From: Xanthomonas bonasiae
Lineage (GTDB): Bacteria; Pseudomonadota; Gammaproteobacteria; Xanthomonadales; Xanthomonadaceae
DNA length: 42,817 bases
Assembly: GCF_017163705.1 (NCBI RefSeq)
Contig: NZ_JAFIWB010000035.1
Coordinates: 1 to 42,817, forward strand
Direction of reading: 5' to 3'
Made by a program: the position numbers and the translations under genes. The notes below the pieces were generated by a model. The model saw nothing but the letters and a program-made list of their open reading frames with translations. It had not been told where the DNA came from and searched no databases. Shown piece after piece: positions 1-42,817 of the stretch (position 1 is the first letter of the stretch; every line of letters begins with the position of its first letter).

Positions 1-280
1 GAAGCCCCTCCTACAGTGCACCCGACCGACTCGCCGCAAGCCCCTGCAGGAGCGGCTTCAGCCGCGACGAACGAAGCGGCAGGCCTGACGGCTTCGCACA
101 CAGTCGGGGCTGAAGCCCCTCCTACAGTGCACCCGGCCGGCTCACCGCAAGCCCGTGTGGGAGCGACTTCAGTCGCGACAAGCGAAGTGGCGAGGCTAAC
201 GACTTCGGACAGGGTCGGAAACGAAGTTCCTCCCACAATCCACCCAGTTGCCTGACCGCGATTCCCGCTGGGAGCGACCG
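1..280. repeat. Three degenerate 111-bp tandem repeats with REP-like palindromes
   Basis: The motif GAAGCCCCTCCTACAGTGCA starts at 1 and again near 112, and a diverged copy (GAAGTTCCTCCCACAATCCA) starts at 223, so the period is 111 bp. Each unit also carries an inverted partner of the type GGAGCGGCTTCAGCCGCGAC (around 50-70, 160-180 and a remnant near 270). The array probably begins before the window. It resembles the GTAG REP palindromes common in Xanthomonas and Stenotrophomonas intergenic DNA. No gene is supported in this stretch; the open frame through it exists because 111 is a multiple of three. Confidence 0.75.
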
Positions 281-296
281 CCATCGGCTACCGCGC

Positions 297-1132
297 TCAG
301 AACTCCAGATTGTCGATCAACCGGGTCCGCCCCAGGCGCGCGGCGATCAAGGCCACGCGCGGGCCGTCCTGGTCGTGCGGCTCGCTCAGGTCGGGCAGGC
401 GCAGCACGGTGTAGTCGACCTCGAAGCCGACCTCCTGCAACTGCCTGGTCGCCGCCGCCTCGATCGCGGCGCGCGGCTGCCCGGCGACATGCCCGTCGCG
501 CATCGCCAGCAGGGTCTGGCGGATCTGCGCCGCGCGCGGCCGCTCTTCGGCCGTCAGGTACTGGTTGCGCGAGCTCATCGCCAGGCCGTCGGCCTCGCGC
601 ACGATGCCGCCGCCCAGGATCTCGATCGGGAACGCCAGGTCGGCGACCATCTGCCGGATCACCGCCAGTTGCTGGTAGTCCTTCTTGCCGAACGCGGCCA
701 GGTCCGGCTGCACCTGGTTGAACAGGCGCGCGACAACAGTGCACACGCCGTCGAAATGCCCCGGCCGGCAGGCGCCTTCCAGCACTTCGCTGACGCCGGG
801 CGTGTGCATGCGCAGCGCCAGCTCCACGCCCAGCGGGTACATGCTCTCCACCGTCGGCAGCCACAGCACGTCGCAGCCGGCGCCTTCCAGGCCGCTGGTG
901 TCGGCCTCGGGGGTGCGCGGGTAGCGGGTGAAGTCCTCGTTCGGGCCGAACTGGGTCGGGTTGACGAACACGCTGGACACCACCCGGTCGGCGTACTGCC
1001 GGGCCAGCATCACCAGCGAGAAATGCCCGGCATGCAGGTTGCCCATGGTCGGCACGAAGGCCACGCGCAGGCCCTGCCGCTTCCAGCCGGAAACGACGGC
1101 GCGCAGCCGGGCCAGGTCGGTGATGGTTTCGA

Positions 1133-1136
<4 letters not shown>
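297..1136 (-). CDS. panC: Pantothenate synthetase (pantoate--beta-alanine ligase)
   Basis: This 279-residue protein joins D-pantoate and beta-alanine using ATP, via a pantoyl-adenylate, in the last step of pantothenate synthesis in the cytosol. The nucleotidyltransferase fold is shown by the HIGH-like motif [10 protein letters not shown] (H35 and H38), by [13 protein letters not shown] and by a KMSKS-like MSSRN segment. The length matches the family. The ATG start (MIETITDL) overlaps the panB stop by four bases (ATGA), which argues for translational coupling and against the much longer upstream frame. It is the last gene of the pcnB-folK-panB-panC operon visible here; panD, often the next gene in relatives, would lie outside the window beyond the repeats. 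Confidence 0.97.
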
Positions 1137-1951
<815 letters not shown>

Positions 1952-1982
1952 AAGCTCATGCGGTGCGGTGATAAGCCGGGCA

Positions 1983-2495
1983 TTATCTACCGATTGCCAC
2001 GATCCCGTCGGTTTCGATGCGGTCGCGTATGTCACGCACCGTTCCATGGCCGGGGATGCTCGCCTCGGCGGCGATCTCGGCCAACGGCAGCAAGGCGAAG
2101 CCGCGCTGGTGCAGGTGCGGGTGCGGCACCTGCAGCCCGGGCAGGTCGATCACCGCGTCGCCGTACAAAAGCAGGTCCAGGTCCAGGGTGCGCGGGCCCC
2201 AGCGCTCGCCGGGCGCGCGCTGGCGGCCGTGGCGGGCTTCCAGCGCCAGCAGCGCCTGCAGCAGCTCCAACGCCGGCAGCGCGGTGCTCAGCACGGCCGC
2301 GGCATTGATGAAGTCCGGCTGCGCCTGGTTGCCCCAGGCCGGGCTGCGGTACAGCTGCGAGGCGCGCAGCAGGCGCGTGTGCGGCAGGGTGTCCAGCTCG
2401 GCGATGGCCGCGCGCAGGGTCGCGACCGCATCGCCGAGGTTGCCGCCCAGGCCGATGCAGGCCTGCACCGGCGCCGGACCAGGCGAGGCGCTCAC
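1983..2495 (-). CDS. folK: 2-amino-4-hydroxy-6-hydroxymethyldihydropteridine pyrophosphokinase (HPPK)
   Basis: This 170-residue enzyme transfers pyrophosphate from ATP to 6-hydroxymethyl-7,8-dihydropterin in folate synthesis. It carries the N-terminal [13 protein letters not shown] motif and the HPPK signature [15 protein letters not shown], followed by the typical [19 protein letters not shown] segment. The start is a GTG whose last two bases are shared with the TGA stop of pcnB (GTGA overlap), implying translational coupling. The frame remains open far upstream, but that part is the shadow of pcnB. Confidence 0.95.
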
Positions 2496-3835
2496 TCGGC
2501 CGGTGCGGCGGCATCCGGACGCCGGCGCCGGCGCCGGCGGCGCTTGGGGGTTTCCTCGCTGTCGGCCGGGGCCATCGCCACCTCGTCGCCGACGTAGTCG
2601 ATCTCCGGATCGAAGCCGCGCGGCGGCGGCGCGTAGCCGGGCTGCTGCTGCAGCTCGCGCCAATAGGCGATGTCGGCCTCGTGCTCGGCCGAGGCCGACT
2701 GGCGCAGGATCAGGAAATCGAATGCGGCGCGGAAGCGCGGATGCGACAGCGTGCGCACCACCCGCTTCTTCTGGCGCGAGGTGAAGCGCGACTGCAGCAG
2801 CCAGATCTCCTGCATCGGCAGCGAGAAGCGCCGCGGCAGCGCGACCGTGCTCAGCTGGTGCAGGGTCACCCGGTCGGCGGCGCGGCGCTGCGCCTCCTCC
2901 AGCTGCATGCCCTGCTTCTGCAGCGCCATCAGCGCGCGGCAGTAGGCCGGCCACAGCAGCAGCGCGAACAGGAACGCCGGCGACACCGGCTCGTCGTTGG
3001 CCACCCGCGCATCGGTGTTGCGCAGGCCTTCGATCAGCATCCGCCGCAGCGCGCCGCTGCGGTTGGAATGGAGCGCCGCGGCGCTTTCCGGGAACAGCGC
3101 GGCGAGCAGGCCGTAGCGCTCCAGGCCTTCGAAGCTGGCCACGCCGTCGCCGGACAGGAACAGCTTGAGCACTTCCTCGAACAGCCGTGCCGGCGCCGCT
3201 TCGGCCAGCAGCCCGGCCAGGCGCGGGATCGGTTCGGCGGTGCTCGGCTCGATCTCGAAGTCCAGCTTGGCGGCCAGGCGCACCGCGCGCAGCATGCGCA
3301 CCGGGTCTTCGCGATAGCGCTGCTCGGGGTCGCCGATCATGCGCATCAGCCGCGCCTGCACGTCGGCGAAGCCGCCGGTGTAGTCGCGCACCGAGAAATC
3401 CTCGATCGCGTAGTACAACGCGTTGCAGGTGAAGTCGCGGCGTACGGCGTCGTCCTCGATGCTGCCGTAGACGTTGTCGCGGACCAGCCGGCCGTTGTCG
3501 AGCTCGCGGTCGCCGCTGCCGTCGTCGACGTTGGCGCGGAACGTGGCCACTTCGATGATCTCGCGGCCGTAGACCACGTGCGCCAGACGGAAGCGGCGGC
3601 CGATCAGGCGGCAGTTGCGGAACAGCTGCTTGACCTGTTCGGGGGTGGCGTCGGTGGCGACGTCGAAGTCCTTGGGCTGCAGCTCGACCAGCAGGTCGCG
3701 GACCGCGCCGCCGACCAGGTACGCGCCGAAGCCGGCTTCGCGCAGCCGGTACAGCACGCGCAACGCATTGGGACTGATGTCCTTGCGCGAGACGTTGTGC
3801 TGATCGCGCGGGATCAGTTGCAGGGTGAACGGCAC
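2492..3835 (-). CDS. pcnB: Poly(A) polymerase I
   Basis: This 447-residue template-independent polymerase adds 3' poly(A) tails to RNA and so promotes decay. It belongs to the class II nucleotidyltransferase (tRNA CCA-transferase-like) superfamily: LVGGAVRDLL and KDFDVATDA form the catalytic block near residues 40-65, followed by RRDFTCNALYYAIEDF and the RNA-binding segment EDPVRMLRAVRLAAKL. The C-terminus has a run of eight arginines, typical of the basic tails of bacterial PAP I. The chosen start is a GTG 103 bp from the divergent tRNA-Glu; no strong ribosome binding site was seen, so the exact start is uncertain. First gene of the pcnB-folK-panB-panC operon. Confidence 0.94.
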   Translation of the reverse strand: MPFTLQLIPRDQHNVSRKDISPNALRVLYRLREAGFGAYLVGGAVRDLLVELQPKDFDVATDATPEQVKQLFRNCRLIGRRFRLAHVVYGREIIEVATFRANVDDGSGDRELDNGRLVRDNVYGSIEDDAVRRDFTCNALYYAIEDFSVRDYTGGFADVQARLMRMIGDPEQRYREDPVRMLRAVRLAAKLDFEIEPSTAEPIPRLAGLLAEAAPARLFEEVLKLFLSGDGVASFEGLERYGLLAALFPESAAALHSNRSGALRRMLIEGLRNTDARVANDEPVSPAFLFALLLWPAYCRALMALQKQGMQLEEAQRRAADRVTLHQLSTVALPRRFSLPMQEIWLLQSRFTSRQKKRVVRTLSHPRFRAAFDFLILRQSASAEHEADIAYWRELQQQPGYAPPPRGFDPEIDYVGDEVAMAPADSEETPKRRRRRRRRPDAAAPAE

Positions 3836-3881
3836 AGGAACTGGCGGATTGATGATGGCGCTTCCGTATCGAGTTGCGGGA

Positions 3882-3910
3882 TTGCCGCCGGGCGGCTAGC
3901 CCCATATACT
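3882..3910 (+). promoter_or_regulatory. Sigma-70 promoter of tRNA-Glu
   Basis: TTGCCG at 3882-3887 and TATACT at 3905-3910 are separated by 17 bp. The predicted start of transcription is about 20 bp before the tRNA. The site lies in the divergent gap between pcnB and the tRNA gene. Confidence 0.7.
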
Positions 3911-3938
3911 AGCGCCCTGCAATCGATGCGACCAACCT

Positions 3939-4013
3939 GCTCCCTTCGTCTAATGGTTAGGACGTGGCCCTCTCAAGGCTAAAACAGGGGTTCGAGCCCC
4001 CTAGGGAGCACCA
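3939..4013 (+). tRNA. tRNA-Glu (anticodon CTC)
   Basis: A full cloverleaf is visible. The acceptor arms GCTCCCT and AGGGAGC pair, and the genomic end is ACCA. The D-arm is TCGTCTAATGGTTAGGA, the anticodon stem TGGCC/GGCTA encloses loop CTCTCAA with anticodon CTC, and the T-arm is CAGGGGTTCGAGCCCCCT. The CTC anticodon reads the GAG codon. The CCA is encoded. Confidence 0.96.
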
Positions 4014-4041
4014 TGGCCGCCTCGCCTGCAGCGAAAACCAC

Positions 4042-4067
4042 AAAAGCCCCGCCCTGGCGGGGCTTTT
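4042..4067. terminator. Bidirectional intrinsic terminator between tRNA-Glu and the FolE2 operon
   Basis: The arms AAAAGCCCCGCC and GGCGGGGCTTTT are perfectly complementary with almost no loop. The T-run on either strand would allow termination of the plus-strand tRNA transcript and of the minus-strand operon that ends at 4100. Confidence 0.85.
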
Positions 4068-4099
4068 GCGTTGTGGGGCCGGCCCCGCACCGGGTGCGC

Positions 4100-4660
4100 T
4101 CACCACTGGTTGCGCAGGCGCCGGTAGCCCTCGACCAGGCGGATGTTGGTCGCGGCCACCTCCTCGGAGAATTCGCTGGCCGCGACGCTGACCCGCGCGA
4201 TCTTCGACAGGTCGGTGCGCGGCCCGATGCGCTCGGTCGAGGGCACGTAGAACCCCGGCGGCAGATCGCAGCCGTCGACCACGGCGTTGTGCCGGACCAC
4301 GCAGCCGTCGCCGACCTCGCAATTGAACAGCACGCTGTTGAAGCCGATGAACACGCGCTCGCCGACCGTGCACGGCCCGTGCACGATGGCGCGGTGCGCG
4401 ATCGAGGTGCGCGCGCCGATCAGCACCGCCGCGCCGGCCTTGGAGTGGATCACCACCCCGTCCTGGATATTGGCGTAGGCGCCGATGTGGATCGGCTCGA
4501 TATCGCCGTCGGCGGTGGTCTCGTCGGCGCGGATCACCGCATACGGGCCGATGAACACGTGCGCGGCGACCACGACCCGCCCGCACAGGATGGCGGTGGG
4601 ATCGACGAACGCGCTCTCGTCGACCACCGGCAGGTCGCCGCGCGGATTGCAGCGGATCAT
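4100..4660 (-). CDS. Gamma-class carbonic anhydrase family protein (left-handed beta-helix)
   Basis: This 186-residue hexapeptide-repeat protein is related to Cam/PaaY/CaiE-type gamma carbonic anhydrases, which interconvert CO2 and bicarbonate as trimers. The metal ligands are kept: H72 (VIHSK) and the pair H89 and H94 (IAHRAIVHG) with the family's five-residue spacing. The R44-x-D46 pair and the NIQD segment (64-67) are also conserved. The ATG overlaps the FolE2 stop by four bases, so the gene is the distal member of the amidase-folE2 operon. The same trio occurs in zinc-starvation (Zur) regulons, for example in Pseudomonas aeruginosa. Catalytic activity and metal identity are inferences; other acyltransferase-like roles cannot be excluded. 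Confidence 0.88.
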   Translation of the reverse strand: MIRCNPRGDLPVVDESAFVDPTAILCGRVVVAAHVFIGPYAVIRADETTADGDIEPIHIGAYANIQDGVVIHSKAGAAVLIGARTSIAHRAIVHGPCTVGERVFIGFNSVLFNCEVGDGCVVRHNAVVDGCDLPPGFYVPSTERIGPRTDLSKIARVSVAASEFSEEVAATNIRLVEGYRRLRNQW

Positions 4661-5616
4661 CGGGCGCCCTCGCCCGCCGCGAACGGGTCCGGATCGCCAT
4701 ATCCGCGCTCGGGAGCCCCGGCCTCGGCCACCGCGTCGTGCGGGTGCAGGCTCTCCAGGTGCCGCACCTGCACCCGCACGCTCTGGTAGCGCGCACCCAG
4801 CGCCTGCTGCAGGCGCCGCGCGGCGTCCTCCACGTACATCAGGTTGGCGCCGTTGAGGCGGGCGAAGGCCTGTTCGTCGGCGCGCCGCACCGCGGCCTGC
4901 ACCGGCGTGGCCAGGGCCTGCTCGGCCAGCGCGATCAGTGCGTCCAGGTCGAAGCGCACCGCGCGCGGCGACACCGCCACGCGCAGCGTGGCGATGCTGC
5001 GCTGGCTGTGCGGGGTGGCATGGCTGCCGTGCCGCAGCAGCCAGTCCGCCACGGCCTCGCGCTGCAGCGACGGCTGCCCGGCATGCTGCTGCAGGAACGC
5101 CGCACTGAGCAATTGCCGGGCCAGCGCCGCCGAACACGGGCAGGTGGAGGAATAGACCACCTCCACCCCGACCTCGATGCGCACGCTGGCGCCGCGCAGC
5201 AGCGCGTCGATCCGCAACGGATACGCCTTCCAGCCGGCCAGGCCTTCGCTGCGCAGCGCCGGGCTGCGCCGCAGCAGGGACAGGCGCAAGCCGACCCGCG
5301 CCGCGGTGGAGGCGCAGTCGGCATGGCTGTGCACCATCGCGTGCAGCAGTTGCGCCAGCCGCGACGGCGACAGCGGCTGCCGCGCATGCTCGTCCAGCAG
5401 CCGGTACAGCCGCGACATGTGGATGCCCTTGACCTGCGCCGCCGGCAGATCGACATGCAGCGCCGCCTGCGCCGGCAGCGGCTCGGTGTCGGCCGTGTCG
5501 CACAGGCGGACCGGCAAGGCGATGCCGTCCATGCCGACCCAGTGCAGCGGCGCGACGATCGTGGACGGTTCGCTGCTCGCGACGTCGGGCAACGGCGGTG
5601 GAATCGGCAGGTTCAT
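4657..5616 (-). CDS. folE2: GTP cyclohydrolase FolE2 (type IB)
   Basis: This 319-residue enzyme converts GTP to 7,8-dihydroneopterin triphosphate, the first step of folate synthesis. It belongs to the FolE2 (COG1469) tunnel-fold family, which does not strictly need zinc, unlike FolE. The active-site segment STCPCSAALARQ contains C159 and C161. The HSHADCASTAARVGL segment and HSQRSIATLRV are other family blocks. The start is placed at MNLPIPPPLP, which gives the family length; a longer frame exists but shows no family similarity. It lies 62 bp after the amidase and overlaps the carbonic anhydrase gene. FolE2 under Zur control is a known way to keep making folate when zinc is scarce. Confidence 0.95.
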   Translation of the reverse strand: MNLPIPPPLPDVASSEPSTIVAPLHWVGMDGIALPVRLCDTADTEPLPAQAALHVDLPAAQVKGIHMSRLYRLLDEHARQPLSPSRLAQLLHAMVHSHADCASTAARVGLRLSLLRRSPALRSEGLAGWKAYPLRIDALLRGASVRIEVGVEVVYSSTCPCSAALARQLLSAAFLQQHAGQPSLQREAVADWLLRHGSHATPHSQRSIATLRVAVSPRAVRFDLDALIALAEQALATPVQAAVRRADEQAFARLNGANLMYVEDAARRLQQALGARYQSVRVQVRHLESLHPHDAVAEAGAPERGYGDPDPFAAGEGAR

Positions 5617-5678
5617 CGGATTGGCAAGGCCAGCAAAGGGAAAGGAATGCAGCGGCGGCGCCATGCGCCGGCAGCGGC

Positions 5679-6845
5679 TCAGGCATGCACCGGAAACGCC
5701 TGGAAATAGTCGTCGATGCCCAACTGCAGCGACTGCGCCAGTTCCTCCTGGTGGCGGTCGCTGACCAGGCGGCGGCAATCGTCGGCGTTGCTCATGAAGC
5801 CGGTCTCCACCAGCAACGACGGAATGTCCGGCGATTTGAGCACCGCGAAGCCGGCCTGGCCGACATCGCCCTGGTGCAGCCGGGTGACCTGCTGCAGGCG
5901 CCCGAGCATGTGCTTGCCGAACTGCAGGCTGGTGGCGATGGTGCCGCTCATCGACAGGTCCACCAGCACCTTCGACAGCACCGGGTCCTTCTGCCGCAGA
6001 TAGCGCTCGGCGACGTTGCCGTACTGGTCGGCGCTGTTCTCGCTGTCGGCGATCCAGCGCGCCAGCGCCGAGCTGGCGCCGGTCTCCGACAGCGCATACA
6101 CCGAAGCGCCCTGCGCGCTGCGGTTGGGCGCCGCATCGGCATGGATCGACACGAACAGATCGGCCTTGCGCTGGTGCGCGATCACCACCCGCTCGTGCAG
6201 CGGCACGAAACGGTCGTCGCTGCGGATCAGGGTCGGCCGGTAGCGCGGGTCGGCCTGCAGCGCGTGGTACAGGCGCCCGGCCACGGCCATCGCCACGTGC
6301 TTTTCGTAGCGGGCATCGGCGCTGACCGCGCCCGGGTCCTTGCCGCCATGGCCGGCATCGATGGCGACCACGCGCGGCCGCGACGGCCTCGCGATCGCGG
6401 TGCGCGGCGACACGACGAGCGCGGCAACGGGCGCGGCAGCCGCGGCGTCGGCCGGTCCGAGATCGAGCAGCAACCGTGGCGACACCCCCGCATCGGTGTC
6501 CCAGTGCGCGCTGGCGGTGACCGGCCGGCGCAGGTCCAGCACGATGCGCAGGCCATCGGCCTGCGCCCCGCTGCGGATCGCGGCGACCACCGCGTCGGGT
6601 TCCGGCAGCAGGATCGGCGGCGCCGGCGCGGCGATCCCCGGCAGATCGATCACCAGCCGCTCCGGATCGGACAGCGCGAACACCCGGTAGTCCACCGTCG
6701 CGTCGAGCTGCAGGCGCAAACGCAGGCGCCCGTCATCGGTTTCCAGGTGGCCGCCGGTCAGCCTGGGCGGCGATCCGGCGCGTGCCCAGGCCGGCGCCAG
6801 CAGCAGTGCGGTGCCCGCCATCCCCAGCCATTCGCGCCGATTCAT
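5679..6845 (-). CDS. amiC: Tat-exported N-acetylmuramoyl-L-alanine amidase (AMIN + Amidase_3)
   Basis: This 388-residue periplasmic amidase cuts the bond between N-acetylmuramic acid and L-alanine in peptidoglycan. The N-terminus MNRREWLGMAG plus a hydrophobic stretch ending at AWARA is a twin-arginine signal. An AMIN domain spans roughly 30-130 and Amidase_3 roughly 160-385. Zinc ligands and catalytic residues are visible: H166 (DAGHGG), E181 (YEKHV), H235 (SIHAD) and E347 (LVETGF). The start was chosen for the Tat signal; the longer frame would begin next to the Zur box. It is first in the amidase-folE2-carbonic anhydrase operon, an order that matches the Pseudomonas zinc-starvation cluster. 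The amiC symbol is by architecture only. Confidence 0.9.
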   Translation of the reverse strand: MNRREWLGMAGTALLLAPAWARAGSPPRLTGGHLETDDGRLRLRLQLDATVDYRVFALSDPERLVIDLPGIAAPAPPILLPEPDAVVAAIRSGAQADGLRIVLDLRRPVTASAHWDTDAGVSPRLLLDLGPADAAAAAPVAALVVSPRTAIARPSRPRVVAIDAGHGGKDPGAVSADARYEKHVAMAVAGRLYHALQADPRYRPTLIRSDDRFVPLHERVVIAHQRKADLFVSIHADAAPNRSAQGASVYALSETGASSALARWIADSENSADQYGNVAERYLRQKDPVLSKVLVDLSMSGTIATSLQFGKHMLGRLQQVTRLHQGDVGQAGFAVLKSPDIPSLLVETGFMSNADDCRRLVSDRHQEELAQSLQLGIDDYFQAFPVHA

Positions 6846-6937
6846 GCGCGGCCTCGCCTTGGCGCGGAGCGGAAATCGCGGATGTAGCCGGAGCCGAACC
6901 GAAAGTCGCGACCAGACACTGCAATGCTCCACGGCAA

Positions 6938-6954
6938 AATGTTACTAAGTAACA
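6938..6954. promoter_or_regulatory. Zur box (zinc uptake repressor operator)
   Basis: ATGTTACT-A-AGTAACAT is a perfect 8+8 palindrome around one central base, about 90 bp before the amidase start. It matches the gammaproteobacterial Zur operator pattern (ATGTTATA..TATAACAT type). The genes behind it are classic members of Zur regulons, which makes the assignment strong although no binding was tested. Confidence 0.88.
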
Positions 6955-7171
6955 TATCGCGGACGCAGTGCGACCGCCATCGCATTGCGACCGGCAGTCA
7001 GCTGGCAGACGGGATGGTGCTTGCCGGCACAGGCCTGCAACTGCGAGCGCGCTGCTGCCGGGCAAGTGCAGACGGTCTTTCCGGCGCGGCCACTAGGAGG
7101 GCGATGGCGCCGCGGCGTAACCGCAGGCGATGCCGCACTGCCGGCGATCGCGCCGGGCGCGGCGCCGCGTG

Positions 7172-7202
7172 CGCCGGCGCGGCCGCATGGGCCGCGCCGG
7201 CG
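7172..7202 (-). terminator. Hairpin after the MFS transporter, end of the xyloglucan locus
   Basis: CGCCGGCGCGGCC and GGCCGCGCCGGCG form a 13-bp perfect stem with a five-base loop just after the transporter stop codon. There is no T-run, so it may act as a 3'-end stabiliser or terminate with Rho. The rest of 6955-7209 holds no gene or other signal that I could see. Confidence 0.6.
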
Positions 7203-7209
7203 ACAGCGC

Positions 7210-8637
7210 TCAGCCCTGCATCTGCTCCAGTTCGCGGCCCTTGGTCTCGTACACGTACTTGAGCACGAAGAACACCGAGACGAACGCGGCCACGGTGTAG
7301 ATGCCGTAGGCGCCTGCCAGGCCGATGCTGCCCAGCAGGATCGGGAACGAGACGGTGATGGCGAAGTTCGAGGTCCACTGCGCCGCGCCCGCCACCGCCA
7401 GGCCGGAGCCGCGGATCTGGTTGGGGAACATTTCGCCCAGCATCACCCACATCACCGGGCCCCAGGACATGTTGAAGAAGATCACGTAGACGTTGGCCGC
7501 GACCAGCGCCAGCCGGCCCATGCCCGGCGACATCGCCAGCTTGCCCGCCGCGTCCAGCGAGGCGCTGGCGAAGGCCAGGGTGACCAGCGCCAGCGACACC
7601 GCCATGCCGGCCGAACCGATCCAGAGCAAGGGTTTGCGCCCGATCTTGTCGATCAGCATCACCGTGATCAGGCAGGCGCCGATGCTCAGCGCGCCGGACA
7701 GCACGTTGATCAACAACGAATCGCTTTCGGAGAAGCCCACCGCCTGCCACAGCACCGCGCCGTAGTAGAACACCACGTTGATGCCGACCAGTTGCTGGAA
7801 GGTGGCCAAGCCGATGCCGATCCACACGATCGGACGCACCTTGCCGGTAACCTTGCTGACCAGGTCCGACAGCTTCGGCTTGTGCTGATCCGCGGCCAGC
7901 GAGGCGGAGATCTCGGTCAGCTTGGCCTGCGCCTCGCGCGGGCCGTAGAGCTTGGTCAGCACCGCCAGCGCGTCCTCGCGGCGGCCCTTGACCACCAGGT
8001 AGCGCGGGCTTTCCGGGATCGCCAGCAACAGCAGCAGGAACAGCAGCGACGGGAACGCCTGCATCCAGAACATCCAGCGCCACGCGGCCTGGCCCAGCCA
8101 CAGCGGCTCGGTCGAGGCGCTGGCCAGCTTGACCAGCACGTAGTTGCTCAGGAACGCGGTGAACAGGCCGCTGATGATGGCGATCTGCTGCACCGTGGCC
8201 AGGCGCCCGCGATAGCGCGCCGGCGCGACCTCGGCGATGTAGGCCGGCGACATCACGCTGGCCGCGCCGACCGCGAAGCCGCCCATGACCCGCGCGAAGA
8301 CGAAGAACGCGGAGCTGTGCGAAGCGCCGGCGCCGAGCGCCGACAGCAGGAACAGCACCGCGGAGATGATCAGCACCGCACGGCGACCGAGGCGATCGGC
8401 CAGCCAGCCGGCGAAGAACGCGCCGATCGCGCAGCCCAGCAGCATCGAGGCGACCTCGAAGCCGGTGCCGGCGGCGCTGGAATGGAAGGTCTGCTTGAGA
8501 CCGTCGACGGTGCCGTTGATCACGCCGCTGTCGAAGCCGAACAGGAAGCCGCCGATGGTGGCGACGCAACTGATGAGGATGATGAGGCGCGTGTTCTCGC
8601 CTGCGCCATGGGCGCGGTCTAGGGATACGCTGGACAT
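7210..8637 (-). CDS. MFS sugar:proton symporter, XylE-like
   Basis: This 475-residue inner-membrane protein has the twelve-helix architecture of the MFS sugar porter family. Motifs include FLFGFDSGVINGT in helix 1, DRLGRR in the loop between helices 2 and 3, PESPRYL before the central loop, QQLVGINVVFYYG in helix 7, DKIGRKPL, and a C-terminal YETKGRELEQ. The start is ATG at MSSVSLDRAHG; upstream codons of the frame lie in the intergenic hairpin region. It directly follows xylA and xylB, so D-xylose import is the most likely job. Glucose or galactose transport is possible because the family is mixed. It would bring in xylose released in the periplasm by the GH31 enzyme. Confidence 0.88.
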   Translation of the reverse strand: MSSVSLDRAHGAGENTRLIILISCVATIGGFLFGFDSGVINGTVDGLKQTFHSSAAGTGFEVASMLLGCAIGAFFAGWLADRLGRRAVLIISAVLFLLSALGAGASHSSAFFVFARVMGGFAVGAASVMSPAYIAEVAPARYRGRLATVQQIAIISGLFTAFLSNYVLVKLASASTEPLWLGQAAWRWMFWMQAFPSLLFLLLLLAIPESPRYLVVKGRREDALAVLTKLYGPREAQAKLTEISASLAADQHKPKLSDLVSKVTGKVRPIVWIGIGLATFQQLVGINVVFYYGAVLWQAVGFSESDSLLINVLSGALSIGACLITVMLIDKIGRKPLLWIGSAGMAVSLALVTLAFASASLDAAGKLAMSPGMGRLALVAANVYVIFFNMSWGPVMWVMLGEMFPNQIRGSGLAVAGAAQWTSNFAITVSFPILLGSIGLAGAYGIYTVAAFVSVFFVLKYVYETKGRELEQMQG

Positions 8638-8690
8638 TGAGTCACCTGGTGTCGTGCAGAAAGGAAGCCGGCCATCGGGGGAGGACAGCA

Positions 8691-8718
8691 CGGCCGGCGG
8701 CAAGGGTGCCGCCGGCCG
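8691..8718 (-). other. Intra-operon hairpin between xylA and the transporter gene
   Basis: CGGCCGGCGGC and GCCGCCGGCCG form an 11-bp perfect stem around the loop AAGGGT in the 90-bp gap between xylA and the MFS gene. No T-run follows. It may protect the upstream xylA message or attenuate transporter expression. Confidence 0.55.
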
Positions 8719-8727
8719 TCGCGCGCA

Positions 8728-10068
8728 TCAGCGGATCAGGTACTGGTTGATCAGGTTCTCGTAGGCTTCCTGGCGGCCGCTGACCTGCTTGGGCGCGCCG
8801 GCCTTGGCCGCGTGCGCCGCCAGGTCCGCCAGCGTGCTGCTGCCGGCCGCGAACGCCGCGCCGGCGCCGCTGTCGAAGCTGCTGTAGCGCTCGGCGCGCC
8901 ACTGCTCCAGCGGCGAGGCCGTCAACAGCGCATGGGCCACTTCCAGCCCGCGCGCGAACGCGTCCATGCCGCCGATGTGCGCCAGGAACAGATCCTGCGG
9001 ATCGGACGACTCGCGCCGCACCTTGGCGTCGAAGTTCAGCCCGCCCGGCGCCAGCCCGCCCTGGCGCAGCACCACCAGCATCGCCCCGACCGTGTCGTAC
9101 AGGTCGGTCGGGAACTGGTCGGTGTCCCAGCCGTTCTGCGGGTTGCCGCGGTTGGCGTCGATGCTGCCCAGCAACCCGGCATCGCTGGCGACCTGCAGGT
9201 CGTGCTCGAAGCTGTGGCCCGACAGCGTGGCGTGGTTGGCCTCGATGTTGAGCTTGAAATCCTGGTCCAGGCCGTGCTGGCGCAGGAAGCCGATCACCGT
9301 GGCGCTGTCGAAGTCGTACTGGTGCTTCATCGGCTCCATCGGCTTGGGCTCGATCAGGAAATTGCCGGTGAAGCCGATGCTGCGGCCGTAGTCGCGGGCG
9401 ATGGTCAGAAAGCGCGCCATGTTGTCCTGCTCGCGCTTCATCTGCGTGTTGTGCAGGCTGGCATAGCCTTCGCGGCCGCCCCAGAACACGTAGTTCTCCC
9501 CGCCCAGCTCGACCGTGGCCTCCAGCGCCGCCTTGACCTGCACCGCCGCGCGCGCGACCACGTCGAAGTCGGGATTGGTCGAGGCGCCGTTCATGTAGCG
9601 CGGATGCGAGAACAGGTTGGCGGTGCCCCACAACAGCTTGATGCCGGTGTCGGCCTGGCGCTGCTTGGCGATGCCGACCATGTGCTTGAGGTTCTTCTCG
9701 TACTGGCCGACCTCGTCGGCGTCCGGCGCCAGGTCGATATCGTGGAAGCAGTAGTACGGCACGCCGAGCTTGGTGAAGAACTCGAACGCCGCATCGGCCT
9801 TGGCCTCGGCGCGGCCCAACGCGTCGTTGCCGGCGTCCCACGGATAGGCGCGCGTGCCCGGGCCGAACGGATCGGCGCCGTTGCCGCAGAAGCTGTGCCA
9901 GTACGCCACCGCGAAGCGCAGGTGCTCGGCCATGGTCTTGTCGCCGATGCGCTTGTTCGCGTCGTAGACCTTGAAGGCGAGCGGGTTGTCCGAGGCCTTG
10001 CCTTCGAACGCGATGCGGCCGATGCCCGGGAAGTATTCCTTGGCGCCGATGTAGACGGAGTTGCTCAT
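8728..10068 (-). CDS. xylA: Xylose isomerase
   Basis: This 446-residue cytosolic enzyme interconverts D-xylose and D-xylulose with two divalent metals. It starts [19 protein letters not shown] and carries the family signatures VFWGGREGY and [10 protein letters not shown], as well as the segment [17 protein letters not shown] and the early block [14 protein letters not shown]. Length agrees with class II enzymes (about 440 residues). It lies 39 bp after xylB and 90 bp before the symporter. In this locus it handles xylose taken from xyloglucan side chains. Confidence 0.97.
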
Positions 10069-10107
10069 GACGAAGTCCTGGTGTGCGTTTGCGGGGGAAA
10101 AAGTGGA

Positions 10108-11601
10108 TCAGCCGGCGTAGAGCGGGCCAATGGCGTGCAAGTGCTTCAAGAAGGTCTGGTAGTGCGCCTGGTACTGCGCGCCGCGTTGCGGATCGGGCTG
10201 CGCCGACAGCGTCGCCTCGTCCTGCTGGTGCTGCAGCACGACCTCGGCCAGGCTGGCCTGGTCGCCCTGCGCGTGGCCGTCGGCCCACAGCGCCTGCAGC
10301 GCGGCGCCGAACGCGGCCCCCTCCGCCTGCGCCGGCACGTGCACCGGCAAGCCGAACAGGTCGGCGATCAGCTGCCGCCAGCCGGCGCTCTTGCTGCCGC
10401 CGCCGGTGACGTAGATCGAATCGAACGCCAGCCCGGCATCGACGAAGGCGTCGAAGCCGTTGCGCAGGCTGTAGGTGGCGCCTTCCATCGCCGCGCGGTA
10501 GAAATGCGCCGGCGTGGTGTTGTGCAGGTCCATGCCGGTCATGCAGCCGCGCGCGGCCGGCAGGTTCGGGGTGCGCTCGCCGTTGAAGAACGGCAGCAAC
10601 ACCAGCCCGCCGGCGCCGGGCGCGGTGGCCTCGAGCAAGGCCTCGCCCTGCCCGGTCTTGATCCCGAACAGGCGCGAGATGGTCTCGGTGGCCACGGTGC
10701 AGTTCATCGTGCAGATCAACGGCAGCCAGCCGCCGCTGGACGAGCAGAACGCGGCCCAGCGCGCGGCATCGTCGACCACCGGACGATCGGCGTACGCGAA
10801 CAGCGTGCCGGAGGTGCCCAGGCTCATCGTCAGCCGTCCCGGCACCACGTTGCCAGTGCCGATCGCGGCCATCATGTTGTCGCCGCCGCCGGTGGCCACG
10901 CGCACGTCGCGCGGCAGGCCCAGGGTCTGCGCCGCGGCCGCGGACAGAACGAAGGTGGTCTCGGTCGGCACCAGCGGCGGCAGCGCCGCAGCCAGGTCGC
11001 GCTGCGGATCGATCGCCTGCAGCAGCGGCGCCGACCACTGCCGGGTGCGCACGTCCAGCCAGCCGCTGCCGGAGGCGTCGCCGAACTCGGTGTAGCGCTC
11101 GCCGGTGAGCCAGAAATTGACGTAGTCGTGCGGCAGCAGCACCGAGGTCATCGCGGTGTAGGCGTCGCTGCGGTGCTTGCGCGTCCACGGCAGCTTGGAG
11201 GCGGTGTAGCCGGCCAGGATCGGGTTGCCGGCCAGCTCCACGCAGCGCTGTTCGCCGCCGGCGGCCTGCATGATCTCCTCGCACTCCAGCTGGGTGCTGG
11301 TGTCGCACCACAGCTTGACCGGTGCGGTGACCTGCCCTTGCGCATCCACCGGCACGAAGCCGTGCTGCTGCCCGGACACCGAAATCGCGCGCACCTGCGC
11401 ACGCTGCTCGGCGGTCAGCGCGGCGAAGCAGGCGACGATGCCGTCGATCCACCACTGCGCCTGCTGCTCGCGGGTGCCGTCGTCGCGGCTGATCAGTTCC
11501 AGCGCATGGCCGTGCGTGGCGACCACGCGGCGGCTGTCCGCATCGTAGGCCAGCAGCTTGACGCTCTGCGTGCCCACGTCCAGGCCGATGTACAGACTCA
11601 T
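10108..11601 (-). CDS. xylB: Xylulokinase
   Basis: This 497-residue FGGY-family kinase phosphorylates D-xylulose to xylulose 5-phosphate. The N-terminal phosphate motif is YIGLDVGTQSVKLLAYD. The catalytic-base region is FGDASGSGWLD, and the C-terminal ATPase half carries GGGSKSAGWRQLIADLFG. The ATG overlaps the GH95 stop codon by four bases, which sets the start and shows that side-chain hydrolysis and xylose metabolism are made from one transcript. The large frame upstream is the antisense-like shadow of the GH95 gene. Confidence 0.96.
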   Translation of the reverse strand: MSLYIGLDVGTQSVKLLAYDADSRRVVATHGHALELISRDDGTREQQAQWWIDGIVACFAALTAEQRAQVRAISVSGQQHGFVPVDAQGQVTAPVKLWCDTSTQLECEEIMQAAGGEQRCVELAGNPILAGYTASKLPWTRKHRSDAYTAMTSVLLPHDYVNFWLTGERYTEFGDASGSGWLDVRTRQWSAPLLQAIDPQRDLAAALPPLVPTETTFVLSAAAAQTLGLPRDVRVATGGGDNMMAAIGTGNVVPGRLTMSLGTSGTLFAYADRPVVDDAARWAAFCSSSGGWLPLICTMNCTVATETISRLFGIKTGQGEALLEATAPGAGGLVLLPFFNGERTPNLPAARGCMTGMDLHNTTPAHFYRAAMEGATYSLRNGFDAFVDAGLAFDSIYVTGGGSKSAGWRQLIADLFGLPVHVPAQAEGAAFGAALQALWADGHAQGDQASLAEVVLQHQQDEATLSAQPDPQRGAQYQAHYQTFLKHLHAIGPLYAG

Positions 11602-13985
11602 TGCCGCACCAGCCGATCGTCGTGCAAACCCAGTTCCATCGTCGCTCCAGGAGAAAGATCGGCGGTCAGGGTCTGCCCGCCGTAAACCAAAGTGTAGTGC
11701 CCGCCACGCTCGCTGCTCAGTCGCGCATGCTGCAGGCGGCCATCGCGCCAGGCCAGATCGACGCCGGCCGCGCCGCGCACGCGCAACCCGCGCACCTGCC
11801 CCTGCGGCCAGGCCTGCGGCAGCGCCGGCAACAGCCAGATGCTGTCGCCCCAACTCTGCAGCAGCATTTCGGTGATGCCGGCGGTGCCGCCGAAGTTGCC
11901 GTCGATCTGGAACGGCGGATGCGCGTCGAACAGGTTCGGATAGGTACGCTCGGGCGCCAGCAGCATCGCCAGAATACGATGCGCGTGCTCGCCGTCGTGC
12001 AGTCGCGCCCACAGGTTCAGGCGCCAGCCGAGGCCCCAGCCGGTAGCGCTATCACCGCGGATCTGCAGCGAGCGCCGCGCCGCGGCGGCCAACTCGGGGG
12101 TGTCGCGCAGGTTGATCTGGCTGGACGGATGCAGCGCATACAGATGCGAGACGTGGCGATGGTGGATTTCCGGGGCCTGCATGTCCCAGTCCTGCTGCCA
12201 CTCCTGCAGCTGCCCGGCGTCGCCGATGCGGTCCGGCGGCAGCTGCGCGCGCAACGCCGCCAGGCGCTCGCCGAAGGCCGCGTCCACGCCCAGCAAGCGG
12301 CCCATTTTGATGCACTGCGCAAAAAGATCGCGCAACAATTGCGCATCCATCGCCGGGCCGGCGCACAGCGCGGCGCCGAACGGATGCCGGTTCTCCGGCG
12401 ACATCGATGGGTTGGTCACCATCGCGCCGGTCTGCGGATCGCGCACCAGGGTGGCGACGAAGAACTCGGCCGCGCCCTTGAACAGCGGATAGATGCGCTG
12501 CAGGTAGGCGCGATCGCGGCCGTAGTCCCAGCGGTCCCACAGCTGTTGCAGCAGCCAGACGCCGCCCATCGGCCACAGGCTCCACTTCACCCCGTCGACC
12601 GGCCCGGCCTGGCGCCACAGGTCGGTGTTGTTGTGCACCACCCAGCCTGGCGCGGCGTACATCGCCCGCGCGGTGCGGGCGCCGGTTTCGGCGAGATCGA
12701 ACAGCATGGCTTCCAGCGGTTCCACGCATTCGTGCAGCGCGTTGGCCTCGCTGGGCCAGTAGTTCATCTCGGTGTTGATGTTGACCGTGTATTTGCTCTC
12801 CCACGGCGGCTGCATCAGGTCGTTCCAGACGCCTTGCAGGTTGGCCGGCTGGCTGCCCGGCCGCGAGCTGCTGATCAGCAGGTAACGGCCGTACTGGTGG
12901 TAGAGCGCGGCCAGTGCCGGATCGTTGCCGTCGGCGTAGCGTTGCACGCGCTCGTCGGTAGGCAGCTGCGCGGCAGCGCTGCCGCCCAGGTCGATCGCCA
13001 CCCGGCGGAACAGGCGCCGGTGTTCGGCCAGATGCCGCTGCAGCAACTGCGCATAGGGCAGCGCCGCCGCCTTGCGCAGTTGCGCGGCGCTGAGCGCCAG
13101 CGGATCGCCGCCGACGTCGTCGTAGCGCCGGTAGCTGGTGGCCGCGGTCAGCAGCAGCACCACCTCGTCGGCGCCTTCGATGCGGATCCGCCCGCGCTCG
13201 ATGCGGGTCTGGCCGCCAGTGGCCTGCGGCAGCACGCGCAACGCGAAGCGCAGTCCCCCCTCGATGCCGGCGAAACCGGCGTTGCGCCCGGCAAACAGCA
13301 ACGCGCCCTGCTCTTCGGTGACCTCGCCGGCCTGCGGGCTGTCGATGCCGATGCGCAGCGAGATGCGGCCGGGGTGATCGCAGGACAGGCGCACCACGAT
13401 GCACTGTTCGGTCGGCGAGACGAACACCTGGCGGACATGCGTGGCGTCGCCCGAGACAAAGCGGGTGCTGGCCACCGCCGTGTCCAGATCGAGTTCGCGC
13501 CGATAGCCGTCGATGCCGTCGGCACGGTCGTAGTCGAGCAGCAGGTCGGCCAGCGGCTGGTACGGCATCTGCTTGCGCGGGCGCGACAGCATCGTCGCGT
13601 CGGCCAATGCCTCGGCCTCGGCATAGCGGCCGGCGAAGATCAGTGCGCGCACCTGCGGCAACGCCGCCAACGCCTCCGGCGAGGTCGCATCGTAGGGCTG
13701 GCCCGCATACAGCGTGTCTTCGTTCAACTGCAGGCGCTCGTGGGCGATGCCGCCCCAGACCATCGCACCGAGCCGGCCGTTGCCGAGCGGCAGCGCCTCC
13801 ACCCATTGCGTGGCCGGGCGCGGATACCACAGCTGCAGCGCGGCAGGTTCGGCGGCGGTCGCCGGTACCGGCACGCGCGCGGCACCGGCATCGGCAGCGA
13901 GCGCAGCGCCCGGCACGGCGAGACCGGCGACCAGGCCGCCGCCGATCGCCTTGCACAGCTCGCGGCGGGTCAGCGCGATGCTCAC
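11598..13985 (-). CDS. GH95 alpha-L-fucosidase (or alpha-L-galactosidase), Tat-exported
   Basis: This 795-residue periplasmic glycosidase removes terminal alpha-1,2-L-fucosyl units, in this context from xyloglucan side chains. The GH95 catalytic pieces known from Bifidobacterium AfcA are visible: N402 and N404 in NINTEMNYW, the acid E531 in SMSPEN, and the base D695 in DGNFGG. The N-terminus TRRELCKAIGGG followed by a hydrophobic stretch to ALA is a twin-arginine signal, unusual for a glycosidase of this type. The start is a GTG (VSIALTRREL) with GGGGA eight bases before it. The gap of 184 bp to the GH31 gene upstream has only a small 6-bp hairpin at 14062-14078. Confidence 0.92.
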   Translation of the reverse strand: MSIALTRRELCKAIGGGLVAGLAVPGAALAADAGAARVPVPATAAEPAALQLWYPRPATQWVEALPLGNGRLGAMVWGGIAHERLQLNEDTLYAGQPYDATSPEALAALPQVRALIFAGRYAEAEALADATMLSRPRKQMPYQPLADLLLDYDRADGIDGYRRELDLDTAVASTRFVSGDATHVRQVFVSPTEQCIVVRLSCDHPGRISLRIGIDSPQAGEVTEEQGALLFAGRNAGFAGIEGGLRFALRVLPQATGGQTRIERGRIRIEGADEVVLLLTAATSYRRYDDVGGDPLALSAAQLRKAAALPYAQLLQRHLAEHRRLFRRVAIDLGGSAAAQLPTDERVQRYADGNDPALAALYHQYGRYLLISSSRPGSQPANLQGVWNDLMQPPWESKYTVNINTEMNYWPSEANALHECVEPLEAMLFDLAETGARTARAMYAAPGWVVHNNTDLWRQAGPVDGVKWSLWPMGGVWLLQQLWDRWDYGRDRAYLQRIYPLFKGAAEFFVATLVRDPQTGAMVTNPSMSPENRHPFGAALCAGPAMDAQLLRDLFAQCIKMGRLLGVDAAFGERLAALRAQLPPDRIGDAGQLQEWQQDWDMQAPEIHHRHVSHLYALHPSSQINLRDTPELAAAARRSLQIRGDSATGWGLGWRLNLWARLHDGEHAHRILAMLLAPERTYPNLFDAHPPFQIDGNFGGTAGITEMLLQSWGDSIWLLPALPQAWPQGQVRGLRVRGAAGVDLAWRDGRLQHARLSSERGGHYTLVYGGQTLTADLSPGATMELGLHDDRLVRQ

Positions 13986-14169
13986 TTTGCGTCCCCGCCC
14001 GCATGCGGCGGACGCCAGCGCCGCCACGCGCTGCGGGTGCAGGCCGCCCGCGCGCACCGGACCCGGACCGAATCCGGGCGCGCAGCGGCACCGCTCGTGC
14101 CGCAAACGCGCCGCAGCGCCGCCCGCGTCACGCCGCCGCCCATGCCCGGGTTGCCGCGCACCTCGGCCA

Positions 14170-17070
14170 TCACTTCGCCTTGCTGCCCTTGTTGCGCTTG
14201 GCGCCCTTCGCCGCCTTGCGCGCGACGCTCAGGCTCTTGCCGCTGTATTGCACGCTGGCGTCGGCCTTGGGCTCCAGCGCCCCGGTCTCCTCGCGCACGC
14301 CATCGACGAAGCGCACGTTGATGGTGCGCTTGGCCAGCATGCCCGGCCAGCTGCCCTCGCGCGCGCCGATGGTCAGCACGCCCTTGGCCTGGTTCCAGCT
14401 CAGCGGAATGCGGCTGAACTCGCCCTTCTCGTAGCCATAGCCCTTGCCGTCGTCCTCGTACAGCGAGAACTGGCCGTCGGCGCCGGTGTAGACGACCACG
14501 GTCAGCGGCGCGTTCGGCACCTCGTCCACGTATTGCTGCACGGTGGTGGTGGGCACGATGGCCCCGGCGCGCACGAACAGCGGCATGCGCTCCAGCGGCG
14601 CGGCGGCGTCGATGCTCTGGCCGCCGTCGTAGCGCTTGCCGCTGTTGAAGTCGATCCACGAGGTCCCGGCCGGCAGGTAGACCTGGCGCGAGGTGGCGCC
14701 GAAACGGGTCACCGGCGCGACCAGGAAGGCCGGCCCGAACAGGTACTCGTCGTTGATGTCGGCGACCTTGGGATCGTGCGGGAAGTCCATCGGCAGGCCG
14801 CGCATCATCACCCCGTCGTGGTGATAGGTATCGCCGGCGAGCGTGTAGATGTACGGCAACAGCGCATACCGCAGGCGGCTGTAGTACGCCATGCTCGCAT
14901 AGTACGGCGTGCCTTCCGGGGCGATGTTCCAGATCTCGCGGAACGGGAACTGGCCGTGCGAGCGGAACAGCGGCACGAACGCGCCGAACTGGAACCAGCG
15001 CGTGTTGAGCTCGCGCCATTCGCTCTGGTGCGCCGGGTCCTGGTCCTCGTAGCGCTTCTCCACCGCGAAACCGCCGATGTCGAAGGTCCAGTTCGGCAGG
15101 CCGGACATGGAGACGTTGACGCCGGCGGAGATCTGGTCGCGCATGTCGTCCCAGCGCGAGACGATGTCGCCGCTCCACACCGCCACCGCATTGCGCTGGG
15201 TGCCGGCATAGCCCTTGCGCGAGAGGATGAACACGCGCTTGCCGTCGGCGGCGCGGTCGCCGGCATAGACGCCGTGGGTGTGCGGCAACGGGTAGGAATT
15301 GAAGAACTCGGTGGACGGGCCGAGCGCGGTCGGCGTGGTGCGCGCCTTGCGCTCGCCGATGTCCAGGTTGGAGTGCACGTCCGGCTCGTCGGCATCCATC
15401 CACCACGCATCGAAGCCCTTGCTGTTGAGCTTGTCGTTGATCTGCCGCCAGTAGATCGCCTGCGCGTCGGCCGAATACGGGTCGTAGAACGAGTTCTTGT
15501 AGCCCTTGCCGATCCAGTCCAGTTCGCCGACTTCGACGTTGCGCCTGTACATGTGCCCGGCGGCGTCGAGTTCCTTGTAGTTGGCGGTGGTCGGATAGAA
15601 CTTCGGCCAGATCGAGATCATGATCTGCGCGTGCATGTCGTGCACCGACTTGACCATGCCATCCGGATCGGGGAAGTGGGCCTTGTCGAAGTCGTGCGAA
15701 CCCCACGCGTTCTCCGGCCAGTACGACCAGTCGAGCACGATGTTGTCGATCGGCAGCTTGCGCTTGCGGTACTCGGCCAGCGCGGCGACCAGTTCGTCCT
15801 GGCTCTTGTAGCGCTCGCGGCTCTGCCAGAAACCGTAGGCCCACTTCGGCAGCAGCACCGCCTTGCCGGTCAGTTCGCGATAGCCGGCGATGACCTGGTC
15901 GGCGTCGGCGCCGGCGACGAAGTAGTAGTCGATCATCTGTCCGGCCTCGGACCACAGCGACAGGTCCTTGGCCTCGGCCGCCGGCAGCGGGTCGCGGTGC
16001 AGCAGCGCGATGTAGCTTGGATCGATCAGGTCCCACTCGACCTTGATCTTGTGGCGCTGGCCCGGCTGCAGCGCGAGGGTGAACTCGTTGTGCCACGGGT
16101 TCCAGTTCTGGCGCCAGCGGTCGACCACCAGCTTGCCGTCGACCCACAGCTTGGCGTACTCGCTGGAGTACAGCGAGAAGCTGTGCTCGCCGCCGCTCCT
16201 GGCCTCGATCTCGCCTTCCCAGCTGACCTGCATGCGGCTCTTGTCGCTGGGCTTGGCCTTGGCCGGGAACTTGGCCAGGTCCTTGATGTACTGGTAGTTG
16301 AGCTCCTTCTCGCGGCGCTCCAGCACCTGCTTGCCGTTGACCGAATAACGCGCGGTCAGCGCGCCCGGCTTGCCCTTGGCGTCGTACAGCTTCAGCGACG
16401 CCGGCAGCGGCTGCAGGCCGCGCGGGTCGCCCATGCGGGTGATCGAATTGTTGTCCCACAGGATGCCGTAGTTGCGGCTGGACACCAGGTACGGCACCGC
16501 CAGGTCGATATTGCTCTGCAGCAGTTCGACGTTGTGGCCCTTCTGGTTCATCCAGCCCTGCTGGTGCTGGCCGAAGCCGTAGAAGGCCTCGTCGTCGGGC
16601 GAGGCGAAGCGCTGGCGCGTGCTCAGATAGGATTTGCCCTCCACCTTCAGCGGCGCGAAGCTGCGCCCGCCCGCCACTTCCGCCAGCAGCGGCTTGCCGT
16701 CGGCATCGGCGAAACTGACATGGCCGTCGCGCGTGGACACCTGCGCGGTGACCTTGGCGGTCTTGATCCGCACCGTGTCGCCCTGCTCGTCGAACTGGTA
16801 GGCGGTGTCGCCCTGTACCGGCACCCGCATCAGGCTCGGGGTGCGCTTGAAATCGCCGTCCGGATCGGCGCTGACGCGGATGATGCCGCTGTCCACCACC
16901 TGCAGCCGTACCGGCGCGGCGCCCTTGGCGCTGGGACGCACGGTGACGCCATCGGCGTCCTTCTTCACTTCCTGCGCATTCGCGCCGGCGGCGAGCAGCG
17001 CCAGCGACAAGGCCAGCAGGCGCGGCAGCGGCTTCATCGCCAGGCGGACGGGACGGTTCGCGTTGTACAT
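14170..17070 (-). CDS. GH31 alpha-xylosidase with PA14 insert
   Basis: This 966-residue enzyme removes non-reducing alpha-1,6-xylosyl residues from xyloglucan oligosaccharides. A Sec signal peptide ends at AAGANA. A PA14-like module is inserted at about 230-380 (SGGEHSFSLYSSEYAKLWVDG), as in the Cellvibrio Xyl31A type. The GH31 catalytic nucleophile is D559 in WWMDADEPD, and the acid/base is D635 in WSGDIVSRWDD. The start MYNANRPVRL has GAGGGAG six bases upstream; a second ATG 33 bp later would also give a signal peptide. The C-terminus is strikingly lysine-rich (KAAKGAKRNKGSKAK). It lies 53 bp after the GH35 gene. Alpha-glucosidase is the alternative, less likely given the PA14 insert and neighbours. 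Confidence 0.93.
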   Translation of the reverse strand: MYNANRPVRLAMKPLPRLLALSLALLAAGANAQEVKKDADGVTVRPSAKGAAPVRLQVVDSGIIRVSADPDGDFKRTPSLMRVPVQGDTAYQFDEQGDTVRIKTAKVTAQVSTRDGHVSFADADGKPLLAEVAGGRSFAPLKVEGKSYLSTRQRFASPDDEAFYGFGQHQQGWMNQKGHNVELLQSNIDLAVPYLVSSRNYGILWDNNSITRMGDPRGLQPLPASLKLYDAKGKPGALTARYSVNGKQVLERREKELNYQYIKDLAKFPAKAKPSDKSRMQVSWEGEIEARSGGEHSFSLYSSEYAKLWVDGKLVVDRWRQNWNPWHNEFTLALQPGQRHKIKVEWDLIDPSYIALLHRDPLPAAEAKDLSLWSEAGQMIDYYFVAGADADQVIAGYRELTGKAVLLPKWAYGFWQSRERYKSQDELVAALAEYRKRKLPIDNIVLDWSYWPENAWGSHDFDKAHFPDPDGMVKSVHDMHAQIMISIWPKFYPTTANYKELDAAGHMYRRNVEVGELDWIGKGYKNSFYDPYSADAQAIYWRQINDKLNSKGFDAWWMDADEPDVHSNLDIGERKARTTPTALGPSTEFFNSYPLPHTHGVYAGDRAADGKRVFILSRKGYAGTQRNAVAVWSGDIVSRWDDMRDQISAGVNVSMSGLPNWTFDIGGFAVEKRYEDQDPAHQSEWRELNTRWFQFGAFVPLFRSHGQFPFREIWNIAPEGTPYYASMAYYSRLRYALLPYIYTLAGDTYHHDGVMMRGLPMDFPHDPKVADINDEYLFGPAFLVAPVTRFGATSRQVYLPAGTSWIDFNSGKRYDGGQSIDAAAPLERMPLFVRAGAIVPTTTVQQYVDEVPNAPLTVVVYTGADGQFSLYEDDGKGYGYEKGEFSRIPLSWNQAKGVLTIGAREGSWPGMLAKRTINVRFVDGVREETGALEPKADASVQYSGKSLSVARKAAKGAKRNKGSKAK

Positions 17071-17095
17071 GTTCACTCCCTCTGTAGCGGGTGAC

Positions 17096-17117
17096 GGCGC
17101 CGCACGCTGGCGGCGCC
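17096..17117 (-). other. Intra-operon hairpin between GH35 and GH31 genes
   Basis: GGCGCCG (17096-17102) and CGGCGCC (17111-17117) pair around an eight-base loop in the 53-bp gap. No T-run is present. It may be a processing or message-stability element. Confidence 0.4.
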
Positions 17118-17123
17118 GAGGTG

Positions 17124-18839
17124 TCAGTAGGTGGCCAGCTTGATCTTCAGCAATTGCGGCACATCGGAGAAATTGACGCCGTAGTCGGTCTGATCGCCGT
17201 TCCAGTTGCGCTGGAACTTCCACTGCGTGTCATCGTAGAAGCCTTCCTCGACGCGGTCGTAGACCATGTTGGCGGTCGCTTCGCTGGCCGGGTGCAGGTT
17301 CACCCGCACGTGGTAGCCGGTGACCAGGAATTCGTCCGGGCCCAGTTCGGCGATCAGCGCCGCGCCGGTCGGCTCGGGATTGCCGGGCGGCGTGCCCTTG
17401 AACCAGAACTGCGGCACGCCGTAGGTGATGGTCGCGCTCCAGCGCGCGTTGAGCCGCAGCTCCTGCACCGGCTGGCCGGGTTCCTCGGCGGTGCCGTGCA
17501 GCTTGCCTTCGGAGGCGGCCTTGGCGAACGGGCGCATGCCCATGCCCACCGCCTTGAAGCCCAGCGCGAACGGCGCCATGGTCGGCTCGTCCACCTTCTT
17601 GGCGCCCAGCGGCCAGTTCGAATAACCGCTGTAGTCGATGCCGAAAGTCGACCAGCCGATGCCGTCGTGGCCGAGCGCGGCGTACAGGTAACGTGCGTAT
17701 TCGGGCCGGTTGCCGGTCTCGGCGACGAACAGCGGGTTGTCCGGCCGCGCGTAGCGATCGAGCACGGTGATGTACGGCGTGTAGTCGGGCAGGTAGATGT
17801 CCGGCGCCAGCAGGTCGATGTGCGGCGCAGCGGCCTTCCACACGTCGAGCACGTTGTCGGTGGGACCGCCGCTGGCGTACTGGCCGGGCTGGCCGGGATT
17901 GAACGGACCGCGCAGTGCCGCGTTGACGTACATCGGCAACGGGTATTCGGCCTTGCCGGCCGCGGCCACCTGGTCGATGAAGTGGCCGATATGCCAGGCG
18001 TGGAAGAACTCGTCGGCGTCGGCGCCGAACACCTGGGCCCAGGTGCCGGGCTGCTTGCCCAGTTTCTGCAGCAGCGCCTCGGGCACCGGTCCGTCGAAGG
18101 CTTTCTGCGCCAGCGGCGAGAAATCGCGCACGCTGCCGTAGGTGCCCGGCTCGTTCTCCGGCTGCACCATCAGCACGGTGCGCTGCGGGTCGGCCTGCTT
18201 GAGGTGCTTCATGAACGCGACGAAGGCCTTGCGATCGGCGTCCAGCGTGGCCGGCGCCAGCGGCGACAGCGACCCCAGCGCCTTGCCGTCGCGGGTGACG
18301 ACCCGCGGGAAACGCACGTTGTCGGTCTTGACCCAGTGCGGCGTATAGGCCGGCCCGTTGTTCTTCCAGGTGCCGAACCACAGCAGCACCAGCCGCACCT
18401 TGTGCGCGCGCGCCTGCGCCAGCAGCGTATCGACGAAGGAGAAATCGAACTTGCCCTCCTCCGGTTCCACCTGCTCCCAGGCGATCGGCACCTGCACGGT
18501 GTTGGGGCCAAGGAACTGCATCGCCGGCCACACCTTTTCCAGGGCGGCGGGATAGTTGCTGGAATTGTTGACCTGCGCGCCGAGAATCAGGAACGGCGCG
18601 CCATCCACCAGCAGCGCGTGCTTGCCGTCCTTGCTGACCAGCTGCGGGATCGGCGCCGGCGCCGCCGGTGCAACGCTGGCCTGGTCGGCAGCGGGCTTGG
18701 CCGCGCCAGGCTTGGCCGCAGCGGCGTCGGGCGGCGCCTGCTCGGGCGCGCACGCCGCCAGGCCAAGCGCGAACGTGGCGGCCAGCAGCGGGTGCCAGCG
18801 GCGGCGTGCGAGGAACGTGCGGGAAGCGAGGGAATGCAT
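17124..18839 (-). CDS. GH35 beta-galactosidase, lipoprotein
   Basis: This 571-residue enzyme cuts terminal beta-1,2-galactosyl units, here from xyloglucan side chains. The N-terminus has a lipoprotein signal with LGLAAC as lipobox, then a long Ala/Pro-rich linker (about 28-65), so the enzyme is probably membrane-anchored in the periplasm. Catalytic residues of clan GH-A are visible: acid/base E230 in QPENEPG and nucleophile E374 in VAETGN. The C-terminal part resembles the accessory domain of Xanthomonas-type GH35 enzymes. It begins 17 bp after the CE20-like gene. The longer frame upstream is a shadow of that gene. Confidence 0.93.
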
Positions 18840-18856
18840 GCGGATAGGACTCCGTG

Positions 18857-20788
18857 TCACCAGGTATCGGTTCGGAAGGGGGAAACGGGCAACTGCTCGC
18901 GGTTGACCAGGTTGGCCTCGGCCGGGTTTTCGCTCCAGGCATAGCGCACCGCCTGCGGTTGCGCCACTTCGGCGCTTTCGACCACCACCACCCGGTCGCC
19001 GTCGATGCGCGCCTGCGCCGGATGGAAGCGGCGGTCGGCGCCGGCCACGCTGAAACCGTGCAGCTGCGCGGCACCACCGCGTATCGCCAGCGCACTGCCC
19101 ATCGGATCGAAACGCAACGCGACCGCATGCCGGCCGAACTCGGCCTGCGCGAATACCGGCGCGCTGTAGACCAGCTGTTCGCCATAGGCCACATGCCGCG
19201 CCGCCAGCGCGAGGCGATGGCCGACGTCCTGCTTGTTGGTCGGATGGATGTCGCCGGGCGTGCCGATGTCGATGGTCACCGCCTGCGCGGTCGCCGGCAG
19301 CGCCAAGGTCCTGGACTGCGATTCGCGCAGCTGCGCCCACGGGCTGAGGTCGCCCTTGTCGGAGCCTGCCTGGAAGTTGGCCAGCTGCACCCACAGGAAC
19401 GGCAACTGCGGCTGTGCGCGTTCCTCGCGCCAGCTGCGGATCAGGGTCGCGAACTGCTCGCGGTAGCGCAGCGCGCCGCCTTCGTAGGCATTGCTCTCGC
19501 CCTGGTACCAGATCACGCCCTTGAGCGGAAACGGCTGCAGTGGATGGATCATGCGGTTGTACAGCAGCGTCGGCTGCTGGTTCCTGCCGTCGTCCAGCGT
19601 CACGCTCACCTTGGCCGGACGGAATTTCCATTCCGGCAACGGGCGCTTCGTGCCGTCGCCGAGTTGCACGAAGCGTTCGCTGTCGTCGCCGTGCAGGCCG
19701 CCACCGCCGCTGAGGTCGGTCACCTGCACCGCGATGCGGTTGACTCCGGCGTGCAGCGCCGCCGCGGGCACGCGGTACACGCGCGGCAGGTTCCAGCGCT
19801 GCTCGGTATGCCCGACCGGCTGGCCGTTGACGTAGGTGATGTCCGAGTCGTCGACCTGGCCGACCCCCAGGGTGATGCCGGCCTCGGCCTCCTCCGCGCT
19901 GAGGGTGAAGGCGGTGCGGTACCAGGCGATGCCGTCCATGCCGTCGTAGCCGCTGGCCTCCCAGTTGCGATCGACCGCAATCCGGTCCCAGTCGCTGTCG
20001 TCCAGGTCGGCGGCGCGCCATTGTTCGGCGCCATCGGCCACCGCCGGCCAGCGCGCGATGCGCTGCCGCACCGCGGCCAGGGTCTGCGCGTCCTTGGCCT
20101 GCAGCGCGGCGATGCTGTGCTCGGTCTGCGCGGCATCCATGCCCAGCGCTGCGGCATCCATCCACGCCTCGATCGCGCTGCCGCCCCAGCTGCTGTCGAC
20201 GATGCCGATCGGCACCCCGGTGCTCCTGCGCAACTCGCGCGCGAAGAAATAGCCGACCGCGGAAAACGCGCCGGCGTCCTGCGGCGTGGCGGCCTTCCAT
20301 TCGCCGCCGGCCAGCTGTCGCTGCGGCTGCGGCGACCACGACTTGGGCACCTTGAAATGACGCAACTGCGGATCGTTCGCCGCGGCCACCTCGCGCGCGC
20401 CGTCGCGCGCCTGCGCCAGCGGCCACTCCATGTTGGACTGGCCGCTGGCCAGCCACACGTCGCCGACCAGCACGTCGCCGAGACGGCGTTGCGCACCGTC
20501 GCCCTGCACCTCCAAGACATACGGCCCTCCGGCCGCATGCGCCGGCAGCTGCGCCTGCCAGCGCCCGTCCGCGGCGGCGACGGCGGTCGCCGCGGCACCG
20601 TCCAGGCGCACCTGGATGCGCGCGCCCGGCGTGGCCCAGCCCCACACGCGCATCGGCACATCGCGTTGCAGCACCGCGCCGTCGGCGAACAGCAACGGCA
20701 GTTGCAACTCCGCCCAGGCCGATGCGGGCAGTGCCGCCAGCGCCAAGGCGGCCAGCCAGTACAGACAACGGGTCGAGCGTGCGTTCAT
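18857..20788 (-). CDS. CE20-like xyloglucan acetylesterase (sialate O-acetylesterase-related SGNH hydrolase)
   Basis: This 643-residue exported esterase belongs to the SASA/sialate O-acetylesterase superfamily. A Sec signal ends at LPASAWA. The SGNH catalytic serine is S118 in SGQSNMEW, and the Asp and His are in [10 protein letters not shown] (D513, H515). A beta-sandwich resembling a GH2 sugar-binding domain appears inserted between the two halves of the SGNH fold (about 255-375, [18 protein letters not shown] onward). Family CE20 was defined on a xyloglucan acetylesterase from Xanthomonas, and the operon context supports deacetylation of xyloglucan galactosyl groups. A sialic acid role is unlikely because no sialidase or sialate genes are nearby. 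Confidence 0.88.
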
Positions 20789-20902
20789 CGGATCGTTCCT
20801 GCATCGGTCGTTGCCGCCGGCGGCGCGCACGGCAACAGGGAAGCCAGCGCAGCGCCCGCGCAGGCGCGCGCACGGCCGCATGCAACGCGCTGGCCGCGCG
20901 GA

Positions 20903-23170
20903 CTACGGCGCATCGCCATAGAAGATGCCTCGGCCGCCGGTGGCGAAGTAGACGCGGCCGACCACGCGCGGGTCGCCGGTGACGGCGTAGGGGCGGCCGA
21001 ACCGGTGCGCGTCGTCGTCGATGCGCTGCCAGCGGTGGCCTTCGTCCTCGGAGCGGAACAGCCCGCCGACGCCGTCCACGGTACCGGCAAGGAACAGCAT
21101 CGGCGGCGCACCCTCGCGCGGCGCCCGGCCCAGGCCCAGCGAGCGCGCTTCCTGCACGTTCGACAGCACCTGCAGCCTGCCGTCCTGCCAGCGCAGCACC
21201 CCGTGGCTGGGGCTGGCCAGGTAGACCACGCCGGCGCGCAGCGGATCCGGGCGCAGCTGCGGGCGGGTGCGCTCGGCAGCGGACGGCGCGCCGACCTGGA
21301 CGCCGCTGTCGCGAAACCGGCGGCCGCCGTCCTCGCTGAGAAAGAAACGGCCGCTGGCCGCATCCACCGCGTACCAGCGCTGCGGATCAACCCGGTCGGC
21401 CTCGATCAGCAAGCTGCCCGAGGAACCTTCCACACGCTGCCACTGCCGGCCCCAATCGTCGCTGGCCCAGGCGCTGCCGCCGTTGCGCGGCGACCAGATC
21501 ACGCGGCTGCCGTCGGCGTTGATCGCGATATGCCCGGCGCCCTCGCCCACCGGCGGCTCGCTGGCGAATGCCGTCCAGTTGGCGCCGCCATCGCGCGACC
21601 ATGCCGCGCGAGCCTCGCCGTTGCGCCGCTCGCGCAACGTACCGCTGCGCACCACCAACTGCGGCGCCTGGCCGGCGGCATCGATGCTCTCGCCGTTGGT
21701 CAGGCGCGGCCCGGCGAACTGCGACTGCGCGCGGTCCAGGGTGTCGTGGCGGAAGCCATCGATGTCGCCGAGCGCGCTCAGCAAGTGCGCGCCTTGCGCC
21801 GGGCTGAGCAGGTCCAGCGGCACCGTTTCCTCCAGCCCGGCGTCGGCGAACCACCACTGCACCACGCCATCGGCGGCATCGAACGCGCGCAGGTTGCGCG
21901 AGGCCCAGACGCCGTAGCCGGTGACGAACAGCGCGCGATCGCTGTCGAACGGATCGATCGCCAGCGACGCCATCCAGTGTGGGCGCGCCTGCGCGGTCCA
22001 CGGCGCCGCGTCGTGCGCGAAGCGCGAGCGCGGGAACAGCGGTGCCCAGCTGCGTCCGCCATCGGTGCTGCGGTAGATGTCGTCGCCCGGCTGGTAGCGG
22101 CGGAACGTGCTGGCGATCAGCGTGTCCGGCCGGCGCGGGTCCACCGCCACCGCGCCCCAACCGAAGCCCGGCCCGCTGCGCGGTTGCGGCACCGGGGTGA
22201 TGTCGGTCCAGCGCGCCGCGGCCGGCTCGTACTTCCAGACCGCGCCGTCGGCCATCAGGTCCGGACCCGGCTGGTCGCCGTAGCTGAGGTAGTAGATGCC
22301 GGCGCTGGAACGCACCATGTGGCTGGGGCGCAATCCGGTCGGCTGCCCCGGCACCGGCCGCCAGCTGCGCCCGCCGTCCGCGGACTCGAACAGGCTCTGT
22401 TCCGGCGTGGACACGCCAACGTAGATCCGCTGCGACGCGCCACCGCTGGCGGCGCTGGCCGGGTCGAACAGCACGAAGGCGATGCCCACCTGCTGGCGAC
22501 GTCCGGCATGGTTCACCGCGCTGGCCGACGGCCCGGTGGCCACCGCCGGAAACGACTGCACCCGCTGCCAGTGCGCGCCGCGGTCGGCGCTGCGCCATAG
22601 GCCGGCATCGCGCGAACCGAGCAGCAACACGCGGCCGTCGTTGGGGTCGACGGCGAGCCGTTCGCCGTTGCCGCGGCCCAGTTCGTTGCCGCCCAGCCTG
22701 AACGGCAGATCGGTGCGCACGAAGCGGCGCCCCTGGTCGTGCGAACGCAGGATCGCGGCGTTGCCGGCGCGCTCGTGCAGATAGGTGCCCGCGGCCAGGT
22801 ACAGCGCCTGCGGATCGTGCGGGTCGATCGCGAACGCATCGATGCCCATCAGGTTCTGGTCGGCCGGCCCGAGCCAGTCGGTCAAGGCGACCCAGTGCGC
22901 GGACGCGGCGTCCCAGCGGTAGGCGCCGCCGACGTCGGTGCGCGCATACAGCAGCCCCTGCTGCGCCGGGTGGAACAGCAGGCCGCTGACGAAACCGCCG
23001 CCGCCGATGGCGACGCTGCGGAACTGGTAAGGCACTGGCGGCGCCGCGAGCACCGGAACCGCGCCGCACAGCAAGACCAGCAGCAGCGCCAGCCAGGCCG
23101 AACGCAGCCGCCCGGCACGCTGCGACATGCCGGGCAGTGCGTCGGATCCTAGCAAGCGATGTTGCCGCAT
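20903..23170 (-). CDS. GH74 endo-xyloglucanase
   Basis: This 755-residue enzyme cleaves the beta-1,4-glucan backbone of xyloglucan. The double seven-bladed propeller is suggested by repeated Asp-box-like turns ([24 protein letters not shown]). The two aspartates expected of GH74 are D79 in [11 protein letters not shown] and D469 in [12 protein letters not shown] signal peptide ends near PVLA. The start [10 protein letters not shown] has AGGG six bases upstream; [10 protein letters not shown], 42 bp further in, gives a shorter signal peptide and is an alternative. No carbohydrate-binding module follows the catalytic domain. It lies 101 bp after the second receptor gene and 114 bp before the esterase. 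Confidence 0.95.
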
Positions 23171-23271
23171 CGTGCGCCCTACTCCGAGTGCAACCGACGG
23201 CCACGCCGTCGGCAGGAAAACCCCCGCTCCGGCCACGCTGCGCGCGCCGGAGCGGATCGACCGCGCCGTGC

Positions 23272-26004
23272 TCAGAAGCTGGCGCGCAGGGTCAGGCCGT
23301 AACGACGGTCGTTGATCACGAAGTCGCGGTAACGCGATTCCACGCCCAGGTAGCTCTCGTTGCGGGTATCCAGCAGATTGACCCCATCCACCGACACCGA
23401 CCATACGTCGTCGATGTTGTAGCGCACCGACGCGTCCAGCTGACCGAAGCCCTTGTTGTACACCGGCAGATTGCCGGTGCCGTTGCCGGCCGTGGTCACC
23501 AGCCAGTCGCTGCGCCAGTTGTAGGCCACGCGCGCCTGGAAGCGCGACATCTCGTAGCTGAGGATCAGGTTGTAGCTGTTCTTGGACAGGCCCTGCAACG
23601 GCACCGTCAGCGCCTGGCCGTTGGTGTCGGTGGCGGTCGGGCTCGGCGCCTCGCTGTCCACGTAGGTGTAGTTGGCCTGCAGGCCGAAGCCGCTCAGCCA
23701 GCCCGGCAGGAAGTCGAAGAACTGGGTATAGCCCAGCTCCGCGCCCTTGATCCGGCCGTCCTTGCCGTTGACCGGGCGGGTGATCTCCCAGGTCTGGCCG
23801 CCATAGACCTCCTCGAACACGGCATCGGCGATGAAACCGTCGACCTTCTTGTAGAACACCGTGCCGTACATCATCGAACCCTTGCCGAAGTACCACTCCA
23901 GCGCGGTATCGAACTGGTCGGCCTTCATCGGCCGCAGGTCCGGATTGCCGGCCGAACCGGTGCGGCGGGTGGTGCCGTCGTTGCCGGTGGCGGTGCCCAG
24001 GCTCAGGTTCGGATTGAGTTCGTTGAGATCCGGACGCGAGATGCCGCGCGAGGCGGCGAAGCGCCACTGCAGCGTGTCGGTGAGCATCCACCGCAGATTC
24101 AGGCTCGGCAGCACGTCGGTGTAGGTCTGCTGCACGTCCACCGGCAGCAGGCCGCCGCCCTCGGCGTCGGTGCCGGTGCGCACGCCCTGCGAATCGACCT
24201 TGGTGCGCACGATGCGCAGGCCGATGTTGCCGTCGAACGGGATCGCGCCGCTGTCCACGCCGAAGCGCAGCACGCCGTAGGCGGCGTAGGTCTTCTCGCC
24301 CTGGCCGTTGATGTTGTTCGGCGCGAAGGTCAGCGGCGAGGCGCCGAACACCGACAACGCCTGCGCGTAGTTGTCGACCAGCGCGTCGGACGGAGTCAGC
24401 CTGGGGCCGAAGGTCTGCGAATCGCCGCGGAAGAAATCGGTGATCGGATTCTGCATCACCTGCGCGTCCGGGTACTGCGAGAACGGCGCGCCCAGGTACA
24501 TGTAGCGCCACACGTTGCCCTTGTTCTGCGCATCGCGGTCGGTATAGCGCACGCCGGCCTTGAAGCTGCGCGCGAAACTGTCGTCGAACGCCAGGTCCAT
24601 GTCGCTGCGCCAGGCGAACTCGGTTGCCTCGTTGTCGTCCTTGTTGTCCAGGTGGAACTTCCAGCCGCTGTAGTTGGCCTGGTCGGCCAGGTAGCCCGGG
24701 TTGCCGGCGGCATCGGTCACCGACAGGCGCGGCAGGTCGCCGCTAAAGTCGATGGTGTAGCGCGGCGTGGTGTCCATGCCGGTGCCGAGGATGTAGCGCG
24801 TGCCCTTGGTGGTGGCATCGATGTACTGGAAATCGGTGCTCAGGGTCAGGTTCGGCGATACCGTCCACTTGGCGCCCAGCGAGTAGTCGGTGGTCACCGA
24901 ATGGCGCTCGGTCAGGCTGGTGTTGGAATCGGCCGGGGTGTTCTGGAACGTGCCGCTGACGAACTCGTTGCGGTCGTTGACCACGATATCGTCGTAGCCC
25001 TGCATCGGGTTCTGCCCGCTGTAGGCGAAGAACGAATAGTCGTGCCAGCGGAAATCGTAGTCCGAGCGCAGCACCTGCGCGGTGACCTCGACGTCGTCGT
25101 TCGGCCGCCACTGCAGCGCGAACGCGCCGGTCTTGCGCTTGCGCTCGCCGACCGTGGTGTTGGTGCCGGCGCCATGCGGCACCGAGATCTCCTGGCCTTC
25201 ATAGCCCGGCAGATCGGTCTGCGTGTACCACGGCTCGATGGAGATGGTGTCCTGGCGGAACGGACTGGTCTGCTGCGAGTAGTTCACCAGCAGGCCGATC
25301 TCGCCGATGCCGGTCTGCCAGCGGTCGCTGTACATGCCCGAGAACGCCGGCTTGCTGTCGTCGGCCAGGTCGTAGTGGTTGTACTGCACGCTGCCGGCGA
25401 TCTTGCGCCCGTCGTAGTCGAACGGCAGGCGCGTGCGCAGGTCGACGGTGCCGCCCAGGCCGCCTTCGATCATGTCCGCGGACGGATTCTTGTAGACGTT
25501 GACGCCGGCCAGCAGTTCGGCCGACACGTCTTCGAAGCTCAGGCCGCGGCCGTCGTTGGCGGTGAAGATGTCGCGGCCGTTGAGCTCGGTGCGGACCTGG
25601 GTCAGGCCGCGGATCGCGATGCTGCTGCCCTCGCCGTAGTTGCGCGCGATCTGCACGCCGGAAATGCGCTGCAGCGCCTCGGCGACGTTGTTGTCGGGCA
25701 GCTTGCCGATGTCCTCGGCCACGATCGAGTCGACGATCTGCTCGGAATTCTGCTTGACCAGCTGCGCCTTGGTCACACTGCTGCGGGTGCCGCTGACCTG
25801 CACCGTATCCAGCTGCGTGGTGGCGTCGTCGGCCTGCGCAGGCGCGGCCTGCTCGGCTTGCTGGGCCTGCGCGGCGGACGCGGCGACCAGCGCGGCGACG
25901 GCCAGGGCGATGGCGGAGCGGCGGACGCCGCGGCCGGAAATCGAACGGGTAGAACGGAGCGCCACGGTCCGCGCAGGCGGACAATGGCTATGGGGCGCTG
26001 ACAT
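23272..26004 (-). CDS. TonB-dependent receptor, probable xyloglucan oligosaccharide importer (2)
   Basis: This 910-residue outer-membrane protein has a signal peptide ending at AAQAQ and a TonB-box-like DTVQVSGTR. The plug domain (about 75-190) contains AEDIGKLPDNNVAEALQRI, IAIRGLTQVRTELNGR and EGGLGGTVDLRTR. A C-terminal beta-barrel ends in the aromatic LTLRASF. It belongs to the large proteobacterial receptor family often linked to carbohydrate utilization loci in Xanthomonas. The start MSAPHSHC has GGGAGGGA in front. The gene precedes GH74, so uptake of GH74 products is the likely role; substrate is inferred only from context. Confidence 0.92.
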   Translation of the reverse strand: MSAPHSHCPPARTVALRSTRSISGRGVRRSAIALAVAALVAASAAQAQQAEQAAPAQADDATTQLDTVQVSGTRSSVTKAQLVKQNSEQIVDSIVAEDIGKLPDNNVAEALQRISGVQIARNYGEGSSIAIRGLTQVRTELNGRDIFTANDGRGLSFEDVSAELLAGVNVYKNPSADMIEGGLGGTVDLRTRLPFDYDGRKIAGSVQYNHYDLADDSKPAFSGMYSDRWQTGIGEIGLLVNYSQQTSPFRQDTISIEPWYTQTDLPGYEGQEISVPHGAGTNTTVGERKRKTGAFALQWRPNDDVEVTAQVLRSDYDFRWHDYSFFAYSGQNPMQGYDDIVVNDRNEFVSGTFQNTPADSNTSLTERHSVTTDYSLGAKWTVSPNLTLSTDFQYIDATTKGTRYILGTGMDTTPRYTIDFSGDLPRLSVTDAAGNPGYLADQANYSGWKFHLDNKDDNEATEFAWRSDMDLAFDDSFARSFKAGVRYTDRDAQNKGNVWRYMYLGAPFSQYPDAQVMQNPITDFFRGDSQTFGPRLTPSDALVDNYAQALSVFGASPLTFAPNNINGQGEKTYAAYGVLRFGVDSGAIPFDGNIGLRIVRTKVDSQGVRTGTDAEGGGLLPVDVQQTYTDVLPSLNLRWMLTDTLQWRFAASRGISRPDLNELNPNLSLGTATGNDGTTRRTGSAGNPDLRPMKADQFDTALEWYFGKGSMMYGTVFYKKVDGFIADAVFEEVYGGQTWEITRPVNGKDGRIKGAELGYTQFFDFLPGWLSGFGLQANYTYVDSEAPSPTATDTNGQALTVPLQGLSKNSYNLILSYEMSRFQARVAYNWRSDWLVTTAGNGTGNLPVYNKGFGQLDASVRYNIDDVWSVSVDGVNLLDTRNESYLGVESRYRDFVINDRRYGLTLRASF

Positions 26005-26179
26005 GGTGCTTCCCTCCCAGGACACATGTACAAACGATTCGGCGATCGTGCCAAGGGCAACGTCGCCGTTTCTAAGTTGTCCGGCCGCACCTGCCGAAAT
26101 GGGATGCTGGCCGCAAGTCGGACACGAGCGGGGTTGCCGCAGCGCGCACGCGATCGGAGACGATCACGACTCGGGCCTG

Positions 26180-26209
26180 AGAATAGGTTGCAGTCACCAT
26201 GCCATCCAA
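26180..26209 (-). promoter_or_regulatory. Possible sigma-70 promoter of the second receptor gene
   Basis: On the minus strand TTGGAT (26204-26209) and TATTCT (26180-26185) are 18 bp apart, about 175 bp before the start codon. An AT-rich patch (about 26208-26262) lies just upstream. The rest of 26005-26335 contains no gene that I can support. Confidence 0.35.
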
Positions 26210-26335
26210 TGAAATATTTACAGTTAGCTATATGTTTTCCACATACGAAAAGCGAGTCCGCCTGTAAACAGCCGCATACCGCCGTTGCGCAGGCTGTTTC
26301 GTTTCGGCGCGACGCCGACCGCATCCGCAACGCCA

Positions 26336-26368
26336 TAAAAAAAGCCCGCATGCGTCGCGCATGCGGGC
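26336..26368 (-). terminator. Intrinsic terminator after the first receptor gene
   Basis: GCCCGCATGCG and CGCATGCGGGC form an 11-bp perfect stem around TCG. On the minus strand it is followed by a run of seven T. It lies 27 bp after the stop codon of the 26396-29320 receptor gene, so that gene may be mostly monocistronic. Confidence 0.92.
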
Positions 26369-26395
26369 CGAGGACAGCGTCCTGGCGAACGTCGC

Positions 26396-29320
26396 TTACC
26401 AGTTGGCGCGCAGCACCAGCGAATAGCGGCGGTCGTTGACGAACCAGCTGCGCGTGTACAGGTGGTTGTCGACCTCGCCGTCGGCATAGGAGGTCGGCCC
26501 CATCAACACCTTGGTCACGGTATTGGTCAGGTTGTTGGCCTGGACACCGAGCTGCAGATGCGGGGTGAAGCGATAGAACACCGAAGCGTCGAGCTGGCCG
26601 TAGTCGTCCGACCAGGTCGGCAGCTTGGTCGCCACGTCGCTGGCGGTCAGCAGGTAGCGCGAACGCCAGTTGTAGGCCAGGCGTACCGACAACGGCCCCT
26701 TCTCGTAGATGCCGGCGAGGTTGTAGCTGCGCCGCGACAGGCCTTCCAGCGGCAGGCTCACACCGGTGACGGTGGTCTGCGTGTAGGGATCGGTCGCGGA
26801 ATTGACGCCGCCGCTGCTGTCCACGAAGGTGAAGTTGGCATTGACGCCGAAGCCGCTCAGCCAGCCCGGCCACGAGTCGAAGAACTGCGTGTAGCCGTAC
26901 TCGAAACCGCGGATGCGGCCCTTGGACATGTTGTACGGCCGCGTCACCAGCCAGTCCTGGCCACCGTAGGTCTCGGTGGTGGTCTGGGTGGAGAAGTAGT
27001 CCTTGACGCTCTTGTAGAACAGGGTCAGGTACATCATGTCGCTGGTGTCGAAATACCATTCCAGCGCGGTGTCGTACTGGTTGGCCTTCATCGGCTTGAG
27101 GTTCGGATTGCCCGCGGTGCCGGTCCACTTGGACACGGTGCCGTCCTCCTCGGTGGTCGCCGCCAGCAGCAGGTACGGCTGCAGCTGGGTGTAGTCCGGC
27201 CGCGCCATCGCCTTGGACGCGGCGATGCGCCACTGCAGCGCATCGGAGAACTTGAAGCGCATGTTGAAGCTCGGCAGCACGTTGGTATAACTGCCTTGCG
27301 CGTTGTTGGCGAAGAACTGCCCGGTGTACTGCGCCTTGAGCGCATCGGAGGCGGCGGTGGCCGACAGGTCGGGGAACTGGCCGTAGCCGGTGGCCTCGGT
27401 CTTGGTCTGCACGATGCGCACGCCGATGTTGCCGTCCACCGGCACGCCCAGCGCCTCGTCGTTGCCGAAGTACAGCACCGCGTAGGCCGCCTGGGTACGC
27501 TCGAACTGGCGGTTGGTGTCCTGCAACTGGTACTGGTCCGGCGCCCAGCCCCAGCCGCGCAGCGCCACAATCTGCTCGATCAGCTTGGAGGTGCCGGCAT
27601 AGTCCTTGACCGCGGCATTGCTCGGGAAATACAGACTATTGGGCACGCTGATCTTGCCGCGGAACAGGTTCGAGTACGAATACAGCTGCGAGGACGAGGT
27701 CATGTAGCTGGCCAGGTCCGCCAGGCCGGTGCTGGTTTCGGGAATCGTCGCCCAGTTGTCGCTGATCACGCCCCAGTTGTAGCCGGAATTCTTGTTGGTC
27801 TGGGTGCGGTCGGTGGCGCGGATACCGGCGCGGAAGGTGCGCAGCCACGGGTTGTCGTCGTAGGTGTATTCCAGGTCGAAGCGCGTGGCCAGTTCGCGGC
27901 CGCGATTCTTCGCCAGGTGGTCCATCGCCGCGCTCCAGAAATAATTGGAGGGGTCGGAGGTATAGCTGGTATCGGCGATCGACACCGCCGGGTACTTGCC
28001 GCTCAGGTCGAAGGTCAGGCCCGGCAGGTAGACCGAACTGAACAGGGTGAAGTCCAGCGAATCGCTTTCCGACTGCACCAGTTGCATGTCGCCGCGCACG
28101 GTGAGGTTGCTGGTGAGCTTGTGGGTGAAACCGCCGGACAGGTCGGAGGTGGTGGTGCTCTGCTGCGCGTAGCGGTTGTCGGTGTAGAAGCGCACGCCAT
28201 CGTTGCCAGTGACGTTGCCGCGCCAGGAACTGGACACCGGCGAGCCGCTGACGAAACGGCCGTCGGCGTCGTAGGTGAAGGTGGTGCCGGGGGCGGGACT
28301 GATCGCGTTGGTGTCGTCGTTGAAGAACGCCGCGCGCTCCTGCCAGTTCATGTCGTAGGTGGAGCGCATGTACTGCACGTAGATTTCGGTGTCGTCGCTG
28401 GGCCGCCACTGGAACGCCCCGGCCACGCCCTTGCGCTTGCGTTCGAAATCCAGCTGCCGCCAGTTGACGCCGCCGGGCACGTAGACCTTGTCGAAATCGG
28501 TGCCGGCCAGCAACGCCGCATCGGTGCGGCGCACGAACGGCTCCACCTGGATGCCGTCGCTGCGGGTGGCCAGTTCCGAATAGGCCACGTCCAGCATCAG
28601 CCCCATCTCGCCGACGCCGGTGTTCCAGCGATCGCTGAACAGGAACGAGCCGGACGGCTTGTAGGTCTTGCTGAAGTCGCCGTAGTTCTCGTCGGCGGTG
28701 AAGCCGATCACCCGGCCGGGCTGGTCGAACGGCATGCGCGTGCGCAGGTTGACCGTGCCGCCGAGGCCGCCTTCGATGATCTCAGCCGACGGGTTCTTGT
28801 ACACGTCCACGCCGGCCATCAGTTCGGCCGGCACGTCCTCGAAGCTGAGTCCGCGGCCGCTGGCGGCGCTGAAGCTGTCGCGCCCGTTGAGCTCGCCGCG
28901 CACCTGGGTCATGCCGCGGATCATCACGCCGCTGCCTTCGGCGGAGAAATGGTCGGGGTCGTTGCGCGCCATGAAGTGGTCGATGGTCACGCCGCTGACC
29001 CGCTGCAGGGTCTCGGTGACGCTGCGGTCGGGCAGCGCGCCGATGTCCTCGGCGCTGACCGAATCGACGATCTGCTCGGCATCGTGCTTGATCGTCTGCG
29101 ACTTGATCAGGCTGGCGCGCACGCCTTTGACCTCGATCGCGTCGAGCTGGGTCACCGGATCGGCGCTCTTCTTCTTGCTGCTGTCCTCGGCGTCCTGTGC
29201 CATCGCCTGCGCGCTCAACAACAGGCCGATGCTCAGCGCCATGGCCGAACGACGCAAAAGACAGGTAGTACGAACCGCTGCGGTCGGCGAGGCCGGACCA
29301 CGGTAATGACGCGATGACAT
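26396..29320 (-). CDS. TonB-dependent receptor, probable xyloglucan oligosaccharide importer (1)
   Basis: This 974-residue outer-membrane protein has a signal peptide ending at AQAMAQ, a TonB-box-like LDAIEVKGVR and a plug (about 75-190) with AEDIGALPDRSVTETLQRV, MIRGMTQVRGELNGR and EGGLGGTVNLRTR. The beta-barrel ends in the aromatic LVLRANW. It is homologous to the next receptor gene over the plug and much of the barrel, but is about 65 residues longer. The start MSSRHYRGP has GGGAGGGA in front. A strong terminator follows it, separating it from the second receptor gene. Substrate is inferred from the locus. Confidence 0.92.
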   Translation of the reverse strand: MSSRHYRGPASPTAAVRTTCLLRRSAMALSIGLLLSAQAMAQDAEDSSKKKSADPVTQLDAIEVKGVRASLIKSQTIKHDAEQIVDSVSAEDIGALPDRSVTETLQRVSGVTIDHFMARNDPDHFSAEGSGVMIRGMTQVRGELNGRDSFSAASGRGLSFEDVPAELMAGVDVYKNPSAEIIEGGLGGTVNLRTRMPFDQPGRVIGFTADENYGDFSKTYKPSGSFLFSDRWNTGVGEMGLMLDVAYSELATRSDGIQVEPFVRRTDAALLAGTDFDKVYVPGGVNWRQLDFERKRKGVAGAFQWRPSDDTEIYVQYMRSTYDMNWQERAAFFNDDTNAISPAPGTTFTYDADGRFVSGSPVSSSWRGNVTGNDGVRFYTDNRYAQQSTTTSDLSGGFTHKLTSNLTVRGDMQLVQSESDSLDFTLFSSVYLPGLTFDLSGKYPAVSIADTSYTSDPSNYFWSAAMDHLAKNRGRELATRFDLEYTYDDNPWLRTFRAGIRATDRTQTNKNSGYNWGVISDNWATIPETSTGLADLASYMTSSSQLYSYSNLFRGKISVPNSLYFPSNAAVKDYAGTSKLIEQIVALRGWGWAPDQYQLQDTNRQFERTQAAYAVLYFGNDEALGVPVDGNIGVRIVQTKTEATGYGQFPDLSATAASDALKAQYTGQFFANNAQGSYTNVLPSFNMRFKFSDALQWRIAASKAMARPDYTQLQPYLLLAATTEEDGTVSKWTGTAGNPNLKPMKANQYDTALEWYFDTSDMMYLTLFYKSVKDYFSTQTTTETYGGQDWLVTRPYNMSKGRIRGFEYGYTQFFDSWPGWLSGFGVNANFTFVDSSGGVNSATDPYTQTTVTGVSLPLEGLSRRSYNLAGIYEKGPLSVRLAYNWRSRYLLTASDVATKLPTWSDDYGQLDASVFYRFTPHLQLGVQANNLTNTVTKVLMGPTSYADGEVDNHLYTRSWFVNDRRYSLVLRANW

Positions 29321-29481
29321 GATGTTTCCCTCCCAGGACACATGCACACACGGGTGACGGTCGCGCGTGCGCGCCGCCTTGCTGGTTGTGACGGCGGCAA
29401 GCCATGGCCCGCTGCCGTATCGCTAGGCGTGGCGGGCGTCGCAACCGAGCGACGCGCCGCGACATCGGTCACGATCGGCTG

Positions 29482-29523
29482 AGCCTAGAAGTGAATTTCG
29501 CGTTAAGCAAATGAAAAATTCAC
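29482..29523 (-). promoter_or_regulatory. Promoter and candidate operator upstream of the first receptor gene
   Basis: On the minus strand TTGCTT (29505-29510) and TAGGCT (29482-29487) are separated by 17 bp. An inverted repeat, GTGAATTT (29491-29498) and AAATTCAC (29516-29523), overlaps the -35 and the spacer, as expected of a repressor or activator site. The remaining stretch 29321-29693 has only the receptor leader and no supported gene. Confidence 0.45.
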
Positions 29524-29693
29524 GCCAATCTATGTGCTTTTCGACTACCTGGACGGCACCACAAAACCACCTGGCGGACCAGGCAAAACGTAACCAGAAC
29601 GTGACAATGCATGCCGCCAGATTCCACTCAACGGCACGTGTTCCATCGAGTCACCCTGCCCCGCACCAGCAGACGGTGTCCCTCGGACTTCGC

Positions 29694-30653
29694 TCAGCCC
29701 GGCGCCCGATCCGGATACAGGCGCTTGGCGGCGTTGCGCAGCGCCAGCAGGATGCGTTCGGCGCCCGGCGGCAGCATGTAGTCGCGGCGGCGGATGATGC
29801 CGAACGATTCCATCCGTACCCCCAGCGCGATCGGCAGCACGGTCAGCAGCTTGGCCTGCACGTACGGCGCCACCGCGTCGGCCGGCAGCGCCGCCAGCAG
29901 GTCGCTGCCGCGCAGCAGGCTGGTCATCACCGGCAACGACGAGGTCTCGATGACGTTCTGCGGGGTCGGCACGCCGTGCTCCATGAACATCGCGTCCAGC
30001 CGCGCGCGCAGCACGCTGTCCACCGGCGGCAGCACCCAGCCGTAGCGCGCCAGGTCGGCGTGGCGCAGGTCGGCGCGCGCCGACAGCGGATGCCCGGCGC
30101 GCGCCACCACCGAATGCGGCTCGTCGGCCAGCGGCTCGAACTCCAGCTCGTCGCCGCCATACGGGCCGAGGATGCGGCCGATGACGATGTCGAGCTGGCC
30201 GTCCAGCAGCCTGGCCACCAGCGGCCGGCTGTAGTCCATCTCCACCCGCACCAGGATGCCGGGGAACTCGCGCTTGACCTCGGCGATCGCCTGCGGCACC
30301 AGGTTGGTGCCCGGATTGACCACGGTGCCGATCGAGACCTGGCCCATGCGCCCCTCGCGCAGCGCGGCGATCTCCTCCTGCGCGCGGCCGATCTCCGACA
30401 TCGCCGAACGCGCGCGGCGGATCAGCACCTGCCCGTACCAGGTCGGCTCCACCCCGCGCGCATGCCGCTCGAACAGCTTGACCCCGAGCAGGTCCTCCAT
30501 TTCCGCCAGCAGCTTGGACGCCGCCGGCTGGGTCATGCTCGCCGCCTCGGCCGCGCGCAGCACCGAGCGATGCTCGTGCAATTGCAACAGCAGCAACAGA
30601 TGCCGGGTCTTGAGGCGGGCGGCGTTGAACCAGGGATTGGCGGTAGCGGTCAT
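29694..30653 (-). CDS. LysR-type transcriptional regulator (GbpR-like)
   Basis: This 319-residue regulator has an N-terminal winged helix (about 12-72) with SVLRAAEAASMTQPAASKLLAEM-type recognition sequence, and an effector-binding domain (about 95-300) with GQVSIGTVVNPGTNLVP. It resembles GbpR regulators that respond to galactose-type sugars. It is divergent from the galactonate operon with a 332-bp gap and lies upstream of the xyloglucan locus in the same orientation. Both could be its targets. The start is ATG at MTATANPWFN; a longer frame would extend into the promoter region. Effector and targets are inferred from position. Confidence 0.9.
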   Translation of the reverse strand: MTATANPWFNAARLKTRHLLLLLQLHEHRSVLRAAEAASMTQPAASKLLAEMEDLLGVKLFERHARGVEPTWYGQVLIRRARSAMSEIGRAQEEIAALREGRMGQVSIGTVVNPGTNLVPQAIAEVKREFPGILVRVEMDYSRPLVARLLDGQLDIVIGRILGPYGGDELEFEPLADEPHSVVARAGHPLSARADLRHADLARYGWVLPPVDSVLRARLDAMFMEHGVPTPQNVIETSSLPVMTSLLRGSDLLAALPADAVAPYVQAKLLTVLPIALGVRMESFGIIRRRDYMLPPGAERILLALRNAAKRLYPDRAPG

Positions 30654-30985
30654 AAGCGGAAAGCGTCCTGAGCGAGAAGATGCGTATTCACCACCGGAAT
30701 AGCATATGTCTAAAATTTCATTTGCCGAGCATATCTTCACGCGCGCAGGCTATCGGCCAGTCGCGACTCCGGCCGCGACGCCGTCCCACCGCCACACCCG
30801 CCTCGTGAAGGCGCCGGCGCACCGCGCCAGCGTAGATGAGCAGGACGATCAGCCAGCGCACCGGTCGATGGCGCCCGCCCGTTCGTCGCCAACGGGACGG
30901 TCGCTCACCTGCGCGCCACTGCGGCCGCGCGATGACGACGTCGCAGTGGACGCCTTCCGCTCCACGCACGTTGCCAGGTAAGCCG
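30654..30985. promoter_or_regulatory. Divergent control region between lysR and dgoA
   Basis: Two direct copies of AGCATAT (30702-30708 and 30729-30735), 27 bp apart, flank an AT-rich core containing TAAAAT (30712-30717), the best -10-like hexamer on the plus strand. This is the only AT-rich stretch of the gap and is where LysR binding would be expected. No gene is supported in the rest of this region. Confidence 0.4.
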
Positions 30986-31606
30986 ATGTCCGCCGTCTCC
31001 CCGTTCCAGTTTCCCCTGATCGCGATCCTGCGCGGCCTCACCCCCGACGACGCGCTGGACCATGTCGGCGCGCTGGCCGAGGCCGGTTACGACGCGATCG
31101 AGATCCCGCTCAACTCGCCGCGCTGGGCCGACAGCATCGGCGCGGCGGTGCAGGCGTTCGGCCAGCGCTGCTGGATCGGCGGCGGCACCGTGCTGAAGAT
31201 CGCCGACGTCGATGTCCTCGCCGATCTCGGCGCGCGCTTCATCGTCACCCCGAACACGCGGCCGCCGGTGATCCGCCACGCGGTCGCGCGCGGCCTGCAG
31301 GTGGTGGCCGGCTTCGCCACCGCCACCGAAGCCTTCGACGCCCTCGACGCCGGCGCGCAGATGCTCAAGCTGTTCCCGGCCGCCACCTACGGTCCCGGCC
31401 ACCTGCGCGCGTTGCGCGCGGTGCTGCCGCCGACGGTGCCGCTGTTCGTGGTCGGCGGGGTCAGCACCGACACGCTGCACGACTACCTGGCCGCCGGCGC
31501 GACCGGCGCCGGCATCGGCGGCGAACTGTACCGGCCCGGCCAGGCGCTCGCGCAGACCCGGGCGCAGGCCGCCGCCTTCCGCCAAGCCTACTTGGACCAC
31601 GCATGA
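30986..31606 (+). CDS. dgoA: 2-dehydro-3-deoxy-6-phosphogalactonate (KDPGal) aldolase
   Basis: This 206-residue class I aldolase splits KDPGal to pyruvate and glyceraldehyde 3-phosphate, the last step of the De Ley-Doudoroff pathway. The KDPG/KDPGal fold is seen in [14 protein letters not shown]39 in [17 protein letters not shown] and the Schiff-base lysine K128 in [19 protein letters not shown] and LFPAATYGP favour KDPGal over KDPG aldolase. The start has AGGTAAG upstream and gives the family length; the longer frame has no similarity. Its stop overlaps the dgoD start by four bases. First gene of a four-gene operon. Confidence 0.94.
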
Positions 31607-32754
31607 AGATCGTTCGCCTCACCACCTATCACGCCGCGCCGCGCTGGCTGTTCCTGAAGATCGAAACCGACGAAGGCATCACCGGGTGGGGCGAACCGGT
31701 GATCGAGGGCCGCGCGCGCAGCGTCGACGCCGCGGTGCACGAACTGAGCGGCTACCTGATCGGCAAGGATCCGGCGCGGATCAACGACCTCTGGCAACTG
31801 CTGTACCGCAGCGGCTTCTACCGCGGCGGGCCGATCCTGATGAGCGCCATCGCCGGCATCGACCAGGCGCTGTGGGACATCAAGGGCAAGGCGCTGGGTG
31901 TGCCGGTGTACGAACTGCTCGGCGGGCTGGTGCGCGACCGCATGAAGACCTACCGCTGGGTCGGCGGCGACCGCCCGTCGGCGACCATCGCGCAGATCCA
32001 GGGCTACCGTGAGCTGGGTTTCGACACCTTCAAGTTCAACGGCACCGAGGAGATGAAGCTGATCGACGGGCCGCGCGCGGTGGACGCGGCGGTGGCCAAG
32101 GTCGCGCAGATCCGCGAGGCGTTCGGCACCAGCATCGACTTCGGCATCGACTTCCACGGCCGTGTCGCCGCGCCGATGGCGCGCGTGCTGCTGCGCGAAC
32201 TGGAGCCGTTCAAGCCGCTGTTCGTCGAGGAACCGGTGCTGCCGGAACTGGCCGAATACTATCCGCGCCTGGCCGCGTCCACACCGATCCCGCTGGCGGC
32301 CGGCGAACGCATGTTCTCGCGCTTCGACTTCAAGCCGGTGCTGCAGGCCGGCGGCCTGTCGCTGCTGCAGCCCGACCTGTCGCATGCCGGTGGCATCACC
32401 GAATGCCTGAAGATCGCCAGCATGGCCGACGCCTACGATGTCGGCCTGGCCCCGCACTGCCCGCTCGGCCCGGTCGCGCTGGCCGCCTGCCTGCAGGTGG
32501 ATTTCGTCTCGCACAACGCGGTGTTGCAGGAACAGAGCATCGGCATCCACTACAACGAAGGCGCCGACCTGCTCGACTACGTGATCAACAAGGAAGACTT
32601 CGCGTGCGACGATAGCGGCAGCATCGCCGCATTGCCCAAGCCCGGCCTCGGCGTGGAAATCGACGAGGAGCGCCTGCGCCATGCCAACGAAAATCCGCCC
32701 GACTGGCACAACCCGGTCTGGCGCCACGCCGACGGCAGCATCGCCGAATGGTGA
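31603..32754 (+). CDS. dgoD: D-galactonate dehydratase
   Basis: This 383-residue enolase-superfamily enzyme converts D-galactonate to 2-dehydro-3-deoxygalactonate. The key residues fall at the same numbers as in the characterised Escherichia coli enzyme: metal ligand D183 and catalytic H185 in IDFHGR, and H285 in [17 protein letters not shown] supplies a further metal ligand. The N-terminus [15 protein letters not shown] is typical of the family. It is translationally coupled to dgoA (ATGA) and followed within nine bases by the lactonase gene. Confidence 0.97.
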
Positions 32755-32762
32755 GTGAGCCC

Positions 32763-33680
32763 ATGAGCACCGAATCCGCACACACCGCCACGCTGGCGGT
32801 GGACAGCCGCTGCACCCACGGCGAAGGCGTGGTCTGGTGCGAACGCCGGCAAGTGCTGTTCTGGGTCGACATCGACGGACGCCAGCTGTGGCGGCACGAC
32901 CCGGCCAGCGGCGCCACGCGTCACTGGGCCCTGCCCGACCGCCCCGGCTGCCTGGGTCTGTTCGACGACGGCCGCCTGCTGCTGGCGCTGGCCAAGGGCG
33001 TGTACGCCGCCGATCCCGATGCCAGCGCCGCCGACGCGACCGACTTGCCGCTGCACAGGCTGGCCGACCTGGAGCCGGAGCGCGACGACACCCGCGCCAA
33101 CGACGGCCGCGCCGACCGCCACGGCAATTTCGTGTTCGGCACCATGAGCGAACGCGCCGACCAGGCCCCGGTCGGCAGCTTCTACCAGTGGTCCGCGCGC
33201 CACGGCCTGCGCCGCCTGCCGTTGCCCGGCGTGGCCATCCCCAACGCGATCTGCTTCAGCGCCGACGGCCGCACTCTGTACTACTGCGACTCGGTGCGCC
33301 CGCAGATCCTGTGCTGCGACTACGACGCCGCCAACGCCCAGACCGGCAACAGCCGCGTGTTCGCCGAACTCGATCACCCCAGCGCCGAACCCGACGGCGC
33401 CATCGTCGATGCCGAAGGCCACCTGTGGAACGCGCAATGGCGCGCCTGGCGCGTGGTCCGCTACCGGCCCGACGGCAGCGTCGAGCGTAGCGTCGCGCTG
33501 CCGGTCAAGCATCCCACCTGCCCTGCTTTGGGCGGCGCCGACGGCCGCACGCTGTACCTGAGCACCTCGCGCATGGACCACGCCGACGCCGAACTGGCGT
33601 GCACGCCGCAGGCCGGCGGCCTGTTCGTCGCCGCGGTCGGCATCGCCGGCCTGCCCGAAGGACGCATCGCCAGCGCATGA
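32763..33680 (+). CDS. SMP-30/gluconolactonase family protein, probable galactonolactonase
   Basis: This 305-residue six-bladed propeller protein is of the SMP-30/Gnl/LRE family, which hydrolyse sugar lactones with one divalent metal. The metal ligands expected of the family are visible: the Glu of THGEGVVW, the Asn of IPNAICFS and the Asp of PDGAIVDAEGHLW. In this operon it would open D-galactono-lactone to galactonate. The start MSTESAHTAT has GTGAG upstream; an ATG five codons earlier overlaps the dgoD stop and is possible. It overlaps dgoK by four bases. L-arabinonolactonase is an alternative specificity. Confidence 0.9.
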   Translation: MSTESAHTATLAVDSRCTHGEGVVWCERRQVLFWVDIDGRQLWRHDPASGATRHWALPDRPGCLGLFDDGRLLLALAKGVYAADPDASAADATDLPLHRLADLEPERDDTRANDGRADRHGNFVFGTMSERADQAPVGSFYQWSARHGLRRLPLPGVAIPNAICFSADGRTLYYCDSVRPQILCCDYDAANAQTGNSRVFAELDHPSAEPDGAIVDAEGHLWNAQWRAWRVVRYRPDGSVERSVALPVKHPTCPALGGADGRTLYLSTSRMDHADAELACTPQAGGLFVAAVGIAGLPEGRIASA

Positions 33681-34576
33681 TCGCCATCGATTGGGGCACC
33701 AGCAGCCTGCGCGGCTACCGGCTCGCCGCCGACGGCCGCGTCCTCGAGCAGCGCCGCAGCGACCAGGGCATCGGCGCCTGCCAGGGCCGCTTCGCCGCGA
33801 CCCTGGCGGCGCTGATCGACGGCTGGCCCGGCGACGTGGTGCTGTGCGGCATGATCGGCAGCCGCAACGGCTGGATCGAACTGCCTTACGCGCCCTGCCC
33901 GGCCGACGCCGACGCGCTGGCCGCGGCGATGCAGCCGCTGCAGGACCCGGCCCTGCCCGGGCGCACGCTGTGGTTCGTGCCCGGCGTGGCCAGCGGCGCC
34001 GAGGCGGTGCCGGACGTGATGCGCGGCGAGGAGACCCAACTGATCGGGCTGCTCGACGTCCTCGCGCAGGACGCCCGGGACGCGGGCCGCCACAGCGTGT
34101 GCCTGCCCGGCACCCACAGCAAATGGGTCGATCTGGAACACGGTCGCATCGCCGCCCTGGCCACGATGATGACCGGCGAGCTGTACGCGCTGCTGCGCCA
34201 GCACAGCCTGCTGGCGCGCCTGATGGATGCCGACGACGCGCAGTTCGACGGCACCGGCTTCGACGCCGGCCTGCAGCGCAGCGGCGAGCCCGGCGGCCTG
34301 CTGCACCACCTGTTCGGCGTGCGCAGCCTGGGCCTGTTCGAGCGGCTGAGCGCGGCGGCCGCGCCGTCCTACCTGTCCGGCCTGCTGATCGGCCACGAAC
34401 TGCGCGCGCGCCTGCCGCTGGCGCCGCGCGTGCACCTGATCGGCGGCAGCGGCCTGCTGAACCGCTACGCGCACGCGCTGCGCGCGCTGGGCAGCGCGGT
34501 CCACAGCCACCCGGAAGACCTCGCCGCACGCGGCCTGTACCGCCTGGCGCAACGCCGCGGCGGCATCGGCGTCTGA
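33677..34576 (+). CDS. dgoK: 2-dehydro-3-deoxygalactonokinase
   Basis: This 299-residue kinase phosphorylates 2-dehydro-3-deoxygalactonate at C6, feeding the DgoA aldolase. The DgoK family is recognised by MIAIDWGTSSLRGYRL at the phosphate loop, GMIGSRNGW, VASGAEAVPDVMRGEE, CLPGTHSKWV and MTGELYALL. The ATG overlaps the preceding stop codon (ATGA). It is the last gene of the dgoA-dgoD-lactonase-dgoK operon. Galactose dehydrogenase, needed to start the pathway from galactose, is not in the window. Confidence 0.95.
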   Translation: MIAIDWGTSSLRGYRLAADGRVLEQRRSDQGIGACQGRFAATLAALIDGWPGDVVLCGMIGSRNGWIELPYAPCPADADALAAAMQPLQDPALPGRTLWFVPGVASGAEAVPDVMRGEETQLIGLLDVLAQDARDAGRHSVCLPGTHSKWVDLEHGRIAALATMMTGELYALLRQHSLLARLMDADDAQFDGTGFDAGLQRSGEPGGLLHHLFGVRSLGLFERLSAAAAPSYLSGLLIGHELRARLPLAPRVHLIGGSGLLNRYAHALRALGSAVHSHPEDLAARGLYRLAQRRGGIGV

Positions 34577-34727
34577 TCCCCGCACCGTCCCCGGCGCCGC
34601 CTGCAAGCCGCGCCGCAAGACCCGCCTGCCGCGGCGCGGCGGGACCCGCGCCGGCACCGCCACGCGCATTCTCCACGCGCCGGCGCCGACTGCTTTAGAA
34701 TTGCGCGCTTAACCGCCGGATCGAACC

Positions 34728-35051
34728 ATGCCTTTTGTCGTCACCGAAAACTGCATCAAGTGCAAATACACCGACTGCGTGGAAGTGTGTCCCGTGGATT
34801 GTTTCCACGCGGGTCCCAATTTCCTGGTGATCGATCCGGACGAGTGCATCGACTGCACCCTGTGCGAGCCGGAGTGCCCGGCCAACGCGATCTATCCCGA
34901 GGACGACGTGCCGGCCGGACAGGAAGGCTTCGTCGCGCTCAACGCGGAGCTGGCCAAGGCCTGGCCGGTGCTGACCACGCGCCAGGAACCGCTGCCCGAC
35001 GCCGCCGAGTGGGACGGCAAGCCGAACAAGCTGCCGCTGCTGCTGAAGTAA
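34728..35051 (+). CDS. fdxA: Seven-iron ferredoxin FdxA
   Basis: This 107-residue cytosolic electron carrier has the 3Fe-4S/4Fe-4S arrangement of the FdxA family: N-terminal cysteines in [18 protein letters not shown], then a second cluster motif [12 protein letters not shown], and a C-terminal extension ending KLPLLLK. Length and the start MPFVVTENC are typical. A -10-like TAGAAT lies at 34696-34701 with only a poor -35. The gene stands alone between the galactonate operon and the REP element. Its redox partner cannot be read from the sequence. Confidence 0.95.
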
Positions 35052-35098
35052 CCGGCGCGCAGCGCCGTCGAGGCAACCCAAGCTGCGCGAGCGGTTTT

Positions 35099-35164
35099 GT
35101 AGGAGCGGCTTCAGCCGCGACAGGCTCCATCGGTAAAGCCTGTCGCGGCTGAAGCCGCTCCTAC
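35099..35164. repeat. GTAG-type REP pair forming a perfect 28-bp-arm stem-loop
   Basis: The left arm begins GTAGGAGCGGCTTCAGCCGC and ends at 35126. The right arm (35137-35164) is its exact reverse complement, with a ten-base loop between. The 5' GTAG tetranucleotide before an internal palindrome is the hallmark of REPs in Xanthomonadaceae, mobilised by RAYT transposases. Located 3' of fdxA, it could also terminate or stabilise that transcript. Confidence 0.9.
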
Positions 35165-35220
35165 AGGGGATTCCTGGAACCTCAGCATCCGGGCGCAATC
35201 CGCATCTTCCCCAAAACGAA

Positions 35221-35242
35221 ACGGGCGCCCTGCGGCGCCCGT
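35221..35242 (-). terminator. Intrinsic terminator of the dapA-bamC operon
   Basis: ACGGGCGCC and GGCGCCCGT form a 9-bp perfect stem around CTGC. On the minus strand the stem is followed by TTCGTTTTGG, a weak T-rich tail. It lies about 50 bp after the lipoprotein stop codon. Confidence 0.8.
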
Positions 35243-35290
35243 CTCTGTCCATCGCCACAGCCGGCGCGCACGCCGGCCGGCGACGCCGGC

Positions 35291-35824
35291 TCAATGGCCG
35301 AGCTTGGCCTTCAGCGCCGCGATCAGCTTGACCGGGGCATCGCCGTTGGCCGGCATGCCGCGCGGATCGACCGCCGACACGTACACGCCGGCATCCACCG
35401 CCACCACGCGAACCAGGAAGTTGCTGCCTTCGTAGGCCACGTCGTAGGAGCCCAGCACCTGCGCACGGCTGGCGATGGTGACGCCCTCGATGCCGCCCAG
35501 CGCGTCGCCGACCTGGCCGAACACCTGGTCGCGCGCGCCCGGCACCACGAAACCGCTGTTCGACGCCGCCGGCGCCTGGGCCGGCGCGCTGCCGGCGCCG
35601 GGGCGCTGCGTGGCCGAGGCCAGCGCCGGCACCTTCATCGCCGCCGAGGTATCCGGCGCGGTCAGATCCGGCGGCACTTCCAGCGGACGCATTTCGGGAG
35701 CCAGCGCATAGTCGCCACGCGGCTTGCCCTTGTGGAACCAGCTGCAACCGCTGGTGGCCGCGACCATGGTGGTCGCCAGCACGGCGGCCGACAGCACGCG
35801 GACGTAGGGAACGGAAGCACGCAT
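35291..35824 (-). CDS. bamC: BamC/NlpB-like lipoprotein, short form
   Basis: This 177-residue lipoprotein has a lipobox TSGC with acylated C27. After the signal comes the segment RPLEVPPDLTAP, which resembles the conserved BamD-binding stretch of BamC in the outer-membrane protein assembly complex. A single helix-grip-like domain (about 95-177) follows a flexible Ala/Pro-rich linker. Escherichia coli BamC is about 344 residues with two such domains, so this is a reduced version. The position directly after dapA (18-bp gap) matches dapA-nlpB in enterobacteria. Assignment rests on synteny and the PPDL motif; a lineage-specific lipoprotein is the alternative. Confidence 0.75.
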   Translation of the reverse strand: MRASVPYVRVLSAAVLATTMVAATSGCSWFHKGKPRGDYALAPEMRPLEVPPDLTAPDTSAAMKVPALASATQRPGAGSAPAQAPAASNSGFVVPGARDQVFGQVGDALGGIEGVTIASRAQVLGSYDVAYEGSNFLVRVVAVDAGVYVSAVDPRGMPANGDAPVKLIAALKAKLGH

Positions 35825-35842
35825 CGATAAATCTCCTGAGGG

Positions 35843-36751
35843 TCAGGCCGCGAGCGTTTCGCGGCTGGATAGTTCTTCCAACGCGGCTGCGTCGGTGGCG
35901 AGACGGTCGGCCGTGGCGTGGTGCGCCGCGGACAGCGGCAGCAGCGGCAGCCGCAGCCCCTGGCCGATACCGGCGCGCTGCAGCAGCGCCTTGACCGGGA
36001 TCGGGTTGGATTCGATGCCGCAGAAGGCGTGGAACGGCTGCAGGCGCGCGTCCCAGGCCTGCGCCGGCTCGGCCTGGCGCGCACGCGCCAGGTCGCACAG
36101 GCGGCGGTAGGCGGCCGGCAAGGCGTTGGACGCGACCGAGATCAGCCCGTCGTAGCCGCCGAGCATGGCCTGCGCGGCGCTGCCGTCGTCGCCGCTGAGC
36201 ACGGCGAAGCCGTCGCTGCGCAGCGCCAGCAGCGCGGCGATGCGTTGCGGATCGCTGCTGGCTTCCTTGATGCCGACGATGTTCGGATGCTGCGCCAGCT
36301 GCGCCACCGTCTCCGGCAGCAGGTCGCAGCCGGTGCGCCCGGGCACGTTGTACAGCACCACCGGCAGGCCGCCGTGCTCGGCCACCTGCAGGTAATGCGC
36401 GAGCAGGCCGGCCTGGGTCGGGCGCACGTACGGCGGCGTCACCACCAGCGCGTACTGGGCGCCGTTGGCGGCGGCGCGGCGGGTCAGCGCGACGGTCTTG
36501 GCGGTGCCGGACAGGCCGGTGCCGGCCAGCAGCGGCACGCGCCCGCCGATCGCCTGCGCCGCCTCGCGCAGGATCAGGTCGTACTCCTCGTCCAGCAGGG
36601 TGGCCGCCTCGCCGGTCGATCCCGCCACCACCACGCCCTGCACGCCGCCGTCCAGCTGCCGTTTGAGCAGCCGCTGCCAGGCGTCGAGGTCGAGGTCGCC
36701 ATTGCCCTGGAAGGGCGTGGCCAGGGCGGTGATGATGCCGGAGAGGGACAA
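35843..36751 (-). CDS. dapA: 4-hydroxy-tetrahydrodipicolinate synthase
   Basis: This 302-residue TIM-barrel lyase condenses pyruvate with aspartate semialdehyde, the first committed step to diaminopimelate and lysine. Family motifs: [19 protein letters not shown], the tyrosine-bearing [25 protein letters not shown] and the Schiff-base lysine in VGIKEASSD. The start appears to be TTG (TTG TCC CTC TCC GGC), which gives the conserved N-terminus; an ATG 69 bp further upstream would add unrelated sequence and lacks a ribosome binding site. It is divergent from gcvR and leads the dapA-bamC operon. Confidence 0.95.
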
Positions 36752-36911
36752 GATGCGTGATGCTCGCTGTGATTTGGAGAGGGCCGCGTGCAGCCCGCAC
36801 GGACGGGATTCGTCCCGCATGTTACTTGCGGCCCGAAAGCGCGGGCAAGTATGCTGCATACTGCGCCGAGCGACCGCCCGGACGCCGTTCAGCCTTACGC
36901 AATCCTACGCA

Positions 36912-37487
36912 ATGCCGGAAGCCCCTTTGACAGACACCACGCCCCGGCCCGCGCCGACCGAAAACCACCTCCTGATCAACGCCTATACGACGCATCCGGA
37001 GTCGCCGCTGTTGCCGGTGACGCGCCGTATCGCCGACAGCGGCTGTAATCTCGTCGATGCGCGCCTGGCCACGGTCGGCCGCGACGTGTCGGTGACCGCG
37101 CTGGCGACCGGCTCGTGGGATTCGGTCGCCAAGCTCGAAGCCATGCTGACCCGGCTCGACCGCGAGGAAGGCATGAAGCTGGTGTGGTACCGCACCGGCG
37201 CCAAGCAGGCGCAGTCCAACCTGCTGCCCTACATCGTCGAGGTCATCGCCGCCGACAAGCCGGGCATCCTGTTCCAGCTGGCGGACTTCTTCGACCGCCA
37301 GGGCATCACCATCGAGAACCTGCAGAGCACCCGCTACCGCGCGATGCAGACCGGCGCGGAGATGTTCTCGGCGCAGGTGACGATCGGGGTGCCGGCGAAC
37401 ATGCACATCGCCGCGCTGCGCGACGACTTCCTCGAGTTCTGCGACCACCTGAACCTGGACGCGATCATGGACCCGATGAAGTTCTGA
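36912..37487 (+). CDS. gcvR: Glycine cleavage system transcriptional repressor-like protein (two ACT domains)
   Basis: This 191-residue protein has tandem ACT domains of the GcvR family: about 18-90 (LLINAYTTHPESPLLPVTRR) and about 100-180 (YIVEVIAADKPGILFQLADF, with GITIENLQSTRY). In Escherichia coli GcvR binds glycine and restrains GcvA; it has no DNA-binding domain. The gene lies between dapA (divergent) and bcp (61 bp downstream), the same order as in enterobacteria. The start is ATG at MPEAPLTD, about 160 bp from the dapA start; the longer frame runs antisense through dapA. A partner GcvA is not in the window. Confidence 0.88.
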   Translation: MPEAPLTDTTPRPAPTENHLLINAYTTHPESPLLPVTRRIADSGCNLVDARLATVGRDVSVTALATGSWDSVAKLEAMLTRLDREEGMKLVWYRTGAKQAQSNLLPYIVEVIAADKPGILFQLADFFDRQGITIENLQSTRYRAMQTGAEMFSAQVTIGVPANMHIAALRDDFLEFCDHLNLDAIMDPMKF

Positions 37488-37548
37488 TCCGCGCTGGACA
37501 TCGATGCATTCGAACGCAGATGATGGCGATGCACGCGGAGGACACCCC

Positions 37549-38028
37549 ATGAAGGACGGCGACACCCTGGACCGCACCACGCTGGCACTGCCGCTGGCGT
37601 TGTCCGGCGGCGCCAGCGCCACGCTCGGCGATTACGCCGGCCGCTGGCTGGTGCTGTATTTCTATCCGAAGGACAGCACCCCCGGCTGCACCACCGAGGG
37701 CATCGACTTCAACGCGCTGCTGCCGCAGTTCGAGCAGGCCAACGCCGCCGTGCTCGGCGTCTCGCGCGATTCGCTGAAGTCGCACGACAACTTCTGCGCC
37801 AAGCAGGGCTTCCGCTTCCCGTTGGTCAGCGACGCCGACGAGGCCCTGTGCCGCGCGTTCGACGTGATCAAGGAAAAGAACATGTACGGCCGCCAGGTGC
37901 TCGGCATCGAGCGCAGCACCTTCCTCATCTCGCCCTCGGGCCGGCTGCTGCGCAGCTGGCGCAAGGTCAAGGTTCCCGGCCACGCCCAGGCCGTGTTCGA
38001 CGCACTGCAGGCCGCCGCCCAGCAGTGA
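37549..38028 (+). CDS. bcp: Thiol peroxidase, Bcp/PrxQ family
   Basis: This 159-residue peroxiredoxin reduces hydrogen peroxide and organic hydroperoxides with thioredoxin. The peroxidatic cysteine is C47 in YPKDSTPGCTTEG. The second cysteine found five residues later in Escherichia coli Bcp is missing; instead C83 in HDNFCAKQGF is available as resolving cysteine, as in the Xanthomonas PrxQ type. The start is ATG with GGAGGA in front. It follows gcvR, probably in one transcript. Confidence 0.95.
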   Translation: MKDGDTLDRTTLALPLALSGGASATLGDYAGRWLVLYFYPKDSTPGCTTEGIDFNALLPQFEQANAAVLGVSRDSLKSHDNFCAKQGFRFPLVSDADEALCRAFDVIKEKNMYGRQVLGIERSTFLISPSGRLLRSWRKVKVPGHAQAVFDALQAAAQQ

Positions 38029-38112
38029 TCATTCGCGTTTCCCGCACGTCGCATCACCCTGCCCTGCGCAGGCCGTGATGGTCTTTCCCTGTCCCACTCC
38101 CAGGAATCCACG

Positions 38113-39513
38113 ATGACCCGAGGCAAGCGCATCTACGTGCTGGATACCAACGTGCTGATGCACGACCCGACCGCGCTGTTCAAGTTCGAGGAACACGACG
38201 TGTTCCTGCCGATGCAGGTGATCGAGGAGCTGGACAACGCCAAGAAGGGCATGTCCGAAGTCAGCCGCAACGCGCGCCAGGTCAGCCGTTTCCTCAACGA
38301 GCTGATCGAGGGCGCCGGCGCCGAGCAGATCGAGTCGGGCATCCCGCTCAGCCATCCGCAGGGCATCCAGCTCAAGAGCAGCGGCAGCATCGGCCGGCTG
38401 TACTTCCAGACCCGCCCGGTCGAGCCCGGGCGCAGCTTCGGCACCGTGGCGCCGGACAACAAGATCCTGGCCGCGGTGCTGGCGCTGCGCGAGGACGGCC
38501 CGGAAACGCCGGTGATCCTGGTGTCCAAGGACATCAACCTGCGGATCAAGGCGGCGATCAGCGGCCTGATCGCCGAGGACTACGAGAACGACCGCGCGCT
38601 CGACGATTTCAGCCTGCTGTACACCGGCGCGATCGAGCTGCCGGAGGATTTCTGGCAGAAGCACAACCAGGACCTGCGCAGCTGGAGCGACAAGGGCCGC
38701 ACCTGCTACGAGATCGCGCTGGCCGACGACGAGGACTGGTATCCGAACCAGTACCTGTACCTGCCCGGCGACGACGAAGTGGAACTGCGCGTGGTCAAGG
38801 TCAGCGGCGAGCGCAAGGCGACGCTGGCCTTGGTCGACGACTTCCGCAGCGGCCAGCACGCGGTGTGGGGCATCGCCGCGCGCAACCGCGAACAGAACTT
38901 CGCGCTCAACGCGCTGATGGATCCGGAAATCGACTTCGTCACCCTGCTCGGCACCGCCGGCACCGGCAAGACCCTGCTGGCGCTGGCGGCGGGCCTGGCG
39001 CAGACCATGGACCAGCAGCGCTACCGCGAGATCATCATGACCCGCGCCACGGTCAGCGTCGGCGAGGACATCGGGTTCCTGCCCGGCACCGAGGAAGAGA
39101 AGATGACGCCGTGGATGGGCGCGCTGACCGACAACCTGGAAGTGCTGACCCACAACCAGGAAGGCGGCGCCTGGGGCCGCGCGGCGACCAACGACCTGCT
39201 CGCCAGCCGGATCAAGATCCGCTCGATGAACTTCATGCGCGGACGCACCTTCCTGTCGCGCTACCTGATCCTGGACGAAGCGCAGAACCTGACCCCGAAG
39301 CAGATGAAGACGCTGATCACCCGCGCCGGCCCCGGCACCAAGATCGTGTGCCTGGGCAATGTCGAGCAGATCGACACGCCGTACCTGACCGAGACCACCT
39401 CGGGCCTGACCTATGCGGTGGACCGGTTCAAGGCCTGGCCGCACAGCGCGCACGTCACCCTGCGCCGCGGCGAGCGCTCGCGCCTGGCCGACTACGCCTC
39501 GGAGGTCCTGTGA
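38113..39513 (+). CDS. PIN-PhoH protein (predicted RNA-acting ATPase with nuclease domain)
   Basis: This 466-residue protein joins an N-terminal PIN-type RNase domain (about 5-140; acidic [10 protein letters not shown] and [11 protein letters not shown]) to a C-terminal PhoH ATPase. The Walker A motif GTAGTGKT is at 280-287 and Walker B LILDEAQN lies near 392. This PhoH2 arrangement is linked to RNA unwinding and cleavage in other bacteria. It is 84 bp after bcp and its TGA overlaps the GTG start of the next gene. Cellular target unknown. Confidence 0.93.
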
Positions 39514-40004
39514 ACGCCGCCGGCGCGTGCCGTCTCGGCGGCGCGGCGCTGGCCCTGGCCCTGCTCGGCGCGTGCACCACCACGCGCGGGCCGGCCAGCG
39601 TGCCGACCGCGATCAAGGCCGGGCAATCGTGGATCGTCACCCGCAACAGCACCGCCGCGCAGGTGCTCGATACCTGCTCGCGCGACAGCCCGGCGCGCCA
39701 CGACGGCGCGGTGAGCGGCTATTGGGTGCCGAGCGTGGAGCAGATCGCACAGCTGGAAACCCGGCTGGCGCAACTGCAGCCGGACATCGCCGATCCGGCC
39801 GGCGCCGACCGCCAGTACGTCGGCATCCTCTACCGCGGCAAGCAGGCGATCTACGTCAACGCGTTCAAGCCGCACGACGACAGCGACCTGGATCCCAGCG
39901 TCGACGCGGTGCGCGTGTGCGGCGGCGGCGGCGGCTTCTGGGGCGCGGTGTTCGACCCGGACACCGGCACGTTCTCCGAGATCGCCGTCAACGGCGCGAA
40001 GTAG
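39510..40004 (+). CDS. Small lipoprotein of unknown function
   Basis: This 164-residue protein starts at a GTG overlapping the phoH stop (GTGA). The N-terminus has a lipoprotein signal with LLGAC as lipobox, so it is probably anchored in the outer or inner membrane. The mature part has two further cysteines (DTCSRDS and VRVCGGGGG) that could form a disulfide and a glycine run near the C-terminus. I recognise no family. The overlap suggests coupled translation with the PIN-PhoH gene, though a joint function is not evident. Confidence 0.8.
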
Positions 40005-40073
40005 GCCGCGACGCATGCGCCGCCAGCCCCCGCCCAGCCTGTCGCGCGCCGCGCCGCGGCGCCGCACCGGCGC

Positions 40074-40742
40074 ATGAACTTCGAGTTGCCGCGCTGGGCC
40101 TGGGCGTTCGCCGGCGCGCTGGCCTGCGTCGCCGGCATGGTCAACGTGGTCGGCTATCTGGGCTTCGAGCACCAGGCGGTGACCCACCTGACCGGCACCA
40201 CCACCCTGCTCGGCGCGGCGCTGGCCGATGGCGACATGCGCGTGATCGGCAACCTGCTGGGCGTGGTGCTGGCCTTCCTCGGCGGCGCCGTGCTCAGCGG
40301 CATCGTGGTGCAGGACAGCCGGCTGCGCCTGGGCCGCCGCTATGGCGTGGCGCTTGCCTTGGAAGCATTGCTGCTGCTGGCGGCGATGCAGGCGTTCAAG
40401 CAGCAACAGCTCGTCGGCGCGCTGTTCGCCGCCACCGCCTGCGGCCTGCAGAACGCGATGACCACCACCTACAGCGGCGCGGTGGTGCGCACCACCCACC
40501 TGACCGGCATGTTCACCGACCTGGGCATCGGCCTGGGCCAGGCCCTGCGCGGCCTGCCGCTGCCGCGGCGGCGCATCCGCCTGAGCCTGCTGATCATCGG
40601 CGGCTTCCTGCTCGGCGGCGTGCTCGGCGCCTGGGCCTACCGCCATGTCGGCTTCGATGCGCTGCTGGCGCCGGCGCTGCTGACCGGCCTGGTCGGCACC
40701 ATCTACGCGCTGCAGGCCCACTACCGCCGCCAGCAGCGCTGA
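40074..40742 (+). CDS. DUF1275 (YoaK-type) membrane protein
   Basis: This 222-residue protein has about six hydrophobic segments and matches DUF1275/YoaK: the N-terminal [22 protein letters not shown], the central [30 protein letters not shown], and a basic loop before the last pair of helices. Function of the family is unknown. It begins 69 bp after the lipoprotein gene and ends 43 bp before thiD, with no clear promoter of its own. Confidence 0.88.
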
Positions 40743-40785
40743 CCCCGCGGTCGCCAAGCCGCGGCGGGCGCTGCACAATCGGCGC

Positions 40786-41595
40786 ATGAGCGAACCCACC
40801 GTCGTATCCGCACTGAGCATCGCCGGCACCGACTCGGGCGGCGGCGCCGGCATCCAGGCCGACCTGAAGACCTTCGCCGCGCACCGCGTGCACGGGCTGT
40901 CGGCGATCGCCGCGCTGACCGCGCAGCACACCCGCGGGGTCAGCGCCGTGCACGTGCCGCCTCTGGCGTTCCTGCGCGCGCAACTCGACGCCTGCTTCGC
41001 CGATTTCGACATCGGCGCGGTCAAGCTCGGCATGCTCGCCAACGCCGCGGTGATCCACTTGGTCGCCGACGCGCTGGAACAGCACCGCCCGCCGTTCGTG
41101 GTGCTGGACCCGGTGATGGTCGCGACCAGCGGCGCCAAGCTGCTCGAAGACGACGCGCTCGATGCGCTGCGCGGCCGCCTGCTGCCGCTGGCGACCCTGG
41201 TCACGCCGAACACGCCGGAAGCGCAGCTGCTGCTGGGCCGCACGATCGAGAACGCCGACGATGCCGAGCACGCCACCGCCGCGCTGCTCGAGGCCGGCGC
41301 GCAGGCGGTGCTGCTCAAGGGCGGCCACCTGGCCGAAGGCCATCGGGTGATCGACCGCTACGACGACGGGGTCAGCCGCAGCGAATTCAGCCATGCGCGG
41401 CTGGACTTGCAGGCGCACGGCACCGGCTGCACCCTCGCCGCGGCGATCGCCGCGCAGCTGTGCCAGGGACTGGCGCTGCCGGTGGCCTGCGAGGCAGCGA
41501 TCGACTACGTCGCCCGCGCGCTGCAGGGCGGCTACCGTCCCGGCCGCAGCGAGGTGGTGGTGCTGGACCACTTCGGCGCCGCGCGCAACGCATGA
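40786..41595 (+). CDS. thiD: Hydroxymethylpyrimidine/phosphomethylpyrimidine kinase
   Basis: This 269-residue ribokinase-fold enzyme phosphorylates HMP and HMP-P in thiamine synthesis. Motifs: [20 protein letters not shown] at the substrate site, [35 protein letters not shown], and the anion hole [13 protein letters not shown]. Length is normal. The 43-bp gap upstream is too short for a TPP riboswitch and none was seen. The TGA overlaps the next gene's ATG. Confidence 0.95.
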
Positions 41596-42443
41596 GCACG
41601 CACGCGCCGGCGAGCGGGGCGCTGCCGGCCGTCGCCGGCGACGGCCACCGCTGGACGCTGCTCGCACGCGTCCCCGCGGCGCCGCGCCAGGCGCTGCTGT
41701 GGCTGCCCGCGCTCGGCGTGGCCGCGCGCCACTATCTGCCGCTGGCCGAAGCGCTGGCCGCGCAGGGCGTGGCGGTGTTCCTGCACGAATGGCGCGGCAA
41801 CGGCAGCAGCGCGCTGCGTCCGTCGCGCGCGCAGGACTGGGGCTATCGGCAACTGCTGTGCGAGGATCTGCCGGCCAGCCACGCGGCGATCGCGCAGCAC
41901 GCCGCGTTGCCGCTGACCATCGGCGGCCACAGCCTCGGCGGGCAAATCGCCTGCTGCTACGCCGCGCTGCATCCGCAGGCCTTCGCCCAGCTGTGGCTGG
42001 TCGCCAGCGGCACGCCGTACTGGCGCCAGTTCGCCGCGCCGCGTCGCTATCTGCTGCCGCTGGCGTACCGCTTCCTGCCGTGGCTGGCGCAGCGCCAGGG
42101 CGTGCTGCACGGGCGCAGGCTCGGCTTCGGCGGGACCGAGGCGCGCTCGCTGATCGCGGACTGGGCGCGAGTGGGCCTGAGCAATCGCTATGCGGCGGCC
42201 GGCATGGCCGCGGATCTGGAAGCGCTGCTGGCGCAGGTGACCGCACCGGTGCGCGGCGTGGTGCTGCAGGACGACTGGCTGGCGCCGGCCACCTCGCTGC
42301 ACGCCCTGCTGCGCAAACTGGCGCCGCGCACGCTCGAGCTGCGCTCGCTGGATGCGGCGCAGCTGGGCGCTGCGGCCGACCATTTCGCCTGGATGAAGCG
42401 GCCGGCGGCCGTGGCGCAGGCCCTGCTCGGCAGCGCAGACTGA
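41592..42443 (+). CDS. Alpha/beta hydrolase (COG4757-like)
   Basis: This 283-residue cytosolic protein has the alpha/beta hydrolase nucleophile elbow GGHSLGGQ with S114. LHEWRGNGSS precedes it, and the likely catalytic His is in ADHFAWMK near the C-terminus. No signal peptide is present. The ATG overlaps the thiD stop (ATGA), so the genes are coupled, but the substrate cannot be inferred. The frame open upstream is a shadow of thiD. Confidence 0.88.
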   Translation: MSTHAPASGALPAVAGDGHRWTLLARVPAAPRQALLWLPALGVAARHYLPLAEALAAQGVAVFLHEWRGNGSSALRPSRAQDWGYRQLLCEDLPASHAAIAQHAALPLTIGGHSLGGQIACCYAALHPQAFAQLWLVASGTPYWRQFAAPRRYLLPLAYRFLPWLAQRQGVLHGRRLGFGGTEARSLIADWARVGLSNRYAAAGMAADLEALLAQVTAPVRGVVLQDDWLAPATSLHALLRKLAPRTLELRSLDAAQLGAAADHFAWMKRPAAVAQALLGSAD

Positions 42444-42462
42444 ATTTTTTCCGCGAAGGGCA

Positions 42463-42491
42463 TTGACGGGTCCGGGGGACTCGGTAATAAT
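42463..42491 (+). promoter_or_regulatory. Promoter of the first tRNA-Arg
   Basis: TTGACG (42463-42468) and AATAAT (42486-42491) are separated by 17 bp. The -10 ends 15 bp before the tRNA, followed by a GC-rich discriminator typical of stable RNA genes. Confidence 0.75.
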
Positions 42492-42506
42492 CCCGCTCCT
42501 GACGAC

Positions 42507-42583
42507 GCGCCCGTAGCTCAGTTGGATAGAGTACCTGGCTACGAACCAGGCGGTCGGGAGTTCGAATCTCTCCGGGCGCACCA
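42507..42583 (+). tRNA. tRNA-Arg (anticodon ACG), copy 1
   Basis: Acceptor arms GCGCCCG and CGGGCGC pair, followed by ACCA with the CCA encoded. The anticodon stem CCTGG/CCAGG holds loop CTACGAA with anticodon ACG, expected to be edited to ICG. The T-arm is CGGGAGTTCGAATCTCTCCG with one weak pair. Confidence 0.97.
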
Positions 42584-42591
42584 GTCAGATG

Positions 42592-42624
42592 AAAAACGAC
42601 AAACTCGGTTTGTCGTTTTTTTTT
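42592..42624 (+). terminator. Intrinsic terminator of tRNA-Arg copy 1
   Basis: AAAAACGACAAAC and GTTTGTCGTTTTT pair around a three-base TCG loop, followed by a total of nine T. The terminator lies nine bases after the encoded CCA. Confidence 0.93.
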
Positions 42625-42698
42625 GCGCGTTCGCCGGCTATTGCGGGCATGCGACCGCGACGTTGCGCAGCGCAACGACGCATCGGCACACGCCGCTG

Positions 42699-42727
42699 TA
42701 GACGAATCGGCAGAACTCGGGAATAAT
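42699..42727 (+). promoter_or_regulatory. Promoter of the second tRNA-Arg
   Basis: TAGACG (42699-42704) and AATAAT (42722-42727) are 17 bp apart. The -10 to tRNA distance is 15 bp, exactly as for copy 1, and the surrounding ACTCGG..AATAATCCCGC sequence is shared with it. Confidence 0.65.
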
Positions 42728-42742
42728 CCCGCGCCTGACAAC

Positions 42743-42817
42743 GCGCCCGTAGCTCAGTTGGATAGAGTACCTGGCTACGAACCAGGCGGTCGGGAGTTCG
42801 AATCTCTCCGGGCGCAC
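42743..42817 (+). tRNA. tRNA-Arg (anticodon ACG), copy 2, cut by window end
   Basis: Identical to copy 1 over all 75 visible bases. Only the last two bases of the CCA end are missing, because the window stops. It starts 236 bp after copy 1. Confidence 0.96.

What the first reader, a model, noticed from the sequence alone, without database searches (positions are those of the whole stretch)
7210..29320. Compact xyloglucan utilization locus covering uptake, all side-chain removals and xylose catabolism
Ten consecutive minus-strand genes combine two TonB-dependent receptors, GH74, CE20-like esterase, GH35, GH31 with PA14 insert, GH95, xylB, xylA and a XylE-like symporter. Catalytic residues are intact in GH74, CE20, GH35, GH31 and GH95. 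Xyloglucan loci are known in Xanthomonas, so the system is not wholly new. The fusion of xylB-xylA-transporter to the end of the glycosidase operon by a GH95/xylB ATGA overlap makes this a single programme from polymer to xylulose 5-phosphate.
Basis: partly seen in the sequence, partly recalled or inferred. Interest (0 to 1): 0.8.

Follow-up and report, generated by a model that had tools for sequence, protein, structure and literature searches.

The report
Xanthomonas xyloglucan locus with galactose switch
This is a known Xanthomonas gene cluster for eating the plant-wall sugar xyloglucan; the new part is a short DNA signal, repeated in front of its uptake genes and of the neighbouring galactose-breakdown genes, which predicts that galactose switches both on together.

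Summary
The ten minus-strand genes exist as described: two TonB receptors, GH74, CE20, GH35, GH31, GH95, xylB, xylA and an MFS sugar porter. Five glycan enzymes match solved structures over nearly their whole length and keep the catalytic residues. The GH95/xylB ATGA overlap is real and widespread. But this locus is the published Xanthomonas XyGUL (PMC8245568, XAC1768-1777), including xylB, xylA and the MFS gene, all induced by xyloglucan oligosaccharides.

"One single programme" is too strong: a terminator follows receptor 1, receptor 2 has its own upstream region, no beta-glucosidase is present, and xylB survives in relatives that lost glycosidases.

A shared element, ATAG-N10-AWWTTTCATTKG, stands before dgoA, receptor 1 and receptor 2; the exact pattern occurs only these three times in the 5.38-Mb genome. 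In 247 family genomes, 72 of 75 exact copies lie within 5 kb of a gamR gene in the expected orientation. I read it as the GamR box, making the locus a galactose-switched regulon. Binding is inferred, not shown. My library searches turned up no description of such a box.

The parts
26396..29320 (-). TonB-dependent receptor 1 (XAC1768-type)
   Evidence: Pfam plug + barrel; NCBIfam TonB-Xanth-Caul 691 bits
23272..26004 (-). TonB-dependent receptor 2 (XAC1769-type)
   Evidence: Pfam plug + barrel; NCBIfam TonB-Xanth-Caul 833 bits
20903..23170 (-). GH74 endo-xyloglucanase, probably secreted; start codon uncertain
   Evidence: best match 7kn8, E=0 over residues 44-753
18857..20788 (-). CE20 xyloglucan acetylesterase
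   Evidence: best match 7kmm, E 1.5e-293, Ser and Asp-x-His kept
17124..18839 (-). GH35 beta-galactosidase, lipobox-like signal (by eye)
   Evidence: 8fa4 and 7kmn, E=0
14170..17070 (-). GH31 alpha-xylosidase with PA14 insert
   Evidence: 7kmp, E=0; Pfam GH31 + PA14
11598..13985 (-). GH95 alpha-L-fucosidase, twin-arginine-like signal TRRELCK (by eye)
   Evidence: 7kmq, E=0; motif positions
10108..11601 (-). xylB xylulokinase; ATG overlaps GH95 stop (ATGA at 11598-11601)
   Evidence: NCBIfam XylB equivalog 521 bits, above cut-off 380
8728..10068 (-). xylA xylose isomerase
   Evidence: NCBIfam xylose_isom_A 698 bits, above cut-off 533
7210..8637 (-). MFS sugar porter
   Evidence: Pfam Sugar_tr 377 bits; XylE equivalog below its cut-off
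29694..30653 (-). LysR regulator, GamR-like
   Evidence: Pfam HTH_1 + LysR_substrate; next to the XyGUL where PMC8245568 places XAC1767 = GamR; about 84-85% identical to the gene at the same place in most named Xanthomonas loci. No published GamR sequence was compared.
30836..31606 (+). dgoA KDPGal aldolase (true start may be near 30986)
   Evidence: NCBIfam 281 bits, cut-off 207
31603..32754 (+). dgoD galactonate dehydratase
   Evidence: NCBIfam equivalog 649 bits, cut-off 311
32748..33680 (+). SMP-30/gluconolactonase-family lactonase
   Evidence: Pfam SGL E 1.2e-73
33677..34576 (+). dgoK 2-keto-3-deoxygalactonokinase
   Evidence: Pfam DGOK E 3e-95
30699..30724 (+). putative GamR box facing dgoA
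   Evidence: exact match; 1 of 3 in the genome
29508..29533 (-). putative GamR box before receptor 1
   Evidence: exact match; 1 of 3 in the genome
26206..26231 (-). putative GamR box before receptor 2
   Evidence: exact match; 1 of 3 in the genome
26343..26369 (-). intrinsic terminator after receptor 1
   Evidence: 12-pair stem + T run; comparable stems in 6 of 7 other full-locus genomes

Best explanation
The window carries the Xanthomonas xyloglucan utilization locus next to a galactose-catabolic operon. Secreted GH74 cuts xyloglucan. The two receptors import the oligosaccharides. CE20, GH95, GH35 and GH31 strip acetyl, fucose, galactose and xylose in the periplasm. A sugar porter brings in monosaccharide; XylA/XylB make xylulose 5-phosphate; the divergent dgo operon takes galactonate to pyruvate and glyceraldehyde 3-phosphate. 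The LysR protein GamR, encoded between the two arms, most likely binds ATAG-N10-AWWTTTCATTKG before dgoA, receptor 1 and receptor 2 and activates all three in response to galactose (or a galactose metabolite). This closes a positive loop: galactose released by GH35 raises uptake and catabolism. Shown by sequence: gene content, order, boxes, terminator. Shown elsewhere for orthologues: enzyme activities, receptor function and induction by oligosaccharides. Inferred: GamR binding, its inducer, and that the boxes are used.
For: Enzymes. Published function of the same locus: PMC8245568. Boxes: 3 exact in the genome, all here; reversed-pattern control 0. In the genus, all 45 upstream regions cut out of 19 genomes (19 dgoA, 17 receptor 1, 9 receptor 2) hold the element, at up to 1 mismatch. 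In 247 family genomes there are 75 exact sites in 48 genomes, and gamR (E<=1e-80; at most 9 candidates scored per genome) in 54; 46 genomes have both, 2 the box only, 8 gamR only, 191 neither. 44 sites face away from gamR, 41-71 nt from its start; 28 lie on its other side, on its strand, within 5 kb. All 8 of the 8 gamR-only genomes have 1-2-mismatch sites beside gamR. G019, without a gamR orthologue, has no site at <=1 mismatch. In the 39 loci L009-L047, 37 of 39 receptor-strand sites (<=1 mismatch) lie within 600 nt before a receptor match and 22 of 23 sites on the other strand within 150 nt of a gamR start. A review reports that GamR is a galactose-metabolism regulator that binds DNA directly at another target (PMC7831014 passages).
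Against: No binding or expression data for the box. The pattern was drawn from the window's own three sites, so only the other genomes test it independently, and they are related to one another. The conservation profile was made from sites picked by the pattern itself, so it is partly circular. G108 (the X. axonopodis genome of L021, judged by identical coordinates) has the receptor boxes but no gamR found in its 330-contig assembly. G259 and G262 (Luteimonas, L035 and L038) have gamR and the dgo-side box but no recognisable receptor box at <=2 mismatches. In L025 one box stands upstream of GH74 and in L021 one before CE20, not before a receptor. In G215 the gamR match holds a stop codon and its sites are degenerate. 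Beyond L009-L047 and the genus I did not check genome by genome what lies downstream of the receptor-side sites. In two of the three window copies the box ends 19 nt before a CTA that could belong to a -10 element, so part of it could be core promoter. As far as I read, Vieira et al. propose GamR for hrpX, not for this locus. No galactose dehydrogenase was identified among the window genes examined.
Confidence: 0.7

Rival explanations
1. The locus is one long operon from receptor 1 to the sugar porter, induced by xylose through XylR, as the first reader's 'single programme' suggests.
For: All ten genes are co-directional; GH95/xylB overlap by ATGA here and in 28 of 33 other loci with both genes; the orthologues are all up with oligosaccharides (PMC8245568). 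One palindromic place at 12041-12054, inside GH95 about 440 nt before xylB, resembles the recalled xyl-box with 2 mismatches.
Against: Terminator after receptor 1 and a separate upstream region for receptor 2. The xyl-box pattern gives 4 hits at <=3 mismatches (2 of them the two strands of one place) against 1.92 expected, and 13 of 100 shuffles do as well. xylB is kept in 10 of 10 fetched genomes without intact GH95 (xylA full length in 8; in G012 the match covers 328 of 446 residues; the G001 stretch ends inside it), with GH95 relics in front of it in 7 of 10.
Confidence: 0.15
2. The shared element is a strong core promoter with an A/T-rich upstream part, used by the housekeeping sigma factor, not a GamR site.
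For: In the receptor 1 and receptor 2 copies a CTA that could start a -10 element follows 19 nt after the box; the dgoA copy lacks it at that distance.
Against: Exact copies are confined to this locus in 5.38 Mb and follow gamR across the family; a general promoter would recur genome-wide.
Confidence: 0.15
3. The element is bound by another regulator that happens to serve this neighbourhood; gamR is only a linked passenger.
For: Luteimonas G257 has a receptor-strand box about 8 kb from gamR; G108 has boxes and no detected gamR.
Against: 46 of 48 genomes with an exact box have gamR; 44 boxes sit 41-71 nt from the gamR start, the layout usual for LysR regulators (the layout rule is recalled).
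Confidence: 0.15

Closest known systems
Xanthomonas XyGUL (XAC1768-XAC1777), Vieira et al. 2021, PMC8245568
   Same: Same gene families in the same order, same neighbours xylB, xylA, MFS and gamR. The best or second-best solved matches 7kn8, 7kmm, 7kmn, 7kmp and 7kmq are, as I recall and no call shows, entries of that study.
   Different: Orthologues diverge: CE20 69-72% to most named Xanthomonas, 76% to Xanthomonas sp. GPE 39. In the parts I read the paper describes no shared promoter element and names no regulator of the XyGUL itself.
GamR galactose regulon, Rashid et al. 2016 (paper not held; known to me through PMC8245568 and passages of PMC7831014)
   Same: LysR regulator of galactose metabolism at the same place (XAC1767).
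   Different: Reported there for galactose metabolism and hrpG/hrpX in X. oryzae; here the predicted targets are the xyloglucan receptors.
Bacteroides and Cellvibrio xyloglucan loci (as described in PMC8245568)
   Same: GH31 with GH95 in Bacteroides; GH31, GH35 and GH95 in Cellvibrio.
   Different: Other gene partners; that paper says the Cellvibrio genes are not linked to endoxyloglucanase or esterase genes.

Membership tests
Xanthomonas XyGUL | Two TBDTs, GH74, CE20, GH35, GH31, GH95 in one cluster | tested here: met
Xanthomonas XyGUL | Adjacent xylulokinase, xylose isomerase and MFS | tested here: met
Xanthomonas XyGUL | No beta-glucosidase gene inside the cluster | tested here: met
   the ten products were searched; none is GH3 or GH1
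Xanthomonas XyGUL | Induction by xyloglucan oligosaccharides | not testable with these tools
   shown for X. citri (PMC8245568)
GamR-type LysR regulator | LysR domains and position between galactose genes and XyGUL | tested here: met
GamR-type LysR regulator | Direct sequence comparison with the published GamR | not tested
   the original paper is not held and no named GamR sequence was compared
GamR-type LysR regulator | Response to galactose | not testable with these tools
   none here
De Ley-Doudoroff galactose pathway | dgoD, dgoK, dgoA and a lactonase | tested here: met
De Ley-Doudoroff galactose pathway | Galactose dehydrogenase | tested here: inconclusive
   none among the window genes examined; the rest of the genome was not searched for it
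XylE xylose symporter | NCBIfam XylE equivalog above cut-off | tested here: not met
   384.7 bits against 608
Single ten-gene operon | No terminator inside the gene run | tested here: not met
   terminator 26343-26369; read-through not tested

The most novel reading that the evidence does not exclude
GamR directly activates both xyloglucan receptor promoters and the dgo operon through ATAG-N10-AWWTTTCATTKG, so that galactose trimmed from plant xyloglucan is the cue that commits the cell to xyloglucan as a whole. The regulator that a review reports to bind upstream of hrp regulators would then be, in its family-wide role, the switch of hemicellulose feeding.
Probability: 0.55. Interest if true: 0.55.

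Novelty: new member of a known kind. Interest (0 to 1): 0.38.

Why it matters
The enzymes are known, but how the cell senses xyloglucan is open: the published work, in the parts I read, shows induction without naming a regulator of the locus. A box whose exact form is found only here in the genome, and which follows gamR across many genera, makes that question testable in one gel-shift and one reporter assay, and would tie wall feeding to galactose sensing. The pattern of gene loss also shows which parts are dispensable (receptor 2, GH74, GH95 in several lineages) and which stay (gamR, dgo, xylB).

Tried and rejected
The promoter scan with the sigma-70 consensus found 0 sites in 7000-26700 against 1.4 in shuffles; the terminator scan found 15 against 9.3, so only the strongest one is used here. 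The idea that GH95, GH74 and receptor 2 were gained late was dropped: GH95 relics sit before xylB in 7 of 10 genomes that lack the intact gene (E<=1e-3), CE20 relics lie in G004, and outgroup genera have GH74 and GH95. The tree of gamR+dgoD (22 rows) has 8 of 19 inner branches open, so I claim only that G003 and G004 fall among the full-locus genomes. Two-mismatch box hits elsewhere in the genome (L117-L119) were taken as chance; their genes were not looked at. One search used 22 rows of those held, and searches used the 247 genomes drawn by the tool from a larger family. No structure was predicted.

Full report
What is there. Family searches confirm two TonB-dependent receptors, GH31 with PA14, GH95, GH35, a sialate-acetylesterase-type (CE20-like) esterase, XylB, XylA and a sugar porter. 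Sequence comparison with solved structures gives best matches over nearly the whole protein for five enzymes: GH74 to 7kn8, CE20 to 7kmm, GH35 to 8fa4 and 7kmn, GH31 to 7kmp, GH95 to 7kmq, with the catalytic residues kept (positions; for GH74 and GH35 the residue assignment is recalled). The GH95/xylB ATGA overlap is real. Outside the window the same 4-base overlap is found in 28 of 33 fetched loci that hold both genes (8 of 8 unnamed genus genomes, 20 of 25 named loci); 5 have a gap of 13-28 bases. In six further named loci (L032, L033, L035-L038) the porter follows GH95 and no xylB match lies between; L024 and L042 end too soon to tell, and L045 shows no xylB in the stretch held.

It is published. 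Vieira et al. 2021 (PMC8245568; I read the Results and Discussion, plus passages) describe this locus in Xanthomonas: two TBDTs, GH74, CE20, GH35, GH31, GH95, with xylulokinase, xylose isomerase and an MFS transporter adjacent and all induced by xyloglucan oligosaccharides, and with GamR as XAC1767. They note that no beta-glucosidase is in the cluster and that arabinofuranosidases lie elsewhere. So the finding's headline is not new, and 'all side-chain removals' is too broad.

Just beyond 29320 lie a LysR gene (29694-30653, same strand) and, divergently, dgoA, dgoD, a lactonase and dgoK: a galactonate-degrading arm. I compared the three promoter regions by eye and found a common element, ATAG-N10-AWWTTTCATTKG, at 30699-30724 (facing dgoA), 29508-29533 (facing receptor 1) and 26206-26231 (facing receptor 2). 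Its core has 3 matches at up to 2 mismatches in the window against 0.19 expected. In the whole 5.38-Mb genome the exact pattern occurs three times, all here, with three further 2-mismatch hits elsewhere and none for the reversed control.

Test outside the window. In the genus (20 genomes, own included) 19 have a site at up to 1 mismatch; 45 of the 49 sites listed are at this locus, and the other 4 carry one mismatch. The 45 are the 19 dgoA, 17 receptor 1 and 9 receptor 2 upstream regions. The genome without any, G019, is also the one without a gamR orthologue (its best LysR match is 43% identical). In 247 family genomes the exact pattern has 75 sites in 48 genomes and gamR is in 54 genomes (at most 9 candidates scored per genome). 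Both are in 46, box only in 2, gamR only in 8, neither in 191 (Fisher p about 5e-39, which ignores kinship). Of the 75 sites, 44 lie 41-71 nt from the gamR start facing away from it, 28 lie on its other side on its own strand within 5 kb, 1 is on another contig of a gamR genome, and 2 are in genomes without gamR. Of those two, G108 carries the receptor-type site of X. axonopodis (same coordinates as the genome of L021), and G194 is an isolated hit. All 8 of the 8 gamR-only genomes have sites with 1-2 mismatches beside gamR; in one of them, G215, the gamR match holds a stop codon. In the 39 loci L009-L047, 37 of 39 receptor-strand sites stand within 600 nt before a receptor match; the exceptions are one before CE20 in L021, where receptor 2 and GH74 are gone, and one upstream of GH74 in L025; 22 of 23 sites on the other strand stand within 150 nt of a gamR start, the exception (L018) having only a partial gamR match. 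Against the reading: in Luteimonas G259 and G262 only the dgo-side site is seen at up to 2 mismatches, so in them the receptors may not be under this control.

Transcription units. A 12-pair terminator with a T run stands at 26343-26369, between the receptors. The scan finds a comparable stem in 6 of 7 other full-locus genomes; G002 has the stem with an interrupted T run that my rule did not count. Receptor 2 then has its own box. At least two transcription units are therefore likely on the minus strand; read-through was not tested.

Gene loss. CE20 is in 17 of 20 genus genomes and GH74 in 8 of 20. Layouts of 18 fetched genomes, with the window as a nineteenth: 8 of 19 full (window included); 7 without receptor 2, GH74 and GH95; 2 also without GH35; G004 without receptor 1, GH74 and CE20; G003 with no intact glycan gene in the stretch held. 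In all 18 fetched genomes dgoA, dgoD, part or all of the lactonase gene, gamR and xylB are kept; xylA is full length in 16 (in G012 the match covers 328 of 446 residues, and the G001 stretch ends inside it) and the porter is seen in 17. GH95 relics lie before xylB in 7 of the 10 genomes lacking the intact gene. So the sugar-catabolic ends are kept while the polymer-degrading middle is lost, the reverse of what an inseparable programme would predict. The 2021 paper already reported XyGUL loss in some grass-infecting species.

How it likely works. See Best explanation. The chain from polymer to monosaccharide rests on published work with orthologues; GamR control of the receptors is my inference from the boxes. 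A review (PMC7831014, passages) states that GamR binds DNA directly at the hrpG/hrpX region; the original paper is not held. I searched the held library for GamR, for regulators of xyloglucan uptake, for the De Ley-Doudoroff pathway in Xanthomonas and for locus tags, and looked at passages of PMC8245568, PMC7831014, PMC13282271 and PMC10714752; for the rest I saw only listings. I met no description of such a box; most subscription papers are not in that library.

Verdict. A correct observation of a known system in a further Xanthomonas-group genome, with a new and testable prediction about its control.

Noticed in passing
G000:C8:98165-99502 and window 8728-10068: A second xylose isomerase gene, 99% identical in protein to the one in the window, lies about 3.5 kb from a second CE20-like gene (C8:103034-104932, 44% identical); such close identity between paralogues may reflect gene conversion.
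   Followed up: no
L026, L030, L032, L042 between GH74 and CE20; L025 on both sides of GH74: Lysobacter, Luteimonas and Pseudoxanthomonas versions carry an extra open frame of roughly 630-700 residues between GH74 and CE20 that looks like a GH2 enzyme, and L025 also a GH27-like frame before GH74 (by eye; no family search run).
   Followed up: no
L097 (G015), between receptor 2 and GH74: A third receptor-like gene, similar to receptor 2 by eye, is inserted in this genome.
   Followed up: no
L017 (Xanthomonas populi), 7086-9600: Only partial matches to receptor 1 and receptor 2, with no GH74 match: possibly a receptor deletion or fusion.
   Followed up: no
L110 (G012), 13635-14880 in the oriented stretch: xylA matches only residues 1-328 of 446 in this small genome, so the gene may be shortened.
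   Followed up: no
window 35843-36859: A dihydrodipicolinate-synthase family gene with a long, probably misread N-terminal extension, next to an ACT-domain gene on the other strand.
   Followed up: no
window 3939-4013, 42507-42583 and 42743-42817: tRNA-Glu and two tRNA-Arg (ACG) genes, the last at the window's end.
   Followed up: no
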